Origin: Denitrovibrio sp.
GTDB taxonomy: Bacteria; Chrysiogenota; Deferribacteres; Deferribacterales; Geovibrionaceae
DNA length: 52,028 nucleotides
Reading direction: 5' to 3'
NCBI GenBank assembly: GCA_002869145.1
Contig: PKTM01000006.1
Coordinates: 1-52,028 of the forward strand
Shown here: positions 1 to 52,028 of the stretch, piece by piece
Layout of the letters: each line of letters begins with the position of its first letter
How positions within the stretch are numbered: position 1 is the stretch's first letter
Notes under the pieces: generated by a model
Database searches by the model: none
Told to the model about the DNA's origin: nothing
Seen by the model: the letters and a program-made list of their open reading frames with translations, nothing else
Program-made: the position numbers and the translations under genes

Positions 1-212
1 AGTTTGTCCAGCTGGTCTTTTATCGCATTTTTCAGTCGCGGGGTGTTGTGCCCGAAAAGGTTTACCCACCAGGAAGAAACAGCATCTATAAGCTTATTTC
101 CGTGTTCATCTATAAGGTATATACCTTCGCCTCTGTCAATTTTTACTAGTGGATATTTTTCGTGGTCTTTCATCTGTGTGCACGGATGCCATATGTTGGT
201 TACTGGTTTCAT
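1..212 (-). CDS. bioA: Adenosylmethionine-8-amino-7-oxononanoate aminotransferase, N-terminal part (cut by window edge)
   Basis: Reading leftward from the ATG at 212-210, the frame stays open to the window edge and gives about 70 residues. It opens MKPVTNIWHPCTQMKDH and continues with the RGEGIYLIDEHG and AVSSWWVNLFGH blocks typical of the BioA amino terminus. BioA is a cytosolic PLP enzyme that transfers the amino group of S-adenosylmethionine to 7-keto-8-aminopelargonate, giving DAPA, the step after BioF in biotin synthesis. It diverges from the bioF-hydrolase-bioC cluster across 157 bp. The rest of the gene, including the PLP lysine, lies outside the window. Confidence 0.9.
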   Translation of the reverse strand, partial: MKPVTNIWHPCTQMKDHEKYPLVKIDRGEGIYLIDEHGNKLIDAVSSWWVNLFGHNTPRLKNAIKDQLDK

Positions 213-369
213 AGTTGTTTTATTGCCATTATCGAAAGCCTTTGGCCTTCTTAGATGGCTGTACCTCTCTTTTATTCTTACTATATTATCATTTTACAGA
301 TGCTCACTAATAGTTCAACCCCTCTTGTTGATTATTGAATATTAGATTGTGCTCTGATATTATTGTTGA

Positions 370-1527
370 ATGAAAGAAAAGATAGCGCGCGAACTTGAAA
401 AGATAAAATCTAAAGACCTGTACCGCGAAATGCCAGAAATGTCTGAAGGTGCAGGGAAATATATCACTATTGGCGACAATAGATACCTGAATCTCTCTTC
501 CAATAATTATCTCGGTTTGTCAGAGCTGGAATCTGTGCGGGTAAAGAGCATTGAAGCGGTTGAAAATTTCGGCACAACATCAGGGGCATAGAGAATAGTT
601 ACCGGAAATTATTCCCTTTATGACACTTTGGAGCAGAAAACGGCTGACTTTAAAAACAGAGAGAAAGCACTGGTTTTTAATTCCGGCTATGCGGCGAACT
701 TAGCTGTTTACTCATCGCTTGCCTCCAGAGACACCTTGGTGTTTTCTGATAAACTGAATCACGCCAGTATCATAGACGGTATAAAACTCTCAGGTGCTAA
801 GCAAATCCGATATAAGCATAACGACATGGCAGACCTTGAATCGCTTTTAGAAAAACATAAAGATGCAAAAGAAAAAATAATTGCCACAGATACAATTTTC
901 AGCATGGACGGAGACACATGTCCGCTAAGCAAAATAGTTGCTCTGGCTGAGAAATATAGTGCTATGACCATCTTAGACGAAGCACACGCCACTGGTGTTT
1001 TCGGACGTGGGAGAGGTTTTGCCCACGAAGTAGGTCTTTCAGAAAGGGTAGACGTGCATATGGGAACATTCAGCAAAGCGCTCGGTTCTTTCGGCGGATA
1101 TGTGGCGGCTGACGAGATAATTATAGACTACCTTCGCAACAAAGCGAGGTCATTCATATATTCCACTTCGCTCCCCCCTGCTGTGGTGGGGGCTTCTTTA
1201 GCTTCTTTAGATTATGTTATGAAAAAACCAGAAATTGGCGGCAGGCTGCTTGATGCGGCGGAAGACCTGCGCCGTTATCTTCAGGCTTTAGGGTATGACA
1301 CAGGCGACAGCACCACACAAATAATCCCTGTGATACTGGGCGATAACAAAAGAGCGCTTACAGCAAAGAAGTTTATGATTGAACGCGGTCTTTATCTGGC
1401 TGCCATAAGACCTCCAACAGTGCCAAACAACACAGCAAGGCTGAGATTAACACTGCGTCTGGATGTTTTGGACGAGATGGAAAGAATAAAAGCGGAATTT
1501 AAAGCTATGAGGGAGTCTGGCATATGA
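370..1527 (+). pseudogene. bioF: 8-amino-7-oxononanoate synthase (BioF) interrupted by an in-frame TAG
   Basis: BioF is a cytosolic PLP enzyme that condenses pimeloyl-ACP with alanine to form 7-keto-8-aminopelargonate. Both sides of the break are well conserved: SNNYLGL in the first part, and in the second YAANLAVYSSLA, DEAHATGVFGRGRG and the PLP-lysine block GTFSKALGSFGG. The reading frame does not shift, but codon 74 (589-591) is TAG. It falls in the motif TTSGA-[stop]-RIVTGNY, where the family normally has serine, so a TCG to TAG change would explain it. Without the stop the protein would be 385 residues, the usual length. A TTG at 628 could restart translation but would omit the substrate-binding amino terminus. 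The last codons overlap the next gene (ATGA). It could be a true null mutation, a suppressed amber or a base-call error. Confidence 0.85.
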
Positions 1528-2111
1528 AGGATGTCTTTGTCTCCGGCTGGTACGGTTACACAGAGCTTTTTAGCGGGCTGTCCGAAGATTTTGAATTTGC
1601 AGTCCCGTTTATAACTCATAGCCTGTCAGACATAGATGAGCTGATGGAAGAGGGCGGAAAAAACCTCTTTGCATGGTCTACTGGGGCATTTCTTATGCTT
1701 GATCGCCAGAAAAGACCGAATTTTGAAAATATCGTCCTTATTTCGCCTTTTAAAAAATTTACCAGCTACACACCTGAGCGTGTGCTTGAGATAATGATAA
1801 AAAAGTTTGTAGATTTTCCGGAAAAAGTTGCATCTGATTTTATCAAACGATGCGGTTGTGAAGGGACTCCTGAATATAATCCCCAGCATTTTCATATACT
1901 ACTGCACGGACTTCGTTTTCTTTTGAGAACTGATGTTGAGGAGCTGGAGTGGAGTTTGGAAGGTGTAAAGGTTTTGCACGGCACAGAAGATAAGATTGTT
2001 GATGTACAAGCATCCAGAGATATGGTTTGGGAAACTGATGCGACCCTTTATGAGATAGAAGGTGCGGGGCACTGGATAAAACCTGATATTTTGAGCAAGT
2101 ATAAAATATGA
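1524..2111 (+). CDS. Small alpha/beta hydrolase, probable pimeloyl-ACP methyl ester esterase (BioG/BioH role)
   Basis: This 195-residue protein has a compact alpha/beta hydrolase layout. The nucleophile elbow is W-S-T-G-A with Ser52, the acid is Asp156 in LHGTEDKIV, and the base is His183 in GAGHWIKPD. It lies between bioF and bioC with ATGA overlaps on both sides, so it is translationally coupled to biotin synthesis. Known biotin pathways need an esterase such as BioH or BioG to remove the methyl group that BioC adds to the acyl-ACP. That role is inferred from position and fold; overall similarity to BioG is only suggestive. The length is closer to BioG than to BioH (about 255 residues). Confidence 0.75.
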   Translation: MKDVFVSGWYGYTELFSGLSEDFEFAVPFITHSLSDIDELMEEGGKNLFAWSTGAFLMLDRQKRPNFENIVLISPFKKFTSYTPERVLEIMIKKFVDFPEKVASDFIKRCGCEGTPEYNPQHFHILLHGLRFLLRTDVEELEWSLEGVKVLHGTEDKIVDVQASRDMVWETDATLYEIEGAGHWIKPDILSKYKI

Positions 2112-2848
2112 AAGTACATATAAAGCGTTCATTTGACTCGTCTTCCAGTACTTATGATTCATCCTGTGATATACAGAGATTGGTTGCCAGACATCTGGCT
2201 GAGTTAATAACTGATAAATATGAAAATATACTAGAGATAGGTGCTGGGACAGGCGTTTTCACTGATGAAATTGCATGTAAATTTCCATCGGCGGACGTTA
2301 CCTGTGTGGATATATCCCAGGCTCTTTTAAACGTAGCGAAAGAGAAGCATCCGCACTATAAATATATATGCGCTGACGGTGAGAATCTTTCATTGAAAAA
2401 TGGGGGCTTTGACCTTCTTGCGAGTTCGTCCACATTTCAGTGGTTTGCAAAACCGGAAAAAAGCATACCTGAGCTGATAAACCATTTGAAACCTGGCGGA
2501 AAATTTGCATTTTCAATATTTGCGGAGGGGACTTTCGCTGAGATGTCTATCCTGAATAAGATGACAGGCTTCGGCTCGGTGTATAACCTGCGTCCTGATA
2601 AGGCATATATGGAAATTCTCAAGGGCTACGATGTAAAGTTTGAGACCAGAGAATATGTTTTATGGTTTGACACAGTGAAGCAGTTTTTGAAAAAGCAGAA
2701 GGGTACAGGGGCAACCTTTACAGGCGCCAGCAAATTTACTTCTAAAACATCTTATCAGAAATTTATCGAACTGTATCCTGAGCTTTTTGGAGAAAATGGC
2801 AAAATACCTGTAACTTATAAGATATTTTATTGCAGTGGAACGGTCTGA
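2108..2848 (+). CDS. bioC: Malonyl-ACP O-methyltransferase
   Basis: A 246-residue class I SAM methyltransferase. The SAM-binding motif I is ILEIGAGTGVFT, followed by VTCVDIS (acidic residue for the ribose) and the BioC-typical FQWF and HLKPGGKFAFS blocks. The amino terminus has the F-x(6)-YD-x(4)-IQ pattern found in BioC proteins. BioC methylates the free carboxylate of malonyl-ACP so that fatty acid synthesis can build pimeloyl-ACP methyl ester. It overlaps the preceding hydrolase by four bases, in line with a bioF-esterase-bioC operon. Confidence 0.88.
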   Translation: MKVHIKRSFDSSSSTYDSSCDIQRLVARHLAELITDKYENILEIGAGTGVFTDEIACKFPSADVTCVDISQALLNVAKEKHPHYKYICADGENLSLKNGGFDLLASSSTFQWFAKPEKSIPELINHLKPGGKFAFSIFAEGTFAEMSILNKMTGFGSVYNLRPDKAYMEILKGYDVKFETREYVLWFDTVKQFLKKQKGTGATFTGASKFTSKTSYQKFIELYPELFGENGKIPVTYKIFYCSGTV

Positions 2849-2897
2849 TTTTGTTATTTCTGAATTATATGCATTATCGTTAGCCTTACGTTAGCAC

Positions 2898-3827
2898 CTA
2901 AAAAATAATGAGATGGATGATTCCCCGTACAGTGATGCCGACAATGGCACCCATTATGGCTGGTTTGGCTATGGATGCGGTCTTTTTCCCTACAGTCATA
3001 AGCACAGCTATGCCAACCAGATCGAATGGGTTTACTATGAACCCTGCTATTCTGTTGAACTCATCAACAGACATAATCCCCTCTTTTAACATGTCGAATG
3101 TGACACCCATCATGGCTGTTCCGCCGGCTAGGAATTTAGTGGCGATAGGCAGAACGCTCAGTCCGGAAACTCCAAAAATCCCAAGTACAGGCGAGAGGAG
3201 TGTCTCCAGAAAGGTTATAGCGTTTATATGTTTCAGCAGGTTAACCAGACAGATGGCGAGTATCAGAAGGGGTATTGATTTTAAAACAATCTGGACAGCC
3301 TCGTTTCCACCTTTTATCACTATATTTAAGGCGTTATCTGAGTGGTCTGTTGTCACTTGAAAAGTGTCTGCGGAAGAATTGTCACCCAGCTTCCTTGCGA
3401 AGAAATAGTAGGTTAGAGATGCTGAAACCAGCCCGCCTATTATGGATGTTATGAAAATTACCGGAAGATTAAGCCCTACTGCCGCCATAGGGAAGGTCAC
3501 ATTTGCCTGAGACATAGTGAGCACCATAGCAAAAACAGTGGCTATCTTTCGCTTATCAGTGCCGTCTGTCTCCATAATGGCAAGTGAAGCCATAGGCCCT
3601 GCGAAACTGACAAGAAGTATCTGAAGCGCAGCGAATATGCCTATCCCCGGTATCCCGAAAACCCTTACAAATGGAGAGACTAGTTTCGCAACAAAAGCCA
3701 ATATACCCTTCGCCTCGGCAAGTTTCATAAAGCCCATCATTACCACCATAACAGGGAGTAATATGTAAAGAGCTATGTCTATACCTGATTTTCCAGAGAC
3801 TAGGATAATGTTAATGATTGCTTCCAT
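2898..3827 (-). CDS. Nucleoside recognition (Gate) domain membrane protein
   Basis: A 309-residue hydrophobic protein with roughly eight membrane segments and two internally similar halves, each carrying a Gate/nucleoside-recognition type stretch (SFAGPMASLAIMETDGTDKRK in the first, TKFLAGGTAMMGV and IVNPFDLVGIA in the second). The family includes spore maturation proteins SpmA/SpmB and parts of concentrative nucleoside transporters. The substrate is unknown. It is probably an inner membrane transporter or channel. It lies downstream of the ThiF-like gene on the same strand (36 bp gap), so co-transcription is possible. It stops with TAG. Confidence 0.75.
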   Translation of the reverse strand: MEAIINIILVSGKSGIDIALYILLPVMVVMMGFMKLAEAKGILAFVAKLVSPFVRVFGIPGIGIFAALQILLVSFAGPMASLAIMETDGTDKRKIATVFAMVLTMSQANVTFPMAAVGLNLPVIFITSIIGGLVSASLTYYFFARKLGDNSSADTFQVTTDHSDNALNIVIKGGNEAVQIVLKSIPLLILAICLVNLLKHINAITFLETLLSPVLGIFGVSGLSVLPIATKFLAGGTAMMGVTFDMLKEGIMSVDEFNRIAGFIVNPFDLVGIAVLMTVGKKTASIAKPAIMGAIVGITVRGIIHLIIF

Positions 3828-3863
3828 CTGCTTATTATTACATGAAAATTATTGAGTAAACAA

Positions 3864-4598
3864 CTATTTTGAGCCGCAGACAGAGCAGTTCTGATCTTTT
3901 CTAAGTTCCGGTGTTATGGTGCGCATGTTCATAAAATCTATGTGCATCATTTTACCTTTCAGCGGTTTTCCGTGACCAGTGATTATTTTCACAGCCTCAA
4001 CAGCAGCCATGCATCCTATAGTTCCAGAGACAGCCCCCAGCACGCCGAAGCCTAGCTCTTCCCAGTCTGAGACGTCACTTTTAATGAAGCAGTTCAAGCA
4101 TGCTGTCTCGTGTGGAAATATGTTGAAATAGTAACCACGCATGTCGTCCATAGCAGCTTCTATCATAGGTATGCCCAGATTTACACATGCTTTGTTCATA
4201 GCCATCCGTTCAGGGAAATTTGGTCTGGCAGACACTGCAACGTTACAACCTTTTATCAGGCTTTTTGCATTGTCATCGTTTAGTCTGACATTGTGCATTT
4301 CCAGTTTAAGGTCTGGGTTTATCTTCATAAAGTTTTCGGCGGCGACATCTATACGTGGATCGCCCAAACGGTTTATGTCCATTAATAGCTGACGGTTCAT
4401 GTTTGATTCGGTGAGGTTGCCTGCGTGGGATATCACAAGCTTGCCTATTCCTGCAGATGCCAGATAAGCAGCAGTTGCACCGCCCAGACCGCCTATACCG
4501 CCTATGAAAGCTGCAGAATGTTTCAGGTTTTCCTGTTTCTCAGTGCCGAAATTTTCGAGCATAATCTGGCGTTTGTACCGTTCGTTATAATTGTGCAT
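3864..4598 (-). CDS. ThiF/MoeB/HesA-family E1-like protein lacking canonical catalytic aspartates
   Basis: A 244-residue Rossmann-type protein. It keeps the nucleotide loop FIGGIGGLGG (32-40), the SNMNRQ motif (65-70), a GTIGCMAAVEAVK helix, and a zinc tetrad from C167/C170 and C238/C241. The family adenylates the carboxy-terminal glycine of ThiS, MoaD or TtuB carriers. Compared with E. coli MoeB, the DFD motif before SNxxRQ reads HAG here, and the essential LDCTDN block reads VSARPN, so the magnesium and catalytic aspartates appear to be missing. It may bind a carrier or nucleotide without normal adenylation, or use a variant mechanism. A TtuB-like carrier lies 39 kb away at 43430. Stop is TAG. 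Confidence 0.8.
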   Translation of the reverse strand: MHNYNERYKRQIMLENFGTEKQENLKHSAAFIGGIGGLGGATAAYLASAGIGKLVISHAGNLTESNMNRQLLMDINRLGDPRIDVAAENFMKINPDLKLEMHNVRLNDDNAKSLIKGCNVAVSARPNFPERMAMNKACVNLGIPMIEAAMDDMRGYYFNIFPHETACLNCFIKSDVSDWEELGFGVLGAVSGTIGCMAAVEAVKIITGHGKPLKGKMMHIDFMNMRTITPELRKDQNCSVCGSK

Positions 4599-4654
4599 AT
4601 ATGTATTTTACTGGCAGCTGTATGAAATGTGTAGTGAAATTTGTGATAAAAAAA

Positions 4655-4681
4655 AGGGACACATAGCTAGTACATGTCCCT
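4655..4681 (-). terminator. Rho-independent terminator after actP
   Basis: A 7-bp stem, AGGGACA (4655-4661) with TGTCCCT (4675-4681), is followed in the minus direction by a run of T residues. It sits between the actP stop and the ThiF-like start and probably ends the acetate permease transcript. A second perfect hairpin, AAGAAGC-ttt-GCTTCTT at 4716-4732, lies between it and the actP stop. Confidence 0.75.
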
Positions 4682-4759
4682 GTTTTTATGAAATGTTATT
4701 TTATCTCCTGCACACAAGAAGCTTTGCTTCTTTAGTGCTGGTTTAGCTGAGTGTCAGGC

Positions 4760-6316
4760 CTAATGGTCGGAAGCGCCTTCAGAGCCAACACCGAGATAAG
4801 TTCTTATTTTCTGCTGCTCAAATTTCTCCTGAGCTTCAACATCAGGAACCATAATGGAACCTATGAATGAACCTATGAAAGCGAGCGGAAGAGAAATAAT
4901 CGTTGGAAATTTATATGGGAATATAGCCGCTTCGTTGCCGAGCAGAGTTACACACACTGTAGGGCTTAAGATGATGAGTATCAGTGCGGATAAACCACCG
5001 AAAAGAATACCCATAACAGCGCCTGTTGTGCTGAATTTTTTCCAAACTATTGAGAGTAAAAGTGCAGGGAAGTTTGAGCTTGCTGCTATAGAGAAAGCAA
5101 GAGCAACAAGGAAAGCAACGTTCTGCCCTTTGAAGAGAATACCAAGACCAACAGCAGCAACACCATAGATCATAGTAGCAACTCTTGCAGCCTTAAGCTT
5201 CTCAGTCTCGTCAGCCTTCCCTTTGCGGAAAGTACTGATGTAAAGGTCGTTAGCAAGTGCTGACGCCGCAGCAAGTGCAAGACCGGCAACAACCGCAAGG
5301 ATTGTAGCGAATGCAACCGCAGAGATGAATCCGAGGAACGGCGTTCCGCCCAAAAACTGAGCAAGCATAGGAGCAGCCATGTTACCACCGGAGCCAACCG
5401 CTGTGATAGCGTTTTTGCTAAGAAGAACAACAGCAGCAAAACCAACTATAGGGATTATCAGATAAAAGTATCCGATGAAAGTTGTAGCGTAAACAACGGA
5501 TTTTCTAGCCTCTTTCGCATCTGGCACTGTAAAAAAGCGCATAAGGATGTGTGGAAGACCAAGAAGACCAAACATAAGGGCAAGACCAAGTGAGAATGCC
5601 TCGATAGGTCCTTTGATAAGCCCGCCTGTGTTAAGCATTGCTTCACCGTATGTATTTTGAACTTCTCCGTAAAGTGTAATAGGATTGAAGCCGAACTGAG
5701 CAAGAGCAAGGACCGCAAGTATTGTCACACCGAAAAGCAGCAGACAAGCCTTTATGATCTGTACCCATGTAGTAGCAAGCATACCGCCGAAAACAACGTA
5801 CATAAGCATTACTGTACCAACAATGATTTCTGCCATAACATAAGGAATACCGAACATGAGCTCGATAAGTTTACCTGAACCAACCATCTGGGCAACTGTG
5901 TAGGAAACAACAACAAGAAGACCTGTGATAGCGGAAGCTGTTCTGATGGGGCCTTCCTTCAAACGGGAAGCAACCACGTCTGCGAAGCTGTATTTACCAA
6001 GGTTACGAAGAGGCTCAGCAATAAGAAACATAAGTGCTGGCCATCCCACAATCCAACCCACTGCGTATATCATACCATCATAACCCTGAAGGGCAACCAT
6101 ACCGGAAATTCCGAGGAATGATGCTGCGGACATATAATCGCCTGCAAGTGCAAGGCCGTTCTGGAAGCCGGATATACCGCCTCCGCCAGTGTAGTAGCTT
6201 CCTGCAGACTGCTGCTGCTTTCTGGAAACAAACCAAGTTACTGCAAATGTGAGCAGTACTACTAGTATAAAGCAGCCTATAGCTACTGCATTAGGTTCAC
6301 CAAATTTATACTCCAT
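4760..6316 (-). CDS. actP: Acetate permease, sodium:solute symporter family
   Basis: A 518-residue protein with about 13 membrane segments and the SSS-family pattern GDYMSAASFLGISG near residue 60, close to E. coli ActP (549 aa). ActP imports acetate and glycolate with a cation. The first ATG (6322) directly abuts the AAGGAGGG ribosome site. The second ATG (6316) has normal spacing of about 7 bases and is taken as the start. It follows the DUF485 gene, and the pair is the usual yjcH-actP arrangement. Its divergent neighbour is a cNMP/CBS/DUF294 protein often found beside acetate permeases. It suggests acetate as a main carbon source. Stop is TAG. Confidence 0.92.
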   Translation of the reverse strand: MEYKFGEPNAVAIGCFILVVLLTFAVTWFVSRKQQQSAGSYYTGGGGISGFQNGLALAGDYMSAASFLGISGMVALQGYDGMIYAVGWIVGWPALMFLIAEPLRNLGKYSFADVVASRLKEGPIRTASAITGLLVVVSYTVAQMVGSGKLIELMFGIPYVMAEIIVGTVMLMYVVFGGMLATTWVQIIKACLLLFGVTILAVLALAQFGFNPITLYGEVQNTYGEAMLNTGGLIKGPIEAFSLGLALMFGLLGLPHILMRFFTVPDAKEARKSVVYATTFIGYFYLIIPIVGFAAVVLLSKNAITAVGSGGNMAAPMLAQFLGGTPFLGFISAVAFATILAVVAGLALAAASALANDLYISTFRKGKADETEKLKAARVATMIYGVAAVGLGILFKGQNVAFLVALAFSIAASSNFPALLLSIVWKKFSTTGAVMGILFGGLSALILIILSPTVCVTLLGNEAAIFPYKFPTIISLPLAFIGSFIGSIMVPDVEAQEKFEQQKIRTYLGVGSEGASDH

Positions 6317-6328
6317 TGTCATCCCTCC

Positions 6329-6613
6329 TTAAAGCATCTTTTTGAGTTCTTCAACTTCTTTGTCATAGACCTTGTTAGCCCATATGACATAGATGATTGT
6401 AAGAAACCAAGCTGCTAAAATGACCGCTATGCTCATGATGATACCCACTGTTGCATATGTCCCGACCTTCTGTGCAACGAACTCTTTATTGAGTGCGATA
6501 GTGAAGACGAAGCCGTAATAAATGAAAAACAAAACCATAAGCATGATGAAACTGAATGTCCAACGCTTTCTGATGAGGTTTTTAAACCTGTCTGAGTTCA
6601 ATAACTCCTGCAT
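6329..6613 (-). CDS. DUF485 inner membrane protein (YjcH-like)
   Basis: A 94-residue protein with two predicted membrane helices (about 20-42 and 55-80) and the DUF485 pattern of basic residues before helix one (LIRKRWTFSFIM) and an acidic tail ending EVEELKKML. DUF485 proteins are almost always encoded next to ActP-type permeases and are thought to assist them, though the mechanism is not established. The start has a good AAGGAGG site five bases upstream. The actP start lies about a dozen bases downstream, so the two form one operon. Confidence 0.9.
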   Translation of the reverse strand: MQELLNSDRFKNLIRKRWTFSFIMLMVLFFIYYGFVFTIALNKEFVAQKVGTYATVGIIMSIAVILAAWFLTIIYVIWANKVYDKEVEELKKML

Positions 6614-6651
6614 TCATTCCTCCTTTGAAATGTTTAACTATAAAGAAAATT

Positions 6652-6700
6652 AAATAGTCAACAATATATAAACTTGTAATGTTAAATTCGTTGACTATTT
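6652..6700. repeat. 11-bp perfect inverted repeat in the DUF485-actP leader
   Basis: AAATAGTCAAC (6652-6662) is perfectly repeated in inverse as GTTGACTATTT (6690-6700), with a 27-bp spacer. The copies lie about 40 and 80 bp upstream of the DUF485 start, inside the predicted leader. They may be a regulator binding pair or a leader stem-loop. Confidence 0.6.
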
Positions 6701-6987
6701 TTTTAAAACATCTTTATCTTTTAACGCATCATTAATCGCACTATATAAATTAAGTGTCAAGGTCTTTTTTCTATTTATTTTTACTATTATTAATTTATGA
6801 GCTTTTTACTTAAAAGAACATATTTAGTATAAATAAACTTATGTTCAGTTAACTATTAGATAACACCATAGTGAAATAATTTTACGAAGTATTCAAAATA
6901 GAGTAATAAATGATTGTTATTGAAGTATAAATTTACAAAAATTTTGCTTGCAGTGAGTTTAATTGAAAAGTTAGCATTTCATCATTA

Positions 6988-7016
6988 TTGACATTGTTTA
7001 ACTGTATATGCAAAAT
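6988..7016 (+). promoter_or_regulatory. Possible sigma70 promoter for the DUF294 gene
   Basis: A perfect TTGACA (6988-6993) is followed after 17 bp by CAAAAT (7011-7016), a four-of-six -10 match. It lies about 75 bp before the start codon at 7091 and is the best candidate in the region. Confidence 0.45.
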
Positions 7017-7090
7017 AGTGGTAGTATATATAACGGTTTTATATAATAAATTTATCGTGCAATTTTATTGATTAAAGGTTAAAAAATAGT

Positions 7091-8980
7091 ATGAAGTTTA
7101 GAGCTATTGAAGATACCACAGTAATTATTGAGCTGCTGCAGTCTTTTTACCTGTTCAACCATGTTTCAAAAGAGAGGCTGGTTGTGATGACAGAGAAGGC
7201 TCATTTTGTGTCGTTAGAGAAGGATGAATATCTTTTTAAAAGAGGCGAATCATATCATAGAGGAGTGTATGTACTTCTTGAAGGTGAGATTGCCCTTTAC
7301 CCAACTGATTCTGACAGTATAGACATGACATACGGTGACCTCGTTGGACTTACAACCTTTTTGGGTAAGTCAAACTATTCTGTAACAGCAAAAGCGGACA
7401 CCACTAGCGAGCTTGTCTTTTTGCCTGAAATATGTATCTACAAGCTCATGGAGGAGTTTGAAGATTTTCGCACTAAATATAATAAGCTGACTTTTGAACG
7501 TCTTTCCAAGATATCCGGAGGTAATCCGGCTGGCATAACTGAAAACACTTATAAATCTGTGGGCGGCTGTATGGTTACCCCTGTCTTTACTATACAAGGT
7601 TCGCAAAGTGTGTTTGAAGCATCGTCTATTATGGCTGAGCACAAAGTAGGCTCGCTGATAGTTACATCCCCCGAAGGGAACCTTGAGGGGATAATAACCT
7701 CTAAACATCTTGTACATAAGTATTTAGGCAATCCTTCCAGAGCGGCCATACCTGATGCTGTGTCTCACTATATGAACACAGACCCAGTGGCTATGCAGCC
7801 TGAATTTCCAGTTGTGGAAGCAATAGCCGAATTACAGCAAAAAGGTGAAGACTACGCCATAGTTATTAAAGCTCACAAGCCAGTTGGGCTTATTTCTAAC
7901 AAAGACCTGATGCATTTAGTCTTCCAAAACAGCAATGTATATAATTCCCACATAAACGGAATGACGACTCTGGATCAGCTGAGAGATGCGCACAGAAGCC
8001 TTTTTGACATTGCAAAAAACCTTGTAGCAAACTCCAGACTTACTAGCAACATTCTGCCGATACTGTCATCAGTTCACCTGAACATTCAGAAAAAAGTTTA
8101 TAAGATAACTCTGGATTCAGTGGATAAGGACGTTCTTGAAACAATGAAGCGTGTTACAAGCTCTATGATTATAATGGGCAGCGGCGGCAGGAAAGAGATG
8201 ATGCTTGACCCTGATCAGGATCATGCGTTTATTCTGGAAACCGGAGCCACAGAAGAAGACAAAGCAAAATTCATAAGTTTTGGAGAGGTTTTTGCAGACA
8301 ATCTCGAATATGTAGGCTACTCAAAATGCAAAGGCAATATAATGGCATCCAATCCAGACATGGTTAAAACCATAAAACAGTGGAAAAAGACTATTGCCGG
8401 CTGGATAAACGAGCCCGGAAAAGGCGGCGGTTTTTTGTGGTCAGCAGTTTTTTTTGACATGGACAGGTTTGAAGGCGATGAGACACTTGTTTGGGATCTT
8501 AAACAGTTTATATCGGTCAATGTTCCCGAACGTTCTGTTTTTCTAATACAGATGCTGGAGAGGGATCTGAACACCAAACAGCCTATATCTATGTTTGGCA
8601 GGATAAACCTTGAGAAAGAAGGAGAGAAAAAGGGAACCATAAACCTGAAAACAGCCGCACTCACTTTTCTTGTGGATGTGACAAGGGCATACACTCTGCA
8701 CACAGGGCTGAACGACCTGAATACCCTAGAGCGTGCCCGCCACCTTGAGCGTAAAAAAGTACTGGCACCAGAAACAGTCTCTGACTTACAGGTTGCATAT
8801 GAAACCATAGTTGATCTGCTTCTGAAAGAGCAGATAGCAAAGGTTGAAGAGGGTGGATACGCCAACAAGAACATTAACCCTGATGAACTCTCCATATATA
8901 ATAGAGAACGTTTGAAAGAATCTCTAACATTTATCACAAAATATCTTAGCAAGGCAGTCAGATTTCTGAAAATGAGCTGA
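7091..8980 (+). CDS. cNMP-binding / CBS pair / DUF294 nucleotidyltransferase signalling protein
   Basis: A 629-residue cytosolic protein. Residues about 10-130 form a cyclic nucleotide-binding barrel (KDEYLFKRGES, GVYVLLEGEIALY). Residues about 160-285 hold two CBS motifs. Residues about 300-450 are a DUF294 GlnD-like nucleotidyltransferase with the signature GSGGRKEMMLDPDQDHAF, which supplies the glycine-serine loop and metal-binding D-x-D. The rest matches the DUF294 carboxy-terminal helical domain. Such proteins are encoded beside ActP/DUF485 in many bacteria and probably sense nucleotide or energy state and modify a partner; the target is not known. It faces away from the acetate genes across a shared control region. 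Confidence 0.88.
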   Translation: MKFRAIEDTTVIIELLQSFYLFNHVSKERLVVMTEKAHFVSLEKDEYLFKRGESYHRGVYVLLEGEIALYPTDSDSIDMTYGDLVGLTTFLGKSNYSVTAKADTTSELVFLPEICIYKLMEEFEDFRTKYNKLTFERLSKISGGNPAGITENTYKSVGGCMVTPVFTIQGSQSVFEASSIMAEHKVGSLIVTSPEGNLEGIITSKHLVHKYLGNPSRAAIPDAVSHYMNTDPVAMQPEFPVVEAIAELQQKGEDYAIVIKAHKPVGLISNKDLMHLVFQNSNVYNSHINGMTTLDQLRDAHRSLFDIAKNLVANSRLTSNILPILSSVHLNIQKKVYKITLDSVDKDVLETMKRVTSSMIIMGSGGRKEMMLDPDQDHAFILETGATEEDKAKFISFGEVFADNLEYVGYSKCKGNIMASNPDMVKTIKQWKKTIAGWINEPGKGGGFLWSAVFFDMDRFEGDETLVWDLKQFISVNVPERSVFLIQMLERDLNTKQPISMFGRINLEKEGEKKGTINLKTAALTFLVDVTRAYTLHTGLNDLNTLERARHLERKKVLAPETVSDLQVAYETIVDLLLKEQIAKVEEGGYANKNINPDELSIYNRERLKESLTFITKYLSKAVRFLKMS

Positions 8981-9100
8981 TGCTTCAGCACTAGTTGACC
9001 TTATTGTGTTTTTATGATTATCTAAACACAAAACGTAGATAGCCTACACGGTCTTTAGAGGCTATTATCCCTTCGAAGTCAATCTTATATGGAGTTTTCG

Positions 9101-9493
9101 ATGAAAAAGATGACTGTACTTGTCTCAGTGGAGAATGGATGCGCAGCGAAAAAAGTTTTAAAACTCGCAAAGCATAAACTGGGGCTGAAGAAGGGTGCAC
9201 GTGTTTTGACCAAAGACGGCCGCAAGGTTATCTTTGTTTCAGGTATTATCCAGAAGACAGTTGCTGATGCTACGGAGCTGTCCAAATACAAAAACTACGA
9301 CATGGTTGTTATCCCTTCGTTTGAGGAAGGAGTTAAGGCGTTCCCGAAGATTCAGGATATCAAGATATTTATTAACAATATACTTGGTTTTTCAGTGTTT
9401 GTCTGTGCTGTTCCGCCTAGTTCAAACGACAAACAGATTGAGGATGCCGCCGATAACATTTGTGATATTGTGTCAGCAAATATCGGTTTATAA
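9101..9493 (+). CDS. Conserved small protein of unknown function
   Basis: A 130-residue soluble protein that I do not recognise. Start chosen at 9101, six bases after GGAG (9091-9094); an earlier in-frame ATG at 9089 overlaps that site. It begins MKKMTVLVSVENGCAAKKVLK and alternates beta-type stretches (KVIFVSGI, YDMVVIPSF, FSVFVCAVP) with helices, like a small Rossmann-type or universal-stress-like fold. No catalytic motif stands out. It is 16 bp upstream of a glycosyltransferase gene in the same direction. Confidence 0.6.
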   Translation: MKKMTVLVSVENGCAAKKVLKLAKHKLGLKKGARVLTKDGRKVIFVSGIIQKTVADATELSKYKNYDMVVIPSFEEGVKAFPKIQDIKIFINNILGFSVFVCAVPPSSNDKQIEDAADNICDIVSANIGL

Positions 9494-9509
9494 CTCCTAA
9501 TATTTACAT

Positions 9510-10844
9510 ATGCGGATTGCCTTTACAGGTAATCACAGACGTACTTTAATCTTTGCGGAAATCGCAAAGCATCTGACGGCACTCGGGCATGAGGTTTTCT
9601 GGATAGCCACTGGCTCACATGAGATGTCTGCTATCCTTGCGCCCTTTCAAAACATTCTTACTATTGATAAAACAGCTAAAGGTTCTCTCGACAGTTTTGA
9701 AAAATATTCACATATAACTGTCAACGGCATAATAGCGTCCGACAGGATATTGCAGAAAATGCCATATGAAAAATCTGTCAGATATGTTTCTGCCTGCTGC
9801 ACACAGATAAAAACCTTTTTGGCAGATAACAATATTGATTTGGTCTTCGGTGAGGTTACCTGGGCGCACGAAATGGTAACTGCTGGGTTATGCCGTCAGC
9901 TTGATATACCTTTTCTTTCCCCTGTTAATGTGCGATACCCCTCAGATAGATTTGCCTTTTTCGAGGGAGTATTTCAGCAGAATATTATCGCAGTTTCAAA
10001 GGAAATTAATTTGTCAGAAGGCATTAAACTTTATGACAGATTCATAAACTACGGGGCGATGCCTTTTTATATGCAGCAGGTCAGAAAACCGCTTGCTAAG
10101 AAAGTGGTATATCATATCAAAAGATACATGACAGGCGACACTGAGGATATGACCGTGCCTTCTATGCATAGACTTATAAGTAAGAGCTTAAGAAAATTCT
10201 TTTCGCCCAAAATGCCTGAGAGTAAGCCTTCGGGAAGGTATATATATCTTCCGCTTCAGTGCACACCAGAATCTTCAATAGACATACAGGCTGGTTATTA
10301 TATGGATCAGCTCAACTTTGTAAAAGGTGTTGCCAGAAGCATTCCCGCTGACTTTAAGCTGGCAGTAAAGCCGCATCCTTTAAACAGCTACAGCAGAAGA
10401 TTTTATCGTGAACTGTCAAAGATTCCTTCAGTAGAGATAGCCAACGCACAGAGCATTCGGCTGATAGAGTACGCTGCTGCTGTTGTTTCCATATCTTCAA
10501 CTGCTTGCTATGAAGCGGGACTTTGCGGCATACCTGCTGTGGTTTTTTGCGACACTTTTTATACCGATTTGCCAACGGTGAAGCGCTGCGGTTCTATTGA
10601 AAAACTGCGCGGAACCATAACAGATGCAATAGATGCATATACAGAAGAAAATGTTGTTAAAACATTTCTGGCAAGGCTTTATTCGTCTTCTTATGAAGGT
10701 TTCTGTGAATCACCAGACGTATATGCGGACGCACTTTCATCCTCTAATATATATAAGGTTTCAAAAGCTTTTGAGGAAGTGGTGAGTTTTTACTCCTCTT
10801 CGAAATCTGCCACAGATGATTCTATATGCTCTAAGTTGATCTGA
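9510..10844 (+). CDS. Capsule/surface polysaccharide glycosyltransferase-like protein
   Basis: A 444-residue protein with a GT-B style architecture. The amino half has FTGNHRRTLIFAEIAKHL and a DLVFGE strand. The carboxy half has IYLPLQCTPESS followed by MDQLNFV, then KPHP and SISSTACYEAGLCGIPAVVF, which resemble the capsule-synthesis (KpsS/KpsC-like) family that adds sugars to surface polysaccharide. No membrane segment is seen, so it likely acts at the cytoplasmic face of the inner membrane. The last 55 bp overlap the convergent gene at 10790-11677, which is unusual. Confidence 0.6.
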   Translation: MRIAFTGNHRRTLIFAEIAKHLTALGHEVFWIATGSHEMSAILAPFQNILTIDKTAKGSLDSFEKYSHITVNGIIASDRILQKMPYEKSVRYVSACCTQIKTFLADNNIDLVFGEVTWAHEMVTAGLCRQLDIPFLSPVNVRYPSDRFAFFEGVFQQNIIAVSKEINLSEGIKLYDRFINYGAMPFYMQQVRKPLAKKVVYHIKRYMTGDTEDMTVPSMHRLISKSLRKFFSPKMPESKPSGRYIYLPLQCTPESSIDIQAGYYMDQLNFVKGVARSIPADFKLAVKPHPLNSYSRRFYRELSKIPSVEIANAQSIRLIEYAAAVVSISSTACYEAGLCGIPAVVFCDTFYTDLPTVKRCGSIEKLRGTITDAIDAYTEENVVKTFLARLYSSSYEGFCESPDVYADALSSSNIYKVSKAFEEVVSFYSSSKSATDDSICSKLI

Positions 10845-11677
10845 TAGGCCTCAAAAAGCGAGTTTCGTGCCTCTTCAGGTGCTATGTGCATACCAGCTAT
10901 AACAATCTCCCCTTTATGTTTTAGCTTTGCGCTGTAAAGGTCGTGTTCGCCTGTTGATTGCTCATCAAAGTTTTTTCCGGCAATTTTAAGTTTCCCTGCA
11001 AAGTTTTCCTCCAGCATCTTTTTAACGAATTTGCGTACGAGTTCTTTGTCCAGAGAGCCTTTACTGTGACCCATAGATACAGCGAGGTCGATCTTTAGAC
11101 CTTTCAGGGTGTTTAGCATTTCGAAATTATCGCCGTATTCACTGGCGAGAACAGAATCTACAAAATCAGCCGCAGGTGCTTCTACGCTTATGTTTATCTT
11201 GCGATAAACCTCCCACTGTGTGACTTCGTCATATGCGTTGTTCACAAATATAGGGCTGATACCAGCTGACTGGTCGTCGGTTAGCCAGCGGGCAAAATCG
11301 GCAAAACCTGATGCTCCGGGACCAAAACCGCCGGAAAACATGACAAGGCACTGTTTTATAGGGTCTATAAGCCCGTAGCTTATATCTCCAAGCATCCCTC
11401 CCTCAAGGGGAGCCTGTTGGATTTCACCTTCGCGGTTGAACCAGACAGGGAGGAATTGTTTCTCTTTAATTAGGCTTACTATATGCAGTTTCCTATCTGG
11501 CAGTTCTATAGGTTCAAAAATTTTAAACATAAGCTCACGTGAGCGGCCGTCAAAAAAACCGTAGTCCATTCCGCCCTCGGCCAGGGTGGTGAGCCTGTCG
11601 TCAAGGTCGTGATAGAATATCTCTTCGGCTGCTTCCAGCCTGTAATAGTTGACAGTAATACTTTTTCTTTCAGACAT
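10790..11677 (-). CDS. Uncharacterised 295-residue protein
   Basis: A soluble protein I cannot assign to a function. It starts MSERKSITVNYYRLE after an AAGGAT site. The first 110 residues look like a beta-rich domain (LHIVSLIKEKQFLPVWF, GDISYGLIDPIKQCLVMFSGGFG). The middle (about 140-190) is of mixed structure. The tail is helical and ends in acidic residues (SSVADFEEE). A loose likeness to the DUF6731 group was considered but is unproven. Its 3' end overlaps the convergent glycosyltransferase gene by 55 bp, so both carboxy termini are encoded by the same DNA. Confidence 0.6.
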   Translation of the reverse strand: MSERKSITVNYYRLEAAEEIFYHDLDDRLTTLAEGGMDYGFFDGRSRELMFKIFEPIELPDRKLHIVSLIKEKQFLPVWFNREGEIQQAPLEGGMLGDISYGLIDPIKQCLVMFSGGFGPGASGFADFARWLTDDQSAGISPIFVNNAYDEVTQWEVYRKINISVEAPAADFVDSVLASEYGDNFEMLNTLKGLKIDLAVSMGHSKGSLDKELVRKFVKKMLEENFAGKLKIAGKNFDEQSTGEHDLYSAKLKHKGEIVIAGMHIAPEEARNSLFEAYQINLEHIESSVADFEEE

Positions 11678-11768
11678 TTTTTATCCTTTTAATTGAATAG
11701 GTATTGAGTTTGCAAAAGACTATCATATACTATTGAGTAAGAATTTCAAAGACTATATGAGGTGAAAA

Positions 11769-12062
11769 ATGAGCGCGATGGCATTTGTATCCATAACACC
11801 GCTGGGCGAGGGCGAATCAGTTTCAGAGTATGTTTCAAGGGCTGTAAAGGTTATTAAAGACAGCGGTCTTGAGTGGACGTTAACCCCAATGGGAACAATA
11901 GTAGAAGGCGAGAAGCTGGAGGATGTGCTCACTGTTATAACGCACGCGGCAGAAGAGCTTGATGAGTGCGATAGATTATCAATATCTATTAAAGTGGACT
12001 ATCGAAAAAACAAGCCTATAGGGCTGGAAACTAAGGTTAAATCAGTGATGGATAAGCTTTAG
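11769..12062 (+). CDS. MTH1187/YkoF-type thiamine-binding family protein (UPF0045)
   Basis: A 97-residue ferredoxin-fold protein with the family pattern SITPLGEGESVSEYVSRAVKV, LEWTLTPMGTIVEG and RLSISIKVDYRK. Members of this family bind thiamine or a related ligand and form tetramers; their exact role is not settled. It has a GAGGTG ribosome site. It diverges from the 295-residue gene across 91 bp and is followed by a small reading frame on the same strand. Confidence 0.82.
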   Translation: MSAMAFVSITPLGEGESVSEYVSRAVKVIKDSGLEWTLTPMGTIVEGEKLEDVLTVITHAAEELDECDRLSISIKVDYRKNKPIGLETKVKSVMDKL

Positions 12063-12123
12063 GGCTAATGTTACATTTAAATCGTCCGATTATAGTTGTA
12101 GAAAGTAATTGTTGGTGGACGAT

Positions 12124-12310
12124 GTTTAAAGAAGATATACTTTACGGCGGACACGAAGAGCTTAAGGAGAGGATTAAACAGCTGAAAGCTGTTGTTAATA
12201 GGTGCTCAAAACACGGTGATGATGCTCATGAGCATGTCACTGTTATAGTTGAGCTGGTTAATGGGATGGAGAGTATTCTGGACAAGTACTCAAAGTCGGA
12301 AGCGATGTGA
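12124..12310 (+). CDS. Small helical protein of unknown function
   Basis: A 61-residue frame starting MFKEDILYGGHEELKERIKQ. It is mostly helical with a His-rich centre (KHGDDAHEHVTV). The start at 12124 follows GGTGG at about four bases; an upstream in-frame ATG at 12068 has no ribosome site. It lies just after the UPF0045 gene and before a terminator, so it may be the last gene of that unit. No family is recognised. Confidence 0.45.
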
Positions 12311-12340
12311 TCTTTATCAAAAATTGGGAAAAAATTTCCT

Positions 12341-12378
12341 AACCCGCTTGAGGTAATGCCTTTGGCGGGTTCTTTTTT
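12341..12378 (+). terminator. Rho-independent terminator
   Basis: Stem AACCCGC (12341-12347) with GCGGGTT (12365-12371), followed by CTTTTTT. It ends the UPF0045 and small-protein unit. Confidence 0.8.
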
Positions 12379-12411
12379 GGCTGATTTAAGGCAAAATTTT
12401 CCATAAAAAAC

Positions 12412-12427
12412 TGGCACGCCGCTTGAT
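12412..12427 (+). promoter_or_regulatory. Possible sigma54 promoter
   Basis: TGGCACGCCGCTTGAT matches the sigma54 consensus TGGCACG-N4-TTGC at all positions except the -12 element, which reads TTGA. It lies 34 bp before the start at 12462. The -12 mismatch makes activity uncertain. Confidence 0.4.
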
Positions 12428-12461
12428 ATATATAAACCGACAGAGTAAACAGGAGCAAGAC

Positions 12462-12866
12462 ATGGCTACAATGGCAGCAAACTTTCAAACTGGAAGCCTC
12501 AAGCAAAGAGCAGGGGATAGTATCCTCTTCGCTGCAAAAGATGAGCAGCTTCTGGATAGAGTTTATGATTTTCCTGAGGCACTGCCAGAGAAAGCTATGG
12601 ATATGCTTGTGGAGATGGCGAGCGATGACGAGGTTTCTAATAAGGAGATGGATTATATCTATTTTATAGTTGTTACTCTCCCGCTTATGGCCACTTCCGG
12701 TATGTTTAAAGACCAGAAGAACTGGTTTCTGAAAGAGAATAGATGCAGTTTTAAAGACTATATAAGATATAGATTGAATAAATTAAACTATATGGCCTCA
12801 AATGGCTATGATAGAGCTTTTTGTGAGCGTATCAGACAGCTCCTTTGGAGATTCACTGTTGTTTGA
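12462..12866 (+). CDS. Small uncharacterised helical protein
   Basis: A 134-residue protein starting MATMAANFQTGSLKQ after AGGAGC. It appears alpha-helical and acidic in the first half (EALPEKAMDMLVEMASDDEV) and basic/aromatic in the second (KDYIRYRLNKLNYMAS). No known domain, signal peptide or membrane helix is recognised. A sigma54-like sequence lies immediately upstream and a terminator downstream, so it appears to be a single-gene unit that may be conditionally expressed. Confidence 0.6.
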   Translation: MATMAANFQTGSLKQRAGDSILFAAKDEQLLDRVYDFPEALPEKAMDMLVEMASDDEVSNKEMDYIYFIVVTLPLMATSGMFKDQKNWFLKENRCSFKDYIRYRLNKLNYMASNGYDRAFCERIRQLLWRFTVV

Positions 12867-12937
12867 CCTCACGCACCGGCAGAGCCGGCACTAAACACGG
12901 CGTCGAAAGCGTGAATTGTTCACGTTTATACTGTCCT

Positions 12938-12970
12938 GGGGGTGCATTCTTGTACCCCCTTTCTTTTTTA
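12938..12970 (+). terminator. Rho-independent terminator
   Basis: Stem GGGGGT (12938-12943) with ACCCCC (12954-12959), then TTTCTTTTTT. A short perfect hairpin CGTGAA-ttg-TTCACG (12910-12924) precedes it. Confidence 0.75.
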
Positions 12971-13042
12971 CATTTACTTGATATATTGTTGAAATAAATA
13001 TACCCTGTTATTATAGTTTTATTTCTTTTCAAATGGTGGGCC

Positions 13043-14872
13043 ATGTCGGTTACAAATAAGGTCTCAGTGTACATTTTTACAATTGTATTTATCCTTACTT
13101 GTGTGTTTGTTGTACATACTGTTTTTTCTAAAGTTGCTACATTTGAGTTAATTGAAAAAGCACAAGTGCAAGTGATAAAGAATGTTTATGATGGCTTTCC
13201 TCAAACTGTATACAGCATTATTGATAAATATCATCGAAACTTTGTTAATAACAAAGAATTAATGCAGGCTTTTAAAGATGGTAAAAGAGGCCTTTTTGCA
13301 TCATTTGGTCAAAATATTTTTAATCAGTTTTCCGAAGAAGCAGATCGTTTAAGAGTTAATATACATGTTCACAATAAAAATGGGTTAACTTTCTACAGAT
13401 TTCATAAGCCAGAATACTTTGGTGATTCTCTCATTGAAGTAAGGCCTATGATTAAGAAAGTTTTTACTGAAAAAAAAGTAGTGAAAGGTTTTGAAATAGG
13501 GAAAAGCGGTCTTTTCCAAAGAGTTGCCTACACAATATTTGACCAAAATGAATTTCTAGGAATCATAGAGTTCGGTGTAGACATAAACTACTTTTCTTCA
13601 AAAATAAATTCGATAACAAATATTAAAACAAGCCTTTTGATCAAACATGAATACATTAAAGATTTTAATGACTTTTTTTATTATTTTAAAGTTGATGATA
13701 AGTATATGGTATTTAATAATGACCCAGAACTGTTTGCAAAGCTAAATGAGATGTCTCTCGACAATAGATACTATACCGTTGGTAAAAAATATTACTCGAC
13801 AATGAAAGGTTTTCCTCTTAAAAACTTTAACGGTGAAAATATTGGTGAGTTCCTGTTTATTTTGGACAGAACAGAGCTTATGCACTGGATATTTAATTAC
13901 GTTATTAAAGTAGCAGTGCTTTTTTTTATATCTCTGATAATAATTTACTATATCGTCAGGAATAAGATAAAACCTATGGTTAGTGATGTAGAGAATAATT
14001 ATCTGGAGGCCAACAGGGAGCTGGAAAGAATCAATAAAGACCTTGAGAAGCGTGTAGAAATAATGATTGAGAAAAACAGACAAAACGAAGAACTTATGCA
14101 CAGCAGAAACAAGCTTGCGGACATGGGACGAATGATAAATGCTCTGGCACATCATTGGCGGCAGCCGCTCAACGCACTTGGACTTTATGTTCAGGATGTC
14201 ACTGAAAATGTGAAAGAGGGGAATGTTTCTGATGAGTATATTGACGAATTTAGAAAAGAGTCTATGGGTATGATAAAGCAGCTTTCGTCTACTATTGACG
14301 ACTTTCGCTCATTTTTTAAGAGCGAATCCTCTGATGACCCGGAGTTTGAAATTATCCACAGAGTAATAAACATACTGCGGCTTATGAAGTCTCAGCTTGA
14401 TAATAACTATATATCACTTGACGTAAGCTGCACTTGTGACAATAGCACTTTTGAGTGTGGAGAGAATTTGAATGAACCTGAATGTCTTTGCACAAAATAT
14501 TTGATAAAAGGATATAAGACTGAGTTCAAACAGGTCATTCTTAGCATTATAAACAATTCTATAGATGCCATAATAGATAACAGGAAGGCAGGAGCCATTA
14601 CTAATGGCGAGTTAAAATTTCGTGTTATTGCTGACAGTAATATGATCAATCTATTAATCTCTGACAATGGCGGCGGGATCTCAGCATCTGTAGCCGGTAA
14701 TATTTTTGATCCTTATTTTTCTACCAAACAGGAAGGTAAAGGAGCAGGGTTAGGGCTTTATAATGCAAAGGTCATAATAGAGCAACAGTTTGGCGGTGAG
14801 ATAAATTTTAAAAATACCGATGTGGGTGCTGAGTTTATTATCAGCATTCCAACCGCTCGTAGACCAAGCTGA
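13043..14872 (+). CDS. Membrane sensor histidine kinase with a cysteine cluster in the ATPase region
   Basis: A 609-residue kinase. Helix one (about 8-28) and helix two (about 285-305) flank a roughly 255-residue periplasmic sensor of double-Cache type (VHNKNGLTFYRFHKP, RVAYTIFDQNEFLGIIEFGVDI). A coiled linker (315-355) leads to the phosphoacceptor block MINALAHHWRQPLNALG with His370, then N-box IINNSIDAI, G1 ISDNGGGI and G2 GKGAGLGLYNAK. Just before the N-box is a C463-x-C465-x6-C472-x8-C481-x-C483 cluster, unusual for this domain. No response regulator lies beside it, so it is an orphan kinase. The last 32 bp overlap the convergent glycosyltransferase gene. Confidence 0.88.
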   Translation: MSVTNKVSVYIFTIVFILTCVFVVHTVFSKVATFELIEKAQVQVIKNVYDGFPQTVYSIIDKYHRNFVNNKELMQAFKDGKRGLFASFGQNIFNQFSEEADRLRVNIHVHNKNGLTFYRFHKPEYFGDSLIEVRPMIKKVFTEKKVVKGFEIGKSGLFQRVAYTIFDQNEFLGIIEFGVDINYFSSKINSITNIKTSLLIKHEYIKDFNDFFYYFKVDDKYMVFNNDPELFAKLNEMSLDNRYYTVGKKYYSTMKGFPLKNFNGENIGEFLFILDRTELMHWIFNYVIKVAVLFFISLIIIYYIVRNKIKPMVSDVENNYLEANRELERINKDLEKRVEIMIEKNRQNEELMHSRNKLADMGRMINALAHHWRQPLNALGLYVQDVTENVKEGNVSDEYIDEFRKESMGMIKQLSSTIDDFRSFFKSESSDDPEFEIIHRVINILRLMKSQLDNNYISLDVSCTCDNSTFECGENLNEPECLCTKYLIKGYKTEFKQVILSIINNSIDAIIDNRKAGAITNGELKFRVIADSNMINLLISDNGGGISASVAGNIFDPYFSTKQEGKGAGLGLYNAKVIIEQQFGGEINFKNTDVGAEFIISIPTARRPS

Positions 14873-15785
14873 AAACTTCGTCAGAGGTGATGCTTTCACG
14901 GCATTGTATCTGACAGTCTGTGCTATATTTTCCATCTTTTTCACAAGGAGAGCAGCTCAGCGAAGACCTGAGCGTTGCTGTGTTTTTCTGCTCGCCTAAC
15001 ACTTTGGCAGGGTCTGTGGACGTAAAAATGCCTATCTTGAATGTACTGGTACAGCATGCCAGATGCAGAAGCCCGGAATCATTCCCTATGAAGATATTTG
15101 CATTATTTATTATATGGTAAGCATCTGAAAGAGAAGTTTTACCGCACATGTCATTAATGCGTTTGTCGTTTATTCCAATTTTATCATTCTCGAGCCCAAG
15201 CAGGATAATTTTCTGATTAGTTTTATCTAAAAGATCTCTTATAAGCTCTTCGTAACCGCTCCATCTTCTGCATTTATCATCATTTTTGGCATTTCTTGCA
15301 CCACCGGGCGCTATGGCTATATATGGAGCATCAATCACATACGGTTCTTCTGATGGGAAAAAATGATATTCAGTGTTTCCGGCATTTCCGCACAAGAGTT
15401 TGCTGTACCTTTCTGCTCTAGGCTTTTCTGAAGAAATCAAGCTTATGGATTTTATATCAGGCACACCCGCTAACATCGCAGGAATAGCCCATCTTTTGTC
15501 CTTGTGAAGCACATAGCAGGTTTTGACTCCTTTCAGCATCTGAGATATTCTATACGTCTCTTTTGCTTTTTGGAACGATGTGCCTGTGTATATGGTTGAG
15601 TCACTGAAAGTGTGAAGTTTGTCTATGTAAGGGCAGTTTACTAAAGCTTCTGCTGCTGATTTGCCGCTGATAAAAGTTATAACAGCTTCTGGGTTTTCAA
15701 TGCGCAGGTTTTTTAATGCAGGAATGGTTTGTATAAGGTCGCCTATGCCGCCGCAACGCAGCACTGCTATGTGTCTGTTTTTCAT
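14841..15785 (-). CDS. Glycosyltransferase family 9 (heptosyltransferase-like)
   Basis: A 314-residue GT-B enzyme with family-9 signatures: VLRCGGIGDLIQTIPAL at the amino terminus, YIAIAPGGARNAKN, IILLG, and the nucleotide-sugar block FIGNDSGLLHLAC. These enzymes add heptose or related sugars to lipopolysaccharide core at the cytoplasmic face of the inner membrane. The carboxy end is cysteine-rich (SSLSCSPCEKD, TDCQIQC), as in several family members. It converges on the histidine kinase gene with a 32-bp overlap. Confidence 0.88.
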   Translation of the reverse strand: MKNRHIAVLRCGGIGDLIQTIPALKNLRIENPEAVITFISGKSAAEALVNCPYIDKLHTFSDSTIYTGTSFQKAKETYRISQMLKGVKTCYVLHKDKRWAIPAMLAGVPDIKSISLISSEKPRAERYSKLLCGNAGNTEYHFFPSEEPYVIDAPYIAIAPGGARNAKNDDKCRRWSGYEELIRDLLDKTNQKIILLGLENDKIGINDKRINDMCGKTSLSDAYHIINNANIFIGNDSGLLHLACCTSTFKIGIFTSTDPAKVLGEQKNTATLRSSLSCSPCEKDGKYSTDCQIQCRESITSDEVFSLVYERLEC

Positions 15786-15871
15786 ATTAGCCTCACTTAA
15801 TGTAAGTATACATGAAAAAAAGCTTTTGGTGAAAATATTGAGCTACATGGTGAGAACCAAAAACAACAAAA

Positions 15872-15891
15872 CCGGAGCGCAGTGGCTCCGG
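15872..15891 (-). terminator. rpsT terminator
   Basis: Stem CCGGAGC (15872-15878) with GCTCCGG (15885-15891). In the minus direction it is followed by TTTTGTTGTTTTT. It ends the ribosomal protein S20 transcript. Confidence 0.8.
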
Positions 15892-15918
15892 CTTATAAGT
15901 ATATTTTATCAGGAAAAA

Positions 15919-16188
15919 TTATGCAGATTTTACAGAGTTAAGCTTAAGTGTCAGTCTGGAAACTCTTCTTGAAGCCTGAGACTTATGGATGACACCTTTC
16001 TGGCCTACTTTACCGATAACTTTAACGGCCTCTGAGTAAGCTTTTTCTGCTGTTGTCAGATCATTTGCATCCGCTGCAGTATAAAACTTCTTAACGACTG
16101 TTCTCATCTTAGACTTGTATGCCTTATTCCTGAGTCTTTTCTTTTCAGATTGACGTATTCTCTTTAGTGCTGAGAGAGTATGTGCCAC
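15919..16188 (-). CDS. rpsT: 30S ribosomal protein S20
   Basis: An 89-residue, strongly basic helical protein with the S20 signatures MAHTLSALKRIRQSEKKRLRN, KAYKSKMRTVVKK and a conserved KGVIHKSQASRRVSRL block. S20 binds 16S rRNA early in 30S assembly. The length is normal. It stands as a single-gene unit with its own terminator. Confidence 0.97.
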   Translation of the reverse strand: MAHTLSALKRIRQSEKKRLRNKAYKSKMRTVVKKFYTAADANDLTTAEKAYSEAVKVIGKVGQKGVIHKSQASRRVSRLTLKLNSVKSA

Positions 16189-16330
16189 TTCTTCACCTCG
16201 TTTATTTTTATGAGCAGTAGAGACTACCAGAAAGGGGTAACCGTGTCAAGAGGGTATATGTAAATTGTTATACACAATATCTCCTTGCTATAGGCGGTCT
16301 GTAATGCTAGATTTCATAAAAATATATTAC

Positions 16331-16672
16331 ATGGCGGACAAAATGAAAAGAACTTTTATACTTATTATTATTTCTATGTTTCTTGTCTCATGCGGAGCAG
16401 CCTCGACCTCTCAGGTTAACACTCCAGATGTTGCTGCATATAAGGCTGTAAAGATTACTTCTGAAAGTAATTCTGAGAGAATAGTAAAGCTGGAAACAGA
16501 GCTTGATAAAGCCAGAACAGAGATAAACACACTCAGAACGCAAAACAGACAGCTCGCCGACAGCTATGACAGTCTGGTGGAGCTTTTTAAAGAGCACAGA
16601 GGATTGACCATGACAATCCTGTCAAAGATGAATAGTTTGTTTGCTCCGGAAGAAGAGAAGAGCTCAGAATAA
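16331..16672 (+). CDS. Small coiled-coil lipoprotein
   Basis: About 113 residues. A signal peptide (KRTFILIIISMFLVSCGAAS) ends at a lipobox cysteine, so the protein is probably lipidated and membrane anchored. The mature part has a heptad-rich segment (RIVKLETELDKARTEINTL) predicted to form a coiled coil, like the Lpp-type or YbgF-type trimers. The start is uncertain: ATG at 16331 or 16343 both give a normal signal peptide, and an ATG at 16303 has a better ribosome site (AGGCGG) but a longer leader. No specific family is recognised. Confidence 0.65.
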   Translation: MADKMKRTFILIIISMFLVSCGAASTSQVNTPDVAAYKAVKITSESNSERIVKLETELDKARTEINTLRTQNRQLADSYDSLVELFKEHRGLTMTILSKMNSLFAPEEEKSSE

Positions 16673-16678
16673 AAAAAA

Positions 16679-16700
16679 GGCGTATGCAAGAGCATACGCC
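16679..16700. terminator. Bidirectional terminator
   Basis: A 9-bp stem GGCGTATGC-aaga-GCATACGCC. It has an A-run on the left side, which serves the minus-strand gene at 16734, and a weaker T-rich tract on the right for the lipoprotein gene. Confidence 0.8.
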
Positions 16701-16733
16701 TAGTTATATTAATAATTTAGTTCAGGTTAAGTC

Positions 16734-17063
16734 TTAACCGCATGTCTCAGGCTGATCTGAGTCTGCTGCGTGATCAAAGAGGTATCTGAAGATGTGCTGC
16801 ATATCTTCTGTTGATTCAATACCTTCCCATTTTCCTTTGCAAGGAAGTTTTTCTGGGTTAGTGAAAGCATCTTTCCACTGAGCCTGTGTGCGTGTTGAAG
16901 CACCTTGCTTAGCGGAGAGTTTTGTACCATCAGCACATTTTGTGTGATATCTTTTCCAAAGTCTTTTACCTTTTCTGCCGTCTCCAGCATCAAAATCCAT
17001 TGCGAATGCGCTTGTAGCCATAACAGCAACAGCGAGAACAACAAGCATAGTTTTTCTGAACAT
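16734..17063 (-). CDS. Periplasmic cytochrome-c-like protein without a haem motif
   Basis: A 109-residue protein with a clear Sec signal peptide (MFRKTMLVVLAVAVMATSAFA) and start chosen after an AAGGAG site. The mature part has GDGRKGKRLWKRYHTKC, TRTQAQWKDAF and the ending HAADSDQPETCG, which resemble small monohaem cytochrome c family proteins of anaerobes. The CxxCH haem-binding motif is absent: only a single Cys is present where the motif would be, with others in PCKG and TCG. It may be a haemless paralogue or bind another cofactor. A shared TTGTATACAAT element lies upstream, tying it to the sulfur island. Confidence 0.6.
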   Translation of the reverse strand: MFRKTMLVVLAVAVMATSAFAMDFDAGDGRKGKRLWKRYHTKCADGTKLSAKQGASTRTQAQWKDAFTNPEKLPCKGKWEGIESTEDMQHIFRYLFDHAADSDQPETCG

Positions 17064-17110
17064 ATTAATTCTCCTTACTTTAAACCAAGTCTTTGGTGTT
17101 TGTTTGAAAT

Positions 17111-17164
17111 AACATAACATCCAAATATTAAGATTTCAAGATATTTTTGTATATTGTATACAAT
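17111..17164 (-). promoter_or_regulatory. TTGTATACAAT-RTACA element and promoter of the cytochrome-like gene
   Basis: Reading leftward, ATTGTATACAATATACA occupies 17164-17148. It is followed 8 bp later by TTGAAA (17139-17134) and, after 17 bp, TATGTT (17116-17111). The first 12 bases are a perfect palindrome. The same 17 bases occur at 27767-27783, and a one-change version at 19301-19317. Confidence 0.6.
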
Positions 17165-17259
17165 CTTTTTCATTTAAAAAAGTTTTTTAAAGTCTCTGTG
17201 TTGCTTGTATAGTAGTATTTAGATGTTTATCAATATATTAATATAGCCCTATTTGTTTA

Positions 17260-17288
17260 TTGACAAGGGTTAAAAATGAGAGTAAAAA
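17260..17288 (+). promoter_or_regulatory. Possible fccAB promoter
   Basis: TTGACA (17260-17265) is followed after 17 bp by TAAAAA (17283-17288), a four-of-six -10 match. It lies about 55 bp upstream of the fccA start. Confidence 0.35.
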
Positions 17289-17344
17289 GGTATTATATTT
17301 CAAAAAGTATTTACAGGTATAGTCACTTTAAACTGGGAGGTTTT

Positions 17345-17926
17345 ATGAGTATTAAAAAGCTTCTTATAACTATGGCTGTTGCAGCTGTGCTTATTGTGCC
17401 TGCTGCAGGTTTCTCTGACACAATTGCTGAAGGCGAAAGGCTAGGCAAAACCTGCGCCGGATGCCACGGTACTGCTGGCAACACACCGGGTACATATATC
17501 GGGAAGATAGGCGGACAAAATTCTGCTTATATGTCTAAAGTGCTGAAAGAGTTTTCAGCTGATAAACGACCTGCCAGTGTGGAGATGTCTATTGTGGCAA
17601 AAGGTTACAGTGATATACAGCTAGAGTCTGTTGCAGCTTACTATGCTTCTTTGAAGTGGGTAAATTCTGACAACCCTGTTGACAGTAAAAAAATACTGGC
17701 CGGCAAGGCAATGGCTTCGGATAATGGATGTTTGGACTGCCATGGAATAAAAGGTGAGGGTATAGGTGAATTCCCCAGAATAGGCGGACAGAACAAAGGA
17801 TATCTTTATGAAGTTATGAAGCGTTACCGTTCTGGTGATATCAGTTCAGACGAAATGAGCATGCTCTCTGACTTTTCAGATGACCAGCTTGATCAGCTTG
17901 CAAATTTCTTTTCCGGAATAAGATAG
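17345..17926 (+). CDS. fccA: Dihaem cytochrome c, subunit of flavocytochrome c sulfide dehydrogenase
   Basis: A 194-residue periplasmic protein with a Sec signal peptide and two class I haem motifs, CAGCH (37-41) and CLDCH (129-133). Each is followed by an IGGQN...Y block, as in cytochrome c4 and FccA-like dihaem proteins. The start at 17345 has GGGAGG at good spacing. It is followed 10 bp later by the flavin subunit gene. In the FccAB complex it takes electrons from sulfide oxidation at the flavin and passes them on. Stop is TAG. Confidence 0.85.
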   Translation: MSIKKLLITMAVAAVLIVPAAGFSDTIAEGERLGKTCAGCHGTAGNTPGTYIGKIGGQNSAYMSKVLKEFSADKRPASVEMSIVAKGYSDIQLESVAAYYASLKWVNSDNPVDSKKILAGKAMASDNGCLDCHGIKGEGIGEFPRIGGQNKGYLYEVMKRYRSGDISSDEMSMLSDFSDDQLDQLANFFSGIR

Positions 17927-17936
17927 GGGGACTGCA

Positions 17937-19238
17937 ATGAGTATATCAAGGCGTAATTTTATAAAGTACACTTCAGCTGCAGCAATAGGAGCTGGAGTTT
18001 TAGGTTGCCACCACGAGATTAATGTGAGCAGTTCCACAGGTATAATAATGCCTAAATCGTCCAAGCGGATAGTTATCCTAGGTGGCGGCTGGGGCGGTGC
18101 TACTGCTGCAAAATACTTAAAACTTGAAGACCCTTCTTTAGATGTTGTGCTGGTTGAGAGACAGGATAGCTTTATATCCTGCCCTGTGAGCAACTGGGTT
18201 ATCGGCGGATTTAGAAAAATGAGTGATATTACTGTAAGCTATGAAGGGCTTATTAAAAACTATGGTATAAAAGTTCTGCACGCAGAGGCGAAAGAGCTTG
18301 ATGCAGAAAACGGTCAGCTTAAGACTGATAAAGGGATTGTAGAATTTGACCTTCTGCTGGCATCCCCGGGTATATCATATAAATATGATACAGTAGAGGG
18401 ATTGAATACACCGGACGCAATAGACAGATTTCCGGCGGCATTCAAGGCCGGAGCAGAGACAGTCAAGCTCGCAGAGCGGCTGGCTGCAATGAAACCCGGA
18501 GGGAGTGTTCTTTTGACTGTTCCTCCCACCCCTTACAGGTGTCCGCCAGGTCCTTATGAGCGGATTTCACTTATAGCTGACTACCTTAAAAAGAATAAGC
18601 CGGGGTCAAAGCTTATAGTTTTTGACTCAAATGACGGTATTGTCTCCAAAGGCCCTTTGTTTAAGAAGGCGTGGAACGACTATTACAGCGATATTATCGA
18701 ATATGTGCCTGATAATTATCTGGTTTCCGTGGATGCCGGTACAGGCAGAGTTGTATCTGAAAAGGGTGAGATTACACCTGATGTTGTAAACGTCATTCCA
18801 GCCATGAAAGCTAATCAGACGGCTTTTGATCTTGGCCTTATGGATAAGGACGATGATGAGTGGGTTAGGGCATATCCGGATACATTTATGTCTTATAAAT
18901 ATGAAAATGTTTATGTTGTAGGTGATTCAACTCACAACGGAGCTGTGGGAGGTGTGCCGAAATCCGGATATGTGGCAAACTCCATGGGGAAGGTTGCGGC
19001 ATCTGCTATGGCCAGAAGGCTGAACGGCAAAGAACCTCTTGAGCCTACATATGCTAATACCTGCTACTCTCTGGTAAATGAGCAGGAGGGGATATTTGTT
19101 TCTGCGGTTTACCGTTATGATAAAAATATTAAAAGGATAATGAGTGTCTCTGGCGGCGTGTCTCCTGAGAGAAAAGCTCTTTTTGCAAAACATGCACAGA
19201 ACTGGGCTGAAAGCATCTGGAGCGACATGCTTCTGTAG
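17937..19238 (+). CDS. fccB: Flavocytochrome c sulfide dehydrogenase, flavin subunit
   Basis: A 433-residue protein with a twin-arginine leader (SRRNFIKYTSAAAIGAG). The FAD-binding loop is VILGGGWGGATAAKYL (46-61), and a second block is VYVVGDSTHNGAVGGVPKSG (325-344). Conserved cysteines include C202 in PYRCPPGPYER and C376 in ANTCYSLV, which match the redox disulfide pair of FCSD proteins; C82 (FISCPVSN) is also conserved. The enzyme oxidises sulfide to sulfane sulfur or polysulfide in the periplasm. It is in an operon with fccA and the terminator is at 19268. An SQR-like function in the reverse direction cannot be excluded. Stop is TAG. Confidence 0.88.
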   Translation: MSISRRNFIKYTSAAAIGAGVLGCHHEINVSSSTGIIMPKSSKRIVILGGGWGGATAAKYLKLEDPSLDVVLVERQDSFISCPVSNWVIGGFRKMSDITVSYEGLIKNYGIKVLHAEAKELDAENGQLKTDKGIVEFDLLLASPGISYKYDTVEGLNTPDAIDRFPAAFKAGAETVKLAERLAAMKPGGSVLLTVPPTPYRCPPGPYERISLIADYLKKNKPGSKLIVFDSNDGIVSKGPLFKKAWNDYYSDIIEYVPDNYLVSVDAGTGRVVSEKGEITPDVVNVIPAMKANQTAFDLGLMDKDDDEWVRAYPDTFMSYKYENVYVVGDSTHNGAVGGVPKSGYVANSMGKVAASAMARRLNGKEPLEPTYANTCYSLVNEQEGIFVSAVYRYDKNIKRIMSVSGGVSPERKALFAKHAQNWAESIWSDMLL

Positions 19239-19267
19239 AACGAGATTATGGTCATATGCCCGCTTAG

Positions 19268-19303
19268 GAACGGGGGCTCGCAAGGGTTTCCCGTTCTTTT
19301 TTT
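19268..19303 (+). terminator. fccAB terminator
   Basis: Stem GAACGGG (19268-19274) with CCCGTTC (19290-19296), followed by TTTTTTT. Confidence 0.8.
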
Positions 19304-19364
19304 GTATACAATGTACATTATTTCGTCAAAATCGCTTTACAAACATTTATAAAGAAATTATAGT
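19301..19364 (+). promoter_or_regulatory. TTGTATACAAT-RTACA element and promoter of the TorD-like gene
   Basis: TTTGTATACAATGTACA lies at 19301-19317. Eighteen bp later there is TTTACA (19336-19341), then 17 bp and TATAGT (19359-19364), a good sigma70 promoter for the chaperone gene at 19403. The element is the second of three copies in the sulfur island. Confidence 0.6.
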
Positions 19365-19402
19365 ATACGGAAATATAAATAAACAAGGATAAGTCTATTT
19401 TA

Positions 19403-20110
19403 ATGTCTGTATATGAAGATTTCAAAATGAAAATACTTTCAAAAGACTACGATGCTGCTAAGCAGATTCTGACTGATGTAGAAATTGACCCGGAAATTTT
19501 CAATGCACTTTCAAACGCAGCAATGTTTCTCTCTCTGGCTTTCAGATATCCAGATGATGATGTTTACGACACTCTTTCAGACAACTGGGACGCTTTTAAA
19601 GATTTTATTACAGATTATTGTGATGGAAATCCTGAGCTTTATGATCAGACAGAGATGGAGAGTGACCATATACTTCTTTTCGATCAGGACCCCAAAGGCA
19701 ATAAAATAGTTCCCTACATTTCATATTACACAGAAATTAATAAGACACTTTATGGTAAAAGTACATTTGATATACGCGAGTGGATGAACGAAGAAGGGTT
19801 CGCGCTTGACAAAGACATAAAAGAGCTGGAAGACCATATCTATGTTGTTCTTGAGTTTATGTCTGTTTTGTTTAAAAGACTTGCACAACCAGAAAATATT
19901 GAGAAATGGTATACAAGTCTCAACAACTTATACAGTTTGCTTGAAAATTATGGACCTGTTATGTCAGATGAATTTGCAGAGGCTTTAAGCAAGCGTGATG
20001 ACAAACCTTTTTACAGCGATTTCGGAAAGATACTTAAAGAATTCCTGAATGATATCGACCCTATTCTGGAAGACACCTTAATAGGCGAGACAGAATCAGA
20101 TATTAAATAA
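19403..20110 (+). CDS. TorD/DmsD-family molybdoenzyme chaperone
   Basis: A 235-residue, acidic, all-helical cytosolic protein. It has the family layout: an LSLAFRYPDDDVYDTL segment, the hinge motif VPYISYYTEINKTLYG, and a second helical half (VVLEFMSVLFKRLAQPEN). TorD proteins bind the Tat signal of a molybdenum reductase and hold it until the cofactor is inserted. The likely client is the Tat-tagged molybdopterin oxidoreductase at 23455, about 3.3 kb downstream. It has its own promoter with the shared palindrome. Confidence 0.85.
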   Translation: MSVYEDFKMKILSKDYDAAKQILTDVEIDPEIFNALSNAAMFLSLAFRYPDDDVYDTLSDNWDAFKDFITDYCDGNPELYDQTEMESDHILLFDQDPKGNKIVPYISYYTEINKTLYGKSTFDIREWMNEEGFALDKDIKELEDHIYVVLEFMSVLFKRLAQPENIEKWYTSLNNLYSLLENYGPVMSDEFAEALSKRDDKPFYSDFGKILKEFLNDIDPILEDTLIGETESDIK

Positions 20111-20122
20111 TAAGGTTTAAGA

Positions 20123-20154
20123 CGAGGATCACACTTTTCAGTATGACCTCCTCG
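20123..20154 (+). other. Stem-loop after the TorD-like gene
   Basis: CGAGGATCA (20123-20131) pairs with TGACCTCCTCG (20144-20154) apart from a two-base bulge. No T-run follows, so it is either a weak terminator or a processing/stability element between the chaperone and porin genes. Confidence 0.4.
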
Positions 20155-20227
20155 AAAGAAAAACGTAATTTTAGTCGAAATGTTTAATAAGGATATAAGA
20201 AGGCAAATCACAATAGCCTTCTAAAAT

Positions 20228-20259
20228 GTTTACTCGGTGCATACAGTCTCTGAGTAAAC
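20228..20259. repeat. Inverted repeat upstream of the porin
   Basis: GTTTACTC (20228-20235) and GAGTAAAC (20252-20259) form an 8-bp perfect inverted repeat with a 16-bp spacer, ending 27 bp before the porin start. It may be an operator or a leader hairpin. Confidence 0.45.
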
Positions 20260-20286
20260 GCATATATATACTATAGGGAGTATTGT

Positions 20287-22404
20287 ATGAAGAAAATTTT
20301 ATCTTTGATTTTTCTGGTTATTTTTTCTGCTACATTTGCCTATGCAGAAGATGTCACTCTTGAAGAACTGAAGTCTCAGATTACAGATCTTCAGGGTGAA
20401 GTACTTAAAATGTCTAGACGTGTGGACAAGAACGAAGTTCACCGCATTTTGGACAAAGTTGATATTGGTGTTGAGCTTCGTAGTAGAGTTGAAAGCCTCA
20501 GCTACAAAGACACAAGAGCTTTGCCAATGTATGCTAATGACATGCTTGGTCTCTGGATGAGAGGTTACATGACAACTTTTGATTCAGGGTCAGCTATCGA
20601 CACAGCAACTGATGGCATGGGTCTTACAGATGGTTTTAACGATAGCTATATGATTACTAACGGCGCGACTCATGGCAGCCAATTTCAAGCTCTTATGAAC
20701 AATCTTAATGCTCAGGTATCTCCAAGCACTGAAGCTCAAGAGTTTCAGATGAACTACGCTAAACTTGTTGGGTTTAGTGCAATTCAGCCTATGATGACTG
20801 CAGATGAAATCGCAGCTGCACAGAGATATTTTGATGATGTATTACAAGCTAACGCTTCATTTTATAATGCTCAAGGTGACGGAGCTCCTGGCGGCGCAAT
20901 GGGCGATGACCTTGCAGGCATGCTTGTAGCAGGAACTTCACCAGACGCACTTGTTGGAAACCTCACAGCAGCTTTCCAAGGAATGGGGATTGACGCTACT
21001 ACTGCTCAAATGCAAGCTATGCAGTTTGTACAATTCGCAGTTCTTCGTTATATGTTTGATGATACAACTCTTACACATCAAGAAGTTAATACATTCAAAT
21101 CTATGTTCAAAGGCATAGAGCCACGCAAATACGAGCACAACAACAGCTCTCTTTTCACTAACAAACTTAGAATAAGACTTAACAGCAAAGTGAACAGTAA
21201 CCTTTCATTTGCTGGCCGTCTTGCTATGTATAAAGTATGGGGCGACGCTACTGATGTTCAGTGGATGGACGGAACATACAAGTCTATGTATCTTGATGGA
21301 AACGCTGGCGCTGTTCCAACAGATGACAAAATCCACGTTGAAAGAGCCTATTTCGTATATAACAATGCAATGGGGCCAATTGACTGGCACTTCTCTTTTG
21401 GTAGAAGACCTTCCGTTAACGGTCCTGGTGCTGAGAACAAAGAATACGCATCACTTGGCGGTTCACCAGTTTCTCACATAATCCAGTGGCAGTTCGATGG
21501 TGCTTCACTTCAGTTTAATTTCGAAAACCTTATTGAGTGGCTTCCTGGTTCATTTGTGAAGTTCTGCTACGGTAAAGGTTATGAATCCGGTTGGGGTTCA
21601 AGCAATGCAACTGCTGCTAACAATGGACTTATAGCTACACCTGAAGTTGACGATGTTGAGTTCCTCGGTGTTATCGTAAGATTCTACGATGATGAACAAT
21701 ACAAACTCTGGTACAACTATGCTAAAGGCGTTGGCGTAACAGATGGTTTCACAGGTTCTGTTGTTATGCCTTTCTCAGTAACAGGTCAGGACTACGATCT
21801 TGACGGCGAATATGATGAATACATGTTAGACCCTAACTACACAGCAGGTTCTTCCAGAACAGAAGCTACTGCAGAAGTTGGTGACATGGAGTGGCATGCA
21901 CTTCTTGCTCAGGGTGAAACATTTGGTTTCAGCTGGTTCGCTTCTGCTGCTATGTCAAAGTCTCATCCAGACGGAAGATCTAAAGCTGCTATGTATCAGT
22001 TCATGGATCAGGATAGAATGCTTGGTTCCACAGACAGCAAAACAGGTACAAGTTACTGGTTTGGTATTGCGACACCTGACCTTCCATTTACTGGCGGTAA
22101 ATTCGGTTTCGAATACAACCAGGGTTCTAAGTACTGGGTAAGCATGACAGCTTGTGAAGATGACACAGTTGGCTCTAAACTTGCTGTTCGCGGTAAAGTT
22201 TATGAAATGTATTACCACCAGCCGATTGTTGGTCAGAGACTTTTCGCTACTATCGGTTACCAGAAATTTGACTATGACTACACAGGTTCAGGCTCATACC
22301 TTGGCGCACCTGTGAAGATAGAAGATGCTAATGCTATCAACACTATGATGGCTGTTGCTGACAAAGTTGAGAAAATCTACGCTTCATTTACATACAGATA
22401 CTAA
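20287..22404 (+). CDS. DUF3373-type outer membrane porin
   Basis: A 705-residue exported protein. A Sec signal peptide (about 1-20, ending FAYAEDV) is followed by a short coiled coil (LEELKSQITDLQGEVLKMSRRVD), then a long beta-rich region with alternating aromatic strands and the final strand IYASFTYRY ending in an aromatic residue, as in beta-barrel outer membrane proteins. This layout matches the DUF3373 family found in anaerobic respirers, often near reductases. It probably admits the substrate or exports a product of the neighbouring periplasmic enzymes. Codon usage (strong use of favoured codons) suggests high expression. It has a strong terminator. Confidence 0.8.
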   Translation: MKKILSLIFLVIFSATFAYAEDVTLEELKSQITDLQGEVLKMSRRVDKNEVHRILDKVDIGVELRSRVESLSYKDTRALPMYANDMLGLWMRGYMTTFDSGSAIDTATDGMGLTDGFNDSYMITNGATHGSQFQALMNNLNAQVSPSTEAQEFQMNYAKLVGFSAIQPMMTADEIAAAQRYFDDVLQANASFYNAQGDGAPGGAMGDDLAGMLVAGTSPDALVGNLTAAFQGMGIDATTAQMQAMQFVQFAVLRYMFDDTTLTHQEVNTFKSMFKGIEPRKYEHNNSSLFTNKLRIRLNSKVNSNLSFAGRLAMYKVWGDATDVQWMDGTYKSMYLDGNAGAVPTDDKIHVERAYFVYNNAMGPIDWHFSFGRRPSVNGPGAENKEYASLGGSPVSHIIQWQFDGASLQFNFENLIEWLPGSFVKFCYGKGYESGWGSSNATAANNGLIATPEVDDVEFLGVIVRFYDDEQYKLWYNYAKGVGVTDGFTGSVVMPFSVTGQDYDLDGEYDEYMLDPNYTAGSSRTEATAEVGDMEWHALLAQGETFGFSWFASAAMSKSHPDGRSKAAMYQFMDQDRMLGSTDSKTGTSYWFGIATPDLPFTGGKFGFEYNQGSKYWVSMTACEDDTVGSKLAVRGKVYEMYYHQPIVGQRLFATIGYQKFDYDYTGSGSYLGAPVKIEDANAINTMMAVADKVEKIYASFTYRY

Positions 22405-22433
22405 TCTGAGTAAATAACTTTAGATAAACCTTT

Positions 22434-22471
22434 AAAGCAGGCTGTAAAATTTTACAGCCTGCTTTTTTTAT
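22434..22471 (+). terminator. Strong porin terminator
   Basis: A 32-bp perfect palindrome (22434-22465) with arm AAAGCAGGCTGTAAAA, followed by a T-run. Confidence 0.9.
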
Positions 22472-22603
22472 AATCACATAAAACTTTCGTTTTGAAATTG
22501 TATTAGGTTCAGTAAATGCTATATTAATAAATCCAATAGCACAAAAATAAGATATTAAATAAATTTATAAAAATTAACTAATTTTAAAAATATTTTGCAT
22601 TAT

Positions 22604-22670
22604 GGGCATATGCTAATGCAATTATAAATAGATTCAGAAATTTACATAAATAGGTTGTGGTCATATGATT
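22604..22670 (+). promoter_or_regulatory. Paired CATATG sites upstream of the DUF134 gene
   Basis: GGGCATATGCTA (22604-22615) and GGTCATATGATT (22659-22670), starts 55 bp apart. Near-identical sites (GGGCATATGATC, AGGCATATGCTA), 58 bp apart, precede the reductase gene at 23455. They are likely binding sites for one regulator, plausibly the DUF134 protein itself. Confidence 0.55.
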
Positions 22671-22696
22671 GAAAACAGCAGCTGTTTTATTTTTTA

Positions 22697-22724
22697 TTGA
22701 CGTACGACCGTAATTGTATATAAT
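22697..22724 (+). promoter_or_regulatory. Promoter of the DUF134 regulator
   Basis: TTGACG (22697-22702), 16 bp, then a perfect TATAAT (22719-22724), 40 bp before the start at 22764. The nearest CATATG site ends 26 bp upstream of the -35, a typical activator position. Confidence 0.65.
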
Positions 22725-22763
22725 TCAGCAAATCAAAAAAATTCATTTATTACAGGTGATTGT

Positions 22764-23225
22764 ATGGCGCGCCCCCCAAAAAAGAGATTTGTTCAGCATA
22801 GGATAACATACAAAGAGTTTGGTCCTGCCAGCTCAAAAGCAAATTCTGATTTAGAAACAAAAACAGTAACACTTACAGCTGATCAGCTTGAAGCAATGCG
22901 CCTTGCTGACCTTGAAGGTATGTCTCATAATGATGCATCAGATGTCATGAAAGTATCTCGACAGACTTTCGGCCGTATCATAGAACAGGCCAGACAGATA
23001 GTGTCAGGAGCTCTTGTCAACGGAAAAACTATCAAGTTAGAAAATGATCCTTGTGTGGAATTCATTGACCGTGAGATTAAATGTATTGAGTGTGGAAATG
23101 AATGGATACTGTCAGGAAGTAATACTGAAGAAAATGTATCCTGTAGCTCTTGTGGTTCAAATGAGATAATAAAGAGAACTCGCTGTGGAGTGCACTGTGA
23201 ATGCTCCCTCAAAATTAATAAATAA
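22764..23225 (+). CDS. DUF134 (UPF0251) transcriptional regulator with zinc ribbon
   Basis: A 153-residue protein. The amino half (MARPPKKRF, LTADQLEAMRLADLEGMSHNDA, VSRQTFGRIIEQARQIV) is the UPF0251 helix-turn-helix, related to sigma region 4. The carboxy half carries two CxxC pairs (CIECGNEW, CSSCGSNE) and a Cys-rich end (RTRCGVHCECSLK) that probably binds zinc or an iron-sulfur cluster. Such proteins are often encoded near redox or Fe/Mo cofactor genes, but their targets are mostly unknown. Its position between porin and reductase and the shared upstream sites suggest it controls the reductase operon. Confidence 0.85.
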   Translation: MARPPKKRFVQHRITYKEFGPASSKANSDLETKTVTLTADQLEAMRLADLEGMSHNDASDVMKVSRQTFGRIIEQARQIVSGALVNGKTIKLENDPCVEFIDREIKCIECGNEWILSGSNTEENVSCSSCGSNEIIKRTRCGVHCECSLKINK

Positions 23226-23285
23226 CAAACCTGTCTTTTAATAAATTTCTTTTTATTGTGCTGATTTCTGCAAAAAAATCGAATA

Positions 23286-23414
23286 GGGCATATGATCAAT
23301 AGTTGCTAGAATAATACGGAAAATATCTTAAATATTTCATTATAGGCATATGCTATAAACTCTTAATATTAATGAAATATTTATATTGACAGTTATAGTC
23401 ATTAGTTCTAATAT
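23286..23414 (+). promoter_or_regulatory. Paired CATATG sites and promoter of the molybdoenzyme operon
   Basis: GGGCATATGATC (23286-23297) and AGGCATATGCTA (23344-23355) precede a promoter TTGACA (23386-23391), 17 bp, TAATAT (23409-23414). The second site ends 30 bp before the -35. The sites mirror those upstream of the DUF134 gene. The start codon at 23455 follows CGGAGG. Confidence 0.6.
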
Positions 23415-23454
23415 TCGAATAAACAATTTTAACCATCCTGTTTCGGAGGCGTAT

Positions 23455-25776
23455 ATGCTTATTAAGAATCCTAAGTTGTCAAGGCGTCGGTTCCTTGCTG
23501 CAGGTGGTGCGGCTGCCACAGTACTTGCTGTTGGCTCTAACGTATCTGTTATGAAAGCTGTTGCATCATCTAAAAACACCAATACCGGCAAAGGTGACAC
23601 AAAACATATTTACAGCTGCTGTGCTGTCTGCGTTAATAAATGCGGATTTATAGCTGAAGTGAATAATGGTGTTATCAGGAAGCTTAACACTAACCCGAAT
23701 TTCTTCAAGTCCAGATCAATGATTTGTGCTAGAGGAAATGCAGGAGCTAAAATCCCATACGATCCAGATCGTCTTAAGTCACCTCTTTTAAGAGTAGGCG
23801 AAAGAGGAGAAGGTAAGTGGAAGAAAATTTCATGGGATGAAGCTTACAGCTATATTACAGAAAACGTAATGAAGCTTATTAAGGAAGAAGAGAACAGATC
23901 TACTATAGCTTTTGCTGCTACTGAAGGTATGCAGGAAGAGTTCTACCTCGCACTTGCGAGCACAATAGGTTCTCTTAACACTGTAAGACACCCTACACTC
24001 TGTCTTGCGTCTAACATTCAGGGGTACTCCTCAGTATATGGAACATTTCCTGATGGAGACCTTCTAAATTCCAAGTTTGTTGTTATGTGCGGTAGTAACA
24101 GGGCTGAAGCAATCATTACCCCTGACACTATTGATATGGCTAAAAACAAGCGCAATCAGACACTTGTATGCATCGACCCAAGAGCTACTAAAACAACAGC
24201 TATCGCTGACAAATGGTATCCTATCAAACCGGGTACAGACCTTGCTTTAGTTCTTGCTGTTATTAACCACATTATATCTAACGATCTTTATGATAAAGCT
24301 TTCGTAGAGCAGTGGACTGTTGGTTTTGACGAGCTTAAAGAGTCTGTTAAAAAATATTCTATCGACTGGGCTGCTAATGAGACAGAGATTGATGCGAAAG
24401 AGATCAAGTGGCTTGCAGAAGAGTTTGCAAAGAATGCTCCTGCTTCTGTTTGGTATCCTGGCAGAAGAAGCTCTTTCTACTCTAATGACGTCTATTACAG
24501 AAGAGCTATTGCTATCCTTAACGCCATCGTAGGTGCATGGGATAAGCCGGGCGGACTTGTTCCTAAATCTGCTGTACCTCTTAAGGCTCATGAGATCATT
24601 TATCCTTTCTACGATCTGGTTGAATCCAGAATAGACACAGGCAAACTCGACTTTATCAAAGATATGGTAGATGAGTATGCCCGTGGTGTAATACCTACTG
24701 ATGCTGGTGTATACCTTTCTGAGAAAGACGGTTCATGGCCTATCTTCAGAGAAGCGATACTTAAGCGTGAGCCTTACACTGTGAGAGGTATGTTTGTTTA
24801 CAAGCAGAACCCAGTAGAGTCTGTTCCTAACAGAGCAAAAACACTTGAAATGATGAAGCAGCTTGATTTTATCTGTACTATTGATACACAGATGAGCGAC
24901 ACTGCTTTCTTTTCAGATATAGTCCTACCAGAGTCCACATATCTTGAAAGATGGGACCCAGCTCACAACCTTAGCGGTATACAGCCAATAGTTGTATTCC
25001 GTCAGCCGGTTATAGAGCCCCTTCACAACACAAAGTCTATGTTTGACATGTGGGTAGATCTTACTAAAAGATTTATTGATATTCCAGAATTCTGGGAAGA
25101 TACAACAGAAGATGATAAGGAATACTTTGTAGAGCAGTTCGAAAAAATGCTTAAACCTGAGCATCCAATTGAACACCTAATAGAATATCAGCTTTCCGGT
25201 CACAAAGACGGATTTAAGAAACTGATGGAGAATGGCTGTTTCTGGATTCATGAGAAACCAGTGTTCGGTACTACTTACAAAAAAGGTAAGTTTAAAACCA
25301 GAACAGGAAAAGCAGAACTTTTCTCGCAGAGATATCTTGATAAAGGGCTTGAGCCTCTTCCTGTTTACACTGCTGTACCTCAGCCAGAACCAGGCGAGTT
25401 CAGATTTGTAGTAGGTAGACACGGTCAGTTCACTCACGCAAACACTCAGAACAACATGTGGCTGCTTGAAGCATACGGCGATACAGAAAACGCCTGCTGG
25501 ATAAGTGCTAAAGTTGCAAGAGAGCGCGGAATCAAGAGCGGTGATCGCCTTAAGATTAAGAGTGAAGTAGGTGAAGAGACCGCTAAGGCTCTTGTTACTG
25601 AGTACACCAGAGATGACGTAGTTTACTATGTTCATGGTTTCGGTAGACTTTCTCAGGGACTTACAAACATCTATAAGAAAGGTGCATCACAGGCTGCTGT
25701 TATCAAAGATTATGTTGATACAATTTCCGGAAACGCTGCTCTGCATGAAACCTTTGTAACAATAGAAAAAGCGTGA
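23455..25776 (+). CDS. Periplasmic molybdopterin oxidoreductase, polysulfide/thiosulfate reductase-like catalytic subunit
   Basis: A 773-residue DMSO-reductase-family enzyme with a Tat leader (SRRRFLAAGGAAA). A [4Fe-4S] motif is C56-x2-C59-x3-C63-x27-C91. The probable Mo ligand is C183 in HPTLCLASN, as in the Psr/Phs/Ttr/Arr branch. Cofactor-binding blocks include GTDLALVLA, VWYPGRRSS and the carboxy domain GRHGQFTHANTQN. Length fits PsrA/PhsA. With the four-cluster FeS subunit and NrfD anchor it makes a membrane-bound, quinol-linked periplasmic reductase. Sulfur context (rhodanese, Fcc) favours polysulfide, thiosulfate or tetrathionate, but arsenate or selenium oxyanions cannot be excluded. 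The start at 23455 is supported by a ribosome site; an upstream ATA/TTG start is not. Confidence 0.88.
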   Translation: MLIKNPKLSRRRFLAAGGAAATVLAVGSNVSVMKAVASSKNTNTGKGDTKHIYSCCAVCVNKCGFIAEVNNGVIRKLNTNPNFFKSRSMICARGNAGAKIPYDPDRLKSPLLRVGERGEGKWKKISWDEAYSYITENVMKLIKEEENRSTIAFAATEGMQEEFYLALASTIGSLNTVRHPTLCLASNIQGYSSVYGTFPDGDLLNSKFVVMCGSNRAEAIITPDTIDMAKNKRNQTLVCIDPRATKTTAIADKWYPIKPGTDLALVLAVINHIISNDLYDKAFVEQWTVGFDELKESVKKYSIDWAANETEIDAKEIKWLAEEFAKNAPASVWYPGRRSSFYSNDVYYRRAIAILNAIVGAWDKPGGLVPKSAVPLKAHEIIYPFYDLVESRIDTGKLDFIKDMVDEYARGVIPTDAGVYLSEKDGSWPIFREAILKREPYTVRGMFVYKQNPVESVPNRAKTLEMMKQLDFICTIDTQMSDTAFFSDIVLPESTYLERWDPAHNLSGIQPIVVFRQPVIEPLHNTKSMFDMWVDLTKRFIDIPEFWEDTTEDDKEYFVEQFEKMLKPEHPIEHLIEYQLSGHKDGFKKLMENGCFWIHEKPVFGTTYKKGKFKTRTGKAELFSQRYLDKGLEPLPVYTAVPQPEPGEFRFVVGRHGQFTHANTQNNMWLLEAYGDTENACWISAKVARERGIKSGDRLKIKSEVGEETAKALVTEYTRDDVVYYVHGFGRLSQGLTNIYKKGASQAAVIKDYVDTISGNAALHETFVTIEKA

Positions 25777-25787
25777 GGAAGTAAGAT

Positions 25788-26345
25788 ATGAGTAATAAAA
25801 AATACGCAATAATTCTTGATGATACAACCTGCATCGACTGCAAGGCTTGCACTTTAGCCTGCAAAACCGAAAACAACGTTGAGGCTGGCTTTTTTAGCTA
25901 CCGCAACTGGGTTGGAGAGATTGAAAACGATCAGGCAGTATTTCCTAATATCAGAAGGAAGTTCAGGCCAAGTCAGTGTCAGCAGTGCGATAACCCGCCA
26001 TGCGTTCACGTTTGTCCTACAAGAGCTTCTTATCAGACAGAAGACGGTGTAGTGCTTGTTGATTATCACAAGTGTATCCTCTGTAAATACTGTATGACAG
26101 CATGTCCATACGATGCCCGCTACGAAAGCCACGACAAACATGCTATCGACAAGTGTACTTTCTGCTACCACAGGCTGGCTGAAGGTAGAGAACCTGCATG
26201 TGTAGAAACTTGCCCTCCGAAGGTTAGAAAATTCGTTAACCTTCTCGACAAGCAAGATGAAAACACAAAGCTTCTTCAGACAGAAGCTATAGAGGTTCAG
26301 AAACCTGAAAAGGGCACTAAGCCTAAACTTTACTACATAAAGTAA
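25788..26345 (+). CDS. Four-cluster iron-sulfur electron transfer subunit (PsrB/PhsB-like)
   Basis: A 185-residue ferredoxin-type subunit with sixteen cysteines in four groups: CIDCKACTLAC, CQQCDNPPCVHVC, CILCKYCMTAC and CTFC-x11-ACVETC, which bind four [4Fe-4S] clusters. It relays electrons from the NrfD anchor to the molybdopterin subunit. It lies 11 bp after the catalytic gene and 14 bp before the NrfD start, so the three form an operon. No export signal of its own is seen, so it is probably carried across with the Tat-tagged catalytic subunit. Confidence 0.92.
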   Translation: MSNKKYAIILDDTTCIDCKACTLACKTENNVEAGFFSYRNWVGEIENDQAVFPNIRRKFRPSQCQQCDNPPCVHVCPTRASYQTEDGVVLVDYHKCILCKYCMTACPYDARYESHDKHAIDKCTFCYHRLAEGREPACVETCPPKVRKFVNLLDKQDENTKLLQTEAIEVQKPEKGTKPKLYYIK

Positions 26346-26359
26346 TATTGGAGGAAACT

Positions 26360-27550
26360 ATGTCCAGCCATACAGAAGCTGTAAAAAGCCATTCAGATAT
26401 ATTTAATGGCAATAAACGCATACCTTTGTCGGTGATAATTGTGCTTCTTGCTTTAAGCGCAGTGTCACTCTATGGTTTGTTTAACGTGATCACCCAAGGT
26501 CACACAGCCTCATACGGAACAACTAAGACTGTTCCATGGGGTATCCTGATTTCTACATATGTGTTCTTTGTTGTTTCCAGTACAGGACTCTGTCTGATCT
26601 CATCTATGGGGCACGTGTTTAATATTGAGAAGTACGAAGTTATTGGGAAAAGAGCAATAATACTGGCGATACTTACAATCTGTTGTGGATTTTTTGTAAT
26701 CGCAACAGAAATTGGCCACCCAATAAGAATGGCGATATACAACGTTATATCTCCTAACTTAGCATCCGCTATCTGGTGGATGGGTACTCTTTACGGTATA
26801 TACCTTTTCTGTATTATCGTGGAGTTTTACTTCCTGATGACACACAACCATAAAGGTGCATTTTATGCAGGTCTTGCAGGTTTCATAGCGGGGATTTCCG
26901 CTCACTCAAACCTCGGTGCGGTTTTCGGTTTCCTTGATGCGAGACCATTCTGGCACGGACCATACCTGCCTATATACTTCATACTTTCAGCCTTAATTTC
27001 TGGATGTGCTCTCGTTATCATTATTTTTAACGTAGCTTACAAAGGCGAGGCTAATATGCCTGCAAAAGCTAAGGAAGCACTTCTTGGAATCGCTAAGATA
27101 TTCGGACTTCTTCTCGGTATCATTATATTCTTTGATATCTGGAAAGTTCTTACATCTGTATACGGTGCTCCGCCTGAAAAGTATGAAGCAGTTATGACAA
27201 TGATCGCAGGCCCGCTTTCAATAAACTTCTGGTTTTTTGAAGTACTGCTTGGAATGCTTATTCCTTTTGCGCTCATACTCGGTACAAAAGGCAGAAGTAT
27301 TAAAGCTGCCCTTGTTGCATCCTGTTCAGCAATTGTTGGTATATTCTTCATGAGATATGACCTGGTAGTTGCTGGTCAGCTTGTTCCTATGAGAGAAGCA
27401 ACAGCAGGTTCCAGGGTACAGGGTGTGGTTGAAGGACTTGCTCAGTACACACCGACTGCTTCTGAGATAACTATTGTTGCAGGTGCTATAATCCTCTGTG
27501 CAGGACTGTACCTTGCAGCGGAAAGATTCCTCAACCTTACAGAGGATTAA
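26360..27550 (+). CDS. NrfD/HybB-family membrane anchor subunit
   Basis: A 396-residue integral membrane protein with about eight to ten hydrophobic segments. Blocks such as ATEIGHPIRM, WWMGTLYGIYLFCIIVEFYF and GAVFGFLDARPFWHGP are typical of the long NrfD/HybB branch. It binds quinol and passes electrons to the FeS subunit. The start is the ATG at 26360 after GGAGG (26350-26354); the TTG at 26348 overlaps that site. It ends the operon, with a terminator at 27591. Confidence 0.88.
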   Translation: MSSHTEAVKSHSDIFNGNKRIPLSVIIVLLALSAVSLYGLFNVITQGHTASYGTTKTVPWGILISTYVFFVVSSTGLCLISSMGHVFNIEKYEVIGKRAIILAILTICCGFFVIATEIGHPIRMAIYNVISPNLASAIWWMGTLYGIYLFCIIVEFYFLMTHNHKGAFYAGLAGFIAGISAHSNLGAVFGFLDARPFWHGPYLPIYFILSALISGCALVIIIFNVAYKGEANMPAKAKEALLGIAKIFGLLLGIIIFFDIWKVLTSVYGAPPEKYEAVMTMIAGPLSINFWFFEVLLGMLIPFALILGTKGRSIKAALVASCSAIVGIFFMRYDLVVAGQLVPMREATAGSRVQGVVEGLAQYTPTASEITIVAGAIILCAGLYLAAERFLNLTED

Positions 27551-27590
27551 TTTCCAAATAAGGCATTATTCATGCTTTACATATCAAAAA

Positions 27591-27619
27591 AGCCGGAGTG
27601 AAAACTCCGGCTTTTTTTG
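27591..27619 (+). terminator. Reductase operon terminator
   Basis: Stem AGCCGGAG (27591-27598) with CTCCGGCT (27605-27612), then a run of seven T. Confidence 0.88.
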
Positions 27620-27996
27620 TCTAAAAATACATTTTATACACAATTGTTATACACGGGTGCTCTTTTTAATAAGTTCTGTAACTTTCATAAGACTAAAAAG
27701 AACTCAATATATCAGAAGTTTGTATCTGTGTTCAATTATCAAGTATATTCATAAAAAAATTACTATATTGTATACAATATACATTGTAATATCCGTGCAT
27801 TTATGTATAATCAAACTATTGTTGAATATGTAGGTCGTTATATACAAATACATAAAGACCTATAGGTAAACAATAATATGCTCAGATATGAATATTAAGA
27901 TAAACATATATGCAGATATTTTAATGTTGTTTCAGAGCAAATAGAACATAATTTTAGACAAGAGCTAAGAATCATTAAAAACGTTGGAGGTTGTTT
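27620..27996 (+). promoter_or_regulatory. 377-bp AT-rich control region with TTGTATACAAT-RTACA element and promoter of the rhodanese gene
   Basis: ATTGTATACAATATACA (27767-27783) directly abuts a promoter TTGTAA (27784-27789), 16 bp, TATAAT (27806-27811). The remaining sequence is A/T-rich without coding potential and leaves a leader of about 180 bases. The start has TTGGAGG at 27984-27990. Confidence 0.6.
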
Positions 27997-29196
27997 ATGC
28001 GTTTAATGAGCAAGATGCTTATGGTTGTTGCACTTATGGTAACAATGCTTGTGATTGGTTGTGGTCAGGCTGCGAAAGCACCTGTAGAAGGAAAAGGCGG
28101 CCCTAGTGTCGCAGAAAAGATCAAAGCTGCTGGCTTTGAAATGGTTAAGATCGACGAAGTTAAAGAAATCGTTGGTAATGGTGTTTACAGCAAGGAGAGG
28201 GGAACTCTTGTTGATGCACGCCCTGAAAGAAGCTATGACAAAGGTCATATAGCTACATCTCAGGCTCTTCCAGACACAAAGTTTGACGCTTTCTTCCCAG
28301 AGTTTGAAAAGCTTGGTCTTAATAAAGACGACCTTATCGTAACTTACTGTGGCGGAGTTAAATGCGGCAAATCCCTTATAGTTGCTAAAGCTCTCAGAGC
28401 TAAAGGCTACACAAACATCAAGATATATCTTGATGGTGAGCCAGACTGGACTAAAAAAGGTAACTACTTAGAGATTTCTATGTCTGTTGCTAAGAAAAAC
28501 TTTGATAAAGGCGGATTCGTATTTATCGATGCTCGTCCTGCAAGAGTTTTCAAAAAAGGCACAATAGCTGGCTCTATCAATATTCCAGATACAAAATTTG
28601 ACGAATACAAAGATCAGCTTCCTGCTGACAAAAACGTTGCTGTAATAGCTTTTTGTGGTGGATTCAAGTGTGAGAAGTCACACATTGTCGCTTACAAAAT
28701 GCTTGCTATGGGCTATACAAACGTAGTTGTGTACGCTGGCGGTGTTCCAGAGTGGAAAGCTGCAGGCTACCCAATGGCTAAAGGCGGGGCTGCTCCTGCA
28801 ATGAAAAAAGCTGCTTCAGCTTCCTCAGAAGGTTTTAAGATAGAAGAGCAGGGTATACTTATTACTCAGTTTTTCATCGATGAACTTCTTGACCCAGCTG
28901 ACAGACCAGCAGATGTAACTATCGTTGACGTACGTAACGACGACGAAGTTGCTGCCGGCAAAATTCCTGGCACTGTTCACGTGACATCAAAAATCCTTCA
29001 TAACGATGGATGCGATGCATTCCTTTCCAAAATGCCTAAAGAAGGCAGAGTGGTATTCCACTGTGCTTCCGGCGGTAGAGCAGGAGAGGTTTATTTCGGT
29101 CTGCTTGATGACTGCAAACCAGCAGATATCGACAGATACTACTTTCTTGACGCAGCTGTTAACTGTGACACTCAGCCTTGCAAAATAGGTATGTAA
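27997..29196 (+). CDS. Three-domain rhodanese lipoprotein
   Basis: A 399-residue exported lipoprotein (lipobox LVIGC, C22). It has three rhodanese domains in tandem: residues about 65-160 with active-site loop YCGGVKCGKS (C118, C123), about 165-262 with FCGGFKCEKS (C220, C225), and about 290-395 with HCASGGRAGE (C356). The first two share CGG-x2-C-x-KS with a second cysteine and closely resemble each other, so they arose by duplication. Rhodaneses carry sulfane sulfur as a cysteine persulfide. Anchored in the envelope next to a Psr-like reductase and FccAB, it could deliver or take up polysulfide sulfur. It has its own promoter with the shared palindrome. Confidence 0.85.
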   Translation: MRLMSKMLMVVALMVTMLVIGCGQAAKAPVEGKGGPSVAEKIKAAGFEMVKIDEVKEIVGNGVYSKERGTLVDARPERSYDKGHIATSQALPDTKFDAFFPEFEKLGLNKDDLIVTYCGGVKCGKSLIVAKALRAKGYTNIKIYLDGEPDWTKKGNYLEISMSVAKKNFDKGGFVFIDARPARVFKKGTIAGSINIPDTKFDEYKDQLPADKNVAVIAFCGGFKCEKSHIVAYKMLAMGYTNVVVYAGGVPEWKAAGYPMAKGGAAPAMKKAASASSEGFKIEEQGILITQFFIDELLDPADRPADVTIVDVRNDDEVAAGKIPGTVHVTSKILHNDGCDAFLSKMPKEGRVVFHCASGGRAGEVYFGLLDDCKPADIDRYYFLDAAVNCDTQPCKIGM

Positions 29197-29220
29197 TTAA
29201 CTCGTAAGAGTTTAAATAGA

Positions 29221-29248
29221 AAAGGCAGCTTTCGGGCTGCCTTTTTTT
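29221..29248. terminator. Bidirectional terminator between rhodanese gene and mobB
   Basis: Stem AAAGGCAGC (29221-29229) with GCTGCCTTT (29236-29244), followed by T residues on the plus side. It lies between convergent genes. Confidence 0.85.
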
Positions 29249-29747
29249 ATGTAAGAAGTTTTTCTACTATATAATCGACTATTTCATTCGCATTATTCAA
29301 ATCAAGTGTTTTCAGGTTATGAAGCTGCTCATTCTCCGGCATATCTGTGGCAACAGCTATAAGGTTCGGGTCGTTACTGCACTGAAGATTTGTCGAAAAA
29401 TCTGACCGAAAAACCTCAATCTTGTTTTGAAGTTCCTGTTTAAAACCTTCTGCGATAATTATATCTGTAGTTTCCGGTAGATATTTTATCAGCTCAAAGA
29501 TGGATTTCTCTTCATCGACATCACTAACGAGTGCAAATTTTCGTTTATTTGATATGATCACAGCATCAGCACCGGCATTTTTATGGCGCCAGGTGTCTTT
29601 ACCTTCTTTATCCATCTGAAAGTCATGTCCATCGTGCTTTACCGTAGAGACTCTATAGCCTCTGCTTTTAAGCTCACTTATTACTTTTACAATAAGTGTT
29701 GTTTTTCCGCATCCGGATGTTCCAACAAAAGAGACCAGAGGTTTCAT
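29247..29747 (-). CDS. mobB: Molybdopterin-guanine dinucleotide biosynthesis adaptor protein
   Basis: A 166-residue P-loop GTPase with Walker A GTSGCGKTTL (9-18), the STVKHDGHDFQMDKEGKDT block and IIAEGFK typical of MobB. It assists MobA in attaching GMP to molybdopterin for DMSO-reductase-family enzymes. It diverges from mobA across 79 bp. The cofactor is needed by the reductase at 23455. Length is normal. Confidence 0.92.
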   Translation of the reverse strand: MKPLVSFVGTSGCGKTTLIVKVISELKSRGYRVSTVKHDGHDFQMDKEGKDTWRHKNAGADAVIISNKRKFALVSDVDEEKSIFELIKYLPETTDIIIAEGFKQELQNKIEVFRSDFSTNLQCSNDPNLIAVATDMPENEQLHNLKTLDLNNANEIVDYIVEKLLT

Positions 29748-29826
29748 GTTATATTCTCCATATCACTTTCATAATATTAATTTTATGTGTAGAATTAGAA
29801 TATACAATTTTTGATTAGGGATGTAA

Positions 29827-30420
29827 ATGAACATAAACATAGCAGTTATGGCCGGTGGGCAGAGCCGGAGATTTGATACTGACAAAACTCTTGAGATATT
29901 CGATGGAAAGCCCCTTATTCAGCATCCTGTTGATAACCTTTCTAAGATAGCAGACAATATTGCTGTAGTTTCAAAAGACTGTCTAAAATATAAGTTTTTA
30001 AATATTGCCTGTATAACTGATGCATATGATGTGCAGTGTCCGATGGTGGGCATTCTGACAGCCCTTAAGCACTTTCAAGCGCCTGTTTTCGCTTTAGCCG
30101 CGGATACGCCTTTCGCTGAGCCAGCCCACGTTAAAAAGCTCTTTAATGCACTTGTGGACTATGATGCAGTTATGCCTGTGATAGACGGTAAACAGCACCC
30201 TTTATACGCTTGTTACAGTAACAGTCTGATAGATGCTCTGGACAAGGCTTTAGAGGCTGGCCAGTATGGACTTATGAAAACATTAGCTGAGCTCAACGTG
30301 TGGTATTTAGATAATAATTCCTTATTTGACTCGGAAAATGAGAAAAAATCGTTTATAAATATTAATACAAGAGATGACTATAATTTTGCAAAAAAATATA
30401 CAGGAGACAAAAATGGCTGA
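29827..30420 (+). CDS. mobA: Molybdenum cofactor guanylyltransferase
   Basis: A 197-residue nucleotidyltransferase with the signature VMAGGQSRRFDTDK and the LAADTPFAEP metal-binding block of MobA. It transfers GMP from GTP to molybdopterin, giving the MGD form. The last 8 bases overlap the DHH gene start. Length matches the family (about 190-200 aa). Confidence 0.93.
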   Translation: MNINIAVMAGGQSRRFDTDKTLEIFDGKPLIQHPVDNLSKIADNIAVVSKDCLKYKFLNIACITDAYDVQCPMVGILTALKHFQAPVFALAADTPFAEPAHVKKLFNALVDYDAVMPVIDGKQHPLYACYSNSLIDALDKALEAGQYGLMKTLAELNVWYLDNNSLFDSENEKKSFININTRDDYNFAKKYTGDKNG

Positions 30421-31339
30421 AAAATTCAGGCTTGTTACAAGAAGCGACTTTGATGGACTAGTGTGTGCAGTTCTTTTAAAAGAGCTTGATCTTATTGATG
30501 ACATAAAATTTGTTCACCCAAAAGATATGCAGGACGGACTTATTGATATCACATCAGAGGACATTACAACAAACCTTCCTTACGTCGAAGGAGTGCACTT
30601 AGCCTTTGACCACCACCTGAGTGAAACAATCCGGGTTGGTGAAAAGGATAATCATATTATAGATCCTGATGCACCATCTGCAGCCAGAGTTGTTTATAAT
30701 TATTACGGCGGAGACGATAGATTTGCCAATATTAACAAAGACATGATGGAAGCAGTTGACAGAGGCGACTCTGCTGATTTTACTCAGGAGCAGGTTCTCA
30801 ACCCGAAAGGGTGGGATCTTATGAACTTCCTTATGGACGCCAGGACTGGGCTTGGCAGATTCAGGGATTTCAACATATCCAACTACCAGCTTATGATGAA
30901 ACTAATCGACCTTTGCAAAGACAAACCTATCGAAGTTATTATGGAAGACCCTGACGTTCAGGAGAGAGCTGCGCTTTATATGGATCAGCAGATCCAGTGT
31001 ATCAAGCAGATCAACAGCTGTGCCACTGTTCACAAAAACCTTGTTGTACTTGACCTCCGAGAAGAGGATGTTATCTATGCAGGTAACAGATTCATTATAT
31101 ACGCACTTTTCCCAGAGCAGAACATCTCTATACATGTTCTGTGGGGGCTGAAGAAGCAGAATACTGTTTATGCTGTAGGAAAATCTATTTTTAATAAGTC
31201 GTCAAATACTAACATCGGCGAGCTGATGCTTCGTTATAACGGCGGCGGTCACAAAAATGCGGGTACATGTCAGGTTGCAAATGATAAGGCTGAAGATGTT
31301 CTCAAAGAACTTATTATCTCTATAAATGCGGATGGTTAA
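30413..31339 (+). CDS. DHH-family phosphoesterase
   Basis: A 308-residue protein with motif SDFDGLVCAVLL, the DHH motif in FDHHLSE, and the carboxy DHHA1 block YNGGGHKNAGTCQV. The start at 30413 has AGGAG; longer forms would overlap mobA. Family members include exopolyphosphatases, c-di-AMP/nanoRNA phosphodiesterases (NrnA/GdpP type) and RecJ; this one lacks membrane parts and is closest in form to the exopolyphosphatase/NrnA-like group, but the central sequence is divergent. It is probably translated with mobA. Substrate unknown. Confidence 0.8.
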   Translation: MAEKFRLVTRSDFDGLVCAVLLKELDLIDDIKFVHPKDMQDGLIDITSEDITTNLPYVEGVHLAFDHHLSETIRVGEKDNHIIDPDAPSAARVVYNYYGGDDRFANINKDMMEAVDRGDSADFTQEQVLNPKGWDLMNFLMDARTGLGRFRDFNISNYQLMMKLIDLCKDKPIEVIMEDPDVQERAALYMDQQIQCIKQINSCATVHKNLVVLDLREEDVIYAGNRFIIYALFPEQNISIHVLWGLKKQNTVYAVGKSIFNKSSNTNIGELMLRYNGGGHKNAGTCQVANDKAEDVLKELIISINADG

Positions 31340-31390
31340 TATCGACTATGTTGTGACTTATATGTGAGGTTCCAAAGTTTTGGAAAAAAA

Positions 31391-31437
31391 TGATAAATTT
31401 CTTGAAACGTAAAAGCCCGCAAAATTAGCGGGCTTTT
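31391..31437 (+). repeat. 47-bp direct repeat, first copy, contains DHH gene terminator
   Basis: Contains stem AAAAGCCCGC/GCGGGCTTTT (31411-31437), a terminator for the DHH gene. A copy matching at about 40 of 47 positions lies at 31912-31958, on the other side of the SnoaL-like gene. Confidence 0.7.
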
Positions 31438-31515
31438 CTGAATAAGCAGATGTTGCAGTGGGACGTGCATTTTTAATATGTCTCTAATCTCAAAAACGAT
31501 CTCGAAGGTGTTTTT

Positions 31516-31899
31516 ATGCAGAATCAGCAAAAAGAATCTATAGTCATAAAGTATATAAATGCCTATAACAAAAAAGATATCGACGAAATGCTTAAATATG
31601 TCACATGGGATGTGGCCTTCAGCAGTATGTCTGAAGACAAGGTTAATGTCGAGATCTTCGGTAAATCAAATTTCCAGGAGCTTATGAAAAGCACTCAGAG
31701 TCTTTTCCGCAAAAGAGAACTAATAATTAAATCGATTAAATTTATTGAAGGAAAAATTTGGATAGATACACGTTTAGAGGCTGTTTTCGCCACAAATCTT
31801 CCAAACGGAATAAAAAAGGGAGATGAACTCAAAGTGGACAGTAGCTACGAGTTCACTTTCAGATACAAACTATTATCACATATCGCAGAATACATTTAG
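31516..31899 (+). CDS. SnoaL/NTF2-like protein
   Basis: A 127-residue protein with the SnoaL-like pattern: a first helix (ESIVIKYINAYNKKDIDEM), a strand (VTWDVAFSSM), a nucleus helix (NFQELMKSTQSLF) and the curved sheet ending in YEFTFRYKLLSHIAEYI. The fold binds small hydrophobic ligands or acts as an isomerase; this one has no recognisable catalytic residues. A relic of a second copy lies at 33403-33465, so the gene was duplicated locally. It sits between direct repeats of a terminator. Confidence 0.7.
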   Translation: MQNQQKESIVIKYINAYNKKDIDEMLKYVTWDVAFSSMSEDKVNVEIFGKSNFQELMKSTQSLFRKRELIIKSIKFIEGKIWIDTRLEAVFATNLPNGIKKGDELKVDSSYEFTFRYKLLSHIAEYI

Positions 31900-31911
31900 A
31901 AATCTAAATAA

Positions 31912-31963
31912 TGATAAACTTCATGTAAAGTAAAAGCCCGCAAAAGTAGCGATCTTTTACTTT
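31912..31963. repeat. 47-bp direct repeat, second copy, with convergent terminator
   Basis: The repeat is 31912-31958. A 10-bp stem AAAGTAAAAG (31927-31936) with CTTTTACTTT (31954-31963) shows that the hairpin was remodelled compared with the first copy. It probably terminates the SnoaL-like gene and overlaps the stop codon of the convergent lipoprotein gene. Confidence 0.65.
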
Positions 31964-33266
31964 AGCCATTATCACGAACACATCTTACCATATTATCGAT
32001 TCTGAGAATATCACCCTGTGGTCCTTTGTAATAAAAAGTTCCCTCAACACCTTCTGCAGAGCTTGCGCCTACTTCGTTCTCTCTCATTTTTGCATTGCTG
32101 CGCTGTGCTCCTGCTCCGTGTACGTCAAGTATATTTCCATTCATATATCCAAGAGCCCTTCCGAAAGACACATATGCCCCTGCATCACCGGATCCGCCAT
32201 CTTTTGCATGGGTTGTACTGCTCCAGAAATACCCCCAGTCGGTTACGCCTGCTTCGTTTATGAATGAAGTTGAGTTGAACATCGAACTTATAGCTGGAGA
32301 ATTTGTTGTATCGGGTGATCTGCTGTAGTCTGTAATGCTATGCAGCTCTTTCGCATTCGGCAGTCTCCAGTCTGTGTGGCTGGCTGTTGACTCAGATTCG
32401 CATTTACTGACAGCATCATCGAAGTTAGAGGATGTTGTATCGTTCTTTTGCCACATAAGCCCTGTGGCGGTATCTGTTATTGTCTGGTCGCCGTTATCTG
32501 TGAAATTGTTGACACCGTAGCTGGTGTTTCCGCGCACGCAAAGAACATAAAAAAGTTTTTCTGTAGCGCCTGCTGTCTTTGGGTATCCCTTGATTCTGCC
32601 GTCTACAAAATTGACTCCAAAGACTGTATCGTTTCCGTTCATGGTGGTATACACATATTCAGTTGATGAGGCATACTGTGCGTCTATGATGCGCTCGCCA
32701 GCTGTCATATCCCCGAATGCTTCGGTAAAGATTGGGTCAAGGAAGGTCGTAAGAGATGAAGTGTCAGTGCCTGTGTATGAGCTCGGGTCAGTTCCAGTGA
32801 AAAGTATAAGTGAATACAGTGTTTTTATATCCGGCAGACGCCAGTCAGAGTATCCGCCGAGAGAAAGATTGGCGCAGTAAGTTGCAGCATTGTTGAAGGA
32901 AAGTTTGTCTCCAGCGTCGGTGTAAACATTATCACCATCCAGATCGGTGCTCCTTGTCCACATAAGCCCAGTGACATTATCTGTGACAGTTGCTGTATCA
33001 GCGGTGTAGTTGGGCTGGTTGCCGCTGTAGTCAGCATCATAGCCTGTTCCTGTGCAAGCAGTGGATGCTCCTGTTGTGGAGTTGAAACATAATTTCTGCC
33101 CCGTGTCAGCAATCCGATAGGTTATACTGGTGTTCTCTGGAGTGCTGTTATCGTCCTTATTGTCTGTAGCAGTGGTTGAAGAGGAACTACCACCTCCGCC
33201 TCCACAATTTATAACTAATAGTATTAATGCAAAAGACAAAATTATTAGTTTAAGTTTTTTTTTCAT
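31962..33266 (-). CDS. Lipoprotein with two Lcl/DUF1566 domains
   Basis: A 434-residue secreted lipoprotein. The signal peptide ends at LVINC followed by a glycine/serine linker. Two DUF1566 (Lcl carboxy-terminal) domains follow, each with TGLMW, a YSDWRLPDIKTL or HTDWRLPNAKEL motif, and a VRCVRDNG-type end; FWSSTTHA lies in the second. The Legionella Lcl protein binds glycosaminoglycans, so a surface-binding or adhesion role is possible. Start chosen at 33266 after GGAGG. It is transcribed toward the SnoaL-like gene. Confidence 0.75.
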   Translation of the reverse strand: MKKKLKLIILSFALILLVINCGGGGGSSSSTTATDNKDDNSTPENTSITYRIADTGQKLCFNSTTGASTACTGTGYDADYSGNQPNYTADTATVTDNVTGLMWTRSTDLDGDNVYTDAGDKLSFNNAATYCANLSLGGYSDWRLPDIKTLYSLILFTGTDPSSYTGTDTSSLTTFLDPIFTEAFGDMTAGERIIDAQYASSTEYVYTTMNGNDTVFGVNFVDGRIKGYPKTAGATEKLFYVLCVRGNTSYGVNNFTDNGDQTITDTATGLMWQKNDTTSSNFDDAVSKCESESTASHTDWRLPNAKELHSITDYSRSPDTTNSPAISSMFNSTSFINEAGVTDWGYFWSSTTHAKDGGSGDAGAYVSFGRALGYMNGNILDVHGAGAQRSNAKMRENEVGASSAEGVEGTFYYKGPQGDILRIDNMVRCVRDNG

Positions 33267-33402
33267 TATGTCCTCCAGAGTAAGCATGATTAATTGTACC
33301 TTTAAATATCAATATTGTAATAAGTATTTTGCAAAGTGAGATATTGCCCTTTTGGCTTCTGATTATATGATCGTCTGAGAAATTATTAAAGGTGCTGAAA
33401 GG

Positions 33403-33465
33403 GATAATAATACAAAAGAAACTCTGATTAGAAAATATATTGAAGCTTATAATGTTAAAGGTGTT
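33403..33465 (+). pseudogene. Fragment of a SnoaL-like gene
   Basis: Translation of these 21 codons gives KETLIRKYIEAYNVKGV at the end, matching the first helix of the SnoaL-like protein at 31516 (KESIVIKYINAYNKKDI), 10 of 21 residues identical. There is no start codon and the likeness ends at 33465, so it is a broken copy. Confidence 0.6.
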
Positions 33466-33518
33466 CCGGGACGCCGCGCTGTGTTACATAGGATGTTTTC
33501 TGGTTTGTGCAGATATAA

Positions 33519-33560
33519 AAATCCCCCTCAATCCCCCTTTGGTAAAGGGGGAAGGAAGGG
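33519..33560. repeat. C-rich/G-rich palindromic repeat (AATCCCCC family)
   Basis: A tract with ATCCCCCTCAATCCCCCTTT and a hairpin CCCCCTTT-ggt-AAAGGGGG (33533-33551). A related element is at 47738-47800. Repeats of this kind are scattered in intergenic DNA of many unrelated bacteria. The hairpin lies downstream of the glutamate synthase operon on the minus strand and could act as a terminator. Confidence 0.65.
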
Positions 33561-33611
33561 GCGTATTTGACGTTAAAAGGCGAGTTCGCCTGTATGTGTT
33601 ATAAGTATCCG

Positions 33612-35948
33612 CTAGGACTCCATCATTTTGTCTACCATGTCATACATTTCCCAAACACCGCAAGGGCATACACCTGCGCAGATACCGCAGCCGATGCATT
33701 TGGATGGGTTGGATATGTATTCGAAAGTGCCATCAGCGTTAGCTACTCTTGTGATAGCCTGTTCTGGGCAAACTTCGAGGCAGAATGAGCAGTCTCGGCA
33801 GAAACCGCAGCTCATGCAGCGCATAGTTTCATCACCAGCTTCCATCTCGCTGACACTCTGAGCGTTAAGCGGATGGTAATACTCATTTTTAACCTTATCC
33901 TGAGGTATTACCGGAGCTTTTTCAAAATTATCAAGTTTGCGTCCCTGAAGCATTTTATCAATATTGATAGCGGCTTTGCGACCATCACCTAAAGCATGTG
34001 TGAAGAGTCCCTGTTTGATGGCATCTCCAGTCATGAAGACTTTATTATTACCTTCGCACTGAAGGTATTCGTTCATCTTCACAAGCCCTTTCTCAGTTAG
34101 CCAGTCACGGTCAAGGAAACCGAAGTCCGGCCTGTCGCCAATGGCTATTATAACTGTATCAGCTTCAAGCAGTGTACCGTCTTTCAGATGAACACCTTTT
34201 TCTGTGACCTTATCTGTGTATCTCGGCCAGAGTATCTTTGCGCCGAGTTTTTTCACGTGTTCTATCTCTACATCGAATGCGGCAGGCTTCTGAATGTCTA
34301 TGGCTGTCACTTCTTTAGCGCCCATTTCGTAAGCCCCTATAACAACGTCCATAGCGGCATTGCCCGCACCGATAACCACAACTTTTTCACCCACTTCAGG
34401 GTTTTGTCCTTTGTTTACCTCTTTAAGGAAGTCGAGACCTTTCACAAGTCTTTCGTGTCCTTCGAAAGGTATAACAACAGGAATGTGTGCGCCCACAGCT
34501 ATTACGACTGCATCAAAATTATCTGTTATCTCTTTAAATTTCTTTTTATCCACAAGGGTGTTCGTGTGTGCATTAAGCCCTGTGTCGAGTATTCTTTTTA
34601 TCTCTGTTTCAAGCACTTCATTGGCTAAACGCTCGTTTGGTATGACCTGTTTCAGCTTTCCGCCAATAACAGAATCCTGCTCGAAAACATCCACCTGATA
34701 GCCCATTTTGCGCAGGTGCCAAGCTGCTGTGAGCCCAGCGCCGCCTGAACCGATAATTGCTACTTTCTCTTTCTTTTGCTCTGCGTCAAAACCTTTAGCT
34801 TCTACTGTTTTGGATAGCTGTCCGAGCTCTTTAATTTTTACTGGAATATCCACATGTTTACGTGAACATATATCCTGACAAAGGTTCGGGCAGACTTGTC
34901 CGCAGACGGATGCAGGGAAAGGCGAATAGTCCAGTATCAGCTCAAGAGCTTCCTGAAGTCTGTCCTGACGGAGCAGTGAGATTCGCTTTTGAGTAGGGAT
35001 GAAAACAGGGCAGTTGTATTCACATGGAGCAGAGTAGTGTGCATTTTGCCACTCAGGATATTTCAGCCTGTTCTCATCTGTCTCAACATAGTCTGCAACA
35101 TAGTAGTCCTCGTCAATGATATCGCCGAAAATACCACCTTCAACCCATCTTTCCATACGGAAATCATGCATAGGGATAAGTGATTTGACAGCACGTTCTT
35201 CATAAGTTTTCGCTACTACTTTTTTCCACTGGCTCATGTCTGACAGTGTTTCAAGTGAATCTGTCTTGTCTATTTTTTTGAGGAACCTAGGCAGGCCCTC
35301 TTTTAGAAATTCTTTATCGTTTTCGTCCAGATCCATAACCCAGACATCTTCTGAGAGACCTTTTGCTTTACCTCTGAAATAAACGGTTCCGCCCACCATA
35401 CCGACACAGCTTCTGTCGCCCATGACAGAGTCTTTGTCTTCGTAGCCTAGACCGCATATAACACCTATACCGCCGCCCATGAACTCAAAGCTGAACGAGC
35501 CTGTCTTGCGCAGCACCCAGAACTCTGGTGCAGGGAATTTCGGATCGTCTTTCATCAGGGCACCGGAACGTGTTCCTGTTCGTCCAGATACATAAATGTT
35601 ACCAGTGGCAGCGCAGTGAGCAGTTGTGTCACCGCCGTCCCCTTTCAGTACAATGTCAGCACCAGCGTTTAGCCAGCCAACATCTGCGGGGGCAGAGCCT
35701 TCGATCTCAATTTCGGTTCCGAACATACCCATTGAGCCAACACGTTGGCCGGGGTTTTTCACTTTAAACTTAAGCGTGTGCCCGTCTTTGCTCCAGAGCT
35801 ACCCGCCTATGTTGTGCTGACCGGAAGCTTCCACTTCAAATTCGGTGAGACCTTCATTGATCTTGTCGTAGATGTTATATAGAAGTTTCTGTGTTGAAAC
35901 CCTTCTTCCGTCTATAATTCCTTGAATCTTTGTTGGATTATTTGCCAT
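33612..35948 (-). pseudogene. Glutamate synthase GXGXG domain fused to GltD-like FeS flavoprotein, interrupted by an in-frame TAG
   Basis: The full frame from 35948 (MANNPTKIQGIIDGRR, ribosome site GGGGG) has 778 codons. Codon 50 (35801-35799) is TAG in the block SGQHNIGG-[stop]-LWSKDG; the same frame continues intact. Residues about 35-190 are the GXGXG domain (NPGQRVGSMGMFG, AHCAATGNIYVSGR). About 305-365 is a cysteine-rich Fer4_20 segment, 395-690 the two-dinucleotide GltD flavoprotein (IIGSGGAGLTAA, VVIGAGNAAMD), and the end is a two-cluster ferredoxin (CMSCGFC, CIGCGICAGVC). It should feed electrons to the FMN subunit. A GTG at 35762 could restart but would lose the first 62 residues. 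Confidence 0.85.
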
Positions 35949-35961
35949 TTTTAAAGCCCCC

Positions 35962-37593
35962 TTAGCATGAATACTGAATATTCAGTCTGTCAGCCACTGC
36001 CTTGTCTTCATAGATAAGACAGTCTGAACGCCCTACAGGGAGGGAGCTGTTTCCGATAGGTGCGAGCATCTTCTTCAGTTCGTAGTCAGTTGAAATGAAG
36101 TAATTGACTATATGCTCAGCAGCCTTATCAATATCCAGTCTCTTAACGAGAGCAGGGTTTTGTGTGCATATGCCCACTGGACACAGTCCGGTGTTGCAAG
36201 CGTTGCACTTCCCTTTGTCATTTCCTACGCATCCGGCAAGCTGAAGCATCAGCTTTCCTGTAAATACGCCGTTAGCACCGAGTGCCATCATTTTGAAAGC
36301 ATCCGCAGCCAGGTTCCAGTTCTGACCGAGACCGCCTCCAGCCCAAAGAGGTATCTGCCCCTGTTTCCCCTGATGTACGGCAGCGTTGTAGCAGTCGCGC
36401 AGTTTGGATACTATCGGGTGACCAGTGTGGTCCAGAGATATCTCGTTCGCAGCACCTGTTCCGCCATTTATACCATCCATAAAGAAACCGCCAACTATGT
36501 TGTAAGGGTCTCTTAGGAGGTTGTTATAAACAGATACAGATGTTGAAGATGCTGCCACTTTTATAGACACGGGTACTTGAAATTTGAAAGCCGCATTGAA
36601 AGAGAGGAACATCTTCTGCACACTCTCCTCAATGGAGTACAAACCTTGGTGGTTAGGCGGCGAGAGAAGGTCAGCTTTCGGCACACCTCTGATTTCAGAA
36701 ATGTGCGGAGCAACCTTTTTCGCTTGCAGCAATCCGCCGTCACCCGGTTTTGCACCCTGACCGATTTTGATCAGGACACCAGCAGGAAGCTCCTGCATAT
36801 AAGGCATAGCGTTTATAATACGGTTCCAGCCGAAATGGCCAGAAGCTATTTGCAGTATGGTATATTTTAAATATTTAGATTTAAGAAGTCTTACAGGCAC
36901 TCCACCTTCACCGGAACACATGCGGATAGGTATACCACACTCTTCGTTCAGGTATGCTGTGGCAATTGCCATCGCTTCCCACATTCTCCATGAAAGAGCA
37001 CCGATGGACATGTCGCCTATGACTATTGGGTATATCCAGTTTACTTTAGGTGGTGCATCGTTCATAACCAGCTTGCCGTTTTGAATGTCAAATGGCATTT
37101 CACCAGCAGGAAGAACTCTTCCGAAAGGAGCAAGCATGTCGAATGTGTGGCGCAACGCATCCAGTGACGGGTCAGTCATCTGAGATATACGTCCTACTCT
37201 TATTTTGTCCAGTGTGCGCTCACCTGTTGAAAGGTTTGCACGTCCGCCTCTTTTGTATGGGTCGGCAACTGTGGCACGGTATTTTGCGCCTAGTCTGGAA
37301 TCAGAGTTGCGTTCAGGGTTTATCGCCTCATTCGGGCATACCCTTTCGCAGATGCCGCATCCACTGCAGAACTCATATTCGTTTACCTTCTGTCTTATAA
37401 CAGGTATGGTTTTAAATTCAATTTTTGGCTCAGGAGTAAAATGATCACTAATGACCTTTCTTCGTTTTTCTACACCCACCTCGATAGACTTGAAAGGGCA
37501 GGCTGCAACACACTTTCCGCAGAGAGTGCATCTGTCTGGTCTGTATGCTATTTTCCAATCCAAATCGTCTCTGGAGATTTTGTTTACTTTCAT
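35962..37593 (-). CDS. Glutamate synthase FMN-binding subunit with ferredoxin domain (archaeal type)
   Basis: A 543-residue protein. Two [4Fe-4S] motifs (CTLCGKCVAACP near 22 and CSGCGICERVCP near 76) precede the FMN barrel with GDMSIGALSW, SGEGGVP, KIGQGAKPGDGG, DGINGGTGAA and a [3Fe-4S]-type CNACNTGLCPVGICTQ. It makes glutamate from 2-oxoglutarate and ammonia supplied by the amidotransferase subunit. This is the split, archaeal-type form, in which domains of bacterial GltB are separate proteins. It overlaps the upstream amidotransferase gene by four bases (ATGA). Confidence 0.9.
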   Translation of the reverse strand: MKVNKISRDDLDWKIAYRPDRCTLCGKCVAACPFKSIEVGVEKRRKVISDHFTPEPKIEFKTIPVIRQKVNEYEFCSGCGICERVCPNEAINPERNSDSRLGAKYRATVADPYKRGGRANLSTGERTLDKIRVGRISQMTDPSLDALRHTFDMLAPFGRVLPAGEMPFDIQNGKLVMNDAPPKVNWIYPIVIGDMSIGALSWRMWEAMAIATAYLNEECGIPIRMCSGEGGVPVRLLKSKYLKYTILQIASGHFGWNRIINAMPYMQELPAGVLIKIGQGAKPGDGGLLQAKKVAPHISEIRGVPKADLLSPPNHQGLYSIEESVQKMFLSFNAAFKFQVPVSIKVAASSTSVSVYNNLLRDPYNIVGGFFMDGINGGTGAANEISLDHTGHPIVSKLRDCYNAAVHQGKQGQIPLWAGGGLGQNWNLAADAFKMMALGANGVFTGKLMLQLAGCVGNDKGKCNACNTGLCPVGICTQNPALVKRLDIDKAAEHIVNYFISTDYELKKMLAPIGNSSLPVGRSDCLIYEDKAVADRLNIQYSC

Positions 37594-38696
37594 TGTTGCA
37601 ATCTTTGCACCTCCAGATCATTGGTTATAACAACAGTTTCTCTTTCATTAGTATAAATGTCTGTTGTCCAGTCACGTTCAGGTAGTATTTCGTTTAGCCC
37701 GGTGACTTCTGATGCGATAACGGCAGTGTCAGCTGTGTGCCCTACAACAACGGGGCGCAGCTTTTTAGCATCGCAGGTGTTGAAAAGAGTACCGTCTGGG
37801 AGAACCCCTATAATGGTGTTCGGGCCGTTTATCTCGAGATTACCAAGTGCTGCTCTGATGTTTCTTAATATTTCTGCATCTTCTCTGTTTTGTGCAGCTT
37901 CAAAAGGGAGCGGTGTTATTGTGTGTTTATAGTATGAAAGCGGCCACTTAAGCATTTTATGTATATAGTGAAGAGTATAAAGGAAACACTGGGAGTCTGA
38001 TTCGAACCCTAAGTAGCCTTTATACAGGCTTTGCTGTATGTTTTTGTTTTTTTCGTAGAATGTATTTTCACCGTTAGCCAAAGCTGTGTAGCCCTGCAGA
38101 AAGAACTGGTGTGCAGCGTAGCGGACTATGTCATAATTTGTATTCTGACGGCACTGAGCGGTTATAATGCGTGCAGTGAAGTCCTCATTCTCTTCCCAGA
38201 GGTTAAAATATGTCCCGATATCAGTAGGGTCACCTATCTCTTTCAGAGTGAGCACATCCGGCCATAAAGAATAAATATACCCATCATCAGTTTTTTCGAG
38301 GGCCTCTCTTATTCTTAGCCTTGTTTCCACAAGTAGCTCTTCTTTCTCTTCCTGTGGTGCATATTTGTAGCTTTTTGGGTAGTGAAGTACCTGAAATATG
38401 TAGTCAGGCATCGGTTCAATATCCAGATCCGGCTGGGGATTTATATCTGGATTCCACTGCATGATACGGGAAAAACCTACATCGTGCAGTATATCCTCTG
38501 CGATCTTTGTTCCTTCGTCTGTACAAGCCATAGAAAGGATTGGCAGTTCTTTATAATTCGCAAACCGTCCTCCAAGATCCTGCATAACCATTGCAAAGCC
38601 GGAGTTGTCGTGTCCTTTTTGCATTGATCTCATAAGTGTCAGGGCTTTGGAGGGGTGAATGTAATTTTTAGATTTGATAGCTCCAATGCGGCACAT
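37590..38696 (-). CDS. Glutamate synthase class II glutamine amidotransferase subunit
   Basis: A 368-residue Ntn-type amidotransferase. Starting at 38696 (after GGAGGT) the protein opens MCRIGAIKSK, so Cys2 becomes the amino-terminal nucleophile after methionine removal. KGHDNSGFAMVMQDLG and the block NTNYDIVRYAAHQFFLQGYTALANGENTF are typical of class II amidotransferases. It releases ammonia from glutamine. It is the first gene of the minus-strand glutamate synthase operon. A longer TTG start at 38708 would bury the nucleophile and is rejected. Confidence 0.88.
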   Translation of the reverse strand: MCRIGAIKSKNYIHPSKALTLMRSMQKGHDNSGFAMVMQDLGGRFANYKELPILSMACTDEGTKIAEDILHDVGFSRIMQWNPDINPQPDLDIEPMPDYIFQVLHYPKSYKYAPQEEKEELLVETRLRIREALEKTDDGYIYSLWPDVLTLKEIGDPTDIGTYFNLWEENEDFTARIITAQCRQNTNYDIVRYAAHQFFLQGYTALANGENTFYEKNKNIQQSLYKGYLGFESDSQCFLYTLHYIHKMLKWPLSYYKHTITPLPFEAAQNREDAEILRNIRAALGNLEINGPNTIIGVLPDGTLFNTCDAKKLRPVVVGHTADTAVIASEVTGLNEILPERDWTTDIYTNERETVVITNDLEVQRLQQ

Positions 38697-38879
38697 ATTC
38701 ACCTCCAACTATATCCTTATAAAATAAAATAAAACAAAAGTCAATCGATGTTTTATAAGGCTTAATCGTTACGTTAACTTATATATTAATGCAAACAGTG
38801 TTATGAACCTTACAATCTAATGGCCGCAATGTAATAAAACTTACAATTATTTAAAATAGTTAATAAGGTGAATTTTTAC

Positions 38880-38909
38880 TTGTCTGAGGTCTAGGTCTTT
38901 AGATATTAT
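38880..38909 (+). promoter_or_regulatory. Possible promoter of the large lipoprotein gene
   Basis: TTGTCT (38880-38885), 18 bp, TATTAT (38904-38909), about 50 bp before the start. The rest of the 264-bp intergenic region is A/T-rich; two CTTACAAT copies near 38810 and 38840 are the only other pattern seen. Confidence 0.35.
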
Positions 38910-38960
38910 AAATTACAGACACAAAATAGCTTAATAAATGAGTTATGCAGGAGGACTTAC

Positions 38961-41900
38961 ATGAAAAGTATACGATTATTAACAGCTGCACTTTTAGTTT
39001 CCATAGTTATGGTGCTTACAGGTTGCGGCGGTGGGAGCTCTTCATCTAGCTCATCCGTGCTGGATGCAGAAACATCAGCTGATATCGATGCTGCCTACAC
39101 AGTACTTGATTCAGCTAAGAGAGCGTCTTTGACGACGCTTCTATCAAACACAAATGATGTAGATGTTCAGAATGCAATGACGGCGACAAAGGAAGCCCGT
39201 GCAGGCGGACTTACCACAGCAGACATTTCGTCAGCAAGATTAGATTCTATTGCTGATACTCTGGATATTTCTACACACACCAGTGTGCAGGCGAGACTAA
39301 ACCCTTATAGTAATGGCTCTGCAAAATACTTACTGTATGCGTCATTGGTTAACAGGCTTGTTACTTTGAGAGTCAATAACCCTACAGTCTTTCAGGCATA
39401 CAGCACTCTTGTGGAGACTATTGACGATGAGGAGCTTGATGCTGTAGTTGTTGTGATCGAAAGGGTCGAAGAGGTTGGCTTTGCAGAGTTCGACAGTGTT
39501 GTGGATAAAGAAGACCTTGATAAAATAGTTGCAAATGTTGAACAGACTTCAGGGGAATCTGATGGTGACACAACGGGTGATGACACAGGCGACACAACAG
39601 GCGATGACACTGGTGACACAACAGGCGATAATACTGGCGGCACAACTGGCGGTGACACTGGCGGAACAACTGGCGGTGACACTGGCGGAACAACAGGCGG
39701 TGACACTGGCGGAACAACTGGTGATAACACTGGCGACACAGCTGCTGCTGTGATATCAACAGAAGTTGCTGAAGGTCTTGGCGGCGATGGCACAGAGATC
39801 GTATCACAAGGTTCAACTACTGTTGAAGCGCTTGATATAGCATCAAGAGTTTCCGTAGTTGATTCTACCGAAGAAGCCGGCAGAATTGGTTCTCACTCTT
39901 TTGCCCGCGCAATGGCAAGAGTTATATCTGACTCAGATATCGATAACTGGGCTGATGAAGTTGATTTTAATCAGGATAAAACTCAGGTATGGGTTAACGA
40001 CAGGTCTTCTGAGTCTTTCGGAATTATAAACGAGATTCTGTGTTCTATTGCACAGACAAAATACGACGCCATGGTCAATGCTGGTCCTTACATTGCACAG
40101 ATAGACATAAATCTTTGTGAACAGAACTCAGCGGAAGGCAAACAAGCCAAAAAGTCTGGTGAAGGTTCAGACAACGTAACTGTTCCTGAGTATGAATACT
40201 GGGTAGTCAAATCTGTTAGAGCTGACGACAACAGTGCTCAGGTTCTTTACGCCTGGATACCAAACGAAGAGGAGTATGGCGAGGGTATATATAAAGAGTC
40301 TGTTATAATGGCAAGAATGGTTATATATGGTGACGTGGATGAATATCCTCCATACGGACTTTTCACCATGAACTTTAAGCAGGTTCCATATATTGATGGA
40401 ACAAAACAGATAGACCCTGCTGCTATTACAACTTTTGAAGGTACTATGAAGTCATTTGTGAATACAGATGGCGAAAACCTTATAGCTTTCTCACTTGAGT
40501 CCAGCATGGATATGCCTAACGAAATTCTCGACCATTTCAATATTGAGAGTTCTGACGAGGCAATTGAGATGTCAGAATATGTGATAATGGCAACATCTGC
40601 GGATGGCTCAGCAGGCAGGGGAGCCACATATATGGCTGAATCATTCCCTAATATGTGGGACAATTCAGTTACCACACTAACTATGGAAGAGAAGTCTGAA
40701 ATATACAATATTGCTTTCAATGATGCATATTTCCTCAGAGAAGATGTAGAGAGTGAAACTCAGGCTTGTTACGAAAGAAACAGCCCTAAAAAGAATGTAT
40801 ACAGATATGGACTCTATGATGAAAATGGAGCCAGAGTGAATCTTCGCTCCGGTCTCTCAATAGGCTTTATGAACGGGGAAGAACTTTATACAGGCTGGGC
40901 AGGCTTCTGGGGAATCCATTTTGACGGATTTGGTAATGAAGAGATTACTGCCCTTGATGGTCAGGTTGTAAACAAGTTCAACTGGGCTGACTACGAACTA
41001 GATAATACAGAGGCTTATACAGTACAGGTTTACCCAGGAAAATTGAGAAAGATTACTAGAGATGTCACAACCCTGTCTAAAGTTAAAAACATCCAGTTTA
41101 GCTACTGGGACTATAATACCGGTAATGAATACAGGATAGAGTGGGATGGCACAGGATTTCTTAAGTCAGCGCTCAGAGATCCGTCTAACTGGACATGGGA
41201 CGAGTCAGAATTTGAAGGAGTGACAGAGTATCTCGATGTTTCACAGATGCAGTGGCCGGAGATATATGTTTGGTCAGAGGCTCTGAACGGCTCTGTTAAG
41301 TTTGATCTGAACGGAACCAGCACAAACCCAGAGGCGACACCACAGTGTACAGCGCCTAACTGGGATACAGTCTATACGTATAACTGTACTGAAGCTCTGG
41401 ACGGAGAAGTGACAGTGGTTATCTATAAAGAGTCTGTTGTTATGCCTGGTTCTGCGGCTGCGGATGCTGCTGGGGCTCTCTCTTTTATATGCTACGAAAA
41501 CTGTCCTGACCCTAACCCAGCAGACCCTAATAAACCATATTTCGATACATACTCATGGGACGAGACTACATATGAAGAGACCTGGACACCAGTTACCTAT
41601 ACTTTCGATACTACAGAGATGGCTCTTCAATATGGTGGTGTAAATGTTACTGTTCCAGCAGAGATGGAAAACGGCAATATCTGGTCAGGCGCTCTTATGC
41701 AGCCTGGGGACCAAGCTCTGCTTACTTGCCCATGGGATGATCAGAAAACATGTGCTTGGATGGCAGAATCCAGACTGGACAGCTTCTATAGATGGGAGTC
41801 CGGTTCTGATACATGGAACAAACTTATAGCTCTGGTTAATAACGGCACAGGTCTTGTGGAAGACTTCGAACAACCACTTAGCGTTGAGTATGAACACACA

Positions 41901-42353
41901 TATGCTGATGGAGAAACTAAAACTTTTGTACTTAATTATGAAGGTTTTGGAAACCTGCATGGCATCCCTGAAACATGTGAAGACGGCGATACAGGCGAAG
42001 CTATCGAGTGTCCTTGGTGGTCAGGCGAAGAGTATGAAGGCTGGGTACGTGTGATTAGTGATTTTGCTATACCAGCAGGCGCACCTGCCAGCTATTTTGA
42101 CCCTAACACTGGCGCAGATGTTGATGTTGTTGTTAAACCTCTCGAAGAAGAGCATTTTATGAGAGCAAATGAGACAACAGCTGCATGTTTAAATAATGGG
42201 CTGTCCATCACCAACTATTCTTCACAGTTCCTGTCTCTGGACGACTGTAAAGATCCTGCTGATTATGGCATGGGCGAAATCCCCTATGACGAGATGAAAG
42301 CTGATGGCGGAAATGGTATTGAACCGTCTGTAATTGCAGGCGAAATTCAGTAG
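38961..42353 (+). CDS. Large secreted lipoprotein with Gly-Asp-Thr tandem repeats
   Basis: A 1130-residue exported lipoprotein (lipobox VLTGC, then GGGSSSSSSS). Residues about 35-200 are helical. Residues 202-260 are seven 8-residue repeats (GDTTGDDT to GGTTGGDT). The remaining 870 residues are acidic, rich in Trp, Tyr and paired Cys, and beta-rich, with no family I recognise. It is probably on the cell surface or outer membrane. Ribosome site GGAGG. It stands as a single-gene unit with a terminator at 42379. Stop is TAG. A substrate-binding or adhesive role is a guess only. Confidence 0.75.
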   Translation: MKSIRLLTAALLVSIVMVLTGCGGGSSSSSSSVLDAETSADIDAAYTVLDSAKRASLTTLLSNTNDVDVQNAMTATKEARAGGLTTADISSARLDSIADTLDISTHTSVQARLNPYSNGSAKYLLYASLVNRLVTLRVNNPTVFQAYSTLVETIDDEELDAVVVVIERVEEVGFAEFDSVVDKEDLDKIVANVEQTSGESDGDTTGDDTGDTTGDDTGDTTGDNTGGTTGGDTGGTTGGDTGGTTGGDTGGTTGDNTGDTAAAVISTEVAEGLGGDGTEIVSQGSTTVEALDIASRVSVVDSTEEAGRIGSHSFARAMARVISDSDIDNWADEVDFNQDKTQVWVNDRSSESFGIINEILCSIAQTKYDAMVNAGPYIAQIDINLCEQNSAEGKQAKKSGEGSDNVTVPEYEYWVVKSVRADDNSAQVLYAWIPNEEEYGEGIYKESVIMARMVIYGDVDEYPPYGLFTMNFKQVPYIDGTKQIDPAAITTFEGTMKSFVNTDGENLIAFSLESSMDMPNEILDHFNIESSDEAIEMSEYVIMATSADGSAGRGATYMAESFPNMWDNSVTTLTMEEKSEIYNIAFNDAYFLREDVESETQACYERNSPKKNVYRYGLYDENGARVNLRSGLSIGFMNGEELYTGWAGFWGIHFDGFGNEEITALDGQVVNKFNWADYELDNTEAYTVQVYPGKLRKITRDVTTLSKVKNIQFSYWDYNTGNEYRIEWDGTGFLKSALRDPSNWTWDESEFEGVTEYLDVSQMQWPEIYVWSEALNGSVKFDLNGTSTNPEATPQCTAPNWDTVYTYNCTEALDGEVTVVIYKESVVMPGSAAADAAGALSFICYENCPDPNPADPNKPYFDTYSWDETTYEETWTPVTYTFDTTEMALQYGGVNVTVPAEMENGNIWSGALMQPGDQALLTCPWDDQKTCAWMAESRLDSFYRWESGSDTWNKLIALVNNGTGLVEDFEQPLSVEYEHTYADGETKTFVLNYEGFGNLHGIPETCEDGDTGEAIECPWWSGEEYEGWVRVISDFAIPAGAPASYFDPNTGADVDVVVKPLEEEHFMRANETTAACLNNGLSITNYSSQFLSLDDCKDPADYGMGEIPYDEMKADGGNGIEPSVIAGEIQ
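39564..39740 (+). repeat. 24-bp tandem repeat, about seven copies
   Basis: Unit of the type GGYGACACWGGYGRMACAAC, encoding the 8-residue GDTTGDDT/GGTTGGDT repeat. Copies 4-6 are nearly identical at the DNA level, a sign of recent slippage. Confidence 0.85.
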
Positions 42354-42378
42354 AATCGAAAATAACTGATATTTATCT

Positions 42379-42404
42379 AAGCCCCGCCTTTTTTGGCGGG
42401 GCTT
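42379..42404 (+). terminator. Lipoprotein gene terminator
   Basis: Stem AAGCCCCGCC (42379-42388) with GGCGGGGCTT (42395-42404), six-T loop, followed by ATAATTTTG. Confidence 0.75.
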
Positions 42405-42513
42405 ATAATTTTGTTTCGTAAAAGCAGAATAATTACCGCCATATGCAAATGTTTTATTTCACAAAAAAGTTTTTTCCGGTTAATATAACACTAATATACA
42501 GCCAAGGTGTTTA

Positions 42514-43290
42514 ATGAATAAAAAAGCAGGGTTTGCATTTAAGGTCAATTCGGAGATTACTTCTCTCTTTTCTCAGTACGGAAGGCTGAAGGCATACAAA
42601 GAGGGGACTGAGATAGTTAAGCAGGGTGACTACTCCAATTATGTTTATATAATACTTGCTGGTGATGCAGAGGTTATCCGTATAGACAGGTTTGGCAATG
42701 AGAATTCACTTGCCGTCATGAGTGTAGGCGATATCGTTGGGGAGATGGGTGCTTTTCTTAACAACAAACGCTCTGCAACTGTGAAAGCGAAAACAGTGGT
42801 GAAAGCCATAGAGTGCCCTAACCAGATGTTTATCCGAGGCCTTTTTTCCACTCACGAACTTACTTACCGCATCATGAAAAACTTTGCAGACAGGATTAAC
42901 ACACTCAACGGACAGGTGGCAAACCACGTACAGGCAAGGATAATGCTTGTTCTGGACAGGTTTATCAGTGAAAAGATAGTAGAAGATAAAACCGTACAGG
43001 ATATAGAGCTCGATCTTGAAGAGGTAACCACACAGACACGTCTGGAAAACCATAAGATAGTGGAGGGTCTTTATAATTTTAAAGCTCTGAAAGCTATAAC
43101 CAAACTTGTTTTTCCCGCAGAGATAAACATTACAGAAGTAGTGGTGGAAGGTCAGAATGTGGGTGATGAAACTGGCGAGGAAGACGAAGACAAGGTAGTA
43201 GAAGTTGAACAGGCATCATCTGGCAAGGTGGTTCTGCAGATAGATTTAGGCAGGTATAAAGACACTATCCGGCGTATCTCGTATTTCTAA
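42514..43290 (+). CDS. Crp-like cyclic nucleotide-binding domain protein
   Basis: A 258-residue protein. Residues about 20-140 are a cNMP-binding barrel (GTEIVKQGDYSNYVYIILAGDAEV, SVGDIVGEMGAFLNNKRSATVKA). Residues about 150-205 look like a winged helix with weak consensus (DLEEVTTQTRLENHKIVEGLYNFKAL). The carboxy end is a long acidic extension (GDETGEEDEDKVVEVEQ) not found in usual Crp/Fnr proteins. It may be a transcription factor or a cNMP sensor using another output. No cysteines for a metal cluster are present in the usual Fnr positions. Confidence 0.75.
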   Translation: MNKKAGFAFKVNSEITSLFSQYGRLKAYKEGTEIVKQGDYSNYVYIILAGDAEVIRIDRFGNENSLAVMSVGDIVGEMGAFLNNKRSATVKAKTVVKAIECPNQMFIRGLFSTHELTYRIMKNFADRINTLNGQVANHVQARIMLVLDRFISEKIVEDKTVQDIELDLEEVTTQTRLENHKIVEGLYNFKALKAITKLVFPAEINITEVVVEGQNVGDETGEEDEDKVVEVEQASSGKVVLQIDLGRYKDTIRRISYF

Positions 43291-43371
43291 TTTCCATATA
43301 CAGTTTGCTTCAAAAACCAAACGAATAACTTACCATTAACCCTGACAGTCTCCCTGTGCCTTTTGTTTTGT

Positions 43372-43400
43372 TTGACAAAATACCTTATATATTCTAGTTT
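43372..43400 (+). promoter_or_regulatory. Possible promoter of the T-loop modification operon
   Basis: A perfect TTGACA (43372-43377), 17 bp, TAGTTT (43395-43400), 30 bp before the start at 43430. The -10 match is weak. Confidence 0.35.
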
Positions 43401-43429
43401 TGCATTCCAAGTTTAGTGAGAGTAAATAC

Positions 43430-43621
43430 ATGATCATAGTCAATATGCCTGACGGCAAACAGATAGAAACTAAAAAAAGACGCATCAAAGATATTCTCAA
43501 AGAACTTCATCTTAATGAAAATGCTGTGCTTGTTGCCAGGGGAGAAGATTTGTTAACCCCTGATATTTCATTGGAAAAAGAAGATGAGATTACCATTATC
43601 TCAGTGGTGAGCGGCGGATGA
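43430..43621 (+). CDS. Ubiquitin-like sulfur carrier protein (TtuB/MoaD/ThiS family)
   Basis: A 63-residue beta-grasp protein starting MIIVNMPDGKQIETKKRRIK and ending in VVSGG. The terminal Gly-Gly is the thiocarboxylation site of ThiS, MoaD and TtuB carriers. The gene overlaps the TtuA-like gene (ATGA), which strongly suggests it delivers sulfur for tRNA thiolation and so corresponds to TtuB. A typical activating E1 (TtuC) is not next door; the ThiF-like protein at 3864 is a possible partner but lacks usual catalytic residues. Confidence 0.78.
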   Translation: MIIVNMPDGKQIETKKRRIKDILKELHLNENAVLVARGEDLLTPDISLEKEDEITIISVVSGG

Positions 43622-44511
43622 AGTGCAGGAAATGCGGTGAGAGAGCCCTTGTAACTTTGCGAAGACACAATGCCTCTTTTTGTAAAGAGCACTTCAACGA
43701 GTTCTTCCGCAGACAGGTAGAAAAAGGTATCAAAGACTATAAGATGTTCGACTGGTCAGATAAGATAATGGTCTGCATATCCGGTGGAAAAGATTCTCTT
43801 GTTCTTTGGTATCTGCTGAACGATATGGGTTTTGATACAACTGGTATGTATATCAATCTGGGGATAGGGGAGTATTCGCAAAAATCTTTGGAAAAAGTGA
43901 ACAACTTCGCTGAAAAACATAACCTGAAATCCATCATTGTGAACCTTGATGAGCTTGGACACCCGATACCCCTTCTGGAATCAAAAGTGAAAAGACAGGT
44001 CTGTGCCATTTGCGGGACAGCGAAAAGATATTATTTCAACAAGACCGCCTATGAGGGGAAATTTGACGTAGTTGCCACAGGGCACAACCTTGACGATGAA
44101 ACAGCAAGACTGCTTGGAAATGTTTTAAAATGGGATCCGGCATATCTATCCAAGATGGATCCGAACCTGCCGGAAGACGGCGAGTTTATAAAAAGAAAAG
44201 TCAAACCGCTGGTAAGGCTTACAGAGCTTGAGGTCGGCGCATTTGCCTTTATGAACGGCATAGACTATATAAAAGATGAGTGTCCAAAAGCAGTGGGTGC
44301 TACATCTATGCTATATAAAAACGCTCTGAATAACCTTGAGAGTGAAATGCCCGGAACCAAACATTATTTTTACAATGAATTTTTCCGCAGTGCGGCAGAT
44401 AAGTTTAAAATGGAAGAAGTAAATACAGAAATGCATACCTGCGCAGTCTGCGGACTGGAGAGCTTTAATGAAGTTTGCTCATTTTGCAGAATGCTGGAGA
44501 AACTTAAATGA
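43618..44511 (+). CDS. ttuA: TtuA-like tRNA 2-thiolation enzyme (PP-loop ATPase with FeS cluster)
   Basis: A 297-residue member of the TtuA/Ncs6-like family. An amino zinc finger uses C3, C6, C22 and H25. The PP-loop SGGKDS is at 55-60. C129, C132 and C222 match the cysteines that bind the [4Fe-4S] cluster in Thermus TtuA. A carboxy zinc finger uses C275, C278, C287 and C290. TtuA adenylates U54 of the tRNA T-loop and inserts sulfur from TtuB, giving 2-thio-ribothymidine. It is translationally coupled to the carrier gene and to the next methyltransferase gene. Confidence 0.85.
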   Translation: MKCRKCGERALVTLRRHNASFCKEHFNEFFRRQVEKGIKDYKMFDWSDKIMVCISGGKDSLVLWYLLNDMGFDTTGMYINLGIGEYSQKSLEKVNNFAEKHNLKSIIVNLDELGHPIPLLESKVKRQVCAICGTAKRYYFNKTAYEGKFDVVATGHNLDDETARLLGNVLKWDPAYLSKMDPNLPEDGEFIKRKVKPLVRLTELEVGAFAFMNGIDYIKDECPKAVGATSMLYKNALNNLESEMPGTKHYFYNEFFRSAADKFKMEEVNTEMHTCAVCGLESFNEVCSFCRMLEKLK

Positions 44512-45371
44512 GTGAATTAGCATACGGAGCTCTCTGCATAGCAGTGGACGAACTGAAAGGTAAAAGACATCTTCTCAGACTGAAAGAGGGGGGCAGGTTT
44601 ACCTCTATGTACGGATATGTAGATCACAGTGCTATTATAGAGGGTGGAGACGGATGTTTTGTCAATGCATCCAAAGGGCCGGGATACAGATTTTTCTATC
44701 CTACTTATTCTGATTACGTTATGAACATTAAAAGAAGAGCTCAGATTATATATCCTAAAGATTCCGCAGCCATACTTATGTGGGGCGACATCAGAGGCGG
44801 TCAGCGTGTGCTTGAATCCGGTATAGGTCAGGGCGCAATGTCTATAGCTCTTCTGCAGGCTATGGGCGGCAAAGGTGAGCTTGTAAGCTATGAGCTTAGA
44901 GAAGAGTTTGCTGTTGATGCGGCTGGCTTTATTCAGGAGTTTTACGGAGAGGCCGAAAACCACAAAGTAGAGATCAGAAGCGTGTACGACGGGATGGACG
45001 GGGTATTCGACCGTATAGTTCTTGATCTGCCAGAGCCTTGGCATGTGGTGAAACATTGCCCCGAAGGGCTCCGCAACGGCGGTATCATCGTTGGTTATCT
45101 GCCGACAATACTTCAGGCTGTGTCGTTTGTGGAACATCTGAAAGAATCAGGGATTTTCGAAGAGATAGAAACTCTTGAGTTTACCAAACGTCCATGGAAG
45201 ATAGACGGAAGATCTGTTCGTCCTGAGATGTGGACATATAACCACAGCGCATTTATTGTTAAAGCACGTAAGGTTACACCAAAACCTGCGGCTGAAGAGA
45301 AGCCGGAAGAGGCTGATGTTGCCGCAGATGAAATTGCCACAGACGAAGTGCCAGATATAACAGAGGCTTAG
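44508..45371 (+). CDS. trmI: tRNA (adenine-58-N1)-methyltransferase
   Basis: A 287-residue enzyme. A small beta-barrel (ALCIAVDELKGKRHLLRL) leads to GPGYRFFYPTYSDYVMNIKRRAQIIYPKDSA, the TrmI-family signature. SAM motif I is VLESGIGQGAMSIALL and the later motif is VLDLPEPW. It methylates A58 of the tRNA T-loop. It overlaps the ttuA-like gene by four bases. In Thermus m1A58 promotes thiolation of U54, so an operon of both is meaningful. The tail (after about 255) is an acidic Ala/Glu/Pro extension. Its stop overlaps the convergent pilin gene by four bases. Confidence 0.9.
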   Translation: MSELAYGALCIAVDELKGKRHLLRLKEGGRFTSMYGYVDHSAIIEGGDGCFVNASKGPGYRFFYPTYSDYVMNIKRRAQIIYPKDSAAILMWGDIRGGQRVLESGIGQGAMSIALLQAMGGKGELVSYELREEFAVDAAGFIQEFYGEAENHKVEIRSVYDGMDGVFDRIVLDLPEPWHVVKHCPEGLRNGGIIVGYLPTILQAVSFVEHLKESGIFEEIETLEFTKRPWKIDGRSVRPEMWTYNHSAFIVKARKVTPKPAAEEKPEEADVAADEIATDEVPDITEA

Positions 45372-47539
45372 TAAGCTATACTCTGGATGGCGTAATTATA
45401 ATAATCCAGACTTGTTCCTGTGCCAAGGTTGCTGAAAGTGAATCCCGGTCTGACGAAGTCCAGTGAACCTGATGGTATTTCATAGCAGTCGTATACAAGC
45501 GGATCACCGAAAGCGATAGCACCGCTTGTCAGCATGTAGCCAGTACTGGTGTCACGCATCAGAGAGTCTGAAGCGACCTCGTCTTCGAGCCACACATAAA
45601 CACAAACGTTATTTCCTGCGCTTCCTGTGCAAGTGTTTCCGCCGGAATCACATCCTGAATAAGCTTCTATCCGCACGCTTTTCCTCCCTGACATTACACT
45701 TGAATCATTATAACAACCGCTTATAGTTGTAAAAGATTGGCAGAAATCATTTGGTGAGCTGTTATGAACATTATAAGCATAGTTGTCTTTGTTGGAAACT
45801 ATCGCAATATGGTCGTTGCTTGAACCACCTCCGCTGTGGTCATTCTTTTGTGAGCTTGTTCTGGGGTCAAATTCAACAGCGAAACCGCTTCCATATATTG
45901 CGTTTGAAGAAGGACCTGCCGGGTCTGCATATGAGTATCCTATACCATTTCCTGTATCTCCGCAGTCATCCTCTGAGCTTACATATGCTGATTCTTGTGC
46001 AGTGCCGTCATCCCCGACAGGCGGTCTTACGTTTTTGATAAGACCATATGTAAAACCTTCAAACAGATTACTTGTATTCGTCTCAAACTCAAAATAGGAT
46101 AAGATGTATCTGTTTTTAAAAGCTATGCCACCCTTGCCTGAGTACCATACACAAGCAGCGCCGTTGCTATTACCGGTAGAGCTTATTTCTATATGATCAG
46201 GATTAGATGTGTCTAGGGAAACAAGCCCAGAATTATAGTCTGTCCCAACTTGCCCATCTTCTTGTGTATTAGTGCTTAAGTCGATATTTGCAGTGATAAA
46301 GCCCCCGGGTTCTCCGCTTCCAAAGTCTGGCACGGTTGTTGTAGGGTCATCCGGGTCGTCAGGGGTTCCGTCACCATTCGTGTCAACGCATCCGGTATCA
46401 TTTACAGTAGAACCGCTTGGAGTGTTCGGGCATAGATCGTCGTCATCAGAAACGCCATCTCCATCACTGTCATTTGAAGCAGGACACCCGTCAGCGTCTA
46501 CAGTTGTTCCTGCAGGTGTTCCCGAGCACAAGTCTTCATTATCATAAACGCCGTCACCGTCAGTGTCTGGGCAACCGACAGAATTAACAGTTGAACCACC
46601 AGGGGTGTTTGCACACAAATCCTTACTGTTGCGAACATTGTCACCATCGTCATCAGCCATATTCAGAACCAGTTCATATTCCTGAGCCACACTGAAAGAG
46701 TAGTCTTTATATACGGTAAAACCATCTGGTAAATCGCGAAGGTAGACTCTGAGTTTTGATGTTGCAGGAATGCTAGTAGTCAAATCAGATGGAGATGAAA
46801 TTATAAGGTTAGTAGTGTTTGCAAAGTCAGCAGCATCGTTTGTGCCGTCTGTGCATTCGCCGCTGTCCATAATGTTTATACTCGCATATTCCAGTTCAGA
46901 GCGGATGTTGGAATCTGAGGACTCTACGCACCACTCATATGTTCCAGTACCGCCTAAAGGGTGTAAGTTGAAGTTATATGTGCTTTCAACATATGCCTGC
47001 GGCAGTTTATCTTCTATGATGCTCATAGACGAACCTTCGCAGCCTGCATACCTCTTCAGAGAATCAAGTGTGAGCCAGCCTGTTATGTCGTCATTGTCAG
47101 CGTTACTTTCGTTCAGCAATATATTACTTGTATTTGAATCGTCTATATCTTTGGTTGTGTTGACTGAGTTGCTGGAGATGAAAACAGCTACATTATTTAC
47201 TGTACCTGTTGATGCATTAACACTCATGTCAGTTTTGGATGCACTGCAGATAGATTCTGTTGATGTCAGATTTGGGGCGGGTACATAGTTTATCTCTGTT
47301 TTGAAAGAGTCATTTGATGGGCTGAGTATGGTTGTCCAGTTTGAAGTTGAGGGTATACTTTTTGACAGGGCAGAGTATTCGCCAACCTGTTGAAGCAGTG
47401 ACTGCACCTGATTCCTGCTGCTGGTGAATTTGCTGGAGTCCATTGCGCTGTATATCATGCGCACACCACCAACGCTTATAACACCTATGATAATCATTAC
47501 TATAGCAAGCTCTACAAGTGTGAAGCCACTTCTGTTCAT
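45368..47539 (-). CDS. Giant prepilin-like protein with thrombospondin-3 repeats and lectin-like domain
   Basis: A 723-residue protein. The class III prepilin signal is MNRSGFTLVELAIVMIIIG: cleavage after Gly5, methylated Phe6, Glu at +5. About 20-200 is a pilin-like region with WLTLDSLKRYAGC. About 300-400 has thrombospondin type-3 calcium motifs (DDDGDNVRNSKDLC, DTDGDGVYDNEDLC, DSDGDGVSDDDDLC). About 405-720 resembles an L-type lectin/concanavalin fold (FKNRYILSYFEFET, GFAVEFDPRTSS). It is likely a minor pilin or pseudopilin carrying an adhesin at the tip of a type IV pilus. It diverges from a paralogue at 47829. Start has GAGGAT. Confidence 0.82.
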   Translation of the reverse strand: MNRSGFTLVELAIVMIIIGVISVGGVRMIYSAMDSSKFTSSRNQVQSLLQQVGEYSALSKSIPSTSNWTTILSPSNDSFKTEINYVPAPNLTSTESICSASKTDMSVNASTGTVNNVAVFISSNSVNTTKDIDDSNTSNILLNESNADNDDITGWLTLDSLKRYAGCEGSSMSIIEDKLPQAYVESTYNFNLHPLGGTGTYEWCVESSDSNIRSELEYASINIMDSGECTDGTNDAADFANTTNLIISSPSDLTTSIPATSKLRVYLRDLPDGFTVYKDYSFSVAQEYELVLNMADDDGDNVRNSKDLCANTPGGSTVNSVGCPDTDGDGVYDNEDLCSGTPAGTTVDADGCPASNDSDGDGVSDDDDLCPNTPSGSTVNDTGCVDTNGDGTPDDPDDPTTTVPDFGSGEPGGFITANIDLSTNTQEDGQVGTDYNSGLVSLDTSNPDHIEISSTGNSNGAACVWYSGKGGIAFKNRYILSYFEFETNTSNLFEGFTYGLIKNVRPPVGDDGTAQESAYVSSEDDCGDTGNGIGYSYADPAGPSSNAIYGSGFAVEFDPRTSSQKNDHSGGGSSNDHIAIVSNKDNYAYNVHNSSPNDFCQSFTTISGCYNDSSVMSGRKSVRIEAYSGCDSGGNTCTGSAGNNVCVYVWLEDEVASDSLMRDTSTGYMLTSGAIAFGDPLVYDCYEIPSGSLDFVRPGFTFSNLGTGTSLDYYNYAIQSIAY

Positions 47540-47737
47540 GGAATCCTCAATATCTTAAATTTGTCATCCTGAGCTCCTTACGCCAAAGCTTCGTTTTGCC
47601 TCAGAGTGACAAGTGTGTCATTTAATATCTTCTAGCTAATCTTACCAGATTTATTATCTTAACATAAGAGTTTTACACTTTTTTATAAAACTAAAATAAG
47701 GTAAAATGTAAATATATTGTTGTTAATTTCGCTTAAT

Positions 47738-47800
47738 CCCTCCTAAGGAGGGTTGGGGTGGATTTTTTAAATCCCCCTTAGTCCCCCTTTGCAAAGGGGG
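47738..47800. repeat. Palindromic repeat pair (CCCTCC and CCCCC families)
   Basis: CCCTCC-taa-GGAGGG (47738-47752) and CCCCCTTT-gc-AAAGGGGG (47783-47800), separated by GTTGGGGTGG and ATCCCC sequences. It is a second copy of the type at 33519-33560. It lies 28 bp before the second prepilin gene and within the 289-bp divergent pilin promoter region; the rest of that region shows no other feature. Confidence 0.65.
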
Positions 47801-47828
47801 AGAAAATAGTGACGTAAAGCAGGTATTT

Positions 47829-48842
47829 ATGAATAGAAAGGGTTTTTCACTTGTAGAGATGGCTGTTGTGCTTATCATCTTCGGGCTGGTATTAGCGTCA
47901 GCGTCCTCTATACTCACTTTATTTGTTAATAAAGGGGGGGCGGAACGCACACGCAAAATGATGGAATCCAACAAAAGCGCACTTTTCAGCATAGCAGGCT
48001 CAGAGCAGTATCCGTATCTGATGGAGACTGCCACTGATAGTATGACAGCAAGTGACCAAAATGCTGAGCTAAAGGATTTGTCATATCCACAAGATGCATA
48101 CGGCAGAGATTTTTTACTAATACTTGATAGTGCCTTAGGTTACACAGATGCAAAAGACCAGCTTGACTACAGCCCAATATGCGTATCAGCAACTACAAAC
48201 AACAAAGTAGTCATATGCGGAGATTCTACTTGCGATGAAACAGATACTGCTACAAACACAATTGTTGATAATGCAGCTTTTGTTTTGATCAGCGGATCTG
48301 TAAATAAAAATATCCAGACCAATGTTGCTTCTAATTTTATAAAGATTTACCAGCAAGGTACAGATGCCGTAGACGACTATGCTACAGATATGGACAGGGC
48401 TGAGAAATATGATGACATCGTAGACTGGGTAACTTTGCCTGAACTGCGGTCTAAGGCTGGCTGTGATCCTAACAGGCTAGACCTGCTTGATTCATCAATG
48501 CCTGTTATTCAGGCGGGAGAGCCGTACAATTTTGACATATATCCAACAGGCGGAATACCATATGTAGATGGTACTGTTGCTACTGAGGAAGAATACCTTA
48601 TCGAGCTTGATGAAGATGATGATATACTTCTGACAAATGTTTTGATAAAAGTCATCGATGGAGACGGTGTTGGAGAAACAGATTTGCTTGCTGATGCAGA
48701 TAGCGGCACAGGAACACATTTGCAGTTCTATGGAAACGCCTCTTCTACAGTGGCAAAATCTTCATATAGGGTTATAATAAAAGTAACGGATGATGCTGGA
48801 AATAACATAACAAGGACGTTATACATAAAAAGACAGGACTAG
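47829..48842 (+). CDS. Prepilin-like protein, paralogue of the lectin-bearing prepilin
   Basis: A 337-residue protein with signal MNRKGFSLVEMAVVLIIFG (cleavage after Gly5, Glu at +5). The middle has WVTLPELRSKAGC and PYNFDIYPTGG, matching WLTLDSLKRYAGC and YNFNLHPLGG in the divergent gene. The carboxy third is a beta-rich domain (EYLIELDEDDDILLTNV, SYRVIIKVTDDAGN) like a cadherin/Ig-like fold. It is probably a minor pilin. It is followed 3 bp later by a flagellin-like gene in the same direction. Confidence 0.8.
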   Translation: MNRKGFSLVEMAVVLIIFGLVLASASSILTLFVNKGGAERTRKMMESNKSALFSIAGSEQYPYLMETATDSMTASDQNAELKDLSYPQDAYGRDFLLILDSALGYTDAKDQLDYSPICVSATTNNKVVICGDSTCDETDTATNTIVDNAAFVLISGSVNKNIQTNVASNFIKIYQQGTDAVDDYATDMDRAEKYDDIVDWVTLPELRSKAGCDPNRLDLLDSSMPVIQAGEPYNFDIYPTGGIPYVDGTVATEEEYLIELDEDDDILLTNVLIKVIDGDGVGETDLLADADSGTGTHLQFYGNASSTVAKSSYRVIIKVTDDAGNNITRTLYIKRQD

Positions 48843-48845
48843 CAT

Positions 48846-49565
48846 ATGATAGACAGGATAAATTCTTCTGTTGCTGTCAGTGTTGATAAGGCCACTAAGC
48901 AGGCCGCAGACGCCCTTGAACGTGTCACAAACAGGATCGCAGGTGAACCTGACAATGTTGTTGACCGCAGCGTGTCTGTCCGTCTCACATCGCAGTATAA
49001 CGAAAATTATATTAAAGCTAGGAATGCACAGGATTCTATCAGCTATCACCAAACCAGAGATAGTTCGTTAGGCTCTGTGTCAGGTATGCTTATGCGCCTG
49101 CGCAACCTTGCCGTGCAAATGGGAAGCCCGATACTGAACGATTCGGACAAAAGCCTTATCCAGCGGGAAGCAGATATGATAATGAACGATATCGATTCCT
49201 TCTCTTCCACAGCCAAGTTTAACTACCACAGTGCTATAGGTGATGTGAGTACTTCTTCCCTGGGGATATCAGGTCTGGACATAAGAGGAGACGGCAGTCT
49301 CAATGCAATAGATAAAGCTCTTGAACGCATTAACACAAAAAGAGCTGAAACAGGAGCATCAATATCTGCTCTGGAAGGGCGTATAGATAACCTTGCAAGT
49401 GCTAATTTAAACCTTGCAGAGGCTGTTGAAAACAGAGCAGGGTCTCTCATAGAACGTATTATCCATCTGAACGATGCTGTGACAAGGGCTATGGTGTCTA
49501 TTAAGGCAGCTGATCTTGTCACTGACGTTAACTCTGAAAAAATAAAAAGTCTGCTTGATATTTAG
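48846..49565 (+). CDS. Short flagellin-like protein
   Basis: A 239-residue protein with flagellin-type ends. The amino half has SSLGSVSGMLMRLRNLAVQM and DSDKSLIQREADMIMNDIDSF followed by an FNYH step in place of FNG. The carboxy half has NAIDKALERINTKRAETGASISALEGRIDNL. The variable surface domain is missing, so only D0/D1-like helices remain. It may be a minor flagellin, a hook-associated filament part or another helical filament protein. The close position after a prepilin gene is unusual. No flagellar gene cluster lies here. It appears co-transcribed with the pilin gene. Confidence 0.75.
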   Translation: MIDRINSSVAVSVDKATKQAADALERVTNRIAGEPDNVVDRSVSVRLTSQYNENYIKARNAQDSISYHQTRDSSLGSVSGMLMRLRNLAVQMGSPILNDSDKSLIQREADMIMNDIDSFSSTAKFNYHSAIGDVSTSSLGISGLDIRGDGSLNAIDKALERINTKRAETGASISALEGRIDNLASANLNLAEAVENRAGSLIERIIHLNDAVTRAMVSIKAADLVTDVNSEKIKSLLDI

Positions 49566-49652
49566 CCTCTTAAGCCATTGCAATAATTTTTTTATCACCC
49601 TCAAAACTTAAAAAATGTAGACAAATTATCGTTTTTATTGTCTGATGTGTCT

Positions 49653-50597
49653 ATGAATTATCTCAATATCTTATTTGCTCTACTTCCATACATGGGTTAT
49701 GCGCTGCTTGGTGTGGTTTCCAACAGGATGGGGCTTACCAAAGGCAAGCCTGAGAAAATTCTTCTTTTCATGCTTATCAATATTATGGTTCCTGTGCTCT
49801 CGTTTAACTTCATCGTGGGCAATCCTGAAATGACTAATTTAGGCAAGATCGCAACTGCGCCTGTTGTGGGCTTTTTCAGTATTGTGATAGGATTTGGCAT
49901 TGGCTTTTACGCTGCGAGATTCTTTGGGATAACAAAAGACGCCTCCAGAAGATCTTTCGCTTTTACCGTTGGGATGTATAATTATGTCTTTTATGCGGTC
50001 CCGCTGACAATAGCTATATATGGCGAGGATATTGTGGGGCTTCTGCTTGTGCACAATTTAGGAAACGAGATAGCTGTCTGGTCTGTGGGTGTAGGGATGC
50101 TTGCCGGAGGTGGTTTTTATAATCCGCTGAAAGTATTTCAGAATCCCCCGATAATTGCAATATTTGCATCACTTATAATAAATTTCATAACTGGCGGAGC
50201 TCCTATGCCGCCTATGCTGAAAAGCGTTTCCAGCTTGGTTACAGAAATTGCTGTTCCCGCAGGTCTTTTCATCAGCGGTGCTACCCTTGCAGGAAATATG
50301 GGCAAATTTGCCAAGAAAGACGGACTTCGAATAATGACAGGTTCGTTAGTGCTGAGATTTTTAGTGATACCGATAGTAGTGGTTCTTATTGTTGCAGTGT
50401 TACCCGTTTCTCAGGAGCTTAAAATGGTCACTGCTATTCAGGCATCTATGCCTGCTGGCATGAGTACTGTTGTTATAGTCAAATACTTCAACGGCGATGC
50501 TGAGAGTTCGGTGCCTGTTATACTGGCTACCACAGTAGTGAGCACATTTACCATGCCTCTATGGATAAGCGTGTTCAGGATGATACTGGGGGTTTAG
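49653..50597 (+). CDS. AEC (auxin efflux carrier) family transporter
   Basis: A 314-residue protein with about ten membrane segments in two five-helix halves. It has NIMVPVLSFNFIVG, SFAFTVGMYNYVFYAVPL, LLLVHNLGNEIAVWSVGVG, and the second-half block AVPAGLFISGATLAG and MPAGMSTVVIVKYFNGD, characteristic of the AEC family. Such bacterial carriers often move organic acids such as malate or malonate; the substrate here is unknown. The start at 49653 (MNYLNILF) is preferred to the TTG at 49638. The last bases overlap the convergent gene. Confidence 0.85.
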   Translation: MNYLNILFALLPYMGYALLGVVSNRMGLTKGKPEKILLFMLINIMVPVLSFNFIVGNPEMTNLGKIATAPVVGFFSIVIGFGIGFYAARFFGITKDASRRSFAFTVGMYNYVFYAVPLTIAIYGEDIVGLLLVHNLGNEIAVWSVGVGMLAGGGFYNPLKVFQNPPIIAIFASLIINFITGGAPMPPMLKSVSSLVTEIAVPAGLFISGATLAGNMGKFAKKDGLRIMTGSLVLRFLVIPIVVVLIVAVLPVSQELKMVTAIQASMPAGMSTVVIVKYFNGDAESSVPVILATTVVSTFTMPLWISVFRMILGV

Positions 50598-51259
50598 TAG
50601 CTGATGTTTATGGTTGACCCGGATACGGGCGCCATGGTTTTCATATATTGAGCTATACCCATTGACTGATTGCGATTGGTGTTCTCTTCTATACCCTGCT
50701 TAGCCATCTCTGCTCTGGCTTCCTGCTCCAGTCTGTGAGCTGCCTGAAGAACCTTTTTGTCTTGTGCGGAAGGCTGTTCCGGTGCCTGTGCACTTCTTTT
50801 GATTATCTGCGCCTTTTCAAGATTCCTTTCAGGTGTAGCTTCTTTGCGGGTGTCTATCTGTACGGAGCCGCTGACGGCATAGTTATTACTGTCGGGGCCC
50901 TTTTCGTATTGATATTTTATTCCGTAAGTATAGGGAGCGCCTGCTACAAGGTGCGCCTGTTCGTGTGCACGGACTTCTTGGTCACGTTTCTTTAGTTCTT
51001 CGACCTTTTTCTGCTGTTCTTCGGTCAGTTCAGCGTTGTTGCTTTTTTCCTGAGTGGAGCTTTCTGACTGACCGGGTTTGTTTACAGTTTTGGTGGAGTA
51101 GAGCTCAAGTGCCTCTTTGGACAAAGAAACATTGTCTAAAGACGACTTTACGGGTGCCTTTTCTTCAATCTGCCCCTTATCTCTATTTGAATGTTCATAA
51201 GGGACTCTATCATAACGTTGTATTCTTCCGGTCATTCCGGTAAGTATAGCTTCTATCAT
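50594..51259 (-). CDS. SprA-related (CJM1_0395-type) putative metalloprotease family protein
   Basis: A 221-residue protein. After a long low-complexity Lys/Glu/Ser region (35-85) comes a conserved core: RDQEVRAHEQAHLVAGAP, which contains an HExxH-like HEQAH, then YTYGIKYQYEKGPD, YAVSGSVQIDT and LEKAQIIKRSAQAP. This is the SprA-family signature. No export signal is seen. The family's function is unknown and the zinc-protease role is assumed from HExxH. It overlaps the convergent AEC gene by four bases. Confidence 0.78.
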   Translation of the reverse strand: MIEAILTGMTGRIQRYDRVPYEHSNRDKGQIEEKAPVKSSLDNVSLSKEALELYSTKTVNKPGQSESSTQEKSNNAELTEEQQKKVEELKKRDQEVRAHEQAHLVAGAPYTYGIKYQYEKGPDSNNYAVSGSVQIDTRKEATPERNLEKAQIIKRSAQAPEQPSAQDKKVLQAAHRLEQEARAEMAKQGIEENTNRNQSMGIAQYMKTMAPVSGSTINISY

Positions 51260-51312
51260 AGTTATATGTCATATCGGTCAAAATATGCATATCTTAAGAT
51301 AAATGAGTGTTG

Positions 51313-52028
51313 TTAAAGATATGTTCTGCCGCCCACATAAGCGCGTTTATAATAAGATGCTGAAAGCGAATCTATCCTGACTTTTTTTCCTCTGCTTGGT
51401 GCGTGAACGAACTTGCCGAGTCCTATGTATATGCCGACATGTGAAACCCTGCTTCCTCCGCCAGTGGCAAAAAAGACAAGGTCGCCGGGCAGCAGGTCAG
51501 ACTTGCTTACGTATGACCCTGCTTTGTACTGGGATCTGGACACCATAGGCAGGTTAAGACCGTTAACTCTGTATGTGACCATTGTCAGCCCACTACAGTC
51601 GAAACCTTTTTCTGTAGTGCCGCCCCACCTGTATGGAGTTCCTATGTAGCTTTTGGCTGTTTTAACTATTTCGCCTCTGAAGCCCTTTATGTCTGTTTGG
51701 TACTTAGGTGTTGCAGCCAAGTATTGGTCTGGGGAAACAATATAGTATTCCTCCAGATAGCCTTTTGACTTGAAGCGTTTTGCTGTGCTCAGTGCTGCAC
51801 TTTTTGAATTGAAGTTACCAAAACTAACTTTGTAAAGCCCGTCATCATGCAGAAAGTAGTATGCCTCAAGCCCTTCTCTGTCAAGTTTTGCTTCCAGCCG
51901 TACAGCGTTGCCAAGATTTTTAAATGCGCCCGCCTGAATTGTGTACTGCATTGATTTGAGTCTGTTTGAAGGTGCAGAATACTTTTTTGCGGCGGCATAA
52001 TATGAGCTGTCTATGCTTCCTTTTGAAC
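51313..52028 (-). CDS. SPOR-NlpC/P60 peptidoglycan hydrolase (5' end beyond window)
   Basis: The frame is open to the window edge: before Met at 51951 it continues with a Ser/Ala/Lys linker ([17 protein letters not shown]), so that Met is internal. A SPOR domain ([19 protein letters not shown] and [12 protein letters not shown]) binds denuded peptidoglycan at the septum. The NlpC/P60 domain follows with catalytic Cys in [13 protein letters not shown], His in SHVGIYIG, and a third polar residue near FVHAPSRG. It cuts peptide bonds in peptidoglycan stems. It probably has a signal peptide or lipobox upstream of the window. Confidence 0.88.

Follow-up and report, generated by a model that had tools for sequence, protein, structure and literature searches.

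Sulfur-reduction genes beside a sulfide-oxidising flavocytochrome c in a Geovibrionaceae genome

Why do genes for sulfur uptake and reduction stand beside a sulfide-oxidising enzyme, and do they form one system? The question is raised by a 12-kb stretch in a genome of the Geovibrionaceae (Deferribacterota; near Denitrovibrio), located within the 52,028 nucleotides of DNA analysed here (the window). Most parts of this island are of known kinds; what is new is their combination, a common control switch predicted to couple it to acetate respiration, and the loss of haem from a cytochrome. With a probability of roughly 60%, we read the locus as a Psr/Phs-type system for reducing sulfane sulfur in the periplasm, to which a sulfide-oxidising enzyme has been added.

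Gene order and transcription units

The genes were ordered as a haem-less cytochrome-like gene, fccAB, torD and a DUF3373 porin gene, a DUF134 regulator gene with psrABC, a triple-rhodanese lipoprotein gene, and mobB and mobA. Every part named in an earlier note on this DNA was found in place. The stretch at 30374–31339, which that note had counted in, does not belong to the island, as it encodes a DHH-type phosphoesterase-like protein and no sulfur gene. The gene order was kept, with small moves, across four genera of Geovibrionaceae (eight genomes), which indicates that the island is real and more than a chance arrangement.

Terminator-like hairpins were located at the 3' side of the haem-less gene, 3' of fccB (19272–19291, forward strand), and 3' of the porin gene (22434–22465, forward strand), the last being strong (14 pairs and a T tail). 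Together with a gap of 440 bp between psrC and the rhodanese gene, they rule out a single operon for the whole island. No remnants of a second psr set were observed in this gap, and searches of the window against Rfam and for tRNA and tmRNA genes gave no matches.

The reductase and its sulfur-handling partners

The catalytic Mo-bisPGD subunit, PsrA of type 1, is encoded at 23455–25776 (forward strand), in a frame open from 23386. The ATG at 23455 is most likely the start, being preceded by a GGAGG site and followed by the Tat signal SRRRFL, while the alternative TTG at 23386 overlaps a promoter-like hexamer (TTGACA). The protein carries the marks of the PsrA/PhsA/SrrA lineage, i.e., a cysteine ligand to Mo (Cys206, numbered from 23386), an N-terminal 4Fe-4S motif, and the Tat signal, and it retains the equivalents of R81 and R332. 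It is followed on the same strand by psrB (25788–26345; 16 cysteines for four 4Fe-4S clusters) and psrC (26348–27550), which encodes a long NrfD-type membrane subunit on the quinone side (400 aa, about 9–10 hydropathy peaks). The DUF134 gene at 22764–23225 (forward strand), linked to psrA type 1, encodes a helix-turn-helix/zinc-ribbon regulator.

The earlier note would have given up its reading had the catalytic subunit fallen into a non-sulfur clade and the parts shown no expression link. In a tree built without an SrrA sequence and containing some long branches, PsrA grouped with the Thermus Psr (2vpw) and PhsA (support 99/98), with ArrA outside (86/92), and stood apart from the ArrA and NapA of its own genome. 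The score was 343 bits against T. thermophilus Psr (residues 70–796), 498 bits against the PhsA model, which is under the 694-bit cut-off of this NCBIfam equivalog for thiosulfate reductase, and only 154 and 190 bits against ArrA. Scores and tree thus rule out an ArrA, NapA, or DmsA identity. As reductases for polysulfide, thiosulfate, and selenite all belong to the PsrA/PhsA/SrrA lineage (PMC7331816), the substrate, and hence the "complete respiration" of the earlier note, is not readable from the sequence. Searches of plasmids returned only distant relatives of PsrA and no match to the porin.

Upstream, on the forward strand, are genes for a TorD/DmsD-type molybdoenzyme chaperone (19403–20110) and a predicted outer-membrane pore protein of the DUF3373 family (20287–22404; 491 bits), which is listed among outer-membrane pore families (PMC4827864). 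The structure predicted for this porin from two sequences was too poor to use (pLDDT 30). Downstream, a lipoprotein gene (27991–29196, forward strand) encodes three rhodanese domains with the loops CGGVKC, CGGFKC, and CASGGR; each active loop contains a cysteine, in keeping with a putative sulfurtransferase. Next are mobB, for molybdopterin guanine dinucleotide synthesis (29247–29747, reverse strand), which also adjoins in the loci L009, L062, and L068, and a mobA-like nucleotidyltransferase gene (29827–30420, forward strand).

In the sulfane-sulfur reduction system that we infer, judging from the families of its proteins, the pore would admit polysulfide or another small sulfane-sulfur compound, and the triple-rhodanese lipoprotein would keep the sulfur as a persulfide and hand it on to PsrA. 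We liken the lipoprotein to Sud, the sulfur carrier that delivers to Psr in Wolinella. Electrons from menaquinol would pass via PsrC and PsrB, with reduction to sulfide at the Cys-ligated Mo of a holoenzyme made by TorD and MobAB. The island shares with known Psr/Phs systems (Wolinella PsrABC with Sud, Salmonella PhsABC, and Thermus Psr) the catalytic clade, the Cys-ligated Mo, the four-cluster FeS subunit, a membrane subunit, and a sulfur-transferase partner. It differs from them in the 400-aa NrfD protein, the DUF134 regulator, the triple-rhodanese lipoprotein, the DUF3373 pore, the mini-cytochrome relative, and the adjacent FccAB.

We consider it unlikely that the enzyme instead reduces selenite or a different chalcogen oxyanion, an alternative in which uptake and sulfur/selenium transfer would fall to the porin and the rhodanese lipoprotein. 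Its models would be Bacillus selenitireducens Srr, whose catalytic subunit is of the PsrA lineage, and Geobacter sulfurreducens ExtH/ExtI, a rhodanese-like lipoprotein and outer-membrane porin tied to chalcogen reduction (PMC5877670). The placement of SrrA within the PsrA/PhsA/SrrA lineage (PMC7331816), the effect of such a porin and lipoprotein on selenite reduction in Geobacter (PMC5877670, PMC8981825), the membership of Seleniivibrio in the same family, and the lack of S0 reduction in most Deferribacteres with psrABC (PMC6896113) all fit this view. However, ExtI has a phosphate-porin-type barrel, distinct from DUF3373, and ExtH/ExtI work with multihaem cytochromes and no molybdoenzyme; the top matches of PsrA were PhsA and Psr, although SrrA was absent from the tree, and the presence of fccAB suits sulfur better.

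Sulfide oxidation, a haem-less cytochrome, and a shared operator

On the forward strand, fccA (17276–17926) encodes a di-haem cytochrome c subunit (motifs CAGCH and CLDCH) related to c4 cytochromes and to 1fcd_C/3vrd_A, and fccB (17937–19238) encodes the flavoprotein of flavocytochrome c sulfide dehydrogenase, with a Tat signal and the FCSD_central and FCSD-flav_bind domains. Cys82 (flavin), Cys202, and Cys376 of FccB align with the three cysteines of 1fcd and 5n1t. FccAB is thus intact, with all functional FccB cysteines and the di-haem subunit adjoining, which agrees with the sulfide-oxidising flavocytochrome c of the earlier note. The enzyme is like those of Allochromatium (1fcd) and Thioalkalivibrio (5n1t) in combining a di-haem cytochrome with a flavoprotein bearing three functional cysteines; unlike them, it lies beside a sulfur reductase and a cytochrome relative lacking haem, in a genome where family searches gave no match to DsrA or SoxB and matches of 30 bits or less to AprA, against a cut-off of 642 bits. 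These absences cover the DsrA, AprA, and SoxB families only. FccAB would oxidise sulfide to S0 or polysulfide, passing electrons to cytochrome c once better acceptors are present, and its role is most likely detoxification or recycling rather than a growth mode. Deferrivibrio strain V6Fe1, however, carries FccAB but does not oxidise sulfide (PMC11896075).

The gene at 16734–17120 (reverse strand) encodes a protein derived from a mono-haem (CX3CH/CXXCH) mini-cytochrome but without the haem; homologues occur in 25 genomes of the phylum. The haem motif is missing in eight Denitrovibrio/Seleniivibrio copies (the window protein and seven orthologues), while relatives have CX3CH or CXXCH. With Cys62, Cys94, and Cys127 kept and dN/dS mostly about 0.1–0.2, the sequences identify the protein as a conserved derivative of the porin-linked mono-haem cytochrome under purifying selection, and thereby as a clean case of cofactor loss with selection retained. 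The structure predicted for it from three sequences was likewise too poor to use (pLDDT 55). We regard as distinctly improbable a true periplasmic loop of FccAB, the haem-less protein, and the Psr–rhodanese set. In such a loop the haem-less protein, with its conserved cysteines and constant place beside fccA, would be a sulfane-sulfur carrier or third FccAB subunit, and sulfane sulfur would move between Fcc and Psr, connecting the menaquinone pool with that of cytochrome c under an acetate/TCA regulator.

A palindromic operator (site TGTATATTGTATACAATATACA) was found between the haem-less gene and fccA (17147–17163; TTGTATACAATATACA, no mismatches), 5' of torD and the porin gene (19302–19317; one mismatch), and 5' of the rhodanese gene (27762–27783; two overlapping sites with zero and two mismatches). 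It also precedes sdh, nuo, acnB, icd, fum, and a GntR-FCD regulator pair. The pattern had 21 matches in its own genome versus 5 for a control pattern, and in three relatives it had 21, 21, and 10 versus 2, 1, and 5, for the most part at the same genes. The operator therefore assigns the fccA/haem-less, torD–porin, and rhodanese units to the same putative regulon as genes of the TCA cycle, complex I, and related functions, and so offers a regulatory connection from sulfur redox to acetate oxidation that can be tested. The expression link on which the earlier note depended is thus predicted for these units and does not extend to psrABC of the window, where the operator was not found: this Psr is the DUF134-linked paralogue (type 1), and the operator-bearing paralogue is absent from the genome.

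Could FccAB and Psr instead both oxidise sulfide as dehydrogenases and, during nitrate ammonification, supply cytochrome c and menaquinone with electrons? The operator ahead of oxidative-metabolism genes is consistent with this, as is the isolation of D. acetiphilus, an island carrier using nitrate as its only acceptor, from a sulfidic oil-field column (PMC3035293). Nevertheless, nitrate represses the psr/nrfD operons in the non-oxidiser V6Fe1 (PMC11896075), and DsrA, AprA, and SoxB, which would carry sulfur oxidation further, were not found, making this quite unlikely.

Distribution across the phylum

Among 39 near-complete genomes, in counts uncorrected for relatedness, psr co-occurred with the rhodanese gene in 22 of 22 cases (p=5e-9), with the porin in 21 of 22, and with the mini-cytochrome in 20 of 22. 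This phylum-wide co-occurrence, even where the genes are unlinked, indicates that the four form one functional set. Co-occurrence of Fcc with Psr was not significant in the same genomes (p=0.31, likewise uncorrected). Fcc and psr lie apart in Seleniivibrio (four genomes, G025–G028), Calditerrivibrio, and Deferrivibrio; Fcc is absent from Deferribacter and Flexistipes, occurs without Psr in two families (f6 and f7), and is part of the island in Geovibrionaceae only. The pairing highlighted in the earlier note therefore holds as a neighbourhood with its order kept in eight genomes and not as a fixed pair. Deferribacter, Deferrivibrio, and Flexistipes (PMC6896113, PMC11896075) also have psrABC clusters, with both Psr paralogues, DUF134, and the triple rhodanese present and the torD–minicytochrome–DUF3373 module elsewhere in the genome; unlike in the island, the modules are scattered.

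That two unrelated systems are merely neighbours would agree with this unlinking, with the terminators between units, and with the operator-free psrABC of the window, but the order conserved across four genera and the common operator ahead of fccA, torD, and psrA2/rhodanese in relatives leave it little probability. Sulfur disproportionation, proposed earlier as a form of cycling because sulfur-reducing and sulfide-oxidising enzymes adjoin, is highly improbable, since the FccAB product ends at S0/polysulfide and the known Dsr/Apr route lacks support from the family searches.

Returning to the sulfane-sulfur reduction system with an added FccAB, its substrate, its direction, and any Fcc–Psr contact are what we infer, and the cultured relatives that carry parts of it do not reliably show the predicted phenotypes (PMC3035293, PMC6896113, PMC11896075); the island of D. 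acetiphilus contains a type-2 Psr. One family thus joined to sulfide oxidation the sulfur-reduction genes that are scattered in most Deferribacterota. Among the Geovibrionaceae are nitrate ammonifiers from oil-field systems treated with nitrate, in which sulfide is important. The DUF3373–minicytochrome pair also stands next to psrAB in Desulfobacterota and provides a lead on how sulfur passes through the outer membrane.

Reductase island and its catalytic subunit

The island is real and its first description was right: every part named in the earlier note was confirmed by Pfam and NCBIfam scans and by translations. The host genome (2.88 Mb, 99.4% complete) grouped with those of D. acetiphilus (G018) and Denitrovibrio BM704 (G019) in the family Geovibrionaceae (GTDB name, Denitrovibrionaceae). 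The psrA open frame begins at TTG 23386 and ends at 25776 on the forward strand, with ATG 23455, which has GGAGG upstream and a twin-arginine signal downstream, as the likely start. PsrA residues 70–796 matched Thermus Psr at 343 bits, and the NCBIfam PhsA model gave 498 bits, under its 694-bit cut-off; the closest named relative was a Denitrovibrio MAG protein (76% identical). On the same strand, PsrB (25788–26345) has enough cysteines (16) for four clusters, PsrC (26348–27550) is an NrfD protein of 400 aa, and the rhodanese protein (27991–29196) has three domains, with cysteine in the loop of each, and a lipobox.

The assignment to the Psr/Phs family was supported by an ML tree of 38 sequences, in which the window PsrA clustered with Thermus Psr and a plasmid PhsA (support 99/98), and the genome's own ArrA, NapA-like and DmsA-like enzymes fell outside. 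The substrate is not inferable from sequence, given that characterised Psr and Phs overlap (PMC13047784) and that their lineage also includes SrrA, a selenite reductase (PMC7331816). An ArrA-type protein is also encoded elsewhere in the genome (contig C25, locus L006; 1182 bits, below the 1600 cut-off), and arsenate reduction is therefore a separate possibility.

Deferribacterota PsrA formed two sister paralogues in the ML tree. Type 1 (support 100/99) comprised the window, one BM704 copy, Deferribacter, Flexistipes and Calditerrivibrio, and type 2 (99/99) comprised the Geovibrionaceae islands, Deferribacter and others. The BM704 island carries both types in tandem, the window type 1 only and D. 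acetiphilus type 2 only; members of a single genus thus differ in which paralogue occupies the psr slot. No type-2 remnant was found in the window's psrC–rhodanese gap. A DUF134 gene adjoins type-1 psr in most genomes, including this one. Between the two BM704 psr sets lie an SBP_bac_11 solute-binding protein and a CX3CH mini-cytochrome (L009 14355–15687), a pair absent from the window.

Conservation of the reductive set and the place of FccAB

The order haem-less protein or mini-cytochrome, fccAB, torD, porin, psrABC and rhodanese was kept, with small moves, in eight genomes (the host and G018–G024), of which we take G022 to be Geovibrio thiophilus and G024, like G025–G028, to be Seleniivibrio. 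The fcc genes lay apart from psr in G025–G028, with the loci of G025 and G027 (L069–L072) inspected closely. In other families the pieces were separate, and a conserved module of torD, a CX3CH mini-cytochrome and DUF3373 stood at a distance from psr in Deferribacter, Deferrivibrio, Flexistipes and Calditerrivibrio (L115–L118, L121, L122); G011, G015, G006 and G003 are presumably Deferribacter desulfuricans, Flexistipes, Calditerrivibrio and Desulfurispirillum indicum, respectively. Desulfobacterota MAGs showed DUF3373, a CXXCH mini-cytochrome, psrA and psrB in that order (L012 7667–9385; L013 7769–13667), with a b561-type cytochrome b replacing NrfD after psrB in L013. Loci L080 and L081 had the order haem-less protein, psrA, psrB and rhodanese, and torD was detected in L080.

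Among 39 near-complete genomes, psr co-occurred with rhodanese, porin and mini-cytochrome (p = 1e-6 to 5e-9) and not significantly with fcc (p = 0.31), in a hand-coded table whose p values take no account of relatedness. The reductive genes therefore make up a functional unit, to which one family has added FccAB. The unified oxidative and reductive island proposed earlier is partly supported: the reductive unit has strong support, and position and a common putative operator link FccAB to it within one family, which the phyletic pattern does not. No description of this gene combination was found in the literature searched, which was covered in part.

The fccA product (17276–17926, forward) has two haem motifs and PDB relatives among cytochromes c4 and FCSD haem subunits. 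FccB (17937–19238, forward) aligns along its length to 1fcd and 5n1t and retains the cysteine that anchors the flavin and the two redox-active ones (Cys82, Cys202, Cys376). The Deferribacterota families f6 and f7, which lack the psr set, have fccAB without psr (L123, L124).

Relatives of the haem-less protein (16734–17120, reverse) carry CX3CH or CXXCH; most Deferribacterales that have psr encode between one and three of them. Eight genomes of Denitrovibrio and Seleniivibrio have copies that lack the first haem cysteine and the histidine but keep Cys62, Cys94 and the C-terminal Cys127. At all such loci examined, including those with fcc far from psr (L069, L072), this gene and fccA are divergent neighbours, and its dN/dS, mostly about 0.1–0.2, shows purifying selection. 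As a guess, the protein might be a sulfur carrier or an Fcc partner.

A palindrome shared with central metabolism

Intergenic comparison yielded the palindrome TGTATATTGTATACAATATACA, with five matches in the window (two pairs overlapping) against 0.87 expected at ≤3 mismatches. These lie between the haem-less gene and fccA (17147–17163), before torD–porin (19302–19317) and before the rhodanese gene (27762–27783), with none elsewhere in the window at this threshold; psrABC has no site before it, and in relatives the palindrome also occurs upstream of type-2 psrA. Strong terminator-like hairpins follow the haem-less gene, fccB and the porin gene (20287–22404).

Genome-wide, 21 matches were found at ≤2 mismatches versus 5 for a control pattern, including sites upstream of sdh, an ActP-like symporter, Rrf2-ccoN, nuoA, icd, acnB and fumarase genes, of a NuoF-like/NADPH oxidoreductase gene and of a pair of GntR-FCD regulators, the last at C12:37940. 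Some single matches may be due to chance. Most targets recurred in D. acetiphilus, G022 and G024 (control matches, 2, 1 and 5, respectively). The palindrome is thus a putative operator common to the island and to TCA-cycle, complex I, cbb3 oxidase and symporter genes. Its core TTGTATACAA resembles GntR-FCD operators, and such a regulator is a candidate binder.

Physiology of relatives and neighbouring genes

Nitrate is the sole acceptor for growth of D. acetiphilus (PMC3035293). A 2019 table lists S0 reduction only in D. autotrophicus, D. desulfuricans and G. thiophilus, with psrABC in nearly all genomes (PMC6896113). Deferrivibrio V6Fe1 (G013, per its published genome paper) reduces S0, has unlinked fccAB, does not oxidise sulfide and represses its psr-type nrfD genes with nitrate (PMC11896075). 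Parts lists therefore predict phenotype poorly here. The disproportionation-like sulfur cycling also suggested earlier is unlikely by the known route, since family searches of the genome gave no DsrA or SoxB match and AprA matches far below the cut-off.

Downstream, the window encodes a 441-aa protein with a repeated Lcl_C domain (31962–33287), a relative of which occurs in the G024 island (L068 15919–17847). Glutamate-synthase-like genes span three frames at 33612–38708 (GXGXG/NAD-binding; Fe-S/Glu_synthase; a 372-aa protein without a Pfam match), followed by a 1130-aa protein at 38961–42353, likewise without a Pfam match.
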